A stretch of DNA of 64,000 bases from Actinoplanes teichomyceticus ATCC 31121 (lineage in GTDB: Bacteria > Actinomycetota > Actinomycetes > Mycobacteriales > Micromonosporaceae): assembly GCF_003711105.1 (NCBI RefSeq), contig NZ_CP023865.1:3001001-3065000 (forward strand), written 5' to 3'. This document shows positions 1 to 64,000 of this stretch, in pieces (within the stretch, counting starts at the first letter, position 1; each line of letters opens with the position of its first letter). Below the pieces are notes generated by a model. That model saw nothing but the letters and a program-made list of their open reading frames with translations. It ran no database searches and had not been told where the DNA came from. The translations under genes and the position numbers were made by a program.

Positions 1-58
1 GGTCGACGCCGATGCGTGGCACACCGGCCTCGGTGTGCAGCTGGATGAGCCGGAACAT
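1..58 (-). CDS. 5' end of an unidentified gene, cut by the window edge
   Basis: Reading leftward from an ATG at 58, nineteen codons stay open to the window edge (MFRLIQLHTEAGVPRIGVD). A GGGAG ribosome binding site lies eight bases before the ATG. The fragment is too short to assign a family. It is divergent from the deacetylase at 297, and the ~240 bases between them would hold both promoters. Confidence 0.45.
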   Translation of the reverse strand, partial: MFRLIQLHTEAGVPRIGVD

Positions 59-296
59 GGTGCACGCTCCCGGGGTGAAGCGAATTCGGTGTCGTCCCCG
101 GGTACGTCAGCCATCTCACAATGGTTCAGGAATTACTGTGAGTCACCGCATCGTGACGACATTTTTGCTGGCAGGCGTGCCGAGGGGAAGCGAACATTAC
201 TCCGTGTAGCGGAAATTGGCTAGGGCGAACGGGGGAGGCCGCACGATCGCCAAGGCGGGTACGGTAGCCGCCTGCCGCTGTGACGAAGGGGGACGT

Positions 297-1109
297 GTGG
301 GAGACGGGGCGACGCGGGTCCGGACCACCCTGCCTGCGCTGATGTACCACTCGGTCTCCGCCGTGGACGGCCCGCTGCGCGACCTCGCGGTGCCACCGGA
401 GCGGCTGGCCGAGCAGCTCGGGACGCTGACCGCGGCCGGGTACCGGCTGACCGGCCTGACCGAGGCGCTCGACCGGCGGCTCGCCGGGAGCACCGAGAAG
501 CTGGTCGCGGTCACCTTCGACGACGGCTACCGCGACTTCCTCACCGTCGCGCTCCCCGCGCTGCGGGCCGCCGGCGCCGGGGCCACCCTCTACGCCTCGG
601 TCGGCCACCTCGGCGGGCACGCCGGCTGGCTGGGCCGCTGGGCCCCGGACTTCGGCCCGATGCTGACCTGGGCGCAGCTGGCCGAGGTCGCGGCCGGCGG
701 CGTGGAGATCGGCAACCACAGCCTGATCCACCACCCGCTCGACGTGCTGCCGCCGGCCCGGCTGCGCGAGGAGGTGTACCGCAGTCGCGCCGAGCTGGAG
801 CAGCGGCTGCAGGCGCGGGTGCGCTCGTTCGCCTACCCGCACGGCTACCACGGCCGCCGGGTGCGCGAGGTGGTCGAGGCGGCCGGGCACGACAACGCCA
901 CCGAGGTCGGGCGGCGCCTGCACGCCCCGGGGCGGTGGCAATTCGCCGTACCCCGCTTCCAGCCCACCCCCGACCACAGCGGGGCCGACCTGCTCGCCCT
1001 CGTCGAGGGGCGCGGCCCTCGCCTGACGCCGCAGCTCAAACGCCTCGCCCAGCCCGGCTGGCGGCTCGTCCGCAGGGCCGCCCGCCGGGCGGGCCGGACG
1101 CTGACCTGA
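297..1109 (+). CDS. Polysaccharide deacetylase family protein (NodB homology domain)
   Basis: The 270-residue product carries the metal-dependent carbohydrate de-N-acetylase motifs. These are TFDDGY (catalytic Asp and metal Asp) near residue 78, an NHSLIHHPL stretch supplying the metal His pair, and FAYPHG near residue 185. The family removes N-acetyl groups from peptidoglycan, chitin-type or exopolysaccharide chains; the substrate here is not evident. The GTG at 297 is chosen because GAAGGGGGA lies just upstream and the MYHS motif then falls at residue 16. No clear signal peptide is visible. The next gene starts two bases after the stop, so these two and the third gene at 2083 form an operon beside glycosyltransferase genes, which favours a role in processing a locally made polysaccharide. 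Confidence 0.9.
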   Translation: MGDGATRVRTTLPALMYHSVSAVDGPLRDLAVPPERLAEQLGTLTAAGYRLTGLTEALDRRLAGSTEKLVAVTFDDGYRDFLTVALPALRAAGAGATLYASVGHLGGHAGWLGRWAPDFGPMLTWAQLAEVAAGGVEIGNHSLIHHPLDVLPPARLREEVYRSRAELEQRLQARVRSFAYPHGYHGRRVREVVEAAGHDNATEVGRRLHAPGRWQFAVPRFQPTPDHSGADLLALVEGRGPRLTPQLKRLAQPGWRLVRRAARRAGRTLT

Positions 1110-1111
1110 CG

Positions 1112-2086
1112 ATGGGCGCCCGACTCTCCCGACGCGACCTGCTGCTGCTCGCCGGGGCGACGGCACTGCCCGCCGCCGGGTGCACCGCGAAGCCGGCGCC
1201 GTGGCCGCCGGTGCCCTCCGGCCCGGCGCCGGCCGTCACCGCCGGCGGCGGGCCGGCCCCGTTCACGCCCGGCCGGGTCATGCTGGGCGGCTACGTCGAC
1301 CTGCGGGGCATGACCGCCGCCGAGAGCCTGCGCCTGCGCCGCCGCCAGCTCGGCCGGGACCTGCGGATCGTGCACCGCTACTACTCGTGGACCGACCGGC
1401 TGCCGGCCACGCTCGCCTACCTGCCGGCCGGTAGCACGCTGATGCTCTCCTGGCGCGGTCCGACGCTGCGCGAGATCACCGGCGGCGGGGCGGACCGCCT
1501 GATCACCGCGGCGGCCCGCCGCCTCGCCGCCGGCCGCCGGCCGATCCTGCTGCGCTGGGGCTGGGACATGAACCGCGACTTCTTCCGCTGGGGCGGCGCG
1601 GCCAACGGGCGGTCCCCGGAGGGGTACGTCACCGCCTGGCGGCGGCTGCGCCGGCTGTTCCGCGAGGCCGGCGCGGACAACGTCGCCTGGGTGTGGAGCC
1701 CGAACGCCGACACCCAGCCGGACGAGGACTGGAACCGGATCGACGGCTACTACCCGGGCGACGAGCACGTCGACTGGGTCGGCGTCTCCGGCTACGCCCG
1801 CCAGGAGACCCCGGCCCAGATGTTCGACGAGGTGTACCAGCGGTACTCGGCGCGGAAACCGATCATGATCGCGGAGGTGGCGGTGGCGGACCGCGGCGGC
1901 GCCAGCAAGCCGGACTGGATCACCGATTTCGCCGCCTGGGTCCGGTTGCGGCCCGCGGTCGGCGCCGCCGTCTGGTTCGACACCGACACCCACCCGGGCT
2001 CGGCCGAGAACTGGCGGATCGACTCCGACCCGAACAGTCTCGCCGCGTACCGGGCGCTGGCCACCGAGCCGGTGTTCGGCGGGTGA
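1112..2086 (+). CDS. Tat-type lipoprotein of glycoside hydrolase family 26-like fold
   Basis: The 324-residue product begins with a twin-arginine signal (SRRDLLLLAGA) and a lipobox ending in the Cys of AAGC, so it should be exported folded and lipid-anchored. The body resembles GH26 beta-mannanase/glycanase TIM barrels: an RWGWDMNRDFFRWGG segment, VAWVWSPN, and IMIAEVAVA, whose Glu matches the GH26 nucleophile. In GH26 the acid/base segment normally reads HEMN; here it reads WDMN, so the expected Glu is Asp. Catalysis may be altered or lost. The ATG at 1112 follows the deacetylase stop by two bases. The gene's own stop overlaps the next start (GTGA), showing translational coupling. Membership of GH26 is a call from motifs only. 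Confidence 0.78.
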   Translation: MGARLSRRDLLLLAGATALPAAGCTAKPAPWPPVPSGPAPAVTAGGGPAPFTPGRVMLGGYVDLRGMTAAESLRLRRRQLGRDLRIVHRYYSWTDRLPATLAYLPAGSTLMLSWRGPTLREITGGGADRLITAAARRLAAGRRPILLRWGWDMNRDFFRWGGAANGRSPEGYVTAWRRLRRLFREAGADNVAWVWSPNADTQPDEDWNRIDGYYPGDEHVDWVGVSGYARQETPAQMFDEVYQRYSARKPIMIAEVAVADRGGASKPDWITDFAAWVRLRPAVGAAVWFDTDTHPGSAENWRIDSDPNSLAAYRALATEPVFGG

Positions 2087-3435
2087 GCGGCGCGGGCCGC
2101 CGGGCCGCTCGCGCCGTGCTGGCGCTCGCGGTCCTGGTCCCGCTGCTGGCGCTGGCCTGGTCGCGGTCCGGTCCGGTGGCCCCGTCCGAGCCGGCCGTCG
2201 CGGCCGGCGGGTACTGGGTGTCGCCGTACGGCGACGACGACAACGACGGCAGCGCCCGGCACCCGTGGCGCTCGGTCGTGCGGGCCCTGGCCGCCGTCCC
2301 GCCGGGCGCCACCGTCTACCTGCGGGCGGGCGAGTACCGGCCGTTCACCGCGGACCGGCCCGGCGTGACCGTGACCAGCGCTCCCGGCGAGCGCGGCACC
2401 GTCGTCGGACTGTCCGGGGCGCGGGACGTCGTGCTGGTCCGCGCGGATCGCGTGACGGTGCAGGACATCGAGGTCCGTGACTGCGTGCCGAATCCGTCCC
2501 CGGACAACACGGTGACCGGCGACCACGGCAGCGGCATCCGGATCGACGGCGCCACCGGGGTGACCGTCCACAACGTCCACGTGCACCACAGTCGCGGCAC
2601 CAACGCGCACGGCCTGCCGGTCGGCTGCTACGGCATCCTCGCCACCGGCGCCCGCGACCTCACGGTCATCGGCAACGAGGTGGACCACAACGGCGCCGGC
2701 ATCGCCGTCTCGGGCGGTGGCCGGGGCGTGCTCGTCGAGGGCAACGACGTCCACGACCAGGACCGGATCGTGCACAACAGCCCGGAGCCGGAGGACGACT
2801 TCGGCGGCTACGGCCTCGGCGCCACGTTCGTCACCGATCACCCCGGCCCGATCTTCCGCAACAACACGGTCACCCACAACCTCGGCCCGTCCACCGACTA
2901 CGGCGTCGACGGCGGCGGCATGGAGATCTACGCCGCCTCGCATGTCTCGATCACCGGCAACACCTTCGTCGACAACGACGGCGCGCTGGAGACCGGCACC
3001 GACCCGGGCGGCGCCTGCGCCGGCAACACGTTCACCGGCAACACGGTGGCCGGTCGCGGCCACGAGCCGGAACGGGAATTTTTCACCGGCCTGATCCTGC
3101 GCTGCGCCGCCGGGATGCGGATCAGCGGCAACACGTTCGAGAACCTCAGCCAGTTCACCTTCCTGATCACCGCGGACGGCGGCTTCGCCGGCTCGGTCGC
3201 CGGCCTGCGGATCACCGGCAACGAGGTGATCCAGGCCGGTGACGTCGTGCACCGCGTGCAGATCGTCCCGCCGGCCGGGCTGCCCCGGATCACGGTCGAC
3301 GGCAACCGCTACCGCACCGCCGGCGCCGGTTTCGCGGTGATCGGCCCGGAGGGCGCCCCGGACGCCGGGAACACCGTCGACTTCCCGGGCTGGCAGCGCC
3401 GCACCGGCCTGGACCGGACCTCCACCACCGGTTGA
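2083..3435 (+). CDS. Secreted right-handed parallel beta-helix protein
   Basis: This 450-residue protein has an N-terminal hydrophobic export segment (VLALAVLVPLLALAW). It continues with GGYWVSPYGDDDNDGSA, typical of the start of pectate-lyase-like beta-helix proteins. Repeated rungs follow, with Asn ladders such as ITGNTFVDN, NTFTGNTVAG and ISGNTFENL. Such proteins bind or cleave acidic polysaccharides; lyase, epimerase or hydrolase activity cannot be decided here. The GTG at 2083 overlaps the previous TGA, so it is coupled to the GH26-like lipoprotein. Together with the deacetylase the set looks like an extracellular glycan-modifying operon. Confidence 0.82.
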   Translation: MSGAGRRAARAVLALAVLVPLLALAWSRSGPVAPSEPAVAAGGYWVSPYGDDDNDGSARHPWRSVVRALAAVPPGATVYLRAGEYRPFTADRPGVTVTSAPGERGTVVGLSGARDVVLVRADRVTVQDIEVRDCVPNPSPDNTVTGDHGSGIRIDGATGVTVHNVHVHHSRGTNAHGLPVGCYGILATGARDLTVIGNEVDHNGAGIAVSGGGRGVLVEGNDVHDQDRIVHNSPEPEDDFGGYGLGATFVTDHPGPIFRNNTVTHNLGPSTDYGVDGGGMEIYAASHVSITGNTFVDNDGALETGTDPGGACAGNTFTGNTVAGRGHEPEREFFTGLILRCAAGMRISGNTFENLSQFTFLITADGGFAGSVAGLRITGNEVIQAGDVVHRVQIVPPAGLPRITVDGNRYRTAGAGFAVIGPEGAPDAGNTVDFPGWQRRTGLDRTSTTG

Positions 3436-3908
3436 AGACCCGCCGGCAGCGTCCGGGCCGTCGGTTCGCCGGGTCCGCCTTCTCCGGTACGACCTGGCCC
3501 GGCCGCCGAGCCGGTGCGCCCCGTGCCGGCCGGGCGCGACGCGGTCCCGGCACCGGGCCGCGGCGCGCCCCCTGCCGGCTCGGGTCGAGCGTGGTCGTGC
3601 TCGGTCGGTCACCACCGCACCAGCCGGAACCGGGGCGCGCGCCGCGGTCCGCCGGAGGGGACCGCCGCGCGCGGGATCGGCACGGGACCCGGCCGAGCGG
3701 CCTGCGGGCGGGACCCGTCACGGCGTACCGGGAAAGAGCGGGCCTGGAGCGCGCCGCGGCCGGGAGCCAACGGCGGGCCTGGAGCGCGCCGCGGCCGGGA
3801 GCCAACCGGCGGACCTGGAGCGCGCCGCGGCCGGGGCCGGCAGGTCCGGGATCGGGCGCCCCGGCGCGCCACCCGGGCCGCTCCGGCGCCGGGGCGGGCC
3901 GGTGACCG
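3436..3908. other. Gene-free gap between convergent genes
   Basis: No convincing gene is seen. The gap lies between the beta-helix gene (plus) and the membrane glycosyltransferase gene (minus). It is extremely G+C rich and contains the short tandem repeat listed separately at 3740-3840. Confidence 0.6.
3740..3840. repeat. Three tandem copies of a ~35-bp unit
   Basis: Units beginning near 3741, 3776 and 3812 share the core CTGGAGCGCGCCGCGGCCGG, with small changes at the ends. The array sits past the ends of two convergent genes and has no coding role that I can see. Confidence 0.75.
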
Positions 3909-6878
3909 TTACCGGACGAGCTGGAAGATGGTCACGCCGGGGGCGTCGTAGAAGACCTTCCAGTCGGGGGAGGCGCGCAGGCCCTGTTCCAGCGAGGCGA
4001 ACGAGCCGTGCGGCAGGGTGCCGAAGTAGTCCGTCTGCCGCTCCATCGACTCGCTGACCACCAGGTAGTCCACCGGGTGGTTCATCGCCTCGATGTACTG
4101 TTTGATGTCGGCCAGCCGGGAGCTGTTCAGGTTGCCGGTGAAGTACGGGTCGCCGATCAGCGAGATGTCCACCGAGACGTGACCCCGGTTGTACGAGCCG
4201 TAGTTCGCCTTCAGCTTCGTCGGGAAGTTCGGCGCCACCAGGATGATCCCGGCGCCCGGCGTGGCGTGCGCGTACAGGTGCTCCGCGGCGGTGATGTCGC
4301 CGCGGCCGACCAGGTGTACCCGCAGCTGGCCCTGCAGACCCTGCAGCCCGGCGAACATCAGCACCGCGACCAGCAGCCCGGAGCCGGCCGTCAGGAGCCG
4401 GCCGGGGCGCGGGTTCCCGCCCGCCCACAGGGTGGCCACCAGCAGCGCGGTGAACGGCAGCGAGAACGCGTACACCCGGTAGATCGCCTCGCCGCCGTAG
4501 CTGCCGCCGGCCAGCGTGGTGATCGGCAGGTACGCCAGCAGCGCCGCGACCAGCACGGTGCCGAGCCGGTGCCGGGCCCGCCAGACGGTGAGCAGCGCCG
4601 CCGCCCACAGGCCCAGCGCCAGGCAGCGCGCCACCAGCGCGGAGAACTCCTGCTCCGGGGTGCTCCAGGTGCTGGCGTTGCCGGAGGCGTTGGCGAACAG
4701 GTCGAAGTCGAAGATCTGGTACTGGCTGTTGACCGAGCCCATCCGCGGGGCCAGGAAGCCGAGCAGCACCACGCCGAGAACGACGGTGAGCAGCCGTGGG
4801 CGCAGCACGCCCAGCACCGACAGGCCGACCAGCGGCACCATCATCATCACCGGGGTGAGCTGGTGCGACACCACGATCGCGGCGTAGACGACGGTGGCCG
4901 CTGCGGCGGCCCACAGCCGGGTGGCGCGAGCCGGTTCGGGGCGGTCCGGCATGTCCCGGGTCAGCCAGGCGCGGAGTCGCCCGGCGCGCGGGAACCGGGT
5001 GATGTGGCCGGTCGGCGCGCCGGTCAGCCAGCGGACGACGATCAACCAGAAGGCCAGCATCAGCGGATAGACGTAGCCCTGCGGGGAGAAGTAGCCGATG
5101 TCCACCCACATGGCCAGCTGGGTGAGCAGCGCGGCCAGCGCGACGACCCGCCGGTTCGCGGTGAACTGCCGCAGCAGCGCCGCCGTCATCAGCAGGTTGA
5201 CCAGCATGCACACCAGCGACGACCAGGCGGCGAACGAGATCGGGTCCAGCCCGGAGACGTGCGACAACAGGGCCATGACCGCGAAGAAGCCGGGCCACTG
5301 CTGGTAGATGTCGGTGGAGTCGATCAGGTGGCCGTGGTCGCGGATCAGCTCGACGACGCCGAGGTGCTTGTACGTCCACGCGTACTCGATGGTGCCGCTC
5401 AGGATCGGCACGGTGCCCTGCATGATGGCCGGCACGGCGAGGATGCCGGCGGTCAGCACGAGCGGGCGGGCCCGGCCGAACAGCTCGAAGCCGAAGCCGA
5501 GGCCGAGCAGGCCGAGCGCGATCAGGAACGGCACGCCGAGCGAGGCGGACATGCCGTAGGAGTCGATGGCCGACGGGCTGGTCCGGACCAGCGTGATGAT
5601 CCACAACGTGGCCGCGGCGGGGAGTGTGACCAGCGGCAGCACCGTGCGCAGCCGGTCGGCGGGCGGCTCGGCGGGGCCGCTGCGGCCGGGCCGGGACCAC
5701 CGCACGCCGGCCCGGGACAGTCGCACCGCCCGCACCGCGCCGGTGAGCAGGGTGGCGGCGGCGAGAGCGCCGAGCGCGGCGGCCGGGTGCCAGATGTGCA
5801 GCCAGAGGGTGAGCACGGCCGGGGCGACCGCGAGGGAGAGGCTGAGCGCGGTGGCCAGGGCCCAGGCGGTGAGCCGGTTGCGCACCGTGGCGAACGACAT
5901 CGCCGCCGCGCCCGGGCCGGCGCCGATCAGCACGAGCAGCAGCAGCACCCGGACGCCGCCGTGCGGCACCAGCTGGCCCGCCACACCGGCGAGTCCGGCG
6001 AGAACGGCCGCCGCCGCGAACTCCGGGCGGGAGTCCGGGCCGGGCGCGTCGGCCGGCCCGGCGGTGGGCGCGGGGACGGGCGCGGGGACGGGCGCGGCGG
6101 TGGGCGCGGGTCGGACGGGCCCGGCGGTGGGCGCGGGCGTCGGCCGCACCGGCACGGGCGCCGCCGGCAGCCGGATGACCTGGGTCTCCTGCGCCTCCAG
6201 CCGGGGGAGCACCTGGGTGTCCGCCTCCGGCCGGGGGATCAGCCGGGTGTCCGCCTCCAGCCGGGGGAGCGCCTGGGTGTCCGCCTCCGGGCGCGGGATC
6301 ACCTGGGTGGCGGCCTCGTCCAGGCGGGGCCCGCGCGCGGCGGGGACGGTGAGCCGCACCGTCTCCTCGCCGATCGACCGATTCGTCGGCCACGAGGTGG
6401 TCGCCGCCGTGGCGGGCCGCGCCGCTTCCGGCCTCCCGGCCGCGGCCGGCGGTGCCGGGTCGGCCCGGCGTGCGGCGACGGGCGGTGCCGGGGCGGCCCG
6501 GCGTGCGGCGACGGGCGGTGCCGCCTCCGGCTTCCGGGCCGTGACGGGCGGTGCCGGGGCGGCCCGGCGTGCGGCGACGGGCGGTGCCGCCTCCGGCTTC
6601 CGGGCCGTGACGGGCGGTGCCGGGGCGGCCCTGCGTGCCGCGGCGGGCATTACCGCCTCCGGCTTCCTGGCCGCCGCGATCCGCGCCGCCGGGATGACCA
6701 CGGTGGCCTCCGGGTCGTGGCCGGCCGGCGCGGTGGGATTCCCGCCCGAGCGGATGACCACGGTGGCCTCCGGGTCGTGGCCGGCCGGCGCGGTGGGACT
6801 CCCGCCCGAGCGGATGACCACGGTGGCCTCCGGATCCTGCGATCTGTCCTGGAATGCGGGCGAGCGGTGCTGCGCCAT
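3909..6878 (-). CDS. Large polytopic membrane protein, glycosyltransferase-like, with repetitive N-terminal region
   Basis: The protein has 989 residues. Residues ~1-290 are low-complexity: three copies of DPEATVVIRSGG or close variants, three copies of a ~22-residue Lys-Pro-Glu-Ala/Ala-Arg-Arg unit, then a run of TQVIP, TQALP, TRLIP and TQVLP motifs. From ~residue 300 onward about a dozen hydrophobic segments alternate with short loops, ending in an ~150-residue soluble domain. The layout resembles GT-C-fold membrane glycosyltransferases and polymer synthesis proteins; no diagnostic catalytic motif was confirmed. The ATG at 6878 is preceded by GAGGGAGG and beats an upstream in-frame start. 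It is the last gene of the glycosyltransferase operon, about 50 bases after the preceding stop. Confidence 0.8.
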   Translation of the reverse strand: MAQHRSPAFQDRSQDPEATVVIRSGGSPTAPAGHDPEATVVIRSGGNPTAPAGHDPEATVVIPAARIAAARKPEAVMPAAARRAAPAPPVTARKPEAAPPVAARRAAPAPPVTARKPEAAPPVAARRAAPAPPVAARRADPAPPAAAGRPEAARPATAATTSWPTNRSIGEETVRLTVPAARGPRLDEAATQVIPRPEADTQALPRLEADTRLIPRPEADTQVLPRLEAQETQVIRLPAAPVPVRPTPAPTAGPVRPAPTAAPVPAPVPAPTAGPADAPGPDSRPEFAAAAVLAGLAGVAGQLVPHGGVRVLLLLVLIGAGPGAAAMSFATVRNRLTAWALATALSLSLAVAPAVLTLWLHIWHPAAALGALAAATLLTGAVRAVRLSRAGVRWSRPGRSGPAEPPADRLRTVLPLVTLPAAATLWIITLVRTSPSAIDSYGMSASLGVPFLIALGLLGLGFGFELFGRARPLVLTAGILAVPAIMQGTVPILSGTIEYAWTYKHLGVVELIRDHGHLIDSTDIYQQWPGFFAVMALLSHVSGLDPISFAAWSSLVCMLVNLLMTAALLRQFTANRRVVALAALLTQLAMWVDIGYFSPQGYVYPLMLAFWLIVVRWLTGAPTGHITRFPRAGRLRAWLTRDMPDRPEPARATRLWAAAAATVVYAAIVVSHQLTPVMMMVPLVGLSVLGVLRPRLLTVVLGVVLLGFLAPRMGSVNSQYQIFDFDLFANASGNASTWSTPEQEFSALVARCLALGLWAAALLTVWRARHRLGTVLVAALLAYLPITTLAGGSYGGEAIYRVYAFSLPFTALLVATLWAGGNPRPGRLLTAGSGLLVAVLMFAGLQGLQGQLRVHLVGRGDITAAEHLYAHATPGAGIILVAPNFPTKLKANYGSYNRGHVSVDISLIGDPYFTGNLNSSRLADIKQYIEAMNHPVDYLVVSESMERQTDYFGTLPHGSFASLEQGLRASPDWKVFYDAPGVTIFQLVR
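6170..6320 (-). repeat. In-gene repeat encoding TQV(I/L)P motifs
   Basis: About five tandem ~30-bp units, each containing a variant of CCTGGGTGTCCGCCTCC, encode successive TQVIPRPEAD-type segments of the membrane protein. Each unit keeps the reading frame. The same short peptide motif recurs in the tail of the MMPL protein at 31741-37557. Confidence 0.75.
6425..6845 (-). repeat. In-gene tandem repeats at the 5' end of the membrane glycosyltransferase gene
   Basis: Two repeat types are present. Between ~6470 and 6650 near-identical 60-66 bp blocks encode KPEA..PPVAARRAAPAPP segments. Between ~6695 and 6845 three near-identical 66-bp blocks encode PEATVVIRSGG plus a spacer. All preserve the frame, so copy number can vary without breaking the gene. 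Confidence 0.8.
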
Positions 6879-6928
6879 CTCGGAAGGGCCTCCCTCTGGT
6901 CTGCGTGCGGCCGGGACCCGTCCTCCGC

Positions 6929-8242
6929 TCACGGGTGCTGGCGGAGCCTGGCCCGGGCGGTCCGCCGACCCCGCAGGTAGGCACGGGGGCCCGCGATCAT
7001 GCCGCGCCGGTTGGCGCCGAGCAGCTCACGCGGGAAGTCCGCGCGCAGGGTGGCGACCCGCAGGCTGTCCGCGCCGGTCAGGTCCCGGAACGCGACGGGC
7101 GCCAGCTTGAGCAGCTGCCAGATCAGCCCCGGCCGGCTCATCAGCAGACTGGTGTACGCCGCGGTCAGCCCGGTGCCGTAGCCGACCATCTGCTGGTGCA
7201 GGCCGGCGAGGTCGCGCCGGTGGTAGTGGTGGGTGACCGCGGTCGGCTGGTAGACGATCGTCCCACCGGCCAGCAGCACCTGGGTGAACGCCAGGGTGTC
7301 CTCGGAGCCCATCGCCGGGGTCCCGGCGCCCAGCGCGGTGTCCCAGCCGCCGATCCGTTCGATCACGCCGGGCCGGAACGTCATGTTCGCCCCGGTGCCG
7401 AACGGCGGCAGCGGGTAGAGCGGGCTCTGCCGGTGCGCGCTGTGCGGGCCGAACACGTCCGGCCGGAAGCCGCGGCCCTTGCTGTGCCCGCCGAACTGCT
7501 CGAACCAGAGCTGTGCACGGGTCTCCAGCTCGGCCGGGACGATCACGCCGGACACCACGTCGGCCTCCGGATGCTCGGCCAGCGCCCGGGCCACCTCGGC
7601 CAGCCAGTACGGGTCGGCGACCTCGTCGTCGTCGATCCAGGCCAGGATCTGCCCGGGGCAGGCGGCGACCGCGGCGTTGCGGGCGAACGACAGCCCGGCC
7701 TTCGGCTCCCGCAGGTACTCCACCGGCCCGCGGCGGGCGGCCGAGCGCACCACCTCGGCGGTCGCCCCGGTGGCCGGGGCGTTGTCGACCACCAGGATCC
7801 GCAGGCCCGGGTACTGCTGGGCGAGCAGGCTGTCCAGACAGCGGGCGAGCGCGCCGGGCCGCTCCCGGGTGCAGACCACCACGGTGATGTCCGGCGCGCC
7901 GGCGAGCACGGCCCGCCGGCCGGCCAGGAACTCCGGCTCGGTGGCCGGGGTGAACCCGCCGGCCGGGACCGGCGCGCCGCCGAGCCGCGGGCGCACCACG
8001 TCGCCCAGCTCGTCGTCGACGGCGGCGGCCAGGTCGGCGGGGCTCAGGCCATGATCCGGGACGTCGACCAGGACGCTGCCGAGCGGCTCGGTGAAGAGCC
8101 GGACCAGCGCCCAGGCCTGCTGCACGCGGCGCCCGTCCGGGGTGGTGGCGGCGACTCGCGGCAGCGGCTCGGACAGTTCCAGGTCGAGCACGACGGCGGG
8201 CAGCAGCGCGGCGTCTCTCTCGAAGACCGGAGCGGTGGTCAC
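6929..8242 (-). CDS. Family 2 glycosyltransferase
   Basis: The 437-residue product has an N-terminal extension of ~140 residues and then a GT-A domain. It starts DITVVVCTRERPGAL, with VVDNAPATG and the metal/nucleotide motif AWIDDDEV (a DxD variant). GT2 enzymes transfer sugars from nucleotide donors to growing glycans on the cytoplasmic side. The GTG at 8242 is chosen because it overlaps the TGA of the upstream glycosyltransferase (GTGA); an in-frame extension upstream would lie wholly inside that gene. It is third in the four-gene operon running from 10291 to 3909. Confidence 0.88.
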   Translation of the reverse strand: MTTAPVFERDAALLPAVVLDLELSEPLPRVAATTPDGRRVQQAWALVRLFTEPLGSVLVDVPDHGLSPADLAAAVDDELGDVVRPRLGGAPVPAGGFTPATEPEFLAGRRAVLAGAPDITVVVCTRERPGALARCLDSLLAQQYPGLRILVVDNAPATGATAEVVRSAARRGPVEYLREPKAGLSFARNAAVAACPGQILAWIDDDEVADPYWLAEVARALAEHPEADVVSGVIVPAELETRAQLWFEQFGGHSKGRGFRPDVFGPHSAHRQSPLYPLPPFGTGANMTFRPGVIERIGGWDTALGAGTPAMGSEDTLAFTQVLLAGGTIVYQPTAVTHHYHRRDLAGLHQQMVGYGTGLTAAYTSLLMSRPGLIWQLLKLAPVAFRDLTGADSLRVATLRADFPRELLGANRRGMIAGPRAYLRGRRTARARLRQHP

Positions 8243-9192
8243 TGGGCCGCCCTCACCGTGGGGCGCCGGCCGGGCCGGCGCGAACTGACGGTCTCCACGA
8301 CGCCACCGGCTCCGGCGGCGGCGACTCCGGCGACCACGCCGCCGGCCCGCAGCAGCTGGTCCACGCCCTGGCCGCGGGCGGCCCGGCCGAGGTGGCGCAG
8401 GACCGCCCGGGGCAGCGACCACAGGTAGTTCCGCTCGGCGCCAAGCGGGTCGCCGCGGTGCAGGGCGGCCATCTGGACCTTGCCGCGGCCCTCCGCGTAG
8501 CAGCGGCGCACGAAGAACCGGAAGGTGGCCCGCTCGGCCGGCACCTCATGCTGGATGACGGCGGCCGGGACGTACATCCAGTGGCCGCCGGCCTCGCTCA
8601 TCCGCAGGCACAGGTCGGTGTCCTCGGGGCGGTTGCGGTTGCCGAGCTTGCCGAAGCCGAGCCGGAAGCCGCCGACCGCCAGGAACGTCGTGCGGCGGAC
8701 GATCATGTTGGCGGACCAGACGTTGCGGACCGGGGCGGTCTCGGTGGGCATTCCGGCGTACGACCCGCCGACCGCCCAGAGGAACTCGGCTGGCATCCAG
8801 CGCGGCGGGCGACCCGCCCAGGCCGGCACGATCGCGCCACCGGTGCCGACCACGTCCGGGTCGGCGAACGGCTCGATCTGCCGGGCCAGCCAGTGCCGGT
8901 CGGCGATGATGTCGTCGTCCAGGAAGGCGATCAGCGGGGTGGACGCGTGCTCGGCGCCGGTGTTGCGGTTGCCCGAGACGCCCTGGGCGTAGGCGTTCTC
9001 CAGCACCGTGACGCCGTCCAGCTCACGCTTGGCCCGCTCGAACATCGCCGGGTTGTGATCGACCACGACGACGATCTCGTCCGGCTGATGACTCTGGGCG
9101 CGGGCCGACGCCAGCGTGCGCAGTAGGTAGCTCCAGCGCTTCTCGGTGTAGGTGGGGATGACGATCGTGGTCGCGAGGGGGGTTTCTGTCAC
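8239..9192 (-). CDS. Family 2 glycosyltransferase
   Basis: The protein has 317 residues. The GT-A fold is marked by TTIVIPTYTEKRW at the N-terminus, VVVVDHN, SGNRNTGAEHA, the FLDDDI acidic motif and a downstream RPEDTDLCLRMSEAG segment that fits the catalytic-base region. The start is GTG, 28 bases after the stop of the first operon gene. Its stop overlaps the start of the next glycosyltransferase. A role in assembly of the same cell-surface glycan is inferred from the operon; donor and acceptor sugars are unknown. Confidence 0.88.
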   Translation of the reverse strand: MTETPLATTIVIPTYTEKRWSYLLRTLASARAQSHQPDEIVVVVDHNPAMFERAKRELDGVTVLENAYAQGVSGNRNTGAEHASTPLIAFLDDDIIADRHWLARQIEPFADPDVVGTGGAIVPAWAGRPPRWMPAEFLWAVGGSYAGMPTETAPVRNVWSANMIVRRTTFLAVGGFRLGFGKLGNRNRPEDTDLCLRMSEAGGHWMYVPAAVIQHEVPAERATFRFFVRRCYAEGRGKVQMAALHRGDPLGAERNYLWSLPRAVLRHLGRAARGQGVDQLLRAGGVVAGVAAAGAGGVVETVSSRRPGRRPTVRAAQ

Positions 9193-9220
9193 GGGTCCGA
9201 GTGCTTCTGTGAACGGGCGC

Positions 9221-10291
9221 TCAGTCGTCGAGCGTGGCGCGGGTCTGGCTGACGTCCGGGCTCTGCCGGCCGTCGAGGGCCCGGGCCCGCAGCGCCCGCA
9301 GGTCCTGCGTGGGCCGGGTGCCGAGATCGTCGAGCGCGGTGCCGCGCCGCTTCTTGACGTCCTCGGAGCGGCGGGCGCCGATCTCGTCGCGGCGGCCCCG
9401 GTTGAGGTGGGCGCGCGGGTCGACCGGGTGCGGGCCGGCGGCGGCCACGACGTGCGGGCCGGCCGGCCGGCGGGTGCTCGAGGCGGTCAGCTTCGCGGCG
9501 AACGGCACGATGCCGGCCTTGCGGCGGGCCCGGGCCCGGCCGAACTCGCTGAAGATGGTGCGCAGCACGCGGAAGCCGTCGCGGAAGGTGTTCAGGTTGC
9601 TCTGGCCGTGGATGCGCTCGTGCTCGGTGCTGCCGACCTCGCCGACCTTGAGCCGTTCGGCCACCGCGCGGATATTGATCATGGTTTCGATCTCGAAGCC
9701 GTCGCCCCACAGCTTGCTGCCGTCGGCGGGGCGGGGCAGGTCGACGTCCGGCAGGTCGAGCGCCGGCACCACGTCGCGCCAGAAGGCGTTGTAGCCGTAG
9801 CACAGATCGGTGAACTTCGTCTTGAACAGGACGTTGACCACCAGGTTGAGCCCGTCGTTGCCGAGCTTGCGCAGCCGGGTGATGTCGTGGCTGTGGCCGC
9901 CGAAGTTGAACCGGGTGCCCTTGACGAACTGATCGCCACCGGTCAGCTTGGCGACGAACAGCGGGATCTCGGCCGGGTCGGTGGAGCCGTCGGCGTCGAT
10001 CATCACGATGATGTCGCCGGTGCAGGCAGCGAAACCACAGGCCAGCGCGTTGCCCTTGCCGGTCCGGGTCTGCTGCACCACCACCACGTCCGGGCGCAGT
10101 TGCCGCGCCACCTCGACGGTCCGGTCCCGGGAGCCTCCGTCGACCAGGATCACCTCGGTGATCAGGGCCGGCAGCTTCGCGAACACGTGCGGCAGGTTCC
10201 GCTCCTCGTTCAGCGTGGGAATGACAACGCTTACGGTGGGTGAGAGCGGCCGGTTACTGTCTGTGTTCGGATTCAAGTGCGAGAGCTCCAT
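9221..10291 (-). CDS. Family 2 glycosyltransferase, polyprenyl-phosphate sugar transferase-like
   Basis: The protein has 356 residues. VSVVIPTLNEERNL, ILVDGGSRDRTVEVA, GKGNALACGF and IVMIDADGS place it with dolichyl/polyprenyl-phosphate mannose- or glucose-synthase-like GT2 enzymes. They charge a lipid carrier that membrane GT-C enzymes then use. The operon indeed ends with a large polytopic GT-C-like protein. The C-terminal ~90 residues are basic and of low complexity. The ATG at 10291 has GGAAGGGAACGAC just before it, better than the ATG eight codons upstream. It is the first gene of the operon and is read from the control region 10292-10802. Confidence 0.88.
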   Translation of the reverse strand: MELSHLNPNTDSNRPLSPTVSVVIPTLNEERNLPHVFAKLPALITEVILVDGGSRDRTVEVARQLRPDVVVVQQTRTGKGNALACGFAACTGDIIVMIDADGSTDPAEIPLFVAKLTGGDQFVKGTRFNFGGHSHDITRLRKLGNDGLNLVVNVLFKTKFTDLCYGYNAFWRDVVPALDLPDVDLPRPADGSKLWGDGFEIETMINIRAVAERLKVGEVGSTEHERIHGQSNLNTFRDGFRVLRTIFSEFGRARARRKAGIVPFAAKLTASSTRRPAGPHVVAAAGPHPVDPRAHLNRGRRDEIGARRSEDVKKRRGTALDDLGTRPTQDLRALRARALDGRQSPDVSQTRATLDD

Positions 10292-10388
10292 GTCGTTCCC
10301 TTCCGGGGGCGGCAATGCGACCTGTCGCGCGATTTCCCGGAGTTGGGTTCGCCAGACGCTCGCTGCAGGGAATCAAACTAGCAAGGGA

Positions 10389-10401
10389 TTACGTAGCGTC
10401 A
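10389..10401. promoter_or_regulatory. BldD-like site
   Basis: TTACGTAGCGTCA fits the TNAC-N5-GTNA pattern of BldD operators. It lies ~98 bases before the first glycosyltransferase start. BldD is the cyclic-di-GMP-dependent developmental repressor of actinomycetes. The pattern is short, so this is a suggestion only. Confidence 0.35.
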
Positions 10402-10459
10402 ACAGTTCATGGGACGGTTGCGCGTCACAGCTGGCTTAACGGATGAGTCTCCGCGCGCT

Positions 10460-10501
10460 TGTGGCCGCTTTTTCCGAGCGCTCGGAGCGATCTTGGCCAC
10501 A
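10460..10501. promoter_or_regulatory. Nested inverted repeats
   Basis: A perfect 14-bp palindrome, TCCGAGCGCTCGGA (10473-10486), is framed by 7-bp outer arms TGTGGCC (10460-10466) and GGCCACA (10495-10501). The inner AGCGCT core is like that of LacI-family operators. It could equally form a hairpin. Confidence 0.5.
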
Positions 10502-10503
10502 GC

Positions 10504-10518
10504 GTTACGCTCCGTAAC
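10504..10518. promoter_or_regulatory. BldD-like palindrome
   Basis: GTTAC-GCTCC-GTAAC is a perfect 5-bp inverted repeat with a 5-base spacer and fits TNAC-N5-GTNA. It lies 115 bases from the similar site at 10389. Two such matches in one control region make chance less likely, but binding is untested. Confidence 0.4.
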
Positions 10519-10802
10519 TATCGGGGCCTCATCGTGTGAGTCTTCGGTGCTTGTCCGGCCAATGCCAGATATCGGAATCGATCACCGTGTACTTGGACAG
10601 GGGCGGCAATCCGGATGGATATCCAAAAAGTCACGTACCCGGCGGTTGCCGCTACGCTGCGTGTAAGCGGACCGGAGATGGTGTGACGGTGGGTCCGGTG
10701 CGCCTCGCCGCGCGGCCCGGCGCCGGGTGGCATGCTGGTGGTCGTGCGAATCGGTCGGCGTGCCACCCGAGGCCCCAGCGGCTGTCCGCCGGCGGGGTGC
10801 CG

Positions 10803-10961
10803 ATGACGGCCGGCGAGACCCGCTGCGTGTGCGGGCACCCGCTGGCGGCGCATCAGCACTACCGTCCGGGCACCGAGTGCGTGACGTGTCCGCCCGGGCA
10901 GTGCCGGCGGTTCCGGCGTTCGCGCTGGTGGCGGCGCTGGCTGACGGGCGGCGCGAGCTGA
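10803..10961 (+). CDS. Small cysteine-rich protein (putative zinc knuckle)
   Basis: The product has 52 residues. The core reads CVCGHPLAAHQHYRPGTEC, then CPPGQC, followed by an Arg/Trp-rich tail. The CxC...H...H...C...C...C spacing suggests a small metal-binding knuckle, and I believe similar short proteins are widespread in actinomycetes with no known function. The ATG at 10803 is chosen because the recognisable sequence begins right after it; only a weak GGGG site precedes it. It lies upstream of the sulfotransferase but with its own spacing, so an operon is uncertain. Confidence 0.6.
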   Translation: MTAGETRCVCGHPLAAHQHYRPGTECVTCPPGQCRRFRRSRWWRRWLTGGAS

Positions 10962-11007
10962 GGCCGGGTGGCCGGTCCGGGCCGCGAAAACTCCCGGGTC
11001 GCGAAAA

Positions 11008-11024
11008 CCTACAAGTTCTGTAGG
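11008..11024. promoter_or_regulatory. 17-bp inverted repeat in the sulfotransferase promoter region
   Basis: CCTACA-AGTTC-TGTAGG is a perfect 6-bp inverted repeat 42 bases before the sulfotransferase ATG. Its right arm overlaps a possible -10 hexamer TAGGCT (11021-11026), so it could be an operator. A direct repeat CGCGAAAAC (10983 and 11000) lies just upstream. Confidence 0.5.
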
Positions 11025-11066
11025 CTTAACCCACTTTTGCACAGGCCGCGCATCCGTGGGGGGAAC

Positions 11067-12020
11067 ATGTCACTTCCCGACTTCCTGATCGCCGGTGTTC
11101 CCAAAGCCGGGACCACCGCCCTGCACGCTGCCCTGACCGGTCATCCCGAGCTGTTCCTGCCATCGGTCAAGGAACCGAAGTTCTTCCTCTCCGACGGGCC
11201 GCCGCCGGTGCACGGCGGGCCCGGCGACGTGCAGACCTACCAGGAGCACGTGTGGCGACGCCCGGATTACGAGGCGCTGTTCGCACCTGCCGAGCCGGGC
11301 GCCCTGCGGGGTGAGGCCACCCCGTTCTACCTGCACGACCTCGCCGCCCACGACCGGATCCGGGCGCTGGTCCCGGACGTGCGGATCATCCTGCTGCTGC
11401 GCGACCCGGTGGACCGGGCGCACTCCAACTGGACCCACCTGTGGAACGCCGGCCTGGAGCCGGAGGCCGACTTCCTGGCCGCGTGCCGGGCCGAGCCGCA
11501 GCGCCGTGCGGCCGGTTGGGCGCAGTTCTGGCACTACCTGGACCTGGGCCGGTACGGCCGCCAGCTGGAGCACCTCTACCAGCGTTTCCCCCGGGAGCAG
11601 GTGCTGCTGCTGCGCTACCGGGATCTCAAGGACGCCCCGGCGGCCACGCTGGACCGGGTCTGCGCGTTCCTCGGCGTGCGCACCGGATTGCTCACGGCCA
11701 TCCCCAAGGAGAACGTGAACCGGCACGTCGTGCACGACAACGCGGTCAACCGGGTGCTGCGCGGCCTGCTGCGGGCCGGTGGCACCTTCGGTCACCGCTT
11801 CCCGGTGCCGCTGCGCCTGGCCGCCCGCGGGCCGCTGCTCACCCTGCTGCACCGCCGCAAGGGCACCCGCCCGGTGACCACCCCGGCCGAGCGCGCCGAG
11901 CTGCTGCCGTACTTCGCCGAGGACATCGCGCTGCTGCAGGACATCACCGGCGAGCGGTACGACGACTGGCTCAGCGTGGACCGACACGCCCGCGCGCCGG
12001 AAACCCCACCGATTCAATAG
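11067..12020 (+). CDS. Sulfotransferase
   Basis: The protein has 317 residues. The PAPS 5'-phosphosulfate loop is [18 protein letters not shown] at residues ~5-22, and the 3'-phosphate motif is [14 protein letters not shown] near residue 108. These are the two hallmarks of PAPS-dependent sulfotransferases, here closest in style to the heparan/carbohydrate type. It would move sulfate from PAPS to a hydroxyl or amine of an acceptor. The ATG at 11067 has GTGGGGGGA as ribosome site. Being next to four glycan-assembly genes and a deacetylase suggests the acceptor is the locally made polysaccharide or glycolipid, which is inference. No PAPS synthesis gene is in the window. Confidence 0.9.
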
Positions 12021-12072
12021 GTTATGCGAGACTCGGCGGGTACGCCGTAGCCACCGCATCCGGGGAGTCACC

Positions 12073-12984
12073 GTGTCTGTCGGAATCACCGCCCTGCCCC
12101 TGCCACGCTGGGAAGACTCCACGGTGGTGGTGGAGCCGCCGGGCACCGAGCCAGGCGCCTGGTCCGGCGCGCCGAGCACCGTCACCGCGGGCGGCTACGT
12201 CTACCTGGCCTACCGTCTGCGCCTGCCGATCGGCGCCGGCCGGGGCATCGCCAACGTGATCGCCCGCTCCGCCGACGGCGTTCGCTTCACCGTGGTGGCC
12301 GAGGTCGGCAAGGACCGCTTCGGCGCCGAGTCGCTGGAGCGCCCGGCCCTGGTGCGTACCCCGGAGGGGCGCTGGCGGCTCTACGTCAGCGCCGCCACCC
12401 CGGGCACCAAGCACTGGCGGGTCGAGCTGCTGGAGGCCGACACCCCGGAGGGCCTGCCCGCCGCGCCGGCCCGCACGGTGCTGGCCGGTGACGACACGGC
12501 CGGGGTCAAGGACCCGGTGCTGCACCACGACGAGCACGGCTGGCACCTGTGGGCGTCGGTGCATCCGCTGGAGTCCTGGGACGACGCCGACCGGATGACC
12601 ACCGAGTACGCGACCAGCCCGGAGGGTGTGCACTGGACCTGGCGGCGCACGGCGCTGGCCGGCCGCCCGGGCCGCTGGGACGCCCGGGGCGTGCGGGTCT
12701 CGTCGGTGCAGGTGACCGGAGACGAGATCACGGTCGCCTACGACGGGCGGGCCACGGCCCGGGAGAACTGGGAGGAGCGCACCGGGGTGGCCCGGGGGCG
12801 GCGCCTGCCGGACGGCAGCTTCGGCGAGCTCGTCGCGGAGGACGACGAGCCGGTCGGCAGCCCGCACCCGCCGTACGGGCTGCGCTACCTGAGCCTGCTG
12901 GAGCTGCCGGACGGGGGCCGGCGGCTGTACTACGAGGCGACTCGGCCGGACGGCGCGCACGACCTGCGTACGGAAAGGGTCTGA
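12073..12984 (+). CDS. Five-bladed beta-propeller protein, glycosidase-like
   Basis: The protein has 303 residues and no signal peptide. It shows repeated blades with Ser-x-Asp-Gly turns ([17 protein letters not shown]), [19 protein letters not shown] and [19 protein letters not shown]. These resemble the GH43/GH32/GH130 propeller superfamily, whose active sites sit in the central cavity. Activity is not provable from this. The start is GTG at 12073 after a GGGGAG site. It follows the sulfotransferase by 52 bases on the same strand and may be co-transcribed. Confidence 0.7.
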
Positions 12985-13636
12985 TCGCTCAGCGTGATGC
13001 CGTCCGGCGGCGTCCCGCGGGCTGGGTTGCCTGCTCAGGGCACTGATGGCCCACCCCGCTCCGGGCGACGGCTGAGAGGGCCGTCACGGTGGGTGGGGGC
13101 CAGCGCGGGCAGCGTGCCGCGATGGCCTAGTTTTGTCCCCGACGTCAGGTGGTCGCTTACCGAAGCGGCACGGTCGATGGCGGAACCGGACCCACAAGGT
13201 CCGGTTCCGCCATTTTTTCAGGTCTTGCCATCACGCAGCGTGACCACGAGGTGCTGACCGATTTGGCCCCTGGCGCTCCCGGCATCCCTTCACCGACAGT
13301 GAGCGCCAGCCGTCCCTTTGGCGGCTTTCGTGACGCGAACAGCGGGCCCGGCGCGGTATCGGACATCGGTTCCGGAAAATGCATTGATCGGGCATGCCAA
13401 TCGGCTCCCCAAATCGATGCAGGGCAATTGTGGGAGCGTTTCCAGCGGTTCATCGAATCGGCGATCCGGCATCCCGATGAAACCGTTAAGTCACCTTTCT
13501 TGAACCGGACGTCGGGAGTGGTTCTCACCCGTTCGGCGCCCACCGTCCCGGGAAGCGGGTTTGTGCCCGTGCGGCACGGGTATCGACCTGCCGAGCCGCG
13601 AGACGTCGAAAGTGCTCACGCGGGGGAGGGGGCGCC
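12985..13636. other. Gene-poor gap of ~650 bases
   Basis: No convincing coding sequence was found. It holds a very strong factor-independent terminator (13179-13220). Beyond that is a stretch of relatively low G+C leading to the kinase gene, which probably carries the kinase promoter. Confidence 0.6.
13179..13220 (+). terminator. Strong rho-independent terminator
   Basis: A perfect 14-bp stem (GGCGGAACCGGACC, 13179-13192, with its complement 13198-13211) closes a CACAA loop and is followed by ATTTTTT. It ends transcription about 195 bases after the propeller gene. It is one of the few terminators in the window with a true U-tract. Confidence 0.9.
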
Positions 13637-14587
<951 letters not shown>

Positions 14588-14729
14588 CCAGACCGGGCCG
14601 AGGGCTGCCCGGGCCGAGGGCTGCCCGGGGCGGGGCGGCTGCCCGGAGGCCGGGCGCCACGCGGCTGCCCGCGGGCCCGGCGGCTCATGCCCGCGGGGCC
14701 CGGCGGCTGCCCGCGGGTGGCCCGGCGGC
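14588..14729. repeat. Short G+C repeats between kinase and stress-protein genes
   Basis: Contains two GGGCTGCCCGGGCC-like units and two copies of CGGCGGCTCATGCCCGCGG, the second reaching into the 3' end of the stress-protein gene. The pattern looks like local duplication of the gene tail. It is the gap between convergent genes, and no terminator with a U-tract is seen. Confidence 0.55.
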
Positions 14730-15593
14730 TCATGCCCGCGGCGCCACGACCAGCGGGCGGGCGGCCCGGCGCAGCAGCCGTCCGGACACCCCGCCGAGCA
14801 GCACCCGCCGTGCCGGCCCGTACCCGCGCGATCCGCAGAACAGCACGTCCACCTCGTCCAGTCCGGCCAGTTGCTGGACCACGTCCCCGGAGCGCAGCTG
14901 CCACTCCACCGGCACGTCCGGGACGGTCGCGGCGGCCCGGCGCAGCGCCTCCTCGTACGTCTCCCGCGCCGTCTCCAGGAAGGCCCGTTCCGCGTCGTCG
15001 CCGATCAGGAACGGCAGTGCCGCGTCCCCGCCGGCCACCACGGTGACCAGCAGCAGCGGGTTGCCGGTACGGCGGGCCAGGTCGGCGGCCGCGGCCAGCG
15101 CGACCCGCCCGTCCGGGGTGTCCACATAGGCGACCCCGATCCGCCCGAGGGTGCCCGGGGCCGGGCCGCCGCCCGCCGGCGTCACCGCGATCGGGCAGAC
15201 ACTGCCGGCGAGCAGCCGTTGCGCGGTGCTGCCGGCGAGGATCCGGGCGGCCGGGGCGGATGCGCCGGAGCCGACCACCAGCATCGCCGCGCCGGTCTGC
15301 TCGGCCAGGTCGTGCAGGCCGTGCGCGGCCGAGGTGGACGCGACGACCCGGTAGTCGACGCCGGGCGTGTCGTCCAGGGCGGCGCGCGCCCCGGCGAGGA
15401 TCCGCTCGGCGGCCCGGTGCCGGTCGGCCACCCACTCGGCGTCCACCCGGCCGGAGCCGATCGCGGACGGCGCCGGGTGCACCACCGCGACGATCAACGG
15501 CACCCGCTGGGCCCCGGCCAGCCAGCGGCCGAGCGCCAGGGCGTCGGCGGCGCCCGGGCCGCCGTCCGTCCCGACGATCACCGGCGCGGTCAT
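14730..15593 (-). CDS. Universal stress protein, two tandem Usp domains
   Basis: The protein has 287 residues. Domain one (~3-142) starts APVIVGTDGG and ends with the nucleotide-loop pattern VVGSGASAP..ILAGSTAQRLL and CPIAV. Domain two (~150-285) repeats this as FCGSRGYGPARRVLLGGVSGRLLRRA and PLVVAPR. These G-x2-G-x9-G loops are of the ATP-binding Usp type. Such proteins in actinomycetes are linked to hypoxia and dormancy. The ATG overlaps the permease TGA (ATGA), so it is translationally coupled to that transporter. Confidence 0.92.
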   Translation of the reverse strand: MTAPVIVGTDGGPGAADALALGRWLAGAQRVPLIVAVVHPAPSAIGSGRVDAEWVADRHRAAERILAGARAALDDTPGVDYRVVASTSAAHGLHDLAEQTGAAMLVVGSGASAPAARILAGSTAQRLLAGSVCPIAVTPAGGGPAPGTLGRIGVAYVDTPDGRVALAAAADLARRTGNPLLLVTVVAGGDAALPFLIGDDAERAFLETARETYEEALRRAAATVPDVPVEWQLRSGDVVQQLAGLDEVDVLFCGSRGYGPARRVLLGGVSGRLLRRAARPLVVAPRA

Positions 15594-17038
15594 GACGCGC
15601 CGTCCCGCGGCCGCCGCGGCGTGGCCGGGCTCGGCGCCGCCGCCTGCCGCAGCCGGGAGTGCCGGTAGCCGTAGCAGCCGTAGATGAGCAGGCCGGCGGC
15701 CAGCCACACCGCGAACCGGATCCAGGTGTCCACCGGCAGGTCGCCCATCAGGTAGACGGCGAGCGCCACACCGATCAGCGGCAGCACCGGCGACCACGGC
15801 ACCCGGTACGGCCGCGGCATGTCCGGCCGCGTCCGCCGCAGCACGATCACCCCGACATTGACCAGGACGAACGCGAACAGCGTGCCGATGTTGACCAACT
15901 CCACGATGGTGCCCAGCGGGACCAGCGCGGCGAGCACCGCGATCAGGACGCCGAGCACGACGGTCAGCCGCGCCGGGGTGCCGTACCGCTGGTTGACCGC
16001 GGCCATCCGGCGCGGCAGCAGGCCGTCGCGGCACATGGCGAAGAAGATCCGGGTCTGGCCGTAGAAGATCACCAGGACCACGCTGGTGATCGCGACCACC
16101 GCGCCCAGCGCGAGCAGGCCCGCCGCCCAGCTCATCCCGGCGCCCTGGTCGAGCGCGGCGGCCAGCGGCGCGTCGCTGTCCTTCATCTGCTCCGGGCTGG
16201 CGATGCCGAGCGCGCTCACCGTGGTCAGCACGTAGAAGACGGTGCAGATGGCGAGCGAGCCGAGGATCGCCAGCGGCAGGTCCCGGGACGGGTTGCGGGC
16301 CTCCTCGCTGCCGGTGGAGACCGCGTCGAACCCGATGTACGCGAAGAAGATGATCGCCGCGGCCGAGGTCACCCCGTCCACGCCGGCCGGGGCGAACGGG
16401 CGGAAGTTGCCGGTGCCGAAGTTGGCGAACGCCACGACGATGAAGAACACCAGCACCACCAGTTTGACCACGACCATGATCAGGTTCGCCCGGGCGCTCT
16501 CGCTCACCCCACGAACCAGCAGGAACGTGATGGCCAGCACCACGAAGACGGCGGGCAGGTTGACGACGCCGCCGTCCGACGGGGACTTGGCGACGGCGTC
16601 CGGCAGGCTGACGCCGAAGGCCGCGTCCAGGAACGCGTTGAGGTTGCCGCCCCAGCCGATCGCGATGCCGGCCACCGAGACGCCGTACTCCAGGATCAGG
16701 TCCCACCCGATGACCCAGGCGACCACCTCGCCGAGGGTGGCGTAGGCGTAGGTGTACGCGCTGCCGGAGACCGGGATCGACGACGCCAGCTCGGCGTAGG
16801 ACAGTGCGGAGAACGCGCAGGCCACCGCGGCGAGCACGAACGACAGGACGACGGCCGGCCCGGCGATCCCGGACCCCTTGCCGATCACCACGAAGATGCC
16901 GGTGCCGATGATCGCGCCGACGCCCATCGCGGTGAGCTGGGTGACGCCCACCGCCCGTTTGAGCCCGGTGCCCTCCTCGGTGGTCTGGTGAATCAGCGAC
17001 CCGACGTCCCGGATCGCGAACAACCCCCGTCCAGCCAT
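15590..17038 (-). CDS. APC-superfamily amino acid permease
   Basis: The protein has 482 residues and about 12-14 hydrophobic segments. The family signature GVGAIIGTGIFVVIG lies near residue 40, and FFAYIGFDAVSTGSEEARNP near residue 240 matches the CAT (cationic amino acid) branch. It should import amino acids or polyamines by proton coupling; the exact substrate is unknown. The ATG at 17038 follows AGGGGAAGGGG. It is co-transcribed with the universal stress protein gene that overlaps its stop. Confidence 0.9.
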   Translation of the reverse strand: MAGRGLFAIRDVGSLIHQTTEEGTGLKRAVGVTQLTAMGVGAIIGTGIFVVIGKGSGIAGPAVVLSFVLAAVACAFSALSYAELASSIPVSGSAYTYAYATLGEVVAWVIGWDLILEYGVSVAGIAIGWGGNLNAFLDAAFGVSLPDAVAKSPSDGGVVNLPAVFVVLAITFLLVRGVSESARANLIMVVVKLVVLVFFIVVAFANFGTGNFRPFAPAGVDGVTSAAAIIFFAYIGFDAVSTGSEEARNPSRDLPLAILGSLAICTVFYVLTTVSALGIASPEQMKDSDAPLAAALDQGAGMSWAAGLLALGAVVAITSVVLVIFYGQTRIFFAMCRDGLLPRRMAAVNQRYGTPARLTVVLGVLIAVLAALVPLGTIVELVNIGTLFAFVLVNVGVIVLRRTRPDMPRPYRVPWSPVLPLIGVALAVYLMGDLPVDTWIRFAVWLAAGLLIYGCYGYRHSRLRQAAAPSPATPRRPRDGAS

Positions 17039-17258
17039 GCTGCGTCCCCTTCCCCTCAGCACACCGTCATCCCGCGTTTCGCGCCCGCGCAAGCGGGTCG
17101 GCGAGACGATCAGCGGGATGTGGGAAGTTCGGTCGCCCGGGTTGCGGGTACAGCGGACGCGGCGGGGTAAAAGGCCCTCGGCGTACGGGGTGTGCGCCGT
17201 ACCGGGCAAACCGCGCGGCAGCCTGCGAGGGGTACGGCGGGGCAGGTACGGTTGGCGG

Positions 17259-17277
17259 ATCGGGCAAATCGCCCGAT
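17259..17277. promoter_or_regulatory. Inverted repeat upstream of the STAS gene
   Basis: ATCGGGC-AAATC-GCCCGAT is a perfect 7-bp inverted repeat with a 5-base spacer. It ends 25 bases before the STAS start, within the 264-base divergent region shared with the permease. It may be an operator or a leader hairpin. Confidence 0.5.
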
Positions 17278-17302
17278 TCGAGTATTCGTGGGCGAGGTCG
17301 TG

Positions 17303-17620
17303 ATGGGCGATGCCGTGATGACGACACGGCGGCAGGTCGACGGCGCCACGGTCGTCGACGTGCGGGGCACCCTGGACTCGGCCACCGTCGACGCGCTGCG
17401 CGAGGTGCTGCTGGAGACCCTGCAGCGGGACCGGCCGACCGCGATGATCGTCGACCTGACGTACGTCACCTTCATGGACTCGGTCGGCATCGGCGCCCTG
17501 GTCGCCGGCCAGCGCGCGGCCCGCAACATCGGCGCCCGCTTCCAGTTGCGCAACCCGAGCGACTTCGTGCACCGCCAACTGCGCGTCACCGGCCTGACCG
17601 AGCTCCTCGGCTGCATCTGA
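17303..17620 (+). CDS. STAS-domain protein, anti-sigma factor antagonist-like
   Basis: The protein has 105 residues, the usual size for SpoIIAA/RsbV-type proteins. DVRGTLDSATVDALREVL and VDLTYVTFMDSVGIGALVAGQR carry the canonical DS(V/A)G loop whose Ser is phosphorylated by a partner anti-sigma kinase. When unphosphorylated, such proteins free a sigma factor. No cognate kinase or sigma gene is adjacent. The ATG at 17303 has GGCGAGG five bases upstream; other in-frame starts exist but lack support. Confidence 0.88.
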   Translation: MGDAVMTTRRQVDGATVVDVRGTLDSATVDALREVLLETLQRDRPTAMIVDLTYVTFMDSVGIGALVAGQRAARNIGARFQLRNPSDFVHRQLRVTGLTELLGCI

Positions 17621-18171
17621 ACCGGCCCGGCCCGGACCGCTCGGGTGCCCGGCGTGCGCGTGAGCGCCGGCCCCCGCCCGCTGCCACACCACGATCCGAG
17701 GCGCGCCGATCGTCCGGTGTGCTCGCCGACCGCCCCGGGCGCTGGCCGATCGCCCCGTGTGTTCGCCGATCGTCCGGTGTGCTCGCCGGCCGGACCGGGT
17801 TACCGGCCTCTGTCCGAGCGCCGGCTTCGCCCGGCGAACCCAACCCCTATCGGATACGACATCGGGGCCCCGTCCGCAGGCCACCGGCCGAGCCCCGTGC
17901 CTCGCCGCGCGGCGTCGCAGCGGCGCCGGGCCGCGGCCGCGCGCACCGCCGCGCCGTGCCACCCCGCCCCGGCCGGGTCCCCACCTCCGACGCCGGGTCA
18001 CCACCGCCCGGGCCGGGCAACCCGCTGGTGCCGGGCACCCCGTCCGGGCGTGTCAGCTGCCACGGCGACGATCGGCGCCGGCCGGGTCTGTCGCGTCGGC
18101 GGCGGCACGCCGGGGTACGGGCGGGGGTGGGCCTGTGCCTGCGGGCGGGGCCACCAGGGCGTACCGGGAAA
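17621..18171. other. Gene-free gap between convergent genes
   Basis: A G+C-rich stretch of 551 bases between the STAS gene and the P450 gene. No convincing coding sequence is seen, only the imperfect repeats at 17704-17788. Confidence 0.55.
17704..17788. repeat. Imperfect direct repeats of ~20 bp
   Basis: CGCCGATCGTCCGGTGTGCT occurs at 17704 and 17764, and a degenerate copy (GGCCGATCGCCCCGTGTGTT) starts at 17743. The function is unknown. Confidence 0.65.
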
Positions 18172-19431
18172 TCAGCGGGTGGCGAGCACCCGGCCGACCG
18201 TGACCGGCAGGGTCAGCGGGCCGCGGATGATGCTGGCGTTGCGGCGGCGCGGCGCGCCGCCGCGGCGCAGGCCCGGCATCGTCTCGGCCAGCATGCGCAG
18301 CGCGATGCCGGCCTCCAGTCGGGCCAGCGGCGCGCCGATGCAATAGTGGATGCCGCTGGAGAAGGCCAGGTGGTCGGCTTCCGGGGTGCGGTGGATGTCG
18401 AACCGCGCCGCGTCGGTGTAGACGGCCGGGTCGCGGTTGGCGCCGCCGAGCAGGGACACGACGAACTGGCCGCGGCGCACCGGGACGCCGGCGACCTCGA
18501 CGTCCTCGCGGGCGCAGCGGGCGGTGCGCTGCACCGGCGGGTCCCAGCGCAGCGTCTCCTCGACGGCCGCGTCGGCCAGCCCGGCCGGATCGGCGCACAG
18601 CGCCGCCCACTGCCGCGGGTGGTCGAGCAGCGCGCCGACCGCGTTGCCGATCAGGTTGACGGTGGTCTCGAAGCCGGCCACCAGCAGCAGCCGGCACATC
18701 GGCAGCAACTCGTGCGACTCGATCCGGTCGCCCTCGGCGGCCAGGATCCGGCTCACCGCGTCGTCGCCCGGCTCCCGCCGGCGCAGCACGAACAGGCGGA
18801 TGAACACGTCGTCGATGGCGTCGCTGGCGGCTTTGAGCCGGGCCGCGTGCCGCAGCGAGCGGACCCCGTCGAGGGCGCTGCCGACCACCGCGCCGTGCTC
18901 GGCGAACGCCTCCGTGTCGGCGTCCGGGACACCCAGCAGATCGGTGATCACCGCGATCGGCAGCGGCGCGGCGAAGTCGTGCACCAGGTCGAAGGTGCCC
19001 TTCGCGGCGGCCGCGGCGAGCAGCTCGCCGACCACCCGCTCGACGAGCGGCCGGTAGCCGGCGATCTGTTTCGGACTGAACGCCGGCTGGGCCAGGCGGC
19101 GCAGGCGGGTGTGCTCCGGCGGGTCCTTGTCCAGGAACGACATGTCGATCTCGTCGCCGGGCGCGCCGGGGCCGTTCATCTCCACCGCGCGCGGGCCGAA
19201 CCGGCGGTCGCGCAACACCGAGTCGCAGACGGCGTGGGTCGCGCTCACGTAGTCGCCGAGCCGGGTCGGCATCAGCGGCCCGTACGCCCGCACCGCGTCG
19301 TAGATGGCATACGGATCGTCCCGCCCCGGGGCCAGGTGCAGCCGGGACAGCGGGTCCCGCCGCACCCGGCCCCAGTAGTGGATGGCGAGCTGGCGCCGGT
19401 AGAGCGCGGCGGCGAATCGCAGGGCCTGCAT
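18172..19431 (-). CDS. Cytochrome P450
   Basis: The 419-residue product is full length for a bacterial soluble P450. The heme-Cys loop is FSSGIHYCIGAPLARLE, the K-helix ExxR is in EETLRWDPP, and the I-helix is LLLVAGFETTVNLIGNA with the Glu-Thr-Thr oxygen-activation residues. It is a monooxygenase needing a ferredoxin and reductase that are not encoded nearby. It sits 45 bases downstream of the cellulase on the same strand, but the function need not be linked. Natural-product or xenobiotic oxidation are both possible. Confidence 0.93.
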   Translation of the reverse strand: MQALRFAAALYRRQLAIHYWGRVRRDPLSRLHLAPGRDDPYAIYDAVRAYGPLMPTRLGDYVSATHAVCDSVLRDRRFGPRAVEMNGPGAPGDEIDMSFLDKDPPEHTRLRRLAQPAFSPKQIAGYRPLVERVVGELLAAAAAKGTFDLVHDFAAPLPIAVITDLLGVPDADTEAFAEHGAVVGSALDGVRSLRHAARLKAASDAIDDVFIRLFVLRRREPGDDAVSRILAAEGDRIESHELLPMCRLLLVAGFETTVNLIGNAVGALLDHPRQWAALCADPAGLADAAVEETLRWDPPVQRTARCAREDVEVAGVPVRRGQFVVSLLGGANRDPAVYTDAARFDIHRTPEADHLAFSSGIHYCIGAPLARLEAGIALRMLAETMPGLRRGGAPRRRNASIIRGPLTLPVTVGRVLATR

Positions 19432-19476
19432 GACTCGCAGGTTACGCCACGAAACGCCGCCGTCGCGTCAGGTGAT

Positions 19477-21669
19477 CTAGGACAGTTCGGCGACGTAGCC
19501 GCTGAGCCGGACCAGCGCCGCGTTCCAGTTGATGGTCAGCTCGTTGGTGGACCAGGACTGGATGTCGTCGATGTAGCAGAACTGGCCGACGCAGCCGGTG
19601 AGCTTCTCCTGCGCCAGCGGGTCCTGGATCGACGAGTTCGGGCCGCCGGCGAGGCTGCCGGCCGGCGGGTTCGGCAGCGCCGGGTCCAGCTGGTGGGCGT
19701 ACCAGCGGCTGTGCTGGTTCTGGGCGCTGACCTCGCCGTACCCGGTGACGAACGAGATGTTCAGCGCGTTGCGGCCGAGCAGCCAGTCCAGCCCGGTCAC
19801 GACCCCGTCACGGTACCGGTCGCGGCCGGTGAGCTGGTGCGCGGCGGCGATCACGACCACGTTGTTGGCGACGATGCTCGCCGAGCCCCAGTCCCACGTG
19901 TTGTTCGCCGGAGCGTAGGCGACGCCGTACGGGTGCTCCTTCTGGATGGCCAGGTACTTGTCGGCACCGGCCAGCAGCTGCGCCCGGACCTTGGCCAGGC
20001 CGGGCAGCCGGTTCGGCAGCAGGGCCAGATCGATCTTGGCGGCGGCCGCGGTGGAGGCCCAGTCGAAGGCGACCGGCCCGAAGACGTCGGCGGTGTGCTC
20101 GGGCGAGGCCTGCACGTCGGTGGCGTACTGCTTCTCGCCGGTGGTCAGGTAGAGCTCGGCGGCCGCCCAGTAGAACTCGTCGGTGACCTTCGGGTCGTTG
20201 TAGGCGCCGCCGCCCACGCCGTCGGTCTCCGGGGCGTACACGATCGGGTTGGTCTTGGCGGCGGCGTAGGCCTTGCGCGCCGCGCCCAGCGCGCGGGCCG
20301 CGAACGCCGGGTCGAAGCGCTTGTAGATCCGGGCCGCCTGAGCCGCGGTGGCGGCCAGGTTCAGCGTCGCCGCGGTGGAGACCGGGTGCAGCTCACGCGG
20401 CTGCGGGTCGAGGTGCGGCAGCAGCGGCAGGCCGGTCCAGGCCTGGTCGTGGATCTTGTGGTGCACCATGCCGGACGGAGCCTGCATCTTCAGCAGGAAG
20501 TCCAGCTCCCAGCGCACCTCGTCGAGGATGTCCGGGACCCGGTTGCCGCTCTCCGGGATGGCCAGGTCGAGCCGGCCCGCGCCGCGGGAGTGCTCGTACT
20601 CGCTGAGCAGCTCCCAGACCGAGATGCCGCCGTTGACCACGTACTTGCCGTGGTCGCCGGCGTCGTACCAGCCGCCGCGCACGTCGAGCCGGTAGTCGCA
20701 GACGCCGGGCTGGCACGGCACGTTGCCGTCGCCCTGGTTGGGGGCCACGTCGACGTGGCCGGCCGGGCGGGCGTACCCGGGGCGCAGGTCGTCGCGGATC
20801 TCGATGCCGGACCGCTGGGTGTAGTAGAACTTCAGCGCGTCGGCGCGCAGCCGGTCGTAGGCGTCGCCGCCGATGTCGAACGGGCGGGAGGTCTGCCCGT
20901 CCGCGGTCAGCGTGTAGCCCTGGCCGGCCCGGGTGTACCGGCCGAAGTCGATGGTGTGCACGTTCTGGCCGGAGGACGCGTCGACGCCGCGCGGGGTGGT
21001 CCGGCCGCTGGCGACGACCTTGCCCGCGGCGTTGGCCAGCCGCCAGGGCAGGGCCGTCGTCGCCTCGGTGACCAGGGTGGCGGCCTTCGGCCCGGACGGC
21101 AGGTAGGCGACCTGGTTGACCCGGACCCGCGGCCCGGTGTCCGGCACGTAGACCTCCGGCGGCACGCCGCCGACCAGCGAGACGTTGTCCACGCAGAAGC
21201 GCCACGGTTCGGCGCTGCCGCCCAGCTGGAAGGCGACCTGTGCCTGGTCGGTGTCGGCCGAGGCGGTGAAGGTGTACTCGTAGTGCTTCAGGTCGCCGAG
21301 GACCGGCGACTGCTCGAAGTAGGTGTCGTACGGGCTGACCGCCAGCCCGGTGATGGCCCGGACCACGTGCCCGGCGTCGCCGGACGCGTCGAAGCTGAAC
21401 CGGTAGGTCTCGCCGGCGACCAGGTCGATGTCGTTCTGCCCGATCGCGGCGTCCCAGCGGTTGGTGGTGCCGCCGGGCACGTCCACGCAGGCTCGCCCGT
21501 CGACGCGGGTGATCGGCATGCCGGAGGTGGACCAGAAGGGATCGGTGGTGTCGTCGAAGCCGCCGTTGACGACCTGCTCGACCTCGTCGGCCGCGGCCGG
21601 GGCGGCGGCGCCGGCGACGAGCAGGGCGGCTATCGCAGCCACGGTTCGGGAGCGCTCCCATAGATGCAT
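19477..21669 (-). CDS. Secreted family 9 glycoside hydrolase (endoglucanase) with carbohydrate-binding module
   Basis: The protein has 730 residues. A signal peptide (~1-28, cut near AAAPAAADE) precedes a CBM4/9-type domain (~30-165, [16 protein letters not shown] to [11 protein letters not shown]). An Ig-like CelD N-terminal domain (~170-255, [11 protein letters not shown]) follows. The GH9 (alpha/alpha)6 barrel comes last, with [12 protein letters not shown] holding the catalytic Asp pair and [12 protein letters not shown] holding the acid Glu. It should cleave beta-1,4-glucan. It has its own promoter and a cellulose-regulator box at its 5' end (see 21647-21705). The ATG at 21669 is favoured because it supplies the Arg residues of the signal peptide. 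Confidence 0.92.
21647..21660 (-). promoter_or_regulatory. CelR/CebR-type operator
   Basis: On the minus strand TGGGAGCGCTCCCG differs at one end base from TGGGAGCGCTCCCA. That is the operator of the LacI-family cellulose regulators CelR (Thermobifida) and CebR (Streptomyces), which are released by cellobiose or related cello-oligosaccharides. It covers codons 4-8 of the cellulase gene, about 10 bases after the likely transcription start, a roadblock position. Confidence 0.88.
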
Positions 21670-21676
21670 GGGAACG

Positions 21677-21705
21677 TATTTATTACATGTTCGTTACCGC
21701 GTCAA
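21677..21705 (-). promoter_or_regulatory. Promoter of the GH9 cellulase gene, probably leaderless
   Basis: On the minus strand TTGACG (21705-21700), a 17-base spacer and TAAATA (21682-21677) form a vegetative-type promoter. Transcription would begin about at the A of the ATG (21669), and no ribosome site precedes the ATG. The -35 overlaps the stop codon of the upstream ATP-grasp gene. Confidence 0.65.
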
Positions 21706-22940
21706 CGGTTCTGGTCGCGGATCCAGGCATCGATCAGCCCGGTGAAGTGCGCGAGGAACTTCTCGTGCTCGTGCACCGGGTACGTCGCGCGCACCGTCTC
21801 GCGCAGCAGCGAGGCGAACTCCTCCGAGGTCACCCAGTCGTAGACGATCCCGTCGACGGTGCTCAGATGCTTGTCGCAGAACTCCTGGTACCGCTCCACC
21901 TCGAAGTACCGGTCGGCCAGCGCCCGGTAGCGGGCCAGCTTCTCCGGGTACGACAACGCCGGATCGTCGGCCACCGCGAAGTAGTCCGCGGTGTCGGTGT
22001 CCAGGCGCATCCGCCGGCCGGTCACCACGCAGAACACCGTCCACCGCAGCAGCGCGGTCATCGCCCACGGGAAGTAGTAGTGCAGCGAGGTCAGCGCCAC
22101 GTCCGGGCAGGCGTTGGCGTAGTCGATCGGGTACACCTCGTCGCCGCGCACCAGCGACTCGCACGAGTTGAACTCCCACCGGAAGAACGCGTTGACCACC
22201 CGGGAGATGGTCACCACCTCCTCGCCGGCGCAGTCCGACAGGAAGTTGTGGTCGACCTGGTAGCGGGCGTGCATCGGCTGGTCCGGCTGGAACCGCATGA
22301 CCATCGTCTCCGGCCCGATGGTCAGCGAGCGGGCGAACGCGTCGTAGTCCTCGACGGACGCCTGCAGGTGCATCAGCCGCTCGCCGGACGCGTCGTAGGC
22401 CGCGTGCAGGTCCTCCTGGCTGCGGATCTTCGAGACGCCCACCCAGGCCCCGCCGTCGTAGGGCTTCATGTACAGCGGGTAGCCGATCGAGGCGGCCGTC
22501 GCCTCCAGGTCGAAGGGCCGGTTGTACCGGGCCGCGGTGTACGCCCACCGGGAGTTGTCCAGCGGATTCTTGAACGGCACCAGCACCGTGTCCGGCACCT
22601 TCAGCCCGAGCCGCATCATCGCGCAGTACGCCGCGTGCTTCTCCATCGACTGGAAGGTGAACGGGCTGTTCAGCAGGTACACGTCGTCCATCAGGGCGAT
22701 CTTCTTGAGCCACTCCCGCGGGTGGTAGTACCAGTACGCCAGCCGGTCGATGACCAGCTCGTGCTTCGGCTTGTCGCGCAGGTTGAACGGCTCGATGGTG
22801 ACCCGTACCGGCCGGGTGCGGTGCGAGAGCCCGTCCGGCCCGGTGACCGTACCCAGCCGGCGCAGCAGCGCCTCGAAGGCCCGTGGCCAGTCGTCCTCGG
22901 TGCCCAGCAGCAATCCGATGGTGTGCTCGACATCGGCCAC
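21702..22940 (-). CDS. ATP-grasp domain protein of unknown substrate
   Basis: The protein has 412 residues. The central part resembles ATP-grasp ligases. There is a KVPDTVLVPFK pre-domain, IGYPLYMKPYDGGAWVGVSKI as the ATP-binding Lys/glycine loop, and a late Asp/Asn metal-binding segment near VYPIDYANACPD. The enzymes join a carboxylate to an amine, thiol or similar group via an acyl phosphate. Neither partner can be named. The start is GTG at 22940 after AGGAGG, only 10 bases from the esterase stop. The three genes TPR, esterase and ATP-grasp therefore form one operon. Confidence 0.78.
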   Translation of the reverse strand: MADVEHTIGLLLGTEDDWPRAFEALLRRLGTVTGPDGLSHRTRPVRVTIEPFNLRDKPKHELVIDRLAYWYYHPREWLKKIALMDDVYLLNSPFTFQSMEKHAAYCAMMRLGLKVPDTVLVPFKNPLDNSRWAYTAARYNRPFDLEATAASIGYPLYMKPYDGGAWVGVSKIRSQEDLHAAYDASGERLMHLQASVEDYDAFARSLTIGPETMVMRFQPDQPMHARYQVDHNFLSDCAGEEVVTISRVVNAFFRWEFNSCESLVRGDEVYPIDYANACPDVALTSLHYYFPWAMTALLRWTVFCVVTGRRMRLDTDTADYFAVADDPALSYPEKLARYRALADRYFEVERYQEFCDKHLSTVDGIVYDWVTSEEFASLLRETVRATYPVHEHEKFLAHFTGLIDAWIRDQNR

Positions 22941-22950
22941 GATCGCCTCC

Positions 22951-23658
22951 TCAGTTCGGCCAGGCCCGGTTCAGCAGGGTGGTCAGGTGGGGATCCAGCG
23001 CCTCGCGCCAGGTGGTCCAGTCGTGCCCACCGGGGCCGACGGCGAGGGTCACCGCATACCCCTGTCTGCGCAGCGCATCCGCCATGTCCCGGTTGTTGGC
23101 CAGGTTCTCCTCGACGGTGCCGCAGGTCAGGGTCGCGGGCACGGCCGGCCCGCGGCCGGCGACCAGCACCCGCCGGACGTAGCGCACGATGCGCGACCAG
23201 CGCCGGAAGCCGGACTCCTGGCGGTCGTGGCGGGCCTGGAAGTAGCTGCCCGACTGCAGGAAGAGGCCGGCGAAGCCGGCCGGGTGGCAGCGCTGCGCGT
23301 GCAGCATGGCGAGCGCGCCGAGGCTGACGCCGGCGCCGACGGCGCGGCGCGTCCCGAGGCGGGCCCGCAGGCGCGGCAGGGTGTCCAGGGCGAGCGATTC
23401 GGCGTACGCCGGGCAGGCCGAATACCACTCGTCGCGGTCCCCGCTCGGCAGCAGCACCAGGTGGTACGCCGGTTCCCGGCCCCGCTCGGCGGCGCGCGCC
23501 GCGTGCTCGGCGAGCCCGCCGCGGCGCTGGTACTCCGGCCCGTCGTGGGCGATGAGCATCCGGTCGGTGTCCTGCCCGGGCGACCAGATCCGGGCGGTCA
23601 CCACGGATTGCAGGGCGGGCATCGGCAGGCGGATCCTCCGCCATCGGCCCGCTCCCAT
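22951..23658 (-). CDS. Esterase of the enterochelin-esterase/esterase-D type (alpha/beta hydrolase)
   Basis: The protein has 235 residues. GAGVSLGALAMLHAQ gives the GxSxG nucleophile elbow and GGHDWTTWREAL the catalytic His. A CGTVEENLANNRDMADAL segment is typical of the IroE/Fes-like putative esterase family (PF00756). No signal peptide is visible, so it is likely cytoplasmic. It lies between a TPR protein and an ATP-grasp protein with gaps of 9 and 10 bases, suggesting it hydrolyses or transfers what the ATP-grasp enzyme makes, or the reverse. The start at 23658 is accepted; an internal ATG 12 codons on is possible. Confidence 0.82.
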   Translation of the reverse strand: MGAGRWRRIRLPMPALQSVVTARIWSPGQDTDRMLIAHDGPEYQRRGGLAEHAARAAERGREPAYHLVLLPSGDRDEWYSACPAYAESLALDTLPRLRARLGTRRAVGAGVSLGALAMLHAQRCHPAGFAGLFLQSGSYFQARHDRQESGFRRWSRIVRYVRRVLVAGRGPAVPATLTCGTVEENLANNRDMADALRRQGYAVTLAVGPGGHDWTTWREALDPHLTTLLNRAWPN

Positions 23659-23667
23659 GCACGCACC

Positions 23668-24582
23668 CTAACTCCGCGCCGTGCTTCGCGCCGTGCTTCG
23701 CGGCGGCTGGGCGGCCATCGTGGCGCCCGGCTCGGCGGCCCGGCGGTCCCCGCGCCGATTCCGGCGGGCCGGTCCGTCCGCGCCGGGCCCGCCGCCGGCG
23801 CCGGCCAGCTCCGCCATGCGCGCGGCCACGTCGTCGACCAGGTCCGGATCGCCGGTCGCCGCCGCGGCCCGCAGCAGCACGCCCAGCGCCGCCTCGGTCC
23901 GTTCGGCCGGGCAGTGCGGCAGCAGGGCGGGCAGCCGTGCGGTCATCAGGTCCACCGCGGATCGCGGGTGGTCCCGGTGCCGGTGCAGGAAGCCGCCGCG
24001 CAGGGTGATCGCGTCCAGCGCGTTGTCCGGCGCGACGCGGTGGTGCGTCGACAGCTCGATGGCGTGCCGGGTCAGCCGGTCCAGCCGGTCGGTGTCGCCG
24101 CGCAGCGCCGCGGCGTCCGCCCGGTTCAGCACCGACCGCAGGTAGTCGTCCACCGCCGCGGGCAGCGCGCTGCGGAACAGCCGCTCGGCGGCCGCGAAGC
24201 GGGTCTCGGCCTCGGCCAGGTGCGCCGGCGCCGCCCGGCCGGCCTGCCGGGCCAGCTCCACCTCGACCACGCCGAGGTTGTCGTAGGTGATCGCCCGCCC
24301 GACCGGGTCGCCGACCAGCGGCCCCACCTCCAGCGAGCGGACCAGGTAGCGCTTGGCCAGGGCGAGCTCGCCCCGCTCGTGGGCGGTCAGCGCGAGGTTG
24401 TTCAGGATCGCCGAGTGCGTCCCGGGGTCCGGCTCGGGCGCCGCCGCGAGCGTGTGCAGAGCCCGCGCGAAGTGCTCGGCGGCCTCCGCCGGGCGGCCGG
24501 ACCGGCGCAGCAGCTCCCCGCGCTCGTTCTCGGCGGCCGCGATGGTCACGGCAGCATGCGCGCTCCGGTAGATCTCCGCCAC
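23668..24582 (-). CDS. TPR-repeat protein
   Basis: The protein has 304 residues. It is built of helical repeats resembling tetratricopeptide units: NERGELLRRSGRPAEAAEHFARAL, NNLALTAHERGELALAKRYL and DNLGVVEVELARQAG. The C-terminal ~45 residues are Arg/Pro/Ser rich and end in a duplicated STARSTARS. No DNA-binding or enzymatic domain is visible. It is probably a scaffold or regulator for the esterase and ATP-grasp enzymes downstream. It is the first gene of the operon, 42 bases after a good -10 hexamer. Confidence 0.75.
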   Translation of the reverse strand: MAEIYRSAHAAVTIAAAENERGELLRRSGRPAEAAEHFARALHTLAAAPEPDPGTHSAILNNLALTAHERGELALAKRYLVRSLEVGPLVGDPVGRAITYDNLGVVEVELARQAGRAAPAHLAEAETRFAAAERLFRSALPAAVDDYLRSVLNRADAAALRGDTDRLDRLTRHAIELSTHHRVAPDNALDAITLRGGFLHRHRDHPRSAVDLMTARLPALLPHCPAERTEAALGVLLRAAAATGDPDLVDDVAARMAELAGAGGGPGADGPARRNRRGDRRAAEPGATMAAQPPRSTARSTARS

Positions 24583-24623
24583 CCGACCTCCAGTTGCCGC
24601 CCGCCCGGCCCGGCGGTCCGATC

Positions 24624-24653
24624 AGTATAAAAAATGACATATCGGAAATATCG
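24624..24653 (-). promoter_or_regulatory. Promoter of the TPR/esterase/ATP-grasp operon
   Basis: On the minus strand TATACT (24629-24624) is a near-perfect -10 hexamer, 42 bases from the first start codon. No good -35 is seen. Instead two direct copies of CGATAT (ATATCG at 24639 and 24648 on the plus strand) occupy that space, as an activator site would. The AT-richness stands out from the surroundings. Confidence 0.55.
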
Positions 24654-24724
24654 TCCCTCCCGGTGGGGTGTCGGCGGCCACCCGGACCATCCCGGGCACG
24701 GTTCAGCGGCCCTATGGTGTCGGC

Positions 24725-25150
24725 ATGCGGATCCGGATCGAGGGGCGCGACCTGCCGCAGTCGGCGCAACTGCGGTTGAACGACGTGCACGTGGGGGTCC
24801 AGCGGCGCGCCGAGGTGGTCGGCCGGGTCCCGGTGACCGCGGACACCGCGGTCTGGGCGTTCGAGGTGACCGCCCGCGAGGTGGACGGGCTGCTCGACGT
24901 CGGCGGGCCCTGGGTGCACGGCCGGCCCGGCGCCCGCTTCCTGTACCTGGGCTGGGGCGCCGGGCGCGGCGCCGAGTTCGCCGTGTTCCGGCGCGCGAAG
25001 CTGCTGTTCGGCGATGTGCCGGGGCCACTGCTGCGCGGCGCCTTCACCGGGCCGGGGGTGCTGGTGGGGCGCCTGCGGCTGACCGACGAGGCGGGCGGCC
25101 CGCGCGGCGCGCGGGTGCGCCCACCCGTGATCGCCTGGGCCCTGGAGTGA
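24725..25150 (+). CDS. DUF5990 family protein
   Basis: The protein has 141 residues. MRIRIEGRDLP at the N-terminus, NDVHVGVQRR, VHGRPGARFLYLGWG and FAVFRRAKLLFGDVP match the DUF5990 pattern known from actinobacteria and others. The function is unknown. The compact beta-rich sequence suggests a single small domain. The ATG at 24725 is chosen because the family begins there; the extension upstream is not conserved in style. It is divergent from the TPR operon. Confidence 0.8.
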   Translation: MRIRIEGRDLPQSAQLRLNDVHVGVQRRAEVVGRVPVTADTAVWAFEVTAREVDGLLDVGGPWVHGRPGARFLYLGWGAGRGAEFAVFRRAKLLFGDVPGPLLRGAFTGPGVLVGRLRLTDEAGGPRGARVRPPVIAWALE

Positions 25151-25292
25151 CGCCGCCGGCCGGCGCGGGCCCGGGACGTCCCGGGGCGCCGGTCCGGGGT
25201 ACGCCGGCAGGGCGCCCCGGGCGGCTTCGCCCGCCGGTCGCGGCCGGTGGGCGGCTCGGAAAGTGTCGCAGGGGCGGCCTAGAGTCGTCGGC

Positions 25293-28200
25293 GTGCCGAA
25301 CCTGCTGCCCACCGCCGAGCCGGGCGTCCGCGTCCTGCACGGTTTCGTCTCCCGCGACGGCGGGCTGAACCTGTGGGCCGAGGGCGGCACGCCGACCGTC
25401 GGGCCGGCGGGTGGCCGCGGGGCCCCGTGGCACCCGTTCGCGGTGCCGGCCGGTGAGCTGCCGCCCGGTGAGCGGCGCGGGCCCGCGCTGCTGATGCTGC
25501 CCTCCACCGGGGCCGGCCCGCTGCCGTCGCCGCAGGTCGGCGTGCCACCCCGGCGCGGAGTGCGGCGGGCGCGGGTGTGGCGGGTGCCGGCCGTCGGCGT
25601 GCCGTTCCTCGACGCCGACCTGGCAGCCGAGTTCGACGGGCGGATCTCGCCGGGGGTCCGCTGGATGATCGAGCTGTGCGGGTTCGCCGCGAGCCTGGTG
25701 CGGCGCGGCCGGGTGCTGCCCGGCGTGCGCCTCGACGGCGCGCGCCCGGTGGCGTGCTGGCGGCCGGTGCTGATCGGCGCCGACGCGGCCCGGCACGGCA
25801 CGCTGCTGGAGCGGATGCCGCCCGCCTGCCGGGCGGACACGTCCGGCCCCGGTCCATCGGTGCGCCGCCCCGGCGCGGGCCCCGCGGGATCGGCGGGGGA
25901 GCTGCTCACCGCCGCGCTGGAGCGGCTGGTCGACGGCCTGGCCCGGACCCGGCTGGCCGAGGCCGGGGTGACCCTGGCTGGGGACGGGTGGCTGGCCGCG
26001 CTGACCGGCGAGCCCGAGTTCGACGCCCCGACCGACCGGCTGGACGAGCTGATCCGCTCCCTCGACGGCTGGTTCGCCCAGGCCGCCCGCGGCTCCGAGG
26101 TGCGGGTCTGCTTCCGGCTGAGCGACCCGCGCGAGCACGAGCCGGTCCTGCCCGGCGACGTCCGGTTGCCGCACGACGCCTGGCGCCTGGAGTTCCTGCT
26201 GCAGGCCGCGGACGAGCCGAGCGTGCTGGTCCCGGCCGCCGACGTCTGGCGGGACCGGTTCACCCCGCTACGCCGCTGGACCTCCTATCCGCAGGAGCGG
26301 CTGCTCGCCGGACTGGGCCGCGCCGCCCGGCTCCACCCGGCGCTCGGCGAGGCGCTGCGCGAGGCACACCCGGCGGAGATGATCCTGGACACCGAGGGCG
26401 CGCACGGCTTCCTGCGCCACGCCGGGCTGCTGGCGGACGCCGGCTACGGCGTGCTGCTGCCGGCCTGGTGGCGGCGGCGCCCCGGGCTCGGTCTGTCGCT
26501 GCGGGTGCGCAGCCGGGAGCCGATCGCGCCGGTGCTGCGCGACCACGCCGCCGGGCTGCGTGACCTGGTCGACTACCGGTGGGGGCTGGCCCTCGGCGGG
26601 CGTACGCTCACCGAGGACGACCTGGCCGACCTGGCGCGGGCCAAGGTTCCGCTGGTCAAGCTGCGCGGGCGCTGGGTGTTCCTGGACCCGGAGCGGCTGG
26701 CCGCCGGGTTGGCCTTCCTGCGCCGGGGCGGCGGCACGATGACCGCCGGCGACGCGCTGCGGATGATCCGGCTGCTGCCGCCGGAGGAGCTGCCGCTGCC
26801 GGTCACCGACGCGCGCGGCGAGGGCTGGCTGGCCGGCCTGCTCAGCGGGGAGCTCGACGAGCGGCTGGAGCTGCTGGAGCCGCCCGGCGAGTTGCGGGCG
26901 GTGCTGCGGCCGTACCAGGTCCGGGGTTTCTCCTGGCTGGCCTTCATGGACTCGCTGGGCCTGGGCGCCTGCCTGGCCGACGACATGGGGCTGGGCAAGA
27001 CGATCCAGCTGCTCACCCTGCTGCTGCATCGGCGGGACGGCCCGGCGTTGCTGGTCTGCCCGCTGTCGGTGCTGGGCAACTGGCAGCGGGAGGCGCAGCG
27101 GTTCGCGCCGGCCCTGCGGGTCCGGGTGCTGCACGGCGCCGACCGGGCCGATCCGGCGCGGCTCGCCGACGGAGCCGACCTGCTCCTGACGACGTATGCG
27201 ACCGCGGTCCGCGACGCCGACGCGCTCGCCGCGGTGCAGTGGGACCGGGTGGTGCTCGACGAGGCGCAGCACATCAAGAACAGCGCGGGCGCGGCGGCCC
27301 GGGCGGTGCGGCGCTTCCCGGCCCGCAACCGGATCGCGCTGACCGGCACCCCGGTGGAGAACCGGCTGGCCGAGCTGTGGTCGATCCTGGACTTCGTCAA
27401 TCCGGGCGTGCTGGCCTCCGCGCACACCTTCCGGGCCCGGTTCGCCGTCCCGATCGAGCGGTACTCCGACGAGGACGCCGCCGCCCGGCTGCGCCAGGCC
27501 ACCCGCCCGTTCCTGCTGCGCCGCACCAAGGCCGACCCGGGCATCGCCGGTGACCTGCCCGCGAAACGGCACGTCCGGCACCTGTGCGGGATGACCACCG
27601 AGCAGGTCAGCCTCTACCGCGCCGTCCTCGACGAGCTGATGGAGCGCCTCGCCGAGCCGGGCGGCACCCGCGGCAAGGGGCTGGTGCTGGCCGCCATGAC
27701 CAAGCTGAAACAGGTCTGCGTGCACCCGGCGCTGCTGCTCAAGGACGCGTCGCCGCTGCCCGGGCGATCCGGCAAAATCGACCGGCTGGAGGAGATCGTC
27801 GACCACGCTCTGGGCGGCGGCGAGAGCGTGCTGTGCTTCACCCAGTTCGCCCGGTTCGGCGGGATGCTCGCCCCGCACCTGGCCGCGCGCTTCGGGGTGC
27901 CGGTGCCGTTCCTGCACGGCGGCACGCCGCGCGGCGCCCGGGACGCGATGGTCGCCGAATTCCAGCAGGCCCAGCGGCCCGGCGTGTTCGTGCTGTCGCT
28001 GAAGGCGGGCGGTACCGGGCTGAACCTGACCGCCGCCAACCACGTCGTGCACCTCGACCGCTGGTGGAACCCGGCGACCGAGACGCAGGCCAGCGACCGT
28101 GCGTTCCGGATCGGGCAGCGCCGCGACGTGCACGTGCACACCCTGGTCTGTCTCGGCACCCTGGAGGAACGCATCGACCAGTTGCTGTCCGACAAGGGCG

Positions 28201-28307
28201 TGCTCGCCGAGCGGGTGGTCGGCTCCGGCGAGGGCTGGCTGACCGCGCTGTCCACCAACGAGTTGCGTGACCTGTTCGCGCTGGCCCCGGAGGCGATCGT
28301 TGACTGA
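25293..28307 (+). CDS. SNF2-family DNA/RNA helicase-like ATPase
   Basis: The protein has ~1004 residues. The C-terminal half has all SNF2 motifs: [14 protein letters not shown] (I), LDEAQHIKN (II), [19 protein letters not shown] (III), [26 protein letters not shown] (V) and [11 protein letters not shown] (VI). The first ~500 residues form the bacterial SNF2-associated region. These enzymes translocate on DNA to remodel protein-DNA complexes; in bacteria they are linked to transcription recycling and repair. The GTG at 25293 is preferred by sequence but has no close ribosome site; an upstream GTG at 25263 is possible. The stop overlaps the SWIM gene by eight bases. Confidence 0.92.
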   Translation: [1004 protein letters not shown]

Positions 28308-29112
28308 GCCGGACACCGACTTCGCGCCCGCGTTCCTGGGCATGTTCGAGTCCCTGCGGATGGGCCCGACGTTCGCCCGTGGCCGGCGGGACGAGCGGGC
28401 CGGGCACGTCCGCAGCCTGACCGTCTCCAGCAGCCTGGCCGTCGCCCTGGTCCGTGGCCCGGACGACCCGGCCGCCTTCCGGGCCCGGATCGCGGTGCGT
28501 GCCTTCGGCGCGGCCGAGTGGGCGCGGGTGGAGTCGGTCCTGGTGAAGGAGGCCCGGTTCGTCGCCGGGCTGCTCGACGGGCGGATGCCGCCCGGGATCG
28601 AGTCGGTCTTCGCCGGCGCCGGGCTGACCCTGCTGCCGCTCTCGTTCGACGAGGTGGCGATGGACTGCACCTGCGAGCGCTGGCCGATGCCGTGCGTGCA
28701 TCTGGCCGCGACGTGTTACGCGCTGGCCCGGGCGTTCCGGACCGACCCGTTCGAGGTGTTCGCCTGGCGCGGGCGGCACCGCGACGAGCTGCTGATGCGG
28801 CTGCGCCGGCTGCGTGAGGCGGCCGCGGCGCGCGACCCCGTGACCGATGCTGAAAGAACGGATGGCCGGGCGGAGACCGTACCGGAGCCGGACGCCCCGT
28901 CGATCGACCCGCAGGACCCGGAGGCCTTCTGGGGCAGCCGCCTCGACTTCAGCGAATCCGCAGGTCAGGAGCCATCCGGTGGGCGTTCCGACGCGCTGCT
29001 CGACCAGCTTGACCCGCCGCGACTCGACCACCTCGGGCAGCCGCTGACCGAGGTGCTCCGCCCGGCTTTCCGCGCCTTTTCGGACACGTCGGGGGTCGGT
29101 CGAAAGGACTAG
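28300..29112 (+). CDS. SWIM zinc-finger protein, partner of the SNF2 helicase
   Basis: The protein has 270 residues. The CxC-xn-CxH SWIM motif reads CTCERWPMPCVHLAATC near residue 125, and the rest is helical. SWIM domains bind nucleic acid or protein and are repeatedly found next to, or fused with, SNF2 ATPases. The TTG at 28300 overlaps the SNF2 stop, so synthesis is coupled and the two probably act as one complex. The last ~75 residues are acidic and of low complexity. Confidence 0.87.
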   Translation: MTEPDTDFAPAFLGMFESLRMGPTFARGRRDERAGHVRSLTVSSSLAVALVRGPDDPAAFRARIAVRAFGAAEWARVESVLVKEARFVAGLLDGRMPPGIESVFAGAGLTLLPLSFDEVAMDCTCERWPMPCVHLAATCYALARAFRTDPFEVFAWRGRHRDELLMRLRRLREAAAARDPVTDAERTDGRAETVPEPDAPSIDPQDPEAFWGSRLDFSESAGQEPSGGRSDALLDQLDPPRLDHLGQPLTEVLRPAFRAFSDTSGVGRKD

Positions 29113-29191
29113 ATCCCGCGAAACGCCGGACCCGTTCGGACGACCGTGATGCGCTAAGTGCGTAATGACGTTATGTCCGAAAAGGTGTGAC

Positions 29192-30076
29192 ATGAACAAG
29201 GCACAGCGTTTCTTGGCGCTCGCCGGCATGGGTGTCGCCGCAGGCGCGATGATCGGCGTGAGCCCGGTGCAGGCCGCCCCGGCCGGCGCCTCGTCGGCCT
29301 CCGGCGGTGGCGCCGCCACCCGGGTGTCGGACTGGGGCGGCGATGCCGTCGTCGGCTACTACCGCACGGAGTGGGCGTGCGAGCGTGCCGGCTGGACCGG
29401 CCGGCGGTACGGCGCCTGGGACGCATACGACTGCAACCCCGTCCGCTACGGGTGGCGCGGCTGGGTCTTCCAGCTGGTCGTCCAGGAGGACGACTGGGAA
29501 TGGAACGACTGGGACGGCCCGTGGCCGGGCGGCTGGCCGTACCGGCCGGACTACGCGGGCCGGCCCTACCACGGCCACGGTCATGGCGACCGGGACCGTG
29601 GCGACGACCGTGGCCACGGCGACCGGGGCCGCGACTGCGATGACCGCGGTCATGGCGCCGGCGACCGGGACCGCGGTGACTGGGACCGGGGCCGGGGCTG
29701 CGACGACCGCGGTCACGGTGCCGGCGACCGGGACCGCGGCGACCGGGACCGGGGTGACCGGGACCGGGGTCGGGACTGCGACGACCGTGGCCATGGTGCC
29801 GGGGACCGGGACCGGGGCCACGGCGACTGGGACCGTGACCGGGGCTGCGGCGACCAGGGCCGGGGCCACGGCGACTGGGACCGTGACCGGGACCGTGGCG
29901 ACCGGGACCGGGGTGACCGGGACCGGGGTGACCGGGACCGGGGTGACCGGGACCGTGGCGACGACGACGGGCCGTGGGGCGGTCCGCTCGGCGCCTCGCA
30001 CGACCAGCACGGCCCGAAGGGGATGCCCGGCCGCCCGCGCGGCGACCACGACACCAGGACCTGGCCGAAGCCGTAG
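29192..30076 (+). CDS. Secreted Asp/Arg/Gly/His repeat protein
   Basis: The protein has 294 residues. A signal peptide (~1-30, ending PVQAAPAG) precedes a ~95-residue Trp/Tyr-rich globular-looking part with two Cys (WACERAGW, YDCNP). After that come ~155 residues made almost only of D, R, G and H with periodic Cys, in units such as GDRDRG and CDDRGHGAGDRDRG. Positive and negative charges balance, a polyampholyte. The function is unknown; metal or polysaccharide binding or a hydrated surface layer are possibilities. The ATG at 29192 follows AAAGGTG. Confidence 0.8.
   Translation: MNKAQRFLALAGMGVAAGAMIGVSPVQAAPAGASSASGGGAATRVSDWGGDAVVGYYRTEWACERAGWTGRRYGAWDAYDCNPVRYGWRGWVFQLVVQEDDWEWNDWDGPWPGGWPYRPDYAGRPYHGHGHGDRDRGDDRGHGDRGRDCDDRGHGAGDRDRGDWDRGRGCDDRGHGAGDRDRGDRDRGDRDRGRDCDDRGHGAGDRDRGHGDWDRDRGCGDQGRGHGDWDRDRDRGDRDRGDRDRGDRDRGDRDRGDDDGPWGGPLGASHDQHGPKGMPGRPRGDHDTRTWPKP
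29575..29970 (+). repeat. In-gene tandem repeat array of the secreted D/R/G/H protein
   Basis: Variants of GACCGGGACCGGGGT (15 bp) alternate with longer units containing TGCGACGACCGCGGTCATGG. The most regular run is 29898-29955, with identical 15-mers in tandem. Unit lengths keep the reading frame. Confidence 0.85.
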
Positions 30077-30094
30077 ATCACGACCGCCGGGAAA

Positions 30095-30128
30095 CGCGGG
30101 CCGCACCCGTCACCGGGTGTGGCCCGCG
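30095..30128. terminator. Bidirectional hairpin between convergent genes
   Basis: CGCGGGCCGCACCCG (30095-30109) pairs with CGGGTGTGGCCCGCG (30114-30128) with one G-T pair and a TCAC loop. There is no U-tract. It is well placed to end both the repeat-protein gene and the dehydrogenase gene. Confidence 0.75.
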
Positions 30129-30135
30129 ATGGGCC

Positions 30136-31545
30136 TCACCAGGCCACGGAGGCGTAGTCCTTGAGGAAGCAGCCGTACACGTCCTCGCCCTGCTCGCCGC
30201 GCACGATCGGGTCGTACACCCGGGCCGCGCCGTCCACCAGGTCCAGCGGGGCGTGAAAACCCTCGTCGTGCAGCCGCATCTTGGTCGGGTGCGGCCGCTC
30301 GTCGGTGATCCAGCCGGTGTCGACGCTGGTCATCAGGATGCCGTCGGCGAACATGTCAGCCGCGCTGGTGCGGGTCAGCATGTTCAGCGCGGCCTTCGCC
30401 ATGTTCGTGTGCGGGTGCCCGGCGCCCTTGTAGCCGCGGCTGAAGATGCCCTCCATGGCGGAGACGTTCACCACGTACCGCCGGGGGAACGGCGACGCGG
30501 TCATCGCCGCCCGCAGCCGGCTGACCAGGACGAACGGCGCGGTCACGTTGCACAGCTGCACCTCGAGCAGCTCCAGCGGGTCCACCTCGTGCACCCGGTC
30601 GCTCCAACTGTTGGTCGGCGTGGTGTCCGGCACCAGGCCGCCCGCGTCGATCTGCACCGACCGCGCGGTCAGCGCCAGCTCGGTGACCTGCTGCGGGGTC
30701 AGCGTCGTGGTCCCGGCGGTCAGCACCGCCGCCGGCGAGCTGCCGGCGCCGCCGAAGTACTCCAGCTCCGGCAGCTTCCCGCCGGGCAGCGGCTCGGCCT
30801 CGGCGGCCGCGATCGCCGAGTACGCCCCGGCCGTGCGCCGCACCGTCTGCGCCGCGTTGTTGATCAGGATGTCCAGCGGCCCGCGCGCCGCCACCGAGTC
30901 GGCCAGGCCCACCACCTGCGCCGGGTCACGCAGGTCGATCCCGACGATCCGCAGCCGGTGCAGCCATTCCGAGCTGTCCGGCATCGCGGTGAACCGGCGC
31001 ACCGCGTCGTGCGGGAACCGCGTCGTGATCGTCAGGTCCGCGCCGTCACGCAGCAACCGCAGCGCGATGTACATGCCGATCTTGGCGCGGCCGCCGGTGA
31101 GCAGCGCCCGCCGCCCGGTCAGAACGGTCCGGGCCTCCCGGCGCGCATGGTTCAGCTTCGCGCAGTCCGGGCAGAGCTGGTGGTAGAACGCGTCCACCAC
31201 GGTGTAGCGCTGCTTGCACACGTAACAGCCGCGCGCCTGCTTCAGGATCCCGGCCGTCGCGCCCGCCGTCGCGCTCTTCAGCGGGATGCCGGCGGTCTCG
31301 TCGTCGATCCGCCCCGGCGCCCCGGTCGCGGTCGCCGCGGTCACCGCCCGGTCGTTGGCGAGAACCGCCTGCCGGCGATCCCTGCGCCGCTGCAGCTTCG
31401 CGGTCTTGAACAGCCCGGCCGTCGCGCGCCGCACCCGTACCGCGTCCGGATGCTCCACCGGCAGAGCCTCCACCTCGGCCAGGACGGCGAGGCAGACCGC
31501 CAGGCGGTCCGGGTCCACGCCCACGGTCGGGTCACTGCCGGTCAT
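30136..31545 (-). CDS. Short-chain dehydrogenase/reductase with N-terminal zinc ribbon
   Basis: The protein has 469 residues. Residues ~1-100 are helical and of no known family. CYVCKQRYTVVDAFYHQLCPDC near 110-131 forms a two-knuckle CxxC..CxxC zinc ribbon. An SDR Rossmann domain follows (~147-469) with LLTGGRAKIGMYIA for the dinucleotide loop, ILINNAAQTVRR, VVNVSAMEGIFSR carrying the catalytic Ser, and a late NMAKAALNML Lys segment. The Tyr of the usual YxxxK is not evident: the segment reads HTNMAK. The ATG at 31545 has GAAGGAG eleven bases before it. The metal-site/SDR fusion is unusual. Confidence 0.85.
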   Translation of the reverse strand: MTGSDPTVGVDPDRLAVCLAVLAEVEALPVEHPDAVRVRRATAGLFKTAKLQRRRDRRQAVLANDRAVTAATATGAPGRIDDETAGIPLKSATAGATAGILKQARGCYVCKQRYTVVDAFYHQLCPDCAKLNHARREARTVLTGRRALLTGGRAKIGMYIALRLLRDGADLTITTRFPHDAVRRFTAMPDSSEWLHRLRIVGIDLRDPAQVVGLADSVAARGPLDILINNAAQTVRRTAGAYSAIAAAEAEPLPGGKLPELEYFGGAGSSPAAVLTAGTTTLTPQQVTELALTARSVQIDAGGLVPDTTPTNSWSDRVHEVDPLELLEVQLCNVTAPFVLVSRLRAAMTASPFPRRYVVNVSAMEGIFSRGYKGAGHPHTNMAKAALNMLTRTSAADMFADGILMTSVDTGWITDERPHPTKMRLHDEGFHAPLDLVDGAARVYDPIVRGEQGEDVYGCFLKDYASVAW

Positions 31546-31694
31546 TCGTGATTTCTCCTTCTCGGCCGAACTGTCGCCAGGCACTGTATTACCTCGCGGT
31601 CCTATCGGCCGCCGCGCGCGTCCGGCAAGGGGTCCGGGTCACCTCGCCTTCCGGTACGACGGGGGCGGGGTGCGTCCGTCGCGTGCTCCCGTCG

Positions 31695-31730
31695 CCGATG
31701 CGCGCCCCGCCGGGCTGGGGCGCGCATCGG
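31695..31730 (-). terminator. Hairpin after the MMPL gene
   Basis: CCGATGCGCGCCCC (31695-31708) and GGGGCGCGCATCGG (31717-31730) form a perfect 14-bp stem with an 8-base loop. It lies ten bases past the stop of the minus-strand MMPL gene. There is no U-tract. Confidence 0.75.
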
Positions 31731-31740
31731 CGGGTGCCGG

Positions 31741-34700
31741 TCACCGGGTCGGGTCCGGGTCGCTGTCGTGGCCGGCGCGTTGGTCCGTGGGGCGGTCCGG
31801 TGCGGCCGGGTCGTCGGTGCCCGGACGCGGGCGTCGCGGCCCGGGGGAGTGGTCGGCGAGCGTCGCCGGGCGCCGTCCGGCCGCCGGTGGCCGGCCACCG
31901 CTCAGCCAGTCGTCCAGCGTCTGCGGCCGGGGTGCCGCCGAGCTGACCGGCTCGTCGCCGGTGGGCTGGTCCTGCGGGTTCGATGGACGCGGTGTGGCCG
32001 CGCTGGCGGGCCGGTCCGCCCCGAGGTGCGGGGCCGCGCTGACGGGCCGGTCCGCCCCGGGGTGCGGGGCCGCGCTGGCGGGCCGGTCCGCCCCGGGGTG
32101 CGGGGCCGCGCTGGCGGGCCGGTCCGCCCCGAGGTGCGGGGCCGCGCTGACGGGCCGGTCCGCCTCGGGGTGCGGGGCCGCCGAGCTGACCGGGCGGTTG
32201 TCGCCGGGCCAGTCCGCTAGGCTCCGTGGCCGGGATGCGGGCGAGCTGACCGGGCGGTCGTCGCCGGCCGGCCGGTCGCCGAGGCTCTGCGGGCGGCCCG
32301 GCGCCGGGCTGCCGTGCAGCCACTCGTCCAGCGTCTGCGGGCGCCGCGCCGGCGAGGAACTGACCGGCACCGAACTGACCGGAGGCAGGTCACCCAGCGT
32401 CTGCGGGCGGGGTGCCGGGGCCGGGTCGGCTGATCGGGTGGGCGTGGTGCCGTGCAGCCACTCGTCCAGGGTCTGCGGCCGTGGCCGGGAAGCGGGCGCG
32501 CTGACCGGTGCGGCCGTCGGCTCGACCTCCTCGGCCGTCGGCTCGACCTCCTCGGCGTCCGCCTCGTTCGACGCCGCCGGTCGGGCCTTCGGGTCTGCTT
32601 CCGTACCCGGTTCGGTTCCGGCGTCCGCCGCCGCGTCGGGCTCCGTGCGCTCCTCGGCGGGGGTCGCTTCCGCCGACTCCGTCTCACTCTCGGCCGGCGC
32701 TTCGGTCGTGACCTGCGGAGTTTCGTCCGGTGCGAGGTCAGCCGCAGGGCTGGTTGCCGCTCGGGGTGACTCCTCGGCCGTCGCCGGGTCGCCCGGAAGT
32801 CGGTCGCCGGCCGTGGTCGCGGTCGCCCCGGGGTCGCCGGTGGTGGTCGCGGTGGCCTTGGGGTCGCCGGTGGTGGTCGCGGTGGCCTCGGGATCGCCGG
32901 GCGTGGTCGCGGTGGCCGACTCGGCGTCGCTCGTGCCTTTCGCAGCTGGCGAAGGATCAGTCTCGGTCACCGGCTCCGGGGACCGCGGCCCGGTGGCCGA
33001 CTCCTCCGCGGCGCCGGGGTGAGCCCGGCGCCGGGATGGAGCGGGCAGGTCGCCCAGGGTCGCCGGGCGGTTCGGGCGGGTGGCGGGAACACCGGGCGGC
33101 TGCGCACGATCCGCGTCAGCAGGGCCGGTGGGATAGTCTCCGGGCCCGTCATCGTCTCCGGGCCCGTCATCGACGGCGGGACCGGCATCGACGGCGGGCG
33201 ACCCGAGATCGGCGGGTGCCCGCTCCTCGGCTTTCGGGGTGATCCGGTGCTCGCCCGTGGCATCGGTCGCGGTCCCGGCGAGAACCGGTTCGGCATCGGC
33301 CGGCTCCGGCGCAGCCGGGGCGTCAGCCGTGTCCCCGGAGCCGGAGAGCCACGTGAAATCCGAGCCGACCGGAGCGCCCGGAGCCCGGACGATTCCCGCG
33401 ATACGGGGGTCCGACATCCAGGTGAAGGCGTCCGCCACCTCAGCGGGGATCGCACTGACCGGCGCGACCTCGGGCACGAGGACATGTTCCGCCGCGCCCG
33501 TGTCGACGCTCGCCCGGTCGGATCCGGCCACCCGCTCGGTATCGGGGCCGGGGTGGTGCGGGTCGGTGGACGCGCTGTCAGTACCGGCCTGTTCCACCTC
33601 ACCGGTCCCGGAGGTGCTCGGACCCGCAGCCGCGACGGCGGGATCGGCCGGTTCTCCGGACGCGTTGCCGGAGTGGGGCATGTCGCCGGAGCTCGGAGCA
33701 GAGGTCGTCGCTGTCGCGGCGATGTCCTCGCGGTCCCCCTTCGGTGCGTCAGGATCCAGGGATTCGTCTGCCGGCGTTGCGGGCTCCGCCGACGGTGCGG
33801 TGTCCTCGGGGGTTGTGGCGTCCGCTGATGGTGCGGTGTCCTCGGACGGTGCGGGCTCCGGCCGGGTGGCTCCGGTGGTGCTCGCGGCTTCCGGTGGCCG
33901 TGTGGCGTCCGCCGCCGGCGCGGTTGTGGCTTCGCTGTCAGCGTCCGCCGGGGAGTCAGCGTCCGCCGGGGAGTCAGCGGCCGGCTGCTCGGCGTCGCTG
34001 GTACCGGCAGGCACCTCGACGGCGGTTCGGTAGATGGGGAGCACCTGGGTGGCGTCCGAGGTGATCAGCGCGGCGTCGGCGTTTTCGTCCTGACCGCCGT
34101 TCGCGATCTGCGCCACGTCCGGGCTCGGCTGAGCCGCCGCCGATGGACCGTCGGCGGGATCCTGGAGGAACGGCGCCGGGAAGGCGTCCGCCGGCCCGGG
34201 CTCCGGCTCCGGCCCGGGCTCCGGCTCCGGCCCGGGCTCCGGCTCCGGCCCGGGCTCCGGGTCCGGCTCCGACTCCGGGTCGGAAGGCTGGCGGGCGGTT
34301 GTGGGTTCGCTGGAGAGCGAGGTGGGGGGCTCCGCGGCGAGCCCGTTGAGGCTGTACGCCGACGCGGTCTCGGCGAACAGCGGCGGTGCCTCCTCCGGCG
34401 GCGCGGTGCCGGTGCCGATGGCGGCCGACGCCGCGGCCTCCGAGTAGATCGGGAGAACCTGGGTCAGGTCGGCCGTGCCCGGCTCGGCGGGGTGCGGCGC
34501 GGTCACTCCCGCCGCACCCGGGGTGGCGGCCGGAGCCGGTACGCCCGCACCGGTGATCACCGGCATGACCTGCGTCCGGTCGGATGCCGCCGTCGCCGCC
34601 GCGTCGTCGGCGACAGCGGCCGGGGACGAGGCGCCAGCGGACGCCTCCGGGACGTCGGTGGCCACGGCCGGGGTGTCGTCCGACGAGCGGGCCGCGACAG

Positions 34701-37557
34701 CGGATGCCGCCGGGTGAGCGGCGACGGCCGGAGGCTCATCCGGCCCCGCCGACACCGAACCGCCCGGTTCCTCCGCGTCGTCCGCCGCATGGTCCGTTAC
34801 GCCGGGCTCGTCGCCGGCCGGGGGCGGTGTGCTCAGCGAGTCTTGCCCGGCGGCGATGACCGGAAGAACCTGAGTGCGGTCCGAGGCTCCGACGATGTCG
34901 TCCGCACCCGCCCGCGACTGACCGGAAACGATCCCCTCACCGTCGGAGCGACCGTCATCACCCGCGCCCACCTCCGGCGCGGACCCCGCCTGCGGAGACA
35001 GCCCCGATCCGGCCGAGGAACCCGCCCCCGGCGAGGAGGTCGGGCCGCCCGCCGCGGAAGCGACCGGGGACGACGGCGCGACCGAGGAGGACCGAGCGGC
35101 GGCATCCGTGGTGGCGGGAGCGGCGGCCGAAGAGGGCCCGGCCGCATCCGTGGCGGAGGCGGCCTCATCAGCCGTCTCACCAGCGGACTCCTCACCCCAG
35201 ACGATGATCGAGGTCTCGTCCGGCGCGGTGACCAGCTGCTCCTGCCCAGAGCCGAGCACCGGCAGCACGGTCGTCACCGCGTCCGGCCCGGTGAGCGGCG
35301 ACCGCGCCGGACGCTCCGCCGCGCCGGGCAGCTCCAGCACTTCGGTCTCCGCGTCGGCGACCCGTGGCGTCCGGCCGGCGCCCGCCAACTCCGGCGCGCC
35401 GGAGCCCGCCGCCGCGCCGGTGTCCTCGAGCTCGGCGCTCTCCAGCCGCTCCTCACCGGCGTGTTCGGCGAGGCCGGCCCGCTCCTGCAGCCGCCGCAGC
35501 GGCCCGGGCGCCCACCAGGCCGCGTTCCCGAACAGGGCCAGCACCGCCGGCACCAGCAGCATGCGGACGACGGTGGCGTCCAGCACCAGCGCGATGATCA
35601 TGCCGACGCCGACGAAGCGCATCGTGGTCACGGTGGACAAAGCGAACGCCCCGGTGACCACGATGAGCAGCAGGGCGGCCGCGCTGATCACGCGTCCGGT
35701 CCGGGTCAGGCCGGTGGTGACCGCCTCGGCGGTGCTGGCTCCCCGGGTCCGCGCCTCCACCATCCGCGACAGCAGGAACACCTCGTAGTCGGTGGACAGG
35801 CCGAACACCACGGCGGCCATCAGCACCACGATCCCGGCCTCCAGCGGGGCCGGCGTGACGTGCAGCAGGCCCGCCCCGTGGCCCTCCTGGAACAGCCAGA
35901 CGAGCACGCCGAACGTGGCGCTGAGGCTGAGTCCGCTCATCACCACCGCCTTGATCGGCAGCAGGACGGATCCGAAGGCGAGGAACATCAGCAGCAGGGT
36001 GGCGCCGGTGAGCAGCCCGATCATCAGCGGCAGCCGGTCGCCGATCGCGTGCAGGCTGTCGACGTTGCGGGCGGTGACGCCGCCGACCAGGATCTGGCCG
36101 CCGGCCGGTGGCTGGAGCGCGCGGATGTCGTCGACCACTCGCCGGGCCGTGGAGCTGAACGAGTCGGTGCTGCTCAGCGCGGCGTTGAAGACGGTGACGC
36201 CCGCCCCGGCCCCGGCCGGGGTGACCGCGGCGACCCCGGGGATCTTCGCGAGCCGCGCGGCGACGTCGTTCGGCCTGCCGCGCACGACGACCTGCACGCC
36301 GTCGCTGCTGAACTGCGGGTATGAGGTCTTGAGGGTCTCCACGGCCACCCGGGACGGGTCGCCGGCGGGCAGCATCCGCTCGTCGTTCTCGCCGAACCGG
36401 ACGTCGCCGATCGGCAGCGCCAGCGCGATCAACCCGGCCAGGATCGGCAGGACGACCAGCACCGGGCGGCGCAGCACGAATCCGGCGAGCCGGTGCCAGC
36501 CGCCGCCGTCCTCGCGGGGACCGCGCCGGCCGGGCAGCCGGACCGGCAGCTTGTCGACGCGCGGGCCGAGGACGGCCAGGATCGCCGGGAGCAGCGTGAG
36601 CGACAGGAGCATGGCGAGGAAGACGGCGGCGAGGCCGCCGTACGCCAGGGATTTGAGGAAACCCTGCGGGAACAACAGCAGGCCGGCGAGGGCGGTCATC
36701 AGCAGGGTCGCGGAGAAGAGCACGGTACGGCCGGCGGTGGCGACGGTACGGCGTACCGCCTCGGCCGAGGCGTGCCCACCGGCCTGCTCCTCGCGGAAGC
36801 GGCCCACCATGAACAGGCCGTAGTCGATGGCCATGCCGAGCCCGAGCAGGCTGGCCACGTTGACCGCGAACGAGTTGACCTCGTGGGCGAGCGCGATGGC
36901 GTGCAGCACGCCGAGCGCGCCGAGGACCGCGCACCCGCCGACGAGCACCGGCAGTGACGCGGCGACCAGCGAGCCGAAGATGAACAGCAGCAGGAGCAGC
37001 ACCACCGGCATCGAGACCATCTCGGCGAAGGCGAGGTCGTCGGTGGAGCGCTGGTTGGAGGTGTGCGCGAGCGGGATGCCACCGGCCAGTTGAACGGTGG
37101 CGCCGTCGACGGCGAACCGGTCATCGATGTCGTCGTACGCATCGAGTTTGGCCGCGTCGTCGGCGCCGGCCAGGGTGATCACCGCGACCGCGCTGGACCG
37201 GTCCTCGGCGGCGTAGGCCGCGTTCCGGGAGTCCCAGTACGACGTGGTGGCCACGACCGCCGACTCCGGCAGCGACGACAGCCGTTCCCGGATGCGCCCG
37301 GCCAGCCCGGCGTCGTTGATCGTGGTGCCGGTGGCGGGGGTGTAGATGGCGATGACGTCACCGCCCCGGCCGCCGACCGCCTCCGCGACCAGGTCGGCGG
37401 CGCGTGCCGACTCGCTCGTCGGATCGGCGTAGCCGCCCTCGGTGAGCTGTCCGAAAACGCCCATGCCCCAGACTCCGGCGCCGAGGACCGTCACCAGCGT
37501 GACGACCAGCACCTGCCACCGGAGGCGGGCGACCCGCGATCCCCAGCCCGCGAACAC
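31741..37557 (-). CDS. MMPL/RND-family transporter with ~1245-residue disordered C-terminal tail
   Basis: The protein has 1938 residues. Residues 1-~690 form a complete MMPL transporter: two periplasmic domains and 11-12 membrane spans, with the proton-relay Asp-Tyr pairs in LGLGMAIDYGLFMVGRF and VVFGLSTDYEVFLLSRM. Such proteins move lipids or glycolipids outward. The tail is cytoplasmic by topology. It is rich in Ala, Pro, Asp, Glu, Ser and Thr and has four TQV(L/M)P(I/V) motifs, eight RP(Q/A/R)(T/S)LxD motifs, a PEPGPEPE run and a 12-residue repeat (ADRPASAAPHPG). The GTG at 37557 is preceded by GGAAAGGGG. The tail length far exceeds the family norm. Confidence 0.88.
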   Translation of the reverse strand: MFAGWGSRVARLRWQVLVVTLVTVLGAGVWGMGVFGQLTEGGYADPTSESARAADLVAEAVGGRGGDVIAIYTPATGTTINDAGLAGRIRERLSSLPESAVVATTSYWDSRNAAYAAEDRSSAVAVITLAGADDAAKLDAYDDIDDRFAVDGATVQLAGGIPLAHTSNQRSTDDLAFAEMVSMPVVLLLLLFIFGSLVAASLPVLVGGCAVLGALGVLHAIALAHEVNSFAVNVASLLGLGMAIDYGLFMVGRFREEQAGGHASAEAVRRTVATAGRTVLFSATLLMTALAGLLLFPQGFLKSLAYGGLAAVFLAMLLSLTLLPAILAVLGPRVDKLPVRLPGRRGPREDGGGWHRLAGFVLRRPVLVVLPILAGLIALALPIGDVRFGENDERMLPAGDPSRVAVETLKTSYPQFSSDGVQVVVRGRPNDVAARLAKIPGVAAVTPAGAGAGVTVFNAALSSTDSFSSTARRVVDDIRALQPPAGGQILVGGVTARNVDSLHAIGDRLPLMIGLLTGATLLLMFLAFGSVLLPIKAVVMSGLSLSATFGVLVWLFQEGHGAGLLHVTPAPLEAGIVVLMAAVVFGLSTDYEVFLLSRMVEARTRGASTAEAVTTGLTRTGRVISAAALLLIVVTGAFALSTVTTMRFVGVGMIIALVLDATVVRMLLVPAVLALFGNAAWWAPGPLRRLQERAGLAEHAGEERLESAELEDTGAAAGSGAPELAGAGRTPRVADAETEVLELPGAAERPARSPLTGPDAVTTVLPVLGSGQEQLVTAPDETSIIVWGEESAGETADEAASATDAAGPSSAAAPATTDAAARSSSVAPSSPVASAAGGPTSSPGAGSSAGSGLSPQAGSAPEVGAGDDGRSDGEGIVSGQSRAGADDIVGASDRTQVLPVIAAGQDSLSTPPPAGDEPGVTDHAADDAEEPGGSVSAGPDEPPAVAAHPAASAVAARSSDDTPAVATDVPEASAGASSPAAVADDAAATAASDRTQVMPVITGAGVPAPAATPGAAGVTAPHPAEPGTADLTQVLPIYSEAAASAAIGTGTAPPEEAPPLFAETASAYSLNGLAAEPPTSLSSEPTTARQPSDPESEPDPEPGPEPEPGPEPEPGPEPEPGPADAFPAPFLQDPADGPSAAAQPSPDVAQIANGGQDENADAALITSDATQVLPIYRTAVEVPAGTSDAEQPAADSPADADSPADADSEATTAPAADATRPPEAASTTGATRPEPAPSEDTAPSADATTPEDTAPSAEPATPADESLDPDAPKGDREDIAATATTSAPSSGDMPHSGNASGEPADPAVAAAGPSTSGTGEVEQAGTDSASTDPHHPGPDTERVAGSDRASVDTGAAEHVLVPEVAPVSAIPAEVADAFTWMSDPRIAGIVRAPGAPVGSDFTWLSGSGDTADAPAAPEPADAEPVLAGTATDATGEHRITPKAEERAPADLGSPAVDAGPAVDDGPGDDDGPGDYPTGPADADRAQPPGVPATRPNRPATLGDLPAPSRRRAHPGAAEESATGPRSPEPVTETDPSPAAKGTSDAESATATTPGDPEATATTTGDPKATATTTGDPGATATTAGDRLPGDPATAEESPRAATSPAADLAPDETPQVTTEAPAESETESAEATPAEERTEPDAAADAGTEPGTEADPKARPAASNEADAEEVEPTAEEVEPTAAPVSAPASRPRPQTLDEWLHGTTPTRSADPAPAPRPQTLGDLPPVSSVPVSSSPARRPQTLDEWLHGSPAPGRPQSLGDRPAGDDRPVSSPASRPRSLADWPGDNRPVSSAAPHPEADRPVSAAPHLGADRPASAAPHPGADRPASAAPHPGADRPVSAAPHLGADRPASAATPRPSNPQDQPTGDEPVSSAAPRPQTLDDWLSGGRPPAAGRRPATLADHSPGPRRPRPGTDDPAAPDRPTDQRAGHDSDPDPTR
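31990..32190 (-). repeat. 36-bp tandem repeats in the MMPL tail
   Basis: About six units containing CCGGTCCGCCCCGGGGTGCG-type cores encode repeated 12-residue segments (GADRPASAAPHP and variants). The copies are nearly identical in DNA, which points to recent expansion. Confidence 0.85.
32805..32915 (-). repeat. ~30-bp tandem repeats in the MMPL tail
   Basis: Four in-frame units of GGGGTCGCCGGTGGTGGTCG type encode GDPxATATTT segments. Confidence 0.75.
34195..34280 (-). repeat. 18-bp tandem repeats encoding Pro-Glu-Pro-Gly
   Basis: Four to five copies of CTCCGGCTCCGGCCCGGG encode the (EPEPGP)n run in the MMPL tail, probably a stiff extended spacer. Confidence 0.85.
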
Positions 37558-37636
37558 CCTGTTCCCCTTTCCCGGTAACGGCCGAGCCGCCCACCGGTTA
37601 GTCGTGCGATGCCAGAAAAGAGCCGTGCGAAAGTGC

Positions 37637-38557
37637 CTAGGAGAGGGTCGCGGCCTGCAGCGCGACCCCACCGCAGTCCGCGCCGTACGACTTCTCGGTG
37701 ATCCACTCGATGGAGATCTTGCCAGGCCCGGTGGCGCGGTAGTCGACGGTGTATTTCCGGGTGGCCAGCGAGCCGCCGCGCTGGGTGAGGCGTACGGTCA
37801 CCGGCTCTCCGCCGGTGCTCAGCCGCAGCGTGAGCCGCCCCTGGGCCCGGGCGGCGCCGAGGTAGAGCCGCATCGTGTGCAGGTCGGTGGTGGCCGGCGC
37901 GGACAGGGTGAAGCCGTTGCCGGTCCCGCAGGTACGGATGCCGCTGGTGGTGCCGTCGTTGCCGGCCGCCGGGGTGCCGCCGGTCCAGCGGAAGCGCTCG
38001 GGACTGCTGGTGTGCCGGTAGCGGGGCGCGTCCGGGGTGCCCTCCAGGATGGCGAAGCCGCCCTCGGCGTCGCGCTCCAGAGCGTACGTGCCCTGCTCGC
38101 CCCAGTGCACCCAGTCGATCGTGCCGTCCTCGGCCAGGTCGACGGTGTCCGGCACGGAGCCGGCCTCGACGACGATCGAGTCGACCGGCGGCGGGCTGGT
38201 CGAGACCGACGGGCTGGGCAGCGGGATCGGCACCTGGGCCAGCGGCGGGTCGGTGACCGCGCCGATCGCCGGGGTCGTCTCCGGCGGCGCGTCGCCGGCT
38301 CGGATCGCGCGGGCGACCAGGCCGACGACGACCACGACCAGCACGCCGGCCAGGATCACCGCGGCCGGGCCGAGGTGGTCCCGCCAGCGTGGCGTGCCGG
38401 GGGCGAGCAGCACCTCCGGCACCTCGGGGCGGCGAGGGCGCAACGATTCTCCAGCGGGCGTGCGTGGATCGGACCAGGGCGGATGAAACGATCTCATCTC
38501 CGGCGCGGGCGGTGAAGGGCGGGTGCGGGGACGGCCCGTACGGTGGATCGTCGCCAT
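37637..38557 (-). CDS. Membrane-anchored protein with extracellular lectin-like (NPCBM-type) domain
   Basis: The protein has ~306 residues. A cytoplasmic Pro-rich N-terminus is followed by one membrane span (PAAVILAGVLVVVVVGLVAR), a Thr/Pro linker and a ~155-residue beta-sandwich. The sandwich runs from LAEDGTIDWVHWG to GGVALQAATLS. This DGTxDWxHWG...VALQAATLS frame recurs in secreted carbohydrate-binding modules of actinomycetes. It may hold cell-wall or surface glycan. The start is uncertain: ATG at 38557 is listed, and ATG at 38497 is equally possible; neither has a good ribosome site. It lies directly upstream of the MMPL gene on the same strand (79-base gap). Confidence 0.7.
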   Translation of the reverse strand: MATIHRTGRPRTRPSPPAPEMRSFHPPWSDPRTPAGESLRPRRPEVPEVLLAPGTPRWRDHLGPAAVILAGVLVVVVVGLVARAIRAGDAPPETTPAIGAVTDPPLAQVPIPLPSPSVSTSPPPVDSIVVEAGSVPDTVDLAEDGTIDWVHWGEQGTYALERDAEGGFAILEGTPDAPRYRHTSSPERFRWTGGTPAAGNDGTTSGIRTCGTGNGFTLSAPATTDLHTMRLYLGAARAQGRLTLRLSTGGEPVTVRLTQRGGSLATRKYTVDYRATGPGKISIEWITEKSYGADCGGVALQAATLS

Positions 38558-38646
38558 CGGAGATTCGGCGGAGATTCTTCGCGCCTTTGCTCCCCGGTCC
38601 GAGTACCGTGTCCGGAGTTTCCGACTGAGCACGAGGAGCTTGACGG

Positions 38647-39228
38647 ATGAGTGACCAGAGCAGACGCCGCAGCCAGGCGATCATGGGCGGCCTGGCCGGC
38701 GTGCTCGTCTTCGTGGTGCTGGCCATCGTGTTCTTCGTGGTGCGGTCCGGCGGCGACGACGAAAAGCAGCCCGCCGCGACCGGCACCGCCACCACCCAGG
38801 AGGCGGCGACCCCGTCGCCGGCCGGCTCGACGAGCGCGGCCGCCCAGCCGGACGCCGGCGCGCCGGCCGGCTCGCTGTCGCCGGAGCTGTCCAAGGAGCC
38901 GGACGTGCAGCCGGGCACCGGCGGCCCGCTCACCAAACTGGTGGTCACCGAGCTGGTGAAGGGCACCGGGCCGGTGGTCAAGGCCGGGCAGACGGTGACG
39001 TTCAACTACAAGCTCATCCCGTACAAGGGCGGCGAGGTGGTCGACTCGTCGTGGAGCCGCGGCCAGCCGTTCACCTCGCCGATCGGTGTGGGACAGCTGA
39101 TCCAGGGCTGGGACCAGGGCATCCCGGGGCAGCGGGTGGGCAGCCGGCTGCAGCTGGACGTGCCGGCCGCGCTCGCCTACAAGGAGGAGGACCTGCGGTT
39201 CGTCGTCGACATCCTGGCCGCTCAGTGA
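38647..39228 (+). CDS. Membrane-anchored FKBP-type peptidyl-prolyl isomerase
   Basis: The protein has 193 residues. An N-terminal membrane span (~13-34, GGLAGVLVFVVLAIVFFVV) and an Ala/Thr/Pro linker lead to an FKBP domain (~95-193). The domain has VTFNYKLIPYKGGEVVDSSW, FTSPIGVGQLIQGWDQGIPG, RLQLDVPAALAY and FVVDILA. It should catalyse cis-trans prolyl isomerisation outside the membrane, helping exported proteins fold. The ATG at 38647 has GAGGAG ten bases before it. It is divergent from the lectin-like gene. Confidence 0.92.
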   Translation: MSDQSRRRSQAIMGGLAGVLVFVVLAIVFFVVRSGGDDEKQPAATGTATTQEAATPSPAGSTSAAAQPDAGAPAGSLSPELSKEPDVQPGTGGPLTKLVVTELVKGTGPVVKAGQTVTFNYKLIPYKGGEVVDSSWSRGQPFTSPIGVGQLIQGWDQGIPGQRVGSRLQLDVPAALAYKEEDLRFVVDILAAQ

Positions 39229-39230
39229 CC

Positions 39231-39266
39231 CCTCCCGCCGGGTCCCGGCCGGGACCCGGCGGGAGG
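39231..39266. terminator. Perfect 16-bp hairpin between convergent genes
   Basis: CCTCCCGCCGGGTCCC and its complement flank a GGCC loop. It lies two bases after the FKBP stop and four before the YaaA stop, so it can serve both. There is no U-tract. Confidence 0.8.
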
Positions 39267-39270
39267 CGTC

Positions 39271-40080
39271 TCACAGCTGCGCGACGACGACGTCGAGCTG
39301 GCGCGGCCGGCCGGCCGGGGCGGGTCGTTCCTCGACCGTGAATCCGAGGTCGCGCATGGCGGTGACCAGGTCGTCCACGCTCGCCGGCGCCGCGGCGCCG
39401 ACCGCCAGCGCGCGTACCAGCCGGCCCTTGGTGGCCTTGTTGAAGTGGCTCACCACGGACCGCTTGGCCACCCCGCCGACCACGCGTTCGTGCAGCACCC
39501 GCAGGGCCGCGACGCGGCCCGCGGTCTCCGCGGGCGGCGTCCACATCGCCGCGTACGCGCCGGAGCGCAGGTCCAGCACCGGCCCGCCGGCGGCGGCCCG
39601 GTCGAGCGCCTTCTTCAGGTTCTTCTTCCAGTACGCGGTGAGCCCGCCGACCGGCGCCGGCAGCGTCACCCCGACCGAGCACCGGTACGCCGGGATCCGG
39701 TCCCCGAGCCGGACCACACCCCACAGCCCGGAGAACACCACGGCGGTCTCGGACAGCCACCTGCGTGCCGCGTCGTCGAGCGTCGCCGCGTCCAGCGCCT
39801 CGTACAGCACCCCGGTGTAGACCTCGGCGGCGGGCGCGGCCGGCGCCTCCGGCAGGGCCGCGTTGCGGGCGATCTCGCCGCGCTGCCCGTCGCTGAGCCC
39901 GAGCACGGCGAGCGAGTCGGCCACCGAGCGCGCGCTGCTCCGCCGGCACATCGCCACCAGCCTGGTCAGCACCCTGGTGCGTGCGGCGCCCAGCTCGGGC
40001 AGCCACAGGTCGGTGACGTCCACCGGGTCACCGGAGGTGGCGGGCGTCTTGCCCTCGGACGGCGGCAGCAGGATCAGCAC
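39271..40080 (-). CDS. yaaA: YaaA family peroxide-stress protein
   Basis: The protein has 269 residues. It opens with MLILLPPSEGKT, the signature of the YaaA (DUF328) family, and keeps VFSGLWGVVRLGDRIPAYR, a Lys/Arg-rich central segment and VSHFNKATKGRLVRAL near the C-terminus. E. coli YaaA limits free iron during hydrogen peroxide stress. The gene stands alone, convergent with the FKBP gene. Confidence 0.92.
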   Translation of the reverse strand: MLILLPPSEGKTPATSGDPVDVTDLWLPELGAARTRVLTRLVAMCRRSSARSVADSLAVLGLSDGQRGEIARNAALPEAPAAPAAEVYTGVLYEALDAATLDDAARRWLSETAVVFSGLWGVVRLGDRIPAYRCSVGVTLPAPVGGLTAYWKKNLKKALDRAAAGGPVLDLRSGAYAAMWTPPAETAGRVAALRVLHERVVGGVAKRSVVSHFNKATKGRLVRALAVGAAAPASVDDLVTAMRDLGFTVEERPAPAGRPRQLDVVVAQL

Positions 40081-40239
40081 GCGGCGAGACTAGCCGTCAC
40101 CGGGCCGCGGACCGGGCCGCCCTCGCCGGTGTGCCGCGTTCGTCACGCCCGGGTATCCCGACGTGCGGCACCGCGCACCGTGCCGGCCGCCCTCGCGGTG
40201 TTCCGCTCAGGTACCGCCGGCCGCGCTCGCCGGTTCCGC

Positions 40240-40824
40240 TCAGGCGGCGCCGGGCAGGATCGAGCTGACCATCCGGTGCACGGTCTCCTCGGCGGGCGGG
40301 TCGCCGGTGCGGTCGGCGAACAGCAGGTGGCCGGTCCCGATCAGCATGGCGGCCAGCGTCTCCACCTGCGCGCCGGGCGGGATCCGGCCCAGTTCCCGCT
40401 CGGCGGCGAGGTAGTCGGCGATCATCTCGGCCGCCTCGGTGAGCACCGGCACCCCGGCCGGCCAGGTGTGGCGCAGCCGGGCGCGCAGCTCGTCCCGGAA
40501 GGTGATCAGCGCGACGATCGCCACCGCGACCGAGCCGAAGACCGCGGTCAGGGCGGCGGTCAGGTTCCCGGCGACGGTGCCGGCGCCGGCCGCCGCACGC
40601 AGCGCGGCCGCCTCCGGATCGAGCCGCCTCGCCCGGTCGAGCACGTAGTCGGCGAGGAACGCGTCGAAGTCCTCGAAGTGCCGGTGCAGCACGCCCTTGG
40701 CGCAGCCGGCCTCGGTGGTCACCGCCCGGCTGGTCAGCCCGCTCGGCCCGGCGCGCAGCAGGATGCGGTCGGCGGCCTCGAACAACTGACGGCGTACGTC
40801 GCGGAGGGCGACCCCTGTCGGCAC
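40240..40824 (-). CDS. TetR-family transcriptional regulator
   Basis: The protein has 194 residues. The N-terminal helix-turn-helix reads LFEAADRILLRAGPSGLTSRAVTTEAG then GVLHRHFEDFDAFLADYV, as in TetR repressors. The C-terminal ~130 residues form the helical ligand domain. The GTG at 40824 has GAAGGGAA just upstream and is preferred over an ATG 12 codons earlier. It is divergent from a methyltransferase, and an 18-bp palindrome lies between them; it very likely controls both genes. Confidence 0.88.
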   Translation of the reverse strand: MPTGVALRDVRRQLFEAADRILLRAGPSGLTSRAVTTEAGCAKGVLHRHFEDFDAFLADYVLDRARRLDPEAAALRAAAGAGTVAGNLTAALTAVFGSVAVAIVALITFRDELRARLRHTWPAGVPVLTEAAEMIADYLAAERELGRIPPGAQVETLAAMLIGTGHLLFADRTGDPPAEETVHRMVSSILPGAA

Positions 40825-40885
40825 CGGCGTTCCCTTCTGCGTCCCACCTGCACCGATCAACCTACCCGGTTCCCGAATGGGCTAT

Positions 40886-40913
40886 TGCCCACTAGAGTGG
40901 GCACATGCCCACT
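40886..40913. promoter_or_regulatory. Operator between TetR regulator and methyltransferase
   Basis: TGCCCACT-AG-AGTGGGCA (40886-40903) is a perfect 18-bp palindrome. A third half-site TGCCCACT begins at 40906, inside the methyltransferase start. The palindrome contains the -10 hexamer TAGAGT (40893-40898). Six bases after that hexamer comes the ATG, so the mRNA may be leaderless and repression would be direct. Confidence 0.8.
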
Positions 40914-41732
40914 CAGCCCGCGCCGCACCGGTTCCGGCAGGCCGCCGAGTCGTTCGGCGTCGACCCCGAGCGGTATGACCGCACCCGCCCGCCCTACCCG
41001 GCCGCCCTGCTCGCCCGCATCCTGGACGCCACCCCGGGCCGCGCCGTGCTGAACCCCGGCTGCGGCACCGGCATCGAAGCCCGGCAGCTGCGCGCCGCCG
41101 GCTGCACCGTCGTCGGTGTCGAGCCGGACCCGCGGATGGCCGATTTCGCCCGCGCCACCGGCATCGACGTCGAGGTCGCCCGGTTCGAGGACTGGGACCC
41201 GGCCCGCCGCCGGTTCGACCTGGTCGCCGCCGGCACCGCCTGGCACTGGATCGACCCGGTCGCCGGCGCCGCCCGCGCGGCCCAGGCGCTGCGCCCGGGC
41301 GGCCGGCTGGCCCCGTTCTGGCACACCTTCCGGCTGCCGGACGAGGTGGCCGCCGCCTTCGGCGAGGTCTATCGGCGGCTGGTGCCCGACTCGCCGTTCC
41401 AGCCCGGGCCGCTGCCCGCCCCGCCGCCCCTGGAGGGCTACCAGCCGATCCTGACCAGGGCGGCGGACGGCATCCGCGCGGCCGGTGGCTTCGGCGAGCC
41501 GCAACAGTGGCACGTGGACTGGACGAGGACGTACACCCGGGACGAGTGGCTGGACCAGATGCCGACGTCCGGGGCGCTCACCCGGCTGCCGGCCGGGCAG
41601 CTCGCCCAGCTCGCCGAGGCGCTCGGCGCGGCGATCGACCGGATCGGCGGGAGCTTCATCATGGCGTACACCTCGGTCACCGTCACCGCGGTGCGCGACC
41701 GGTCCCGGGTCACGAGCTCGGCGGCACGGTGA
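40905..41732 (+). CDS. Class I SAM-dependent methyltransferase
   Basis: The protein has 275 residues. VLNPGCGTGIEARQL is SAM motif I, VVGVEPDPRMADFA is motif II, FDLVAAGTAWHWID is the post-I/IV region, and ALRPGGRLAPFWHTF follows. The substrate is unknown. The WHW-ID segment is typical of a small-molecule methyltransferase group often annotated UbiE/Trans-aconitate-like. It is divergently paired with the TetR gene. The 3' end overlaps the convergent copper-protein gene by 23 bases, an antisense overlap. Confidence 0.9.
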   Translation: MPTQPAPHRFRQAAESFGVDPERYDRTRPPYPAALLARILDATPGRAVLNPGCGTGIEARQLRAAGCTVVGVEPDPRMADFARATGIDVEVARFEDWDPARRRFDLVAAGTAWHWIDPVAGAARAAQALRPGGRLAPFWHTFRLPDEVAAAFGEVYRRLVPDSPFQPGPLPAPPPLEGYQPILTRAADGIRAAGGFGEPQQWHVDWTRTYTRDEWLDQMPTSGALTRLPAGQLAQLAEALGAAIDRIGGSFIMAYTSVTVTAVRDRSRVTSSAAR

Positions 41733-43383
41733 CGGTGGTCCGCACGGTGGCCCGGTTCAGGTCGTCCACCCGGATGGTGAAGGCCACCTCGTACGTCCCG
41801 GGCAGCGGGAACGACACCGAGCCCAGCGCGTGGTGCGGCGGGTTCAGCCCGAGCAGCGGCTCCCGCACCGCCTCCAGCCCCCGGCCGGCCGGCTGCGTGC
41901 TGATCTGCCACTCCGCGGGCGCCAGCGGCTTGCCCTCCGGGGTGTAGAGGAAGGCGTGCACGGTGTTGTACTCGCCCAGTTCCACCGGATAGATGTTGAA
42001 CTGCAGCGCGTACAGCGGGCAGGTCAGCGTCTCGGAGACCCCGGCGCCGGTGACCGCCCCCGCCTTCGCCCCCGCGGTCCGGCCCGGATCCACCTGCACC
42101 AGGACCGCGCTCAACACCAGGATCACCGCGGTCGCCGCCACCTCGACACCCACCGTGCGGCGCAGCCCGCCGCCGCCCGCCGAGCGGCGCGCCAACCGGC
42201 GGGCGGCGGCCGCGGCGGCCAGCACCAGCGCCAGCACGCCCAGCTTGGCGAGCAGGAGCCGGCCGTACCCGGTCTGCACCAGCGCCGCCGGCGTGCCCAC
42301 CTGCACCGCCGCCTGCACCGTGCCGGCCATCGCCAGCCAGACCACGGCCAGCGCGGCCCAGCGCGACCACACCGGCAGCAGCACCCCGAGCACCCGCCGG
42401 TCGGTGCCGCGCAGCAGGAACCCGAGCAGCGTGACGAGCCCGCCCAGCCAGATCGCCATCGCCGCCAGGTGCACCACCCCGACCGCGACGGTGACCGCCG
42501 GCAGCGGCGCGGCGACCGCGTGCCCGGTCAGCGGCCAGGTGGCCGCGGCGCCCAGCCCGAGCAGCGCCACCGCGGCGCCGCGCGCTCGGCCGCCCGTGCC
42601 GCGCAGCAGCGGCGGCAGCAGGATCGTGAGCAGCGCCAGCACGGCCAGCCGCGCCAGCAGGAGCAGACCGAACCGGCTGGTGGCGACCTCGCCCAGCTCC
42701 CCGGCGGTGACCTGCCAGAGCGGAGCGCCGCTGCCCTGCTGCGCCTGGGTGCCCAGCGCGCCCAGGGTGGCCACCGCGGTCAGCGCCACACCCAGCCACA
42801 CCGTACGGATCGCCCCGGCCCGGGCGCGGCGGCGCGGCCAGAGCAGCGCCAGAAACATCGCCGGACCGGCGATCAGGGTCAGACCGGCGTACCCCAGCAG
42901 GCGCAGCGCCGGAACGGCGCCCGCCACCGACGGATGGGCGCCGGTGGTGGTCGCGGCCCGCGGCCGCGCCGACGGCGCGCCGACCGAGAAGGTGATCGCG
43001 CCGCCCACCGGGTGGCTGTCGGCCGAGATGACGCGATAACTGACCAGGTACGTCCCCAGCGGCCGCTTCGCCGTGCGGACCGGGATGTGCAGCACCGCGC
43101 CGCGCGCCGTGGCCGGCCCGGAGATCCGCTCGCCGTCCGGCGCGAGCACCTGCACGTTCCCGCCGACGGCACGGACCGCCTCGCTGAAGGTGACCGTGAC
43201 CTCGGTCGGTGAGACGCCCACCACACTGCCCGGCGCGGGGCTCGACCCGACCGCCGCGGCGTGCGCCGACGCGGACTCCGGCGCCGCCAGCAGCACTCCC
43301 AGGACGATCAGGAGCAGCAACGCCAAGCGCGGAGATTTCCCGGTCACGGAGGATAGTTCGGATGGGGATGCGGAAAGGTTCAA
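41710..43383 (-). CDS. CopC-CopD fusion copper resistance/uptake protein
   Basis: The protein has ~557 residues. After a signal peptide ending SASA the mature CopC domain starts with His (HAAAVGSSPAPG), the N-terminal Cu ligand. ISADSHPVGGAITF carries the second site. Eight membrane spans of the CopD (YcnJ-like) domain follow, then a ~120-residue extracytoplasmic C-terminal beta domain. It moves or stores copper at the membrane. The start is probably TTG at 43383, which has CGGAGG five bases before it; a GTG at 43347 lacks one. It is divergent from pgm, with only 48 bases between starts. Confidence 0.88.
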   Translation of the reverse strand: MNLSASPSELSSVTGKSPRLALLLLIVLGVLLAAPESASAHAAAVGSSPAPGSVVGVSPTEVTVTFSEAVRAVGGNVQVLAPDGERISGPATARGAVLHIPVRTAKRPLGTYLVSYRVISADSHPVGGAITFSVGAPSARPRAATTTGAHPSVAGAVPALRLLGYAGLTLIAGPAMFLALLWPRRRARAGAIRTVWLGVALTAVATLGALGTQAQQGSGAPLWQVTAGELGEVATSRFGLLLLARLAVLALLTILLPPLLRGTGGRARGAAVALLGLGAAATWPLTGHAVAAPLPAVTVAVGVVHLAAMAIWLGGLVTLLGFLLRGTDRRVLGVLLPVWSRWAALAVVWLAMAGTVQAAVQVGTPAALVQTGYGRLLLAKLGVLALVLAAAAAARRLARRSAGGGGLRRTVGVEVAATAVILVLSAVLVQVDPGRTAGAKAGAVTGAGVSETLTCPLYALQFNIYPVELGEYNTVHAFLYTPEGKPLAPAEWQISTQPAGRGLEAVREPLLGLNPPHHALGSVSFPLPGTYEVAFTIRVDDLNRATVRTTVTVPPSS

Positions 43384-43431
43384 GGCATCCTCCGGTCGAT
43401 ACGATCCGCGGAAACCTTTCAGGAGGCACGA

Positions 43432-45075
<1,644 letters not shown>

Positions 45076-45159
45076 GCTGTCCGGCTCAGTTCCGGCGCCG
45101 CCCGGCCGACAGGTAAGCCGTCACGACATCGCCGGTAGGCAGGGAGCCGTACGAATCCG

Positions 45160-47475
45160 ATGAGCGCGCGCGAGACCGCCGGTGACCGGCCACGTCCCGG
45201 CGGGCTCGCACCCGCCGCGGTGGCGCTCGCCGCCACCCTGGCGGTGGTGGGCTGGCTGCTGCTGGGCGCGCCCGGCAACCTCTACGTCGGATACGCCGGT
45301 GGCCCGATCGCGATGGCCGCCGCGGTCGTCGCCTGCTGGCAGGTCGGCTCGACGGCCCCGCTGCCCCGGGCGGTCCGCTCGTTCTGGCGGCAGCTGCGGT
45401 ACGCCGGGGTGTTCCTGCTGATCTCCGCGGTGATCTCGCTGCTGCGGGCGAACAACAACACCGGCCTGTCGCCGTACGTCGGCCTGCCCATGCTGGCCGG
45501 CGTCGTGATCCTGATGGTCGCCATGCTGCGCCTGCCGTTCGGTGAGCGCACCGCGCTCGGCTGGCTCCGGGCGCTGCTCGACGGCGCCACCGTGGCCGTG
45601 GCCAGCACGCTGATCTTCTGGTACGTGGTGCTCGACCTGGCCCCGCCCGGCACCTCCCTGGTGGCCCGGATCGCCGCCGCGGTCGTCGGGGTCAGCGGCG
45701 TGCTGCTGCTGGTGGTGATCGGCAAGGCCGCCGCCGCCCCGTCCGCCGCGGTGCACCCGGCGTCGCTGCGCGTGCTCGCCGTCGCGCCGCTGGTCGACAT
45801 GGCCGGCACCATCCTGCTCATCGCCGGGGAACAGCGGGGCCGGCTGACGCTGTCGGTGCTGGCCCTGCCGCTGGTCGCGCTCTCCATGGCGGTCTCGGCA
45901 CATCTGCAGCGGCGCGAGCCCGGCGCGCCGGCGCAACCGGTCATCGGGGCAGCGCAGCGCTCGATCTTCAATCTGCTGCCGTTCATCGCGGTGACCGCGA
46001 CCGCCGCCCTGGTGGTCAGCGTCAGCGCCCAGGAGATGAGCACCCGCCAGCGCACCGTGATCATCGGCGCGGTGCTGATCGCCGGGTTCGTGGTGGCCCG
46101 CCAGCTGCTCAGCCTGCACGAGAACAACATCGCCCTGCGCGGCATCCGCCGGCAGCAGGCCGAGCTGGAGCGGCTGGCGCTCAGCGACAACCTGACCGGG
46201 CTGCTCAACCGCACCGGATTCGGGATGGCCCTGGCCGAGCGGATCGATGAGCGGCTGCCGGCCACCGCGCTGCTGATCGACATCGACGACTTCAAGATGA
46301 TCAACGACACGCTCGGCCCGGCCGCCGGTGACCAGTTGCTCTACCACCTCGGACAGCGGCTGCGCGAGCACTGCCGGCCCGGTGAGCCGGCCGCGCGGCT
46401 CGGCGGCGACGAGTACGCCGTGCTGCTGCCGACCGACGACCCGGTGGTGGCCGAGGCCGCGACCGCCCGGTTGCTGGCCGGGCTGGGCGAGCCGTTCCGG
46501 ATCGGCGACCAGCAGCTTCTGTTGCACGCCAGCGCCGGCATCGCGGTCGCGGCCGACGGCGAGAGCGCCGACGAGGTGCAGCGCAACGCGGACATCGCGA
46601 TGTACGCGGCGAAGGAGTCCGGCAAGGCCTCCTGGGTGCGTTTCGAGCCGCGGATGCGCCAGGACATGACGCTGCACGCCCGGCTGGCCGGCGAGCTGCA
46701 CGACGCGATCGTGCAGGGCCAGCTGCGGCTGGTCTACCAGCCGGTGTTCGACCTGGAGACCGGGGCCCTGCACGGCGCCGAGGCGCTGGTGCGCTGGCGG
46801 CACCCGACCCGCGGGTTCGTCTCGCCCGGCGACTTCATCCCGGTCGCCGAGCGCTCCGGCCTGATCGTCCCGCTCGGCTCCTGGGTGCTGCGCGAGGCGT
46901 GCGAGCAGCTGGCCCGCTGGCGGGCCGCGTTCGGCCCGGGCGCGATCGAGGCGATCAACGTCAACGTGGCGGTCCGGCAGTTGCGCGACGGCGGCTTCGT
47001 GGACGAGGTCGCGGCCGTGCTCAGCGAGACCGGCCTGACCTCCCGGAACCTGATCATCGAGGTGACCGAGTCGTCCGTGGTCGACGGCTGGCAGGTCCGC
47101 GAGACCCTGCAGGCGCTGCACGAGATGGGCGTCCGGCTGGCACTGGACGACTTCGGCACCGGGCAGTCGTCGCTGAGCCTGCTGCGGGCGTTCCCGGTGG
47201 ACGTCCTCAAACTGGACAAGTCGTTCGTCGACGGCATCGCCGAGGGCGCCGACCGCGGCCGGCTCGCGGTGGCCGCGGCGGTCGCCCAGCTGGCGGAGTA
47301 CCTGCAGCTCAAGGCGGTCGCCGAGGGGATCGAGAACGCGGAGCAGCTGGAGCGGCTGCGGGAGATGGGTTACCGGTACGGCCAGGGCTTTTTCATGGCG
47401 AAGCCGTTGCCGGCCGAGGAGTGCGGGAAGCTGATGTCCGCCCCGCCGGTCCAGGTGGGCGTCAGCTCCGCTTAG
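45160..47475 (+). CDS. GGDEF-EAL cyclic-di-GMP turnover protein with membrane N-terminus
   Basis: The protein has 771 residues. Residues ~20-325 hold about ten membrane spans. The GGDEF domain (~340-500) has RLGGDEYAVLL, Tyr in place of Phe, with no RxxD inhibitory site just before it. The EAL domain (~515-760) keeps EALVRW, INVNV, IEVTES, LALDDFGTGQSSL, LKLDKSFV and AEGIENAEQL, so the phosphodiesterase side looks intact. It may make, degrade or do both to c-di-GMP, the ligand of BldD. No partner gene is adjacent. Confidence 0.93.
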   Translation: MSARETAGDRPRPGGLAPAAVALAATLAVVGWLLLGAPGNLYVGYAGGPIAMAAAVVACWQVGSTAPLPRAVRSFWRQLRYAGVFLLISAVISLLRANNNTGLSPYVGLPMLAGVVILMVAMLRLPFGERTALGWLRALLDGATVAVASTLIFWYVVLDLAPPGTSLVARIAAAVVGVSGVLLLVVIGKAAAAPSAAVHPASLRVLAVAPLVDMAGTILLIAGEQRGRLTLSVLALPLVALSMAVSAHLQRREPGAPAQPVIGAAQRSIFNLLPFIAVTATAALVVSVSAQEMSTRQRTVIIGAVLIAGFVVARQLLSLHENNIALRGIRRQQAELERLALSDNLTGLLNRTGFGMALAERIDERLPATALLIDIDDFKMINDTLGPAAGDQLLYHLGQRLREHCRPGEPAARLGGDEYAVLLPTDDPVVAEAATARLLAGLGEPFRIGDQQLLLHASAGIAVAADGESADEVQRNADIAMYAAKESGKASWVRFEPRMRQDMTLHARLAGELHDAIVQGQLRLVYQPVFDLETGALHGAEALVRWRHPTRGFVSPGDFIPVAERSGLIVPLGSWVLREACEQLARWRAAFGPGAIEAINVNVAVRQLRDGGFVDEVAAVLSETGLTSRNLIIEVTESSVVDGWQVRETLQALHEMGVRLALDDFGTGQSSLSLLRAFPVDVLKLDKSFVDGIAEGADRGRLAVAAAVAQLAEYLQLKAVAEGIENAEQLERLREMGYRYGQGFFMAKPLPAEECGKLMSAPPVQVGVSSA

Positions 47476-47618
47476 ACCTTCCGGGGTGGTCGTTCCGGGT
47501 TGTGGTCAGCGCGCTGTGTGCCGGCTCGCGGCGGGGCTGGTGCGGGGTGGGGTCATGCGGTGCGGTCGGCAGGCCGGGTGCCGGCTCCCGGTGGGTGGCC
47601 GGCGTGAGTCCGGTGCGA

Positions 47619-48989
47619 TCACGGCTGGCCGGTGACGGTGAGGGTGGACAGGCCGGCGACGGCGAGCAGGTCGACGCCGGCGTCCGCGCCGTTCCAGCCG
47701 TTGGCGGTGAACGACCGACCCGGCGCGATGCCCTGATGGGTCGTACCGCCCACGGTGACCCGGCCCGCCCCGGCCTGCACCCGGACCCGGACCGGGGTGG
47801 TCTCGGCCAGCCGTACCAGGAACTGGTCCACGCCACCGGTCATCCGCACCGGGAGCAGGCCGCGTGGCTCGGGCAGCGCGAGGTCGATGCGGCTCGCGCC
47901 GCCGTCGAGGTCGAGCGCGGCGAGATCAGCTTCGGTCAGATCGAGCCGGCTGTGCGCGGCGCCGCCGCTCATCCGCAGCGTCCAGCGCACCGCCGAGCTG
48001 AGCCGGATCGTCACGGTCGCCGAGCCGCCGCTGCCGTCCGAGCGCAGGCGCAGCCGGACGGCGCCGCCGTCCCGCTCGACAGCCGGGGTCAGGCCACTGC
48101 GCGCCGGGGTGCTGATGCGGAACAAATCGTCGCCGAGATCCCCGGTGCTCAGGTCGACCAGCGTGGCGCTGTCCAGCAGGTCGAAGGAGGCGGCGCCCAG
48201 GCCGGCGCGGGGCGCGGCCAGCCGGCCCGGCCCGGTGGTGGCGCCGGTCGCCGGGCCGGTGGTGGCGCCGGTCGCCGGGCCGGTGGTGGCGCCGGTCGCC
48301 GGGCCGGTGGTGGCGGCGGACGCCGGCGAGGACGCCGGATGCGCCCGCGGGATCAGCAGGACGGCTGCGACGACGCCGACGAGGGCGATCAACCCGGCGA
48401 GCACGGGCAGCAGCGGCTTGCGCCGCCGCGCGGCGGCGGGCACGGGTGCGAGGTCCGGCGGAGCGATCCAGCCGGGCATGGGGTACGCCGAGGTGAACCC
48501 GGGATCGTCGAACGGGTCGCTGGCGGGCGGGTACAGCGCTCCCGGCACGGGTGGCGATCCAGGGTCGGTGTCCTCCTCGGCGAAGGCGGCCGGATCGGGC
48601 GCCGGCCACCCGCTCGTCGGGTCGAGGCTCGAATCGCTGACCGGGCCGGCGGCCTGTGTCGCCCCGTCGGGTCCGGGCGCTGGGCCGGCGGTCCGTGTCG
48701 CCGTGTCGGGTCCGGGCGCGGAATCGGCGGCCTGTGTCGCCGTGTCCGATCCCGGCGCTGGGCCGGCGGTCCGTGTCGCCGCGTCGGGTTCGGGCGCTGA
48801 ACCGGCGGCGGGCGCCGGCTCGGCGGGGCCGGGGACCGGGATTGCTGCCGGCGGGGGGAGCGCCGGCTCGGCGGCGGATGGTCCGGGTGCGGGCCGTCCC
48901 GGAGCGGCCGGGAGCGGGTGGCTGCCCGGGGCCGGCCGTACCGCCTGATCAGCTTCGGTCGGGGGATTGCCGGCCGGGTCCGTGCTCAT
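47619..48989 (-). CDS. Membrane-anchored protein with DUF4097-like adhesin domain
   Basis: The protein has 456 residues. Residues 1-~190 are Pro/Ala-rich with repeated PGPDTATRTAGPA segments and an acidic patch. One membrane span follows (~193-212, PVLAGLIALVGVVAAVLLI). A TGPATGA linker of four copies leads to a ~200-residue beta-repeat domain resembling the putative-adhesin (DUF4097) fold with GGVDQFLVRLAE and GRVTVGGTTHQG. The function is unknown. The start is ATG at 48989. Confidence 0.75.
   Translation of the reverse strand: MSTDPAGNPPTEADQAVRPAPGSHPLPAAPGRPAPGPSAAEPALPPPAAIPVPGPAEPAPAAGSAPEPDAATRTAGPAPGSDTATQAADSAPGPDTATRTAGPAPGPDGATQAAGPVSDSSLDPTSGWPAPDPAAFAEEDTDPGSPPVPGALYPPASDPFDDPGFTSAYPMPGWIAPPDLAPVPAAARRRKPLLPVLAGLIALVGVVAAVLLIPRAHPASSPASAATTGPATGATTGPATGATTGPATGATTGPGRLAAPRAGLGAASFDLLDSATLVDLSTGDLGDDLFRISTPARSGLTPAVERDGGAVRLRLRSDGSGGSATVTIRLSSAVRWTLRMSGGAAHSRLDLTEADLAALDLDGGASRIDLALPEPRGLLPVRMTGGVDQFLVRLAETTPVRVRVQAGAGRVTVGGTTHQGIAPGRSFTANGWNGADAGVDLLAVAGLSTLTVTGQP
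48236..48312 (-). repeat. Tandem repeat encoding the TGPATGA linker
   Basis: Four copies of a 21-bp unit containing GTGGCGCCGGTCGCCGGGCC encode ATTGPATG. It lies between the membrane span and the extracellular domain, so copy number sets linker length. Confidence 0.85.
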
Positions 48990-49080
48990 CGCTCCTCCTG
49001 CGCCCGTGGTCCTCGTCCATGACTACGGGGCGCGGACGTTCGCGGATCGGCGTACCGGGGAGGAATGCCGCGCCGAAGCG

Positions 49081-49128
49081 GACCGGCCCCGGTCGCCTGC
49101 CGTGCCGGGCAGGCGACCGGGGCCGGTC
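49081..49128 (-). terminator. 21-bp perfect hairpin after gnd
   Basis: A 21-base arm starting GACCGGCCCCGG (49081-49101) pairs fully with 49108-49128 around a GTGCCG loop, 14 bases past the gnd stop. There is no U-tract. Confidence 0.8.
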
Positions 49129-49142
49129 TCACCGAGGTCGGA

Positions 49143-50582
49143 TCAGGCGCTGACCTCGGCCCGGTCCTCGGTGGCCCACAGCGTGTGGAACGACCCCTCC
49201 CGGTCCACCCGGTGGTAGGTGTGCGCCCCGAAGAAGTCGCGCTGGCCCTGGATCAGCGCGGCCGGCAGGCGCTCGGCGCGCAGGCCGTCGTAGTACGCCA
49301 GCGCGGACGCGAAGCCGGGCGCCGGGATGCCCTGCTGCGCGGCCGTGACCACGACCCGCCGCCAGGCGTCCTGCGCGCCGCTGACGGCGTTCAGGAAGTA
49401 GTCGTCCACGAGCAGCGTCGACAGGTCCGGCTGCTTGTCGTACGCCTGCTTGATGAAGTCGAGGAACTTGGCGCGGATGATGCACCCGGCCCGCCAGATC
49501 TTGGCCATCGCGCCCGGGTCGATCTCCCAGCCGTACTCCTTGCTGGCGGCCTGGATCTGCTGGAAGCCCTGGGCGTACGCGACGATCTTGGAGGCGAACA
49601 GCGCCTGCTCGACGTCGGCGCGCAGGTCGCCGCCGACGTGCTCGGCGCCGGCCGACGGGCCCGGCAGGCCGGCGTCGGCGGCCGCCTTGCGCACGTCCGC
49701 GCCACCGGACAGGGCGCGGGCGAACACCGACTCGGCGATGCCGCTGACCGGCACCCCCAGGTCCAGCGCCGCCTGCACGGTCCAGCGGCCGGTGCCCTTC
49801 TGCTCGGCCTGGTCGAGGACCACGTCCACGAACGGCTTGCCGGTCCCGGCGTCGACCTGCTTGAGCACCTCGGCGGTGATCTCGATCAGGTACGACCCGA
49901 GCCGGCCGGAGTTCCACTCCGCGAACACGTCCGCGATCTGCTGCGGGGACAGCCCGCCGACCTGGCGGAGCAGGTCGTACGCCTCGGCGATGAGCTGCAT
50001 GTCGGCGTACTCGATGCCGTTGTGCACCATCTTGACGAAGTGGCCGGCGCCGTCCGGGCCGACGTGCACGCAGCACGGCTCGCCGTCCACCTTGGCGGCG
50101 ATGTCCTCGAGCAGCGGGCCGAGCGCCTCGTACGACTCCTTCGGCCCACCGGGCATGATGCTCGGGCCGTGCAGCGCGCCCTCCTCGCCCCCGGACACGC
50201 CGGCGCCGACGAAGTGCAGGCCCTTGGCCTTGAGCGCGGCCTCCCGGCGCCGGGTGTCCGCGTAGTGCGCGTTGCCCGCGTCGATCAGCATGTCGCCCTC
50301 CTCCAGGAGCGGGGCGAACTCGTCGATCACGGCATCGGTGGCCGGGCCGGCCTTCACCATGATGACCACCCGGCGCGGGCGCTCCAGGCTCGCCACGAAC
50401 TGCTCGGCCGTCTCCGCGGGCAGGAACGTGCCCTCGTGGCCGAACTCCTCGACCAGCTCCTTGGTCCGGCCGTAGGACCGGTTGTGCACCGCCACGGTGT
50501 GGCCGTGCCGAGCGAAGTTACGGGCCAGGTTGCGGCCCATCACCGCAAGGCCGGTGACTCCGATCTGCGCCTTCTGCGACAT
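49143..50582 (-). CDS. gnd: 6-phosphogluconate dehydrogenase, decarboxylating (NADP-type)
   Basis: The protein has 479 residues, matching the long-form enzyme. IGVTGLAVMGRNLARN binds the dinucleotide, VGAGVSGGEEGALHGPSIMPGG contains the substrate signature, and KMVHNGIEYADMQLIAEAY carries the catalytic Lys and Glu region. It oxidises 6-phosphogluconate to ribulose-5-phosphate and CO2 in the pentose phosphate pathway. The ATG at 50582 has GGAGGG eight bases upstream; an in-frame extension to 50801 is not supported. Confidence 0.95.
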   Translation of the reverse strand: MSQKAQIGVTGLAVMGRNLARNFARHGHTVAVHNRSYGRTKELVEEFGHEGTFLPAETAEQFVASLERPRRVVIMVKAGPATDAVIDEFAPLLEEGDMLIDAGNAHYADTRRREAALKAKGLHFVGAGVSGGEEGALHGPSIMPGGPKESYEALGPLLEDIAAKVDGEPCCVHVGPDGAGHFVKMVHNGIEYADMQLIAEAYDLLRQVGGLSPQQIADVFAEWNSGRLGSYLIEITAEVLKQVDAGTGKPFVDVVLDQAEQKGTGRWTVQAALDLGVPVSGIAESVFARALSGGADVRKAAADAGLPGPSAGAEHVGGDLRADVEQALFASKIVAYAQGFQQIQAASKEYGWEIDPGAMAKIWRAGCIIRAKFLDFIKQAYDKQPDLSTLLVDDYFLNAVSGAQDAWRRVVVTAAQQGIPAPGFASALAYYDGLRAERLPAALIQGQRDFFGAHTYHRVDREGSFHTLWATEDRAEVSA

Positions 50583-50839
50583 CCCTACGTCCCTCCTCGT
50601 TACCGGGCCGTGACGGGCCCCGCGGTCTTTTCTACGCGATCGGGCGGCTGGAAGTTCGATCACGTCCACGTGGTGAGCAGCCCGGCCGTGCCGGGTGACC
50701 CGTGTCCTTTCATGATCGACGCCGGGGTGGCGTCCGGCCGCCGAAACGCCGGGGCGGGGCGGACGCCGGGGAGATCCGTGCGGCGGTACGCTTCCAGCCA
50801 TGCCGAACCGGACCGTGCCGTCATCCGGTCGGTGCTGAC

Positions 50840-51154
50840 ATGCGCCGGGGCGAGATCTGGACCATCGGCGACCGCTCTGACCTGCGCTACCGCGTGCTGG
50901 TGCTCTCCGCCGACAGTTACAACGAGCGGGACAACGCGTCGCCGTACTGCGCGCCGATAGTGCGCCAGCGTGGCGTGACCGAGCTGCCGCCGTACGCGGT
51001 GGCCCTCACCGAGCAGGACCCGATCACCGGCGTCGTGGTGGTGAACCGGATGCGCCGGCTGCCCGCCTCAGTCGGCGCCGAGCGGATCGGCATGGTCACC
51101 GGCGCCAGCATGGCCCGGCTGACCGAGGCGGTCCGGGACCTCTTCGAGCTCTGA
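50840..51154 (+). CDS. MazF/PemK-family toxin-like protein, no antitoxin visible
   Basis: The protein has 104 residues. MRRGEIWTIG at the N-terminus, YRVLVLSADSYNER, CAPIVRQRG and VVVVNRMRRLPAS follow the PemK/MazF endoribonuclease fold. These toxins cleave mRNA and normally sit just after an antitoxin gene. Upstream there is only a 12-codon reading frame (50800-50838) and the divergent gnd gene. Either it is a solitary family member, or the antitoxin lies elsewhere. The start at 50840 lacks a clear ribosome site. Confidence 0.82.
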   Translation: MRRGEIWTIGDRSDLRYRVLVLSADSYNERDNASPYCAPIVRQRGVTELPPYAVALTEQDPITGVVVVNRMRRLPASVGAERIGMVTGASMARLTEAVRDLFEL

Positions 51155-51308
51155 CCCGCCCCGCGCCGCCCCCGAAAGCCGGACGCCCGAGCGGGTGACC
51201 CGCGCGCCGCGGGACGCAGGCGGCAGCCGGGCCCGGATGATCGGGGGATGTGTCCGGCCCGCGCGCTGGCGTAAAGCTGGAACCCGGACAGCGGACGGGA
51301 GGTCGCGG

Positions 51309-52715
51309 GTGGGTGGTCGGGCGCTGAGCGGTCAGCCGCCGGGCGCGGTGCTCGACCGGGCGGCCGCCGTGGAGCGGGCGGTCGGCCTGCTCGCCGGCCG
51401 GGCCCGCTGCCGGCTCGCCGACGCGTACCGGCACCTGCTGCGGATCGCCGCCGAGCAGCGCCGGCATCCGGCCGACGTGGCCGCCCGGGTGATCGCGTTG
51501 CTGGACCACGTGGACGGCCCGCCGCCGCTGCCGCCGGCCCTGATCGCCGACCGGCTCGCCGCGGTGGAGGAACTGGCGAACCTGGGCTGGGGCGAGTGGG
51601 ACCTGACCACCGGCGAGGTCTACTGGTCGCCCCAGCTGTACCGGATCTACGAGCGCGACCCGGCGCTGGGGCCGCCGACCTGCGCCGAAGGGCCGCGCAC
51701 CGGCGGCCTGTCGCTGCGCGAGGCCGCGTTCGCCGCGTCCGGCGACAAGGACCGGATCGAGGTGACCGAGCGGGTCCGGATCGGTGGCCGGATCCGCCGG
51801 CTGCGTACGGTCGCCGACACCGTCCGGGACGCCGACGGCCGGCCGGTACGCCTGTTCGGCGTCGTCCAGGACGTGACCGGACAGCAGGTCAGCGCCCAGC
51901 GGCTGGCCGAGGTGGAGCACGAGCTGGACCGGCAGCGCCGGGCCGCGACCGCCGAGCACGACCTGGCCCTGCGGTTGCAGGAGATCATCCTGCCGATCCC
52001 GGACGAGCCGATCGTGCTGCCCGGGCTCAGGGCCGCGGTCCGCTACCTGCCGGCCGGCCAGGAGACCATGGTCGGCGGCGACTGGTACCACGCGGGCGCC
52101 CTGCGCGACGGGTCGGTGCTGCTCGCGGTCGGTGACGTGGCCGGGCACGGCACGCAGGCGGCCAGCAACATGGCCCAGCTGCGCCACGCTCTGCGCGCGC
52201 TCACCGTGGTCGACAGCGACCCGGCCACCCTGCTGCGCCATCTCAACCGGCTCACCTGCGAGTTGGAACGCCAGACCCCGGAACTGGCGGTCACCGCGGT
52301 GATCGCGCGGTTCGACCCGTACCGCCGGGAGCTGGTGTGGGCGCAGGCCGGGCACCCGCCGCCGCTGCTGTGCCGCAACGGCCGGACCGCGCCGCTGGTG
52401 CGACCGGCCGGGCCGATGCTGGGGGTCGTGGAGGACGCCCGCTACGCCGCCGCGGTCACCGACCTGCTCCCCGGTGACGTGCTGCTGCTCTACACCGACG
52501 GGCTGGTCGAGCACCGCGGGCAGAGCCTGGATGCCGGCCTGGACGCGGTGATCGCCACGGTCGACGAGGCCGTCCGCGCCGCCCCGCAGCAGCCCCTGCC
52601 CGAGCTGGTCGGCCGGTTGCGCCGGGCCAACCCGGACGACGACACCTGCATCCTGGCGGTTCGCCCGTCGACCGGGACCACCCGGGACCTGCGGCACCTG
52701 GTCGGCCGGATCTGA
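51309..52715 (+). CDS. SpoIIE-type protein phosphatase with ANTAR and PAS domains
   Basis: The protein has 468 residues. Residues ~15-65 look like an ANTAR RNA-binding helix bundle (VERAVGLLAGRARCRLADAY). A PAS-like sensor follows (~85-200, WDLTTGEVYWSPQLYRIY). The PP2C/SpoIIE domain (~230-450) has VGGDWYHAG, AVGDVAGHGTQAA, GHPPPLL, LLLYTDGLVE and PDDDTCILAV with the metal Asp residues. It would dephosphorylate Ser/Thr, typically an STAS protein. The GTG at 51309 follows GGGAGG. It sits four bases or more upstream of the GlnX-like gene and is likely in one operon with it. Confidence 0.88.
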   Translation: MGGRALSGQPPGAVLDRAAAVERAVGLLAGRARCRLADAYRHLLRIAAEQRRHPADVAARVIALLDHVDGPPPLPPALIADRLAAVEELANLGWGEWDLTTGEVYWSPQLYRIYERDPALGPPTCAEGPRTGGLSLREAAFAASGDKDRIEVTERVRIGGRIRRLRTVADTVRDADGRPVRLFGVVQDVTGQQVSAQRLAEVEHELDRQRRAATAEHDLALRLQEIILPIPDEPIVLPGLRAAVRYLPAGQETMVGGDWYHAGALRDGSVLLAVGDVAGHGTQAASNMAQLRHALRALTVVDSDPATLLRHLNRLTCELERQTPELAVTAVIARFDPYRRELVWAQAGHPPPLLCRNGRTAPLVRPAGPMLGVVEDARYAAAVTDLLPGDVLLLYTDGLVEHRGQSLDAGLDAVIATVDEAVRAAPQQPLPELVGRLRRANPDDDTCILAVRPSTGTTRDLRHLVGRI

Positions 52716-52779
52716 AGCGGTGTTGCCGCCGCCTCGTATCGTCATCGGCAGTCGTCCGTGGATCCTCGGGGGGTGGGCG

Positions 52780-54033
52780 TTGCCGACAGTCGTTCGCCGT
52801 CCGGCCACACCGGACCTCTACCGGCTGGTCGCCGCGGCCCTGATCGTGCTCGGGGTGGGACTGGGGGCGACCGCGCTGGCCACCGTGCACCACCGGACCG
52901 CGCTGACCCGGGACATCACCGGGGTCAGCGGGCCGCTCAGCGTCAGCGCGCAGGACCTCTACCGGTCGCTGTCCGACGCGGACGCCACCGCGGCCACCGC
53001 GTTCCTCACCAGCGGCGCCGAGCCGGCCGCGCTCCGGCAGCGCTATCTCGACGACATCGCCCGGGCGAGCGCGGCGCTGACCGTGGCCGCCCGGGACGCC
53101 GACGACGCGGACACCGCGCGGCTCGCCGTGCTCACCGACCAGCTTCCGGTCTACACCGGGCTGGTGGAGACGGCCCGCTCCTACAACCGGCTCGGAATCC
53201 CGCTCGGCGGCGCCTACCTGCGCGAGGCGTCCGCCCTGATGCGCACGACGCTGCTGCCGCGGGCGCAGGATCTGTTCGAGTCCGCGCAGCGACGGCTGTC
53301 CGGCGCGCAGCGCGACGCGGCCGGCTTCCCCTGGGCGGTGCTGCTGCTCGGCCTGTGCACCGTGGCCGCGCTGGTCGCCGCACAGGTGCTGCTCGCCCGC
53401 CGGACCCATCGGATCTTCAACCTCGGGCTGGTCGCGGCCAGCCTGGTCGCGCTGGTCGCGCTGGTCTGGCCGGCGCTCGCGCTCAGCGCCGCGGCGCACC
53501 GGGTCGACGCCGGCCGGGGGACCGGCTCGGCGCTGGTCTCGGTGCTGGCCGACGCCCGGCGCGCGGCCCTGCAGGCCCGGGCCGACGAGGCGCTGACGCT
53601 GATCGCCCGGGGCAGCGGCGCCGCGTTCGAGACCGACTACCGTACGGCCATGCGGGACCTGACCGGCCTGCTCGGGGCGGCCGCCGCGCGCGCCCCGGAG
53701 TCCGACCGCGAGGTCATCCTGCAGGCCCGTGACCACGCGAGCCGGTGGGACCGGCTGCACGGCGAGCTGCGCCGGCTGGACGACAGGGGCGACTACCTGG
53801 CGGCGGTGGGGAGGGCGACGGCGACCGGTCCGGCCGACCCGCCCGCGGTGTTCGGCGCGCTCGACGCCGCGATCAGCCGGGCCCTGGCCACCGCCAACGA
53901 CCGGGTGGACCGGCAGGCCGGGCACGGCCGCCGGGCCCTGACCGGCCTGGAGGCCGCCCTGCTGCTGGGTACCGCGGGCCTGGTCGCCGCGGTCCTGCTC
54001 GGCCTCCGCCCCAGGATCGGAGAATATCGGTGA
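52780..54033 (+). CDS. GlnX-like four-span membrane sensor protein
   Basis: The protein has ~417 residues. Four membrane spans (near residues 17-40, 185-210, 215-240 and 390-412) enclose two extracellular helical regions. This is the layout of GlnX, the mycobacterial membrane protein that works with lipoprotein GlnH in sensing aspartate/glutamate for kinase PknG. The next gene encodes a GlnH-like protein, overlapping closely. The TTG at 52780 has GGGGGG seven bases before it; a GTG at 52720, five bases after the phosphatase stop, is the alternative. Confidence 0.72.
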   Translation: MPTVVRRPATPDLYRLVAAALIVLGVGLGATALATVHHRTALTRDITGVSGPLSVSAQDLYRSLSDADATAATAFLTSGAEPAALRQRYLDDIARASAALTVAARDADDADTARLAVLTDQLPVYTGLVETARSYNRLGIPLGGAYLREASALMRTTLLPRAQDLFESAQRRLSGAQRDAAGFPWAVLLLGLCTVAALVAAQVLLARRTHRIFNLGLVAASLVALVALVWPALALSAAAHRVDAGRGTGSALVSVLADARRAALQARADEALTLIARGSGAAFETDYRTAMRDLTGLLGAAAARAPESDREVILQARDHASRWDRLHGELRRLDDRGDYLAAVGRATATGPADPPAVFGALDAAISRALATANDRVDRQAGHGRRALTGLEAALLLGTAGLVAAVLLGLRPRIGEYR

Positions 54034-54056
54034 GGCTGACCGCTCAGGAGGGAACC

Positions 54057-55076
54057 GTGCCGGTGCCGCCGGTGCCGCCGGTGCCGCCGGTGCCGCCGGT
54101 GCGGCCGATGCGGCCGGCGCTCGCCCTGCTCGTCGTGTTCGCCGTGCTCGCCGGCTGCGGCGCCGACCCGCGGCCGTGGCGCCCGACGACCGGCGCCACG
54201 GGCGTGCTGCCGCTGCCGGAGAACGTCCAGGACCCGGCCGAGGTGCCCGCCGCCGGCCCGGCCCCGACCTGCGTGCCGCGGGCCAGCCTGCGACCCCGCG
54301 GCGCGTTGCCGGCGCCGGGCCGGATGCCGGCCGGCAGCACGATGGCCCGGATCGCCGCTCGGGGCCGGCTGATCGTCGGCGTCGACCAGAACGCGTACCT
54401 GTTCGGCTACCGTGACCCGGCCAGCGGCGACCTGGTCGGTTTCGAGATCGACATCGCCCGCGCGGTGGCCGCGGCGATCTTCGGCGATCCGGCGAAGGTG
54501 CAGTTCCAGGCGATCACCACGGCCGACCGGATCCCGGTGATCCAGAACGGCTCGGTGGACATGGTGGTCCGTACCATGACGATGACCTGTGAGCGCTGGC
54601 AGCAGATCTCCTTCTCCACCGAGTACCTCGCCTCCCACCAGCGGCTGCTGGTCCGCAAGGGGTCCGGCATCCGCGACTTCGGCGACCTGGGCGGCCGCAA
54701 GGTCTGCGCGACCCGGGGCAGCACCAGCATCCGGACGATCGCGGCGCAGCCGTCCAAGCCGGTCGCCGTGGCCACCGACAGCACCCTGGACTGCCTGGTC
54801 ATGCTCCAGCAGGGCCAGGTGGACGCGGTGTCCACGATCGACGTGCTGCTGGCCGGCCTGGCCGCGCAGGACCCGACGACCGAGGTGACCGGGCGCGCGG
54901 TCACCGACGAGCCGTCCGGGATCGGCATCTCCCGCAACTCGCCCGACCTGGTGCGCTTCGTCAACGGGGTGCTGGCAAAGATGCGCGCCGACGGCTCCTG
55001 GACCCGCAGCTACCAGCGCTGGCTGACCCCGCTCGGGCCGGCTCCGGCCCCGCCGGCTGCGGTCTACCGGGACTGA
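54057..55076 (+). CDS. GlnH-like glutamate-binding lipoprotein
   Basis: The protein has 339 residues. A lipobox (VLAGCGAD, Cys near residue 31) follows a Pro-Val repeat start. The SBP_bac_3 domain (~95-320) has RGRLIVGVDQNAYLFGYRD, GFEIDIARAVAAAIFG, VDMVVRTMTMTCERW and GISRNSPDLVRFVN. It should bind glutamate or aspartate. No ABC permease is present; next to a GlnX-like protein it more likely acts as a sensor. The GTG at 54057 has AGGAGGGA five bases upstream, better than the GTG at 54030 that overlaps the previous stop. Confidence 0.82.
   Translation: MPVPPVPPVPPVPPVRPMRPALALLVVFAVLAGCGADPRPWRPTTGATGVLPLPENVQDPAEVPAAGPAPTCVPRASLRPRGALPAPGRMPAGSTMARIAARGRLIVGVDQNAYLFGYRDPASGDLVGFEIDIARAVAAAIFGDPAKVQFQAITTADRIPVIQNGSVDMVVRTMTMTCERWQQISFSTEYLASHQRLLVRKGSGIRDFGDLGGRKVCATRGSTSIRTIAAQPSKPVAVATDSTLDCLVMLQQGQVDAVSTIDVLLAGLAAQDPTTEVTGRAVTDEPSGIGISRNSPDLVRFVNGVLAKMRADGSWTRSYQRWLTPLGPAPAPPAAVYRD
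54059..54105 (+). repeat. 9-bp tandem repeat at the start of the glnH-like gene
   Basis: Five copies of CCGGTGCCG encode the Pro-Val-Pro run (PVPPVPPVPPVPPV) right after the start codon, ahead of the lipoprotein signal. Confidence 0.85.
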
Positions 55077-55128
55077 CCGGTACGGTCTCTGCGATCTGTC
55101 AGCATCACCTGAGAAGAGCCGTATCCAG

Positions 55129-55734
55129 ATGACATACCCCTACCCCGACGGCACCCCGAGCTCCGAGCCGCCCACCCAGGTGCCGACCACCCCGCCGCCG
55201 CACACCGGCGTCGCCCCCGACCTGGGCGTCCCGGTGGTCGGCAGCCTGCACGCCGCGGCCGCCGACCTGCACGAGTCGGTGGCCAAGCAGGTCGGCGCGC
55301 CGCCGCCCTACCCGGTCACCCCGCCGTACGCCGGTTACCAGACCCCGCCGTACGGTGGGTACCCGCCGCCGGCGTATCCCGCGCCGAACCTGGTCACGCC
55401 CGGCGGCCGGCTGGGCGCGCAGCTGCTGGAGGCCGTGCTGATCACGTTCACCGGCGGTATCGGCTGGCTCGTCTGGGCGTTGCTGATCTTCGGCCGGGGG
55501 CAGACGCCGGCCCGGCAGCTGCTCGGTCACGTGGTCGTCGACGGGCTGACCGGTCAGCCGTTCACCTGGGGCCGGATGGCGGCCCGCGAGCTGCTGATCA
55601 AGGGCCTGCTCGGGTACTTCGCCGGCGTGCTCACCATCGGGGTGTACTCGCTGATCGACGCGCTGATGGTCTTCGGGGAGCGCGCACGGACCCTGCACGA
55701 CAAGATGGCCGGCAGCGTCGTCGTCTACAAGTGA
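55129..55734 (+). CDS. RDD-family membrane protein
   Basis: The protein has 201 residues. The first ~85 residues are Pro/Tyr-rich and cytoplasmic (PPYAGYQTPPYGGYPPP). The RDD domain then has two to three spans (GAQLLEAVLITFTGGIGWLVWALL, GYFAGVLTIGVYSLIDALMVF) and the DKMAGSVVV ending. The function is unknown; the family includes proposed ion or small-molecule transporters. It lies 52 bases after the glnH-like gene and may be in the same transcript. A strong hairpin ends it. Confidence 0.85.
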   Translation: MTYPYPDGTPSSEPPTQVPTTPPPHTGVAPDLGVPVVGSLHAAAADLHESVAKQVGAPPPYPVTPPYAGYQTPPYGGYPPPAYPAPNLVTPGGRLGAQLLEAVLITFTGGIGWLVWALLIFGRGQTPARQLLGHVVVDGLTGQPFTWGRMAARELLIKGLLGYFAGVLTIGVYSLIDALMVFGERARTLHDKMAGSVVVYK

Positions 55735-55737
55735 TCC

Positions 55738-55767
55738 GAGCGGCCCGGCCCACGGGCCGGGCCGCTC
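55738..55767 (+). terminator. 14-bp hairpin after the RDD gene
   Basis: GAGCGGCCCGGCCC and its complement surround an AC loop, three bases past the stop. No U-tract beyond CGACAAG is seen. Confidence 0.75.
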
Positions 55768-55805
55768 GACAAGTTCCCTCCCCGCGGCGGCGCGGCGCGC
55801 CTGAA

Positions 55806-55903
55806 TCCTGCGGCGGTGCCGGGCGCCCGATCCTGTGGCGGTGCCGGGCGTCTGATCCTGCGGCGGTGCCGGGCGCCTGATCCCGCGGTCGTGCCGGGAT
55901 CCG
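55806..55903. repeat. 25-bp tandem repeat, four copies
   Basis: Units start at 55806, 55831 and 55856, plus a degenerate one at 55881. The core is GCGGCGGTGCCGGGCG followed by CCTGATCC. The array lies between convergent genes, and its function is unknown. Confidence 0.85.
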
Positions 55904-55926
55904 TCCTCAGCGGACGCCGGTGGCCG

Positions 55927-56658
55927 TCACAGCGGCCGGAAGATCAGCAGATCGCGGATCATGGCGAGCTGGTCCGGCGTCAGCTGCCGGCTGTGGATCA
56001 GCAGTTCCTCGGCCGAGGTCAGCCCGCCGGGCGCGCTGTCCCGGGCGCGCACGATGTCCTCGGCGAGCGCCTGCGGGATCTGCAGCGCGTAGGCCAGCCA
56101 CTGCGCGGGGACGTGGTTGACGTCGACCAGGCCGCCGTCGTCGTACTGCCGGTTGGCCAGGTCCGGCCGGCCGATCCGCAGCTCCCACGCCATGGCCGGA
56201 TCGGAGACGAGCAGGTTGCGTGCCTCCTGCCGGCGGGCCGCCCGGCGCGCGGCCGCGGCCACCGCCCGGTCCGGGCTGTGCGGCGGCGGGACCGGCGCGA
56301 CCGGCCGTGGCGGGTCCAGCTTGCCGGCCAGGTGTTGCAGGATCGCGGTGTAGGCGGTGCCGCCCCACCAGACCACGACGACGTAGGCGAGCGAGAACAC
56401 GGCGCCGGCCGCGGACGGCTCGGTGTTCGGATCCGAGTCGCTGGTGAGGCCGATGCCGCAGAACAGCGCGAGCGTCACGACCAGGAACGCGCCGCCGGCG
56501 TAGACATTCCGCCGCGACCGCAGCTTCCGGGCGCCGAGAAGGATCATGGCGAACGCGCCGAGCCCGAAGGAGCACAGCGGCACGAGGAACCACCACCAGG
56601 TGCTCGGCCAGCCGGCGCGGCGGGTGGTGGGCGGGTACGTCGACGGGCTGGGAACCAT
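55927..56658 (-). CDS. Membrane protein with C-terminal helix-hairpin-helix domain
   Basis: The protein has 243 residues. Three hydrophobic segments lie in residues ~20-115 (FLVPLCSFGLGAFAMILLG, GGAFLVVTLALFCGIGL, AVFSLAYVVVVWWG). A basic linker follows, then DVNHVPAQWLAYAL..IVRARDSAPGGLTSAEELL. The last part is a helix-hairpin-helix of the ComEA type that often binds DNA. Together these suggest a membrane protein touching DNA from inside, but no competence genes are nearby. The start is ATG at 56658. Confidence 0.75.
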   Translation of the reverse strand: MVPSPSTYPPTTRRAGWPSTWWWFLVPLCSFGLGAFAMILLGARKLRSRRNVYAGGAFLVVTLALFCGIGLTSDSDPNTEPSAAGAVFSLAYVVVVWWGGTAYTAILQHLAGKLDPPRPVAPVPPPHSPDRAVAAAARRAARRQEARNLLVSDPAMAWELRIGRPDLANRQYDDGGLVDVNHVPAQWLAYALQIPQALAEDIVRARDSAPGGLTSAEELLIHSRQLTPDQLAMIRDLLIFRPL

Positions 56659-57112
56659 CGACTGATCCTATGATCGTGACCGGTCGTGCCGCCGCCGGGT
56701 GGATCCGCCCTTCGGGTGGCTTTCGACCCCGCACGGCCAGGTCCGGGTTCCGCCGCTCGGGCCGGATCCGGTGCTCGCTCAGCGCAGCCCCACGTCGACG
56801 CGGCTCCTCGTGCGCGGCCGGTGCGGCGCCATCTCGTCGTGCGCGGTCGGCGTGGTCCTGTCGTGCGGGGTCGGCGTGGTCCTGCCGTGCGCGGTCGGCG
56901 CCGTCCCGTCGTGCCCCGCCGTCGTCGTCCTGTCGTGCGCGGCCGGTGAGAGTGATCTTCCCGGGCCGGCGGGGCGAGCACGGCCGGATGCCGAGACGAC
57001 CCGGAGATCAGGATCACTCGATTGCGGCAACCGGCCCGCGAACCGCTATCGTCACGCGTCACACCTGCGGGCCGCGAGCCGGGCCGCCACATACCCGGGG
57101 GAAACCGACCTC
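56659..57112. other. Gene-free divergent region with short repeats
   Basis: 454 bases without a convincing gene. Around 56827-56945 a degenerate ~24-30 bp unit (TCGTGCGCGGTCGGCGTGGT and variants) is repeated four to five times. The promoter of the lipoprotein gene is presumably at the right end. Confidence 0.6.
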
Positions 57113-57832
57113 ATGAAGACTGTCTCGCGCGCCGCGCTGGCCGCGCTCACCATGACCGCCGTCCTGCTCGCCGGCTGTGGCAGCGACGACTCCGGGGACA
57201 AGGCGCCGGCCGACACCGCGACCGCCGCCAACGGCGTCGCCGACCTGGAGGCCGCCGCGATCCTGGACCGGGCGAAGGCCGCGCTGAAGGGCGCGAAGTC
57301 GTTCCACGTCAAGGGCGTGATGAGCGATGAGGGCTCGGTGACCAACCTCGACCTGAAGGTCGCCGGCACCGACGTCGCCGGTTCGATCGAGTTCGGCGGG
57401 GCCAAGCTGGAGATGCTCTCCGTCGGCGGCCACCGCTACATGCGCCCGAACGACAAGTTCTGGACCATGATGGACTCGTCCGGCCAGATGGCGAAGACGA
57501 TGGCGTCCCAGAGCGGCAAGTGGATCAAGCCGGCTGACAACGACACCAGCCTGGGCGCCTTCTTCGGCGCGGCGGACATCGACGAGCTGCTCAAGCCGGA
57601 GGGCACGGTCACCAAGGGCGAGGCCAAGACGGTCGACGGTGCGCCCGCGATCGGCCTGGTCGACAGCGGCGACGCCAAGAGCGTGCTGTACGTCGCCACC
57701 ACGGGCGAGCCGTACCCGATCAAGATGGAACGCCCGGCTCCGGAGGGCCTGGCCTTCTCCGAGTTCGGTGCGACCTTCGCCGACATCAAGGAGCCGGCCG
57801 CCACCGACGTGATCGAGATGCCCAAGCAGTAA
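57113..57832 (+). CDS. Lipoprotein, LppX/LprG-like
   Basis: The protein has 239 residues. The signal peptide ends in lipobox LLAGCGSD (Cys at 23). The mature part starts Ala/Asp-rich and continues as a half-barrel-like domain with KSFHVKGVMSDEGSVTNLDLKVAG, YMRPNDKFWTMM and ADIDELLKPEG, in the manner of mycobacterial LppX/LprG lipid-binding lipoproteins. The lipid-carrier role is inferred by resemblance. The ATG at 57113 follows GGGGGAAA. Confidence 0.78.
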   Translation: MKTVSRAALAALTMTAVLLAGCGSDDSGDKAPADTATAANGVADLEAAAILDRAKAALKGAKSFHVKGVMSDEGSVTNLDLKVAGTDVAGSIEFGGAKLEMLSVGGHRYMRPNDKFWTMMDSSGQMAKTMASQSGKWIKPADNDTSLGAFFGAADIDELLKPEGTVTKGEAKTVDGAPAIGLVDSGDAKSVLYVATTGEPYPIKMERPAPEGLAFSEFGATFADIKEPAATDVIEMPKQ

Positions 57833-58331
57833 GCGATCTTTCCGCGTCCGGGCCGCCGTCACCTCGGCGGCGCCCGGACGCCCGCGCGCTCCGGGTCCGC
57901 TCCACGGGTCCCGGTCGGCGCCGGCCATGCTGACCACCGTTTCGATCCGCGCGCCGGCCAGCTCCCGGGCCCGGCCGGCGCGGGACGGCGGGCGGCCCCG
58001 GAGGCGTGCCGGGAGCGGAGCGTGGGACGGCGGGCGGCCCCGGAGGCGTGCCGGGAGCGGAGCGTGGGAGGGCGGCCGGCCCCGGAGGCGTGCCGGGAGC
58101 GGAGCGTGGGAGGGCGGCCGGCCCCGGAGGCGTGCCGGGAACGGGGCGTGGGAGGGCGGCCGGCCCCGGAGGCGTGCCCGGAACGGAGCGCGGGAGGGCG
58201 GGCGGCCCCGGGCGTACCGGGAAGGGGCGGAAGCCCACCGCGGGCCCGGGCGGAGGGCAACGCCGCGAATGCGGCGAAATCCGGGCAAGGTCTGACGTAT
58301 GCTCGCGCGTCGCGGCGGGTAACGCTCAAAG
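57833..58331. other. Gene-free gap upstream of the esterase-like gene
   Basis: 499 bases without a convincing gene. About half is the 42-bp tandem array listed at 57978-58230. The remaining ~100 bases ahead of 58332 probably contain the promoter. Confidence 0.6.
57978..58230. repeat. 42-bp tandem repeat, five to six copies
   Basis: The unit reads roughly GAGCGTGGGAGGGCGGCCGG followed by CCCCGGAGGCGTGCCGGGAGCG, with few changes among copies. Because 42 is a multiple of three, every frame stays open on both strands, which creates false reading frames here. Confidence 0.9.
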
Positions 58332-59600
58332 ATGATCCGGTACGGCGACGAGGTGGCGTCGATCGCCCGGGAGCTGCACGACCCCGGTGATCTCGAAATC
58401 GTGCTCGACCGCGCGGAGTCGGCCCGCGTGGTGATGATCGGCGAGGCCACGCACGGCACGCACGAGTTCTACACCTGGCGGGCGGCGCTGACCCGGCGGC
58501 TGATCGCCGAGCGCGGCTTCTCCTTCGTCGCGGTGGAGGGCGACTGGCCGGACTGCGAGCGGGTGAACGCGGCGGTCCGCGGCGTGCTCGGCGCCCCGGC
58601 CGACCCGCGGTCCGCGCTGCTGCGGTACGACCGCTGGCCCACCTGGATGTGGGCGAACGAGGAGCTGGTCGACTTCACCCGCTGGCTGCGCGAGCTCAAC
58701 GAGGGCCGCGCGCCGCGGGGCCGGGCCGGCTTCCACGGCCTGGACGTGTACTCGCTGTGGGAGTCGATGCGCGAGATCCTCACCTGGCTGCGCGAGCACG
58801 ATCCGGGCGCGGTCCGGGTGGCGCTGGCGGCCTACCGCTGTTTCGAGCCGTTCAACGAGGATCCGAACGCGTACGGCTGGGCCACCCAGCTGGTCAACGC
58901 GACCTGCGAGGACCGGGTCGTCGCGATGCTCGCCGAGCTGCGCGGCCGTGACTTCGGGGTGTGGCAGAACGCGGCCGTGGTGGCCGGCGCGGAGAGCTAC
59001 TACCGGACCATGGTGCGCGGCGGCCCGGAGTCCTGGAACGGCCGGGACCGGCACATGGACGAGACCCTGGACCGGCTGCTCACCCGGTATGGGCCGGCGT
59101 CGAAGGCGGTGGTCTGGGCGCACAACACGCACGTCGGCGACGCCCGGGCGACCGACCAGGCCGACCACGGCGAGGTGACGCTGGGGCAGCTGGCCCGGGA
59201 CCGGTTCGGCTGGGACGAGGTGCTGCTGGTCGGCATGGGTTCGTACCGCGGCAGCGTGGTGGCCGGGCCGCGGTGGGGCGACCCGATGGAGGCGATGGCG
59301 GTGCCGCCGGCGCGGGGCGGCTCGCTCGAGGAGATCCTGCACCTGACCGCGCCGCGGGATGCGCTGTTCGTGTTCCCGGCCGGGGACGAGCGTCCGGACC
59401 TGCTCACCACGGTGCTGCCGCACCGGGCGATCGGGGTGGTGTACCGGCCGGAGCGGGAACGCTGGGCCAACTACGTGCCGACCGTGCTCGGCGACCGGTA
59501 CGACGCGTTCCTCTGGTTCGACGAGACACACGCGCTGCGGCCGTTGCACACACTGCGGGTGAACGCCCGCGAGCCGGAAACGTATCCGAGCGGTGTGTAA
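58332..59600 (+). CDS. Erythromycin esterase family protein
   Basis: The protein has 422 residues. VVMIGEATHGTHEFY contains the active-site Glu/His pair typical of EreA/EreB-like proteins. FVAVEGDWPDC, RAGFHGLDVYSLWES and AHNTHVGDARATD are also family features. Proven members open macrolide lactones, but most are uncharacterised, so resistance should not be assumed. The ATG at 58332 has only a weak AAAG site. It stands alone after the 42-bp repeat array. Confidence 0.88.
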   Translation: MIRYGDEVASIARELHDPGDLEIVLDRAESARVVMIGEATHGTHEFYTWRAALTRRLIAERGFSFVAVEGDWPDCERVNAAVRGVLGAPADPRSALLRYDRWPTWMWANEELVDFTRWLRELNEGRAPRGRAGFHGLDVYSLWESMREILTWLREHDPGAVRVALAAYRCFEPFNEDPNAYGWATQLVNATCEDRVVAMLAELRGRDFGVWQNAAVVAGAESYYRTMVRGGPESWNGRDRHMDETLDRLLTRYGPASKAVVWAHNTHVGDARATDQADHGEVTLGQLARDRFGWDEVLLVGMGSYRGSVVAGPRWGDPMEAMAVPPARGGSLEEILHLTAPRDALFVFPAGDERPDLLTTVLPHRAIGVVYRPERERWANYVPTVLGDRYDAFLWFDETHALRPLHTLRVNAREPETYPSGV

Positions 59601-59788
59601 TCGCGTTTGACCGAGTGATTAAAACGATCTTTCCAATGGTGGCCGTCCATCAACCTAGTGACGTGCACGGATGTCTGAAGGGTCATTGTTGTCTGACCGG
59701 GAATGCGCCCCGCCGTGGTGTGACGCGCATTACGCTGTGCATTCTGTCGATCTCCACTTCGGAATTTCCGGTACGGAACGGGGTGTTC

Positions 59789-60892
59789 ATGAACAAGATT
59801 CTCCGCCTGCTGCTCGCCGCGCTGCTGAGCGCGTGCTGGGCAGCCGTCGCGGTCGCCCGACCGGCATCCGCGACCCTGGCGTCCGGGTACGTCCTGACCA
59901 GTTCGGCCGTCACCCTTCCGGCCGAACTGTCCGCGCTGGCGACCGGAAGGCGCATCCAGTACCTGTCCACGTCGATCACCGGGGCTGCCACCACCGCGAC
60001 CGGCCTGGTCCTCACCCCGAGGACCGGGAAGAACAACCGGGTCGTCGCCTGGGCGCACGGCACCACCGGGCTCGCCGACCAGTGCGCCCCGTCGGCCAAC
60101 CAGGCAGTGTTCTGGCCGGAGGCCCGCATCGCGGTGGCCGAGCTGCTGAGCCGGGGCTGGACGGTGGCCGCCACCGACTATCCCGGGCTGGGCACGGCCG
60201 GCGCGCACCCGTACCTGGTCGGCGCGAGCGAGGCCCGGGCGATCATCGACAGCGTCAAGGCGGCGCGCAACCTGGACGCCGCGCTGAGCACGCAGTACGT
60301 CATCGACGGCCACTCCCAGGGCGGCCAGGGCGCGCTGTTCGCCAACCAGATCGCTTCGTCCTACGACGGGAACCTGGTGCTGCGCGGCACGTCCGCCATC
60401 GCCCCGGTCAGCAACACCGACGTCATCGTGCCGTACATCCCCGGCACCCCCGAGCAGGGTTACCTGGTGATGGCGCTGTACGGCCTGAACGCCGTGGACC
60501 CCGGCGTGCAGCCGTTGAGCGTGCTCGCCGCCCCGGCCAAGGCCAAGCTGCCGGTGCTGGCCACCGGATGCCTCAACGAGATCCTGCTGGCGTACCGGGA
60601 CCTCACCGCGGAACAGCTGGTGGTCGGTGGCGTGGTGCCCGACGCGGTGCTGGCCAAGTTCGCCCAGTACGACAACCCGGCGCAGACCGCACCCAGCGCC
60701 CCGATCCTGATCGTGCAGGGGACCGCCGACACCGCGGTGCCCTACGACGTCACCGCCGGCGTGCTGGTCCCGCAGCTGCAGGCGTACAGCCAGCCGGTGC
60801 GGTTCGAGGCGATCCAGGACGCCACGCACGACACCTCGGTGATCGAGTCGGCCGACCTGGTCGCCGACTGGATCGCGACCCGGTTCGCCTGA
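59789..60892 (+). CDS. Secreted lipase-like alpha/beta hydrolase
   Basis: The protein has 367 residues. The signal peptide (~1-29, ending PASATLA) is followed by a secretory-lipase-type fold: VVAWAHGTTGLADQCAPS (oxyanion region), YVIDGHSQGGQGALFANQI (GxSxG nucleophile), ILIVQGTADTAVPY (catalytic Asp) and DATHDTSV (His). It should hydrolyse esters outside the cell. The ATG at 59789 follows AACGGGG. The 188 bases upstream are AT-richer and hold the promoter. It is convergent with the methyltransferase gene (16-base gap). Confidence 0.87.
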   Translation: MNKILRLLLAALLSACWAAVAVARPASATLASGYVLTSSAVTLPAELSALATGRRIQYLSTSITGAATTATGLVLTPRTGKNNRVVAWAHGTTGLADQCAPSANQAVFWPEARIAVAELLSRGWTVAATDYPGLGTAGAHPYLVGASEARAIIDSVKAARNLDAALSTQYVIDGHSQGGQGALFANQIASSYDGNLVLRGTSAIAPVSNTDVIVPYIPGTPEQGYLVMALYGLNAVDPGVQPLSVLAAPAKAKLPVLATGCLNEILLAYRDLTAEQLVVGGVVPDAVLAKFAQYDNPAQTAPSAPILIVQGTADTAVPYDVTAGVLVPQLQAYSQPVRFEAIQDATHDTSVIESADLVADWIATRFA

Positions 60893-60908
60893 CGCCGGCG
60901 CCCGGTCG

Positions 60909-61682
60909 TCACCGCGCCGGCACGCGGGTGACGACCAGGTGGATCGTCGTGGTCAGCTCGGGCGGATCGGGCAGCAGCGGGACGATCGCCGCGCGGGCGG
61001 CCGGCCACCGCGCGGCCGGGATCCGGCGCAGCACGGCCCGGCCGGTGTGCGAGCCGACCCAGGCGAGGAAGTGGTCGAGATCGCGGAACCGGCTGCGGAC
61101 GGTGAACGGGGCGATGGTCGTACCGGAGAAGCCGGCCTCGGCCACCGCCTCGCGCAACCGGTCCGGGTCCTGGAAGGTCGCGGCCGCCGCCGGTGGGGCC
61201 GGCGGATCCTCCGCGTGGCTCGCCAGGGTCCGCATCACCGCGCGGTGGCGCGGATCGTGCGCCGCGAAGGTGCTGACGGCGAGCCGGCCGCCGGGCCGCA
61301 GCAGTTCCCGGTACGCCCGCAGCGCGGCCCCGGCGTCCGGCAGGAAGAACAGCACCAGCCCGGCGGTGACCACATCGAACGATCCGGGCCGGAACCGCGG
61401 CGCCTGCGCGTCGCCCAGCTCCACGGTCACCTGGGGCAGATGCGCGGCCGCCGCGCCGGTCAGCGCCACCATGCCGGGCGCCCGGTCGATCCCGGTCACC
61501 CGGCCCTGTGGCCCGGCCGCCTCGGCGGCCGGGAACAGCACCGCGCCGCGCCCGCAGCCGACGTCGAGCACCCGCTCACCGGCGGTGATGCCGGCCGCGT
61601 CGACCAGGGCCGCGCCCATCGGGGTGAAGAAATCCACGCCCACGCTGTCGTAGTCCGCCGCCACCTCGTCGAAGACGTCCAT
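60909..61682 (-). CDS. Class I SAM-dependent methyltransferase (UbiE/COQ5-like)
   Basis: The protein has 257 residues. GERVLDVGCGRGAVLFPAAEA is motif I, RVTGIDRAPGMVALTG motif II, FDVVTAGLVLFFLPD the post-I region and ELLRPGGRLAVSTF the closing strand. The substrate is unknown. No neighbouring biosynthetic gene hints at one. The start is ATG at 61682. Confidence 0.9.
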   Translation of the reverse strand: MDVFDEVAADYDSVGVDFFTPMGAALVDAAGITAGERVLDVGCGRGAVLFPAAEAAGPQGRVTGIDRAPGMVALTGAAAAHLPQVTVELGDAQAPRFRPGSFDVVTAGLVLFFLPDAGAALRAYRELLRPGGRLAVSTFAAHDPRHRAVMRTLASHAEDPPAPPAAAATFQDPDRLREAVAEAGFSGTTIAPFTVRSRFRDLDHFLAWVGSHTGRAVLRRIPAARWPAARAAIVPLLPDPPELTTTIHLVVTRVPAR

Positions 61683-61943
61683 CGGTCCAGCCTGCCGAAT
61701 GAGCGGTCCATCCGGGACGCCGTTCTGCCGCCGGCAGAGGGCGATTGCCGGTGCCCGCCTCGACCGATCCCGACGTGGTGCGTATCCGGCAAGGCTGCGG
61801 CATCGCTTGACTTAGCGGGCGCATCACTGTTCGTCTACCGCTGATGCTGTCACCTTCGCTCACCGACCGGACTGCCGAAGCGGAAGGATCGAGGGAGCGT
61901 CGATCGTAGAGGCGATGAGTGAATCGGCCTTACGGTGTCGGCC

Positions 61944-62442
61944 ATGTCGGTACCGTTTGATCTTTGGGCCAGCGGGGCTGGGCGTCCACGGCCGGGCATC
62001 TGTCAATATCAACATCCGCTCAGCGACGCGGTCGCTTGTCAGGATGCCCTTGCCGGATTGCAGGAACAGATCAAGAACATGGCGAGGACGGACGGGGGAG
62101 CGGTCCGGGCAGCAGCGGGCTGGACGGTCAACGGTTCGCAGGCGCAGGGACGCACCATGCTGCGCGGTTACTCGAAATTGACGCTGCGCGCATACAACGC
62201 CGAAGCCGCCAACCTGTCCGGACGCTGAAGCCTTACCAACTGCCGGCCGCCGTCGGACGGCTGGGCAAGGTGGCCGCCACGATCGCCCGTCTCGGCAAGA
62301 CGATGGACATCCGCATCACCGGCTGCGGGAGAGGCTCGCGCAGACCGATACTGATGGAGCTGACCGGCACCCTGTTGCAGTACGAAGAAGTTCCGGAGGC
62401 GCTGGAGTACCGTCAGAGTCCCAGCCGGACCCAGCGGCTCTG
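61944..62442 (+). pseudogene. Frameshifted remnant of a DUF4041-domain protein
   Basis: Codons from ~61944 read HPLSDAVACQDALAGLQEQI, then GGAVRAAAGWTVNGSQAQGR and LTLRAYNAEAANL up to ~62220. The protein then continues in the +2 frame with LKPYQLPAAVGRLGKVAATI and ARLGKTMDIRIT to ~62325. These are successive parts of the DUF4041 domain found in proteins that often also carry a T5orf172 (GIY-YIG-like) domain. The N-terminal and C-terminal parts are missing and the sequence decays after 62330. G+C is lower than the neighbours, in keeping with an acquired gene now lost. Confidence 0.8.
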
Positions 62443-62701
62443 ATCCGGCGCCGAAATCCGCGCCGACGGGGACGCGCCGGTGGTGCGAGGCGCCGGCGTC
62501 GGCCGGCAGCGGCGGAGTGTCGGCCGGGCCCGCGGCCTGCCCGCTATGGGCCGGCTCGGTGTCCATCTCGGATCGCCGGCCGACGCGGTGTGGCCGCTAC
62601 CGTCGGCCAGTACGTCCGCAAGCTCAGGACGGCGGCGTGGGGACCTTGGTCACATCGACACCGCGTTTCCTGCGCGACACGATGTGGGCATGGTGGGCGG
62701 C
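62443..62701. other. Gap between pseudogene and glgX
   Basis: No gene recognised. It may contain decayed sequence of the same acquired element on the left and the glgX promoter on the right. Confidence 0.5.
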
Positions 62702-64000
62702 ATGAAAATCTGGCCCGGGAATCCGTACCCGCTGGGCGCGACCTACGACGGCGGCGGCACCAACTTCGCGATCTTCTCGGAGGCCGCCGAGCGGGTGGAG
62801 CTGTGCCTGTTCGACGACGAGGGCAACGAGACCCGGGTCGATCTGCCGGAGCGCGAGGCGCTGGTCTGGCACGGCTACCTGCCCCGCGTCGTCCCGGGCC
62901 AGCGGTACGGCTTCCGCGTGCACGGCCCGTACGACCCGGACCGGGGGCTGCGCTGCAACCCGAGCAAGCTGCTGCTCGACCCGTACGCCAAGGCGATCGA
63001 CGGCGACTACCGCTGGGACCAGGCGCTGTTCTCGTACAACTTCGGCGACCCGCAGTCGCGCAACCACATCGACTCGGCCCCGTTCACGCCGAGGTCCGTG
63101 GTGATCAACCCGTTCTTCGACTGGGGCAACGACCGGCCGCTGAAGATCCCGTTCCACCAGACGGTGATCTACGAGGCGCACGTCAAGGGCATGACGATCA
63201 GCCATCCGGATGTCCCGGAGGACGTCCGCGGCACCTACTCCGGGCTGGCCCACCCAGTGATGATCGAGTATTTCCAGAGGCTGGGCGTCACCGCGGTGGA
63301 GCTGATGCCGGTGCACCAGTTCGTGCACGACAGCGGTCTGGTCGAGCGGGGGCTGCGCAACTACTGGGGTTACAACACGATCGGTTTCTTCGCCCCGCAC
63401 AACGACTACTCGTCGTTCGGCGGCGCGGGCGGGCAGGTGCAGGAGTTCAAGTCGATGGTCAAGGCCCTGCACCAGGCCGGTATCGAGGTCATCCTGGACG
63501 TGGTCTACAACCACACCGCCGAGGGCAACCACCTCGGGCCGACGCTGTCGTTCCGGGGCATCGACAATCCGGCCTACTACCGGCTCGTGGACGGCGACCG
63601 GCAGTACTACTACGACACCACCGGCACCGGTAACAGCCTGAACGTGCGCCACCACGAGTCGCTGCGGCTGATCATGGATTCGTTGCGGTACTGGGTGACC
63701 GAGATGCACGTCGACGGGTTCCGGTTCGACCTGGCCGCGGCGCTGGCCCGGGAGTTCCACGAGGTGGACCGGCTGGCCGCGTTCTTCGACCTGGTGAATC
63801 AGGATCCGGTGGTGTCGCAGGTGAAGCTGATCGCCGAGCCGTGGGACGTCGGCGACGGCGGGTACCAGGTGGGCGGCTTCCCGCCGAACTGGACGGAGTG
63901 GAACGGCAAGTACCGCGACTGCGTGCGGGACTTCTGGCGCGGCGAGCCGTCCAGCCTGGGCGAGTTCGCGTCCCGGTTCACCGGCAGCTCCGACCTGTAC
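62702..64000 (+). CDS. glgX: Glycogen debranching enzyme GlgX, 3' end beyond the window
   Basis: 433 codons are present and open to the window edge. An N-terminal CBM48 domain ([21 protein letters not shown]) precedes the GH13 barrel. The barrel has [24 protein letters not shown] (region I), [13 protein letters not shown] (region II with the catalytic Asp) and LIAEPWDVG (region III with the acid Glu). It hydrolyses alpha-1,6 branches of glycogen or limit dextrin. The ATG at 62702 is favoured by family length; an in-frame ATG at 62690 exists. Confidence 0.93.

What the first reader, a model, noticed from the sequence alone, without database searches (positions are those of the whole stretch)
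3909..37557. Same TQV(L/I)P short motif repeated in two unrelated membrane proteins 25 kb apart
The disordered N-terminus of the GT-C-like protein (nt ~6170-6320) reads TQVIP, TQALP, TRLIP, TQVLP. The disordered tail of the MMPL protein (nt ~34030-35285) reads TQVLPV, TQVMPV and TQVLPI twice, plus TTVLPV. Acidic residues usually precede the Thr. An array of Thr in acidic context followed by hydrophobics and Pro broadly resembles actinobacterial Ser/Thr kinase sites that FHA domains read. This suggests a shared docking system linking glycan synthesis and lipid/glycan export. The motif match is seen; the phospho-docking role is inference.
Basis: partly seen in the sequence, partly recalled or inferred. 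Interest (0 to 1): 0.75.

Follow-up and report, generated by a model that had tools for sequence, protein, structure and literature searches.

The report
Threonine docking arrays on envelope proteins
Several unrelated membrane proteins of this soil bacterium carry strings of a short threonine-centred tag on tails that probably face the cell interior, and the tag looks like a site that a kinase marks and a phospho-threonine reader grips, which could be how cell-surface building machines are switched or gathered together.

Summary
The recurring unit is [D/E] within three residues before Thr, then I/L/V/M at +3, often followed by Pro. The genome is an Actinoplanes. By this rule the GT-C-like protein has 9 copies in its N-terminus and the MmpL3-related transporter 11 in its tail. 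Strict copies were not reached in 5000 shuffles. In orthologues the signal is on Thr and strongest at +3 (at +2 and +3 in the transporter); Ser shows none at +3. A third, unnamed family turned up: a membrane domain of about 132 residues plus a tail of repeated motifs; 118 of 120 listed relatives have at least three. A mechanosensitive-channel-like protein has 6 copies; DUF881, DUF6350 and Wzz proteins have 2-3. Strict Thr with I/L/V at +3 is what one FHA ligand class demands. The genome has 29 kinase-domain and 4 FHA matches. Phosphorylation and binding remain inference. A private link between the two window proteins is not supported: they belong to a larger set.

The parts
3909..6878 (-). GT-C-like polytopic membrane protein, 989 aa; disordered N-terminus of 283 aa, then about 15 hydrophobic segments by a simple hydropathy count
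Evidence: ORF, start by homologues, no Pfam or NCBIfam match, hydropathy.
6702..6824 (-). first block of the array: three PEATVVI copies, Thr codons at 6822-6824, 6762-6764, 6702-6704
6183..6362 (-). second block: EETVRL, EAATQVIP, EADTQALP, EADTRLIP, EADTQVLP, QETQVI; Thr codons begin (lower coordinate) at 6360, 6306, 6276, 6246, 6216, 6183
   Evidence: conserved Thr columns in orthologues
31741..37557 (-). MMPL-family transporter, 1938 aa, closest to MmpL3; core about aa 1-700, then a 1236-aa disordered tail
   Evidence: Pfam MMPL, PDB hits MmpL3 512 bits vs MmpL5 86 bits, NCBIfam MmpL3 624 bits, below its cut-off of 1400
34048..35346 (-). array in the first 470 residues of the MMPL tail, nine loose-rule sites: TEVLEL, TTVLPV, TSIIVW, TQVLPV, TPAVAT, TQVMPV, TADLTQ, TQVLPI, TQVLPI
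   Evidence: Thr enrichment in the first 300 tail residues of orthologues
13643..14587 (+). Ser/Thr protein kinase (candidate writer, only by proximity)
   Evidence: Pfam Pkinase 145 bits; proximity to the GT-C gene not conserved
6929..8242 (-). family 2 glycosyltransferase next to the GT-C gene
8239..9192 (-). family 2 glycosyltransferase

Best explanation
The arrays are multi-site phospho-threonine docking tails. A PknA/PknB-type kinase phosphorylates the Thr of [D/E]-x-T-x-x-[I/L/V]; FHA domains (FhaA or FhaB most likely) then bind the pThr and the +3 hydrophobic residue. Several copies on one tail give avidity, so envelope machines (glycan transferase, MmpL3-related transporter, chain-length regulator, the new membrane-domain-plus-tail family) are gathered or switched together in a kinase-dependent way. 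Shown here: the motif, its Thr preference and +3 peak, its retention in orthologues, its scarcity in generic disorder, the presence of kinase and FHA domains. Inferred: cytosolic side (family topology), phosphorylation, FHA binding, the effect on activity.
For: Thr and +3: GT-C N-termini (24 non-redundant of 34) T+3 85 observed vs 17.1 expected, S+3 2 vs 6.9; MMPL tail first 300 aa (59 of 63) T+3 164 vs 71.7, S+3 107 vs 108.6. New membrane-domain family: 30 of 30 loci read (of 37 genomes with a match) have 5-31 T sites vs 0-5 S sites; among 120 listed relatives (of 189 hits) 118 have at least three, T exceeds S in 119, S exceeds T in 0; in 104 non-redundant tails Ile at +3 of Thr is 0.12 vs 0.034 background, D/E at -2 0.42 vs 0.156. 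Five aligned array columns in 42 GT-C relatives hold T 19, 18, 17, 20, 26 and S 0, 0, 0, 0, 2, other residues 16, the rest gaps. Generic disorder: ILVM at +3 0.162 for T, 0.151 for S; full rule 135 of 2316 Thr vs 107 of 2353 Ser, Fisher p 0.055. FHA ligand class pTxx[I/L/V] with strict pT (PMC8786283, passages). PknA-dependent sites: acidic residues at -1 and -3 to -6, Leu/Val at +3, and MmpL3 less phosphorylated at 2 sites on PknA depletion (PMC7164672, passages); motif E-x-x-pT in another M. tuberculosis set (PMC5845002, passages). FhaA interactome in M. smegmatis includes MmpL3 and LM/LAM proteins (PMC11898655, passages). In vivo pThr sites of this shape in M. tuberculosis: PknB pTDPLP, FtsQ EEAVpTEPL, Rv2536 EAPpTEVIR, Rv0822c DpTEAIAIP, among many that do not fit (PMC4322841, section 12). 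Genome has 4 FHA matches and 29 kinase-domain matches.
Against: I found no phosphosite or binding data for these proteins: two paper searches for exact words listed nothing relevant and one for Actinoplanes phosphoproteomics listed one unrelated paper. Within this genome alone the Thr-vs-Ser contrast is modest (Fisher p 0.035 GT-C, 0.020 MMPL whole tail, 0.005 its first 520 aa, 0.12 new family); the strong z-scores pool related orthologues. Hydrophobics are also enriched at +1, +2 and +5 of Thr in GT-C, at +1, +2 and +5 in MMPL (+2 as much as +3), at +1 and +2 in the new family; in GT-C N-termini Ser has an excess at +5 (18 vs 6.9). Such spacing would also suit a beta-strand peptide. The acid sits mostly at -2, a position not listed in the PknA motif, and PknA's Pro at +2 is lacking; the StkP motif passage (PMC12077195) puts a symbol at +3 whose wording leaves open whether it means hydrophobic. 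Individual MMPL positions are poorly conserved (T in 34 of 62 at the best column, 8 and 9 at two others). My positive-inside counts were weak or contrary for some proteins. Kinase next to GT-C in 3 of 32 loci. Confidence lowered from a draft 0.57 to 0.55 for the -2 and StkP points.
Confidence: 0.55

Rival explanations
1. Kinase substrate arrays without FHA reading: multi-site phosphorylation adds negative charge that loosens the tail from the membrane or a partner and so tunes the enzyme, with no docking domain.
For: PknA-dependent sites themselves are mostly Thr with acidic upstream residues and Leu/Val at +3, so the motif need not reflect a reader. Only 4 FHA matches in the genome against 29 kinase-domain matches.
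Against: Charge effects would tolerate Ser and would not need a hydrophobic at +3 in each copy; the scarcity of Ser fits a pThr-specific reader well, though a Thr-specific kinase would do the same.
Confidence: 0.2
2. Phosphorylation-independent linear motif: extended T-x-Phi-Phi-P peptides add a beta strand to an unknown cytosolic partner or to each other.
For: Hydrophobics also at +1, +2 and +5 of Thr; Pro at +4 in 0.30 of Thr in GT-C N-termini; GT-C orthologue copies such as TVRIP look strand-like.
Against: Does not explain why Thr is kept and Ser avoided; acidic residues at -2/-3 are as regular as the hydrophobic.
Confidence: 0.14
3. Low-complexity drift: tandem DNA repeats in high-GC genes that copy whatever peptide happens to be there.
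For: The GT-C TQ block and part of the new family's tail are tandem repeats; the database copy P0001 of the GT-C protein is 22 residues shorter than the window's.
Against: MMPL copies differ in codons and flanks; across orthologues linkers diverge while Thr, +3 and the acid stay; generic disorder shows little bias.
Confidence: 0.05
4. Glycosylation or other acceptor sites on an extracytoplasmic tail.
For: Thr-rich, Pro-rich tails; topology of the new family was not settled by my hydropathy count.
Against: MMPL tails and Wzz tails are cytosolic by established topology (recalled); O-glycosylation has no known need for I/L/V at +3 or avoidance of Ser (recalled).
Confidence: 0.04

Closest known systems
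FhaA with phosphorylated MviN (MurJ) and CwlM in mycobacteria
   Same: A membrane or cell-wall protein is marked by PknB and held by an FHA protein, as told in the introduction of PMC11898655 (passages).
   Different: The passages name MviN's pseudokinase domain and CwlM as the clients; here there are up to 31 motif copies per tail, on proteins I did not find reported as FHA clients apart from MmpL3 itself.
FhaA interactome with MmpL3 and LM/LAM proteins (PMC11898655, passages)
   Same: Same pairing of an MmpL3-type exporter and glycan synthesis proteins around one FHA protein.
   Different: Co-purification (direct or indirect) in M. smegmatis; no array motif in the passages I saw. Actinoplanes is not known to make mycolates (recalled).
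PknA-dependent phosphosite motif (PMC7164672, passages)
   Same: Acidic upstream, Thr, Leu/Val at +3.
   Different: An average over single sites, with acid at -1 and -3 to -6 and Pro at -1/+2; here acid is mostly at -2, Pro at +2 is not enriched, and the site is repeated in one tail and retained across orthologues.
StkP juxtamembrane domain with seven phosphothreonines (PMC12077195, passages)
   Same: Long cytosolic juxtamembrane segment with many pThr that affects assembly of a division machine.
   Different: The paper says that none of its seven Thr fits the predicted kinase motif; the arrays here are built of one motif.

Membership tests
FHA ligand class pTxx[I/L/V] | Thr, not Ser, at position 0 | tested here: met
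   T sites exceed S sites in 119 of 120 tails of the new family; five aligned GT-C columns T 100, S 2, other 16, rest gaps
FHA ligand class pTxx[I/L/V] | I, L or V at +3 | tested here: met
   Enrichment is strongest at +3 in GT-C and the new family, with lesser excess at +1 and +2; in MMPL tails +2 (167) and +3 (164) are equal
FHA ligand class pTxx[I/L/V] | Thr is phosphorylated in the cell | not testable with these tools
   needs phosphoproteomics
FHA ligand class pTxx[I/L/V] | bound by an FHA domain | not testable with these tools
   FHA domains exist and show the usual GR...S/H...NGT pattern (my pattern matched 2 of 4, the other two by eye)
PknA/PknB-type kinase substrate | acidic residues upstream and hydrophobic at +3 | tested here: inconclusive
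   hydrophobic +3 met; acid enriched mostly at -2 and -3, while the published PknA motif lists -1 and -3 to -6 (PMC7164672)
PknA/PknB-type kinase substrate | Pro at +2 (PknA motif) | tested here: not met
   P at +2 0.05 in GT-C N-termini, 0.12 in the new family against 0.138 background
MmpL3 (trehalose monomycolate exporter) | closest to MmpL3 among solved MMPL proteins | tested here: met
   512 bits vs 86 for MmpL5
MmpL3 (trehalose monomycolate exporter) | score above NCBIfam equivalog cut-off | tested here: not met
   624 bits against cut-off 1400
GT-C glycosyltransferase | matches a curated GT-C family or fold | tested here: inconclusive
   no Pfam or NCBIfam match; structure prediction unavailable; UniRef names of P0003 and P0012 say RgtA/B/C/D-like

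The most novel reading that the evidence does not exclude
Actinoplanes and relatives run a multivalent, phospho-switchable scaffold at the membrane: one reader (FhaA or FhaB) crosslinks pThr arrays on glycan, lipid-export and other envelope proteins, with the membrane-domain-plus-tail family (up to 31 sites per tail) as hub, forming a kinase-controlled envelope-synthesis cluster. Array copy number is tuned by repeat gain and loss, and similar arrays (DATQYIPP) in a one-helix protein of other actinomycetes point to the same logic class-wide.
Probability: 0.28. Interest if true: 0.85.

Novelty: new variant of a known kind. Interest (0 to 1): 0.6.

Why it matters
FHA proteins of actinobacteria are known to touch many envelope proteins, but I know of no sequence rule that tells which proteins are clients. 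A readable client code, [D/E]-x-T-x-x-[I/L/V] in arrays on cytosolic tails, would let clients be listed from sequence, would give the unnamed membrane-domain-plus-tail family a function, and would make the idea of a phospho-dependent envelope-assembly cluster directly testable with peptides and one gene removal.

Tried and rejected
Literal TQVLP as the conserved unit: rejected, since +1 and +2 vary in orthologues. A genome-wide excess of the word: rejected; outside the two proteins real-frame hits are about as many as hits per wrong frame. A class-wide excess of [D/E]ATQxPhiP: 88 of 148 genomes have it; by eye the reversed-control columns are of similar size (I did not total them), so I take the count as null; only clusters of hits were informative (5 of 6 fetched regions gave a frame with the word, all five from one unnamed genus; L239, from another, gave none under my filter). 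Kinase-GT-C synteny: 3 of 32 loci by catalytic-loop pattern, rejected as evidence (some loci have shorter flanks than 10 kb). Distal MMPL tail (beyond 300 aa): no excess at +3 for Thr (149 vs 136.7). New family outside the Actinoplanes group: 3 weak matches besides the own genome among 148 genomes, with 2, 0 and 0 T sites and 0, 1 and 1 S sites. Side of the tails by positive-inside counting: inconclusive, so I rely on family topology. Structure prediction: not available, hence no fold search. Gene caller limits: my caller picks the best-scoring start and clipped the GT-C N-terminus, so the sample undercounts N-terminal arrays; 80 stretches of 20 kb were used, 1.6 of 8.29 Mb. In one search the upstream stretch of distant relatives may lie outside the true gene start, so absence of sites there is less certain.
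Full report
What was checked. The window is part of a single-contig genome of 8.29 Mb; the named homologues of both proteins are Actinoplanes first. Both genes are real: a polytopic GT-C-like protein at 3909-6878 on the minus strand and an MMPL transporter at 31741-37557 on the minus strand. Strict copies exceed shuffles: 4 vs 0.09 and 4 vs 0.11 expected, 0 of 5000 shuffles each; a looser form gives 5 vs 0.16 (0 of 5000) and 5 vs 0.67 (2 of 5000).

The true unit. Reading orthologues shows that Q and V are not the conserved part. GT-C N-termini of other Actinoplanes read for example PDATAVIS, KDATTRLE, GDKTVRIP, SETRFMP in order. The common rule is an acidic residue within three before Thr and I/L/V/M at +3. 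By this rule the window's GT-C N-terminus has 9 sites (9 of 22 Thr, 0 of 8 Ser; Fisher p 0.035) and the MMPL tail 11 (11 of 108 Thr, 3 of 113 Ser; p 0.020; 9 of 38 and 2 of 53 in its first 520 residues, p 0.005).

Control in generic disorder. I sampled 80 stretches of 20 kb, about 19% of the genome, giving 1350 predicted proteins and 41,402 residues in disordered stretches. There, I/L/V/M at +3 follows Thr in 0.162 and Ser in 0.151 of cases; the full rule is met by 135 of 2316 Thr and 107 of 2353 Ser (p 0.055; 0.16 without the eight sites of the two array proteins in the sample). Only 2 of 1350 sampled proteins have three or more sites, against 9 and 8 in the disordered stretches of the two window proteins under the same filter. 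So the arrays are not a feature of disorder as such. The sample undercounts N-terminal arrays because my gene caller can clip starts.

Thr against Ser in orthologues. In 24 non-redundant GT-C N-termini (of 34) Thr sites with the rule number 85 against 17.1 expected at +3; Ser gives 2 against 6.9. Lesser Thr excesses exist at +1 (42 vs 17.8), +2 (49 vs 17.4) and +5 (48 vs 16.4), and Ser has one at +5 (18 vs 6.9). Of the 34, 27 have three or more sites. In the first 300 tail residues of 59 MMPL orthologues (of 63) Thr gives 164 against 71.7 at +3 and 167 against 72.1 at +2; Ser gives 107 against 108.6 at +3. Beyond residue 300 Thr at +3 is 149 against 136.7. These comparisons pool relatives, so they overstate significance; the aligned columns are the cleaner test: at five array columns of the 42-row GT-C alignment Thr is found 100 times, Ser twice and other residues 16 times, the rest being gaps. 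MMPL positions are less fixed: the best column has Thr in 34 of 62, two others 8 and 9. A site like SGEPTQVLPIV occurs in 11 of the 55 more distant MMPL relatives P0183-P0237, those with names being Nocardia.

A third family. The sample's top hit was the tail of a protein at C1:907552-908736 (395 aa, no Pfam or NCBIfam match) with an N-terminal membrane domain of about 132 residues in which I see three to four hydrophobic segments (three by a simple count). It has relatives in 37 of 40 Actinoplanes genomes, the own one included. In the 30 loci read, the tail has 5 to 31 sites on Thr and 0 to 5 on Ser. Among 120 listed relatives of 189 hits, including Couchioplanes, Jidongwangia, Winogradskya and Nucisporomicrobium, 118 have three or more, Thr exceeds Ser in 119 and the reverse does not occur. 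In 104 non-redundant tails D/E is 0.42 at -2 and 0.31 at -3; Ile at +3 is 0.12 against 0.034 background and 0.01-0.04 at the other places shown; I/L/V/M is 0.41 at +3, 0.34 at +2 and 0.23 at +1. Three weak relatives outside the group have 2, 0 and 0 Thr sites.

Other carriers in the same genome. A mechanosensitive-channel-like protein (6 sites), DUF881 one gene away from garA (3), DUF6350 (3), a Wzz-type chain-length protein (2) and a small membrane protein without a family (2); RodA ends in a similar single site by eye. Several were fetched because they carry TQVxP or lie beside an FHA gene, so this list is not unbiased. In one unnamed genus of another family in the class (my guess from recall is Streptomyces) a one-helix protein carries copies such as DATQYIPPVP before its membrane helix: T 8 and S 0 in the best case, T 2-5 and S 0-2 in the other four.

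GT-C family outside Actinoplanes. In 32 named loci, 12 of 13 Actinoplanes/Paractinoplanes have three or more sites (A. palleronii has 1); of the other 19 only Allorhizocola does, with repeats such as DETTVLPRVPAA, 6 Thr sites and 0 Ser. For distant relatives the stretch I counted may miss the true N-terminus. The array is thus not a fixed part of the family and was either lost or gained within it.

Mechanism. FHA domains bind pThr strictly, one ligand class being pTxx[I/L/V] (PMC8786283, passages). PknA-dependent sites have acidic residues at -1 and -3 to -6 and Leu/Val at +3, and MmpL3 is among the proteins that lose phosphorylation (PMC7164672, passages; PMC5845002, passages). The fit is not perfect: the arrays have the acid mostly at -2 and no Pro at +2, and the StkP motif passage leaves the nature of +3 unclear (PMC12077195, passages). 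FhaA in M. smegmatis co-purifies with MmpL3 and LM/LAM proteins (PMC11898655, passages). Reported in vivo pThr peptides of this shape include PknB pTDPLP, FtsQ EEAVpTEPL and Rv2536 EAPpTEVIR, alongside many that do not fit (PMC4322841, section 12). The window's genome has 29 kinase-domain matches, one of them in the window at 13643-14587, and 4 FHA matches, two of which lie in what I read as the fhaA-fhaB-pstP-rodA-pbpA-pknA-pknB neighbourhood. I therefore think it most likely that these are kinase-written, FHA-read docking arrays (0.55; 0.57 before I reweighed the -2 and StkP points). A kinase-only array (0.20) cannot be excluded because the kinases share the preference; a phosphorylation-free strand motif (0.14) remains because hydrophobics also occur at +1, +2 and +5.

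What is known and what is not. Searches of the held open-access library for the words TQVLP, TQVIP, TQLLP, TQILP, TQVVP, TQVMP and TQYIP, TQMLP, ATQYI, TTVLP, TVRIP, for Actinoplanes phosphoproteomics, for multivalent FHA docking in actinobacteria and for Streptomyces phosphoproteome with FHA listed no paper that by title and abstract start describes these arrays; most subscription papers are not held. The parts (kinase, FHA, pThr client) are known; arrays of this size on these proteins appear to be a new variant.

Noticed in passing
G000:C1:907552-908736 (L143:2552-3736, minus): Unnamed family: N-terminal membrane domain plus a tail with 5-31 copies of the motif in the 30 loci read, in 37 of 40 Actinoplanes genomes; a mannose-1-phosphate guanylyltransferase-like gene (my reading, not searched) lies about 4.7 kb away.
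   Followed up: yes
L237, L238, L240, L241, L242: One-helix protein in another actinomycete genus with 2-8 rule-matching Thr sites such as DATQYIPPVP before the membrane helix.
   Followed up: partly
L096:6072-7466 (minus): DUF881 protein one gene away from garA with ETRYVVPP, ETAYVVPP and ETARVTP in its N-terminal tail before the single helix.
   Followed up: partly
window 3909-6878; P0001; P0238: Database copies differ from the window genome in repeat number: GT-C protein 967 vs 989 aa (one 22-residue repeat), membrane-domain family 378 vs 395 aa: strain variation or assembly collapse.
   Followed up: no
window 31741-37557: MmpL3-related transporter with a 1236-aa tail in a genus not known for mycolates (recalled); substrate unknown.
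   Followed up: no
L196 (Allorhizocola rhizosphaerae): GT-C relative at about 35% identity with its own array of repeats such as DETTVLPRVPAA.
   Followed up: partly
P0198-P0233 (MMPL proteins, the named ones Nocardia): 11 of 55 more distant relatives of the transporter carry a site such as SGEPTQVLPIV once or twice around residues 777-854.
   Followed up: no
L245, L246: Weak relatives of the membrane-domain family share a TTTPF site near the C-terminus, perhaps a single-site relative of the array or a different motif.
   Followed up: no
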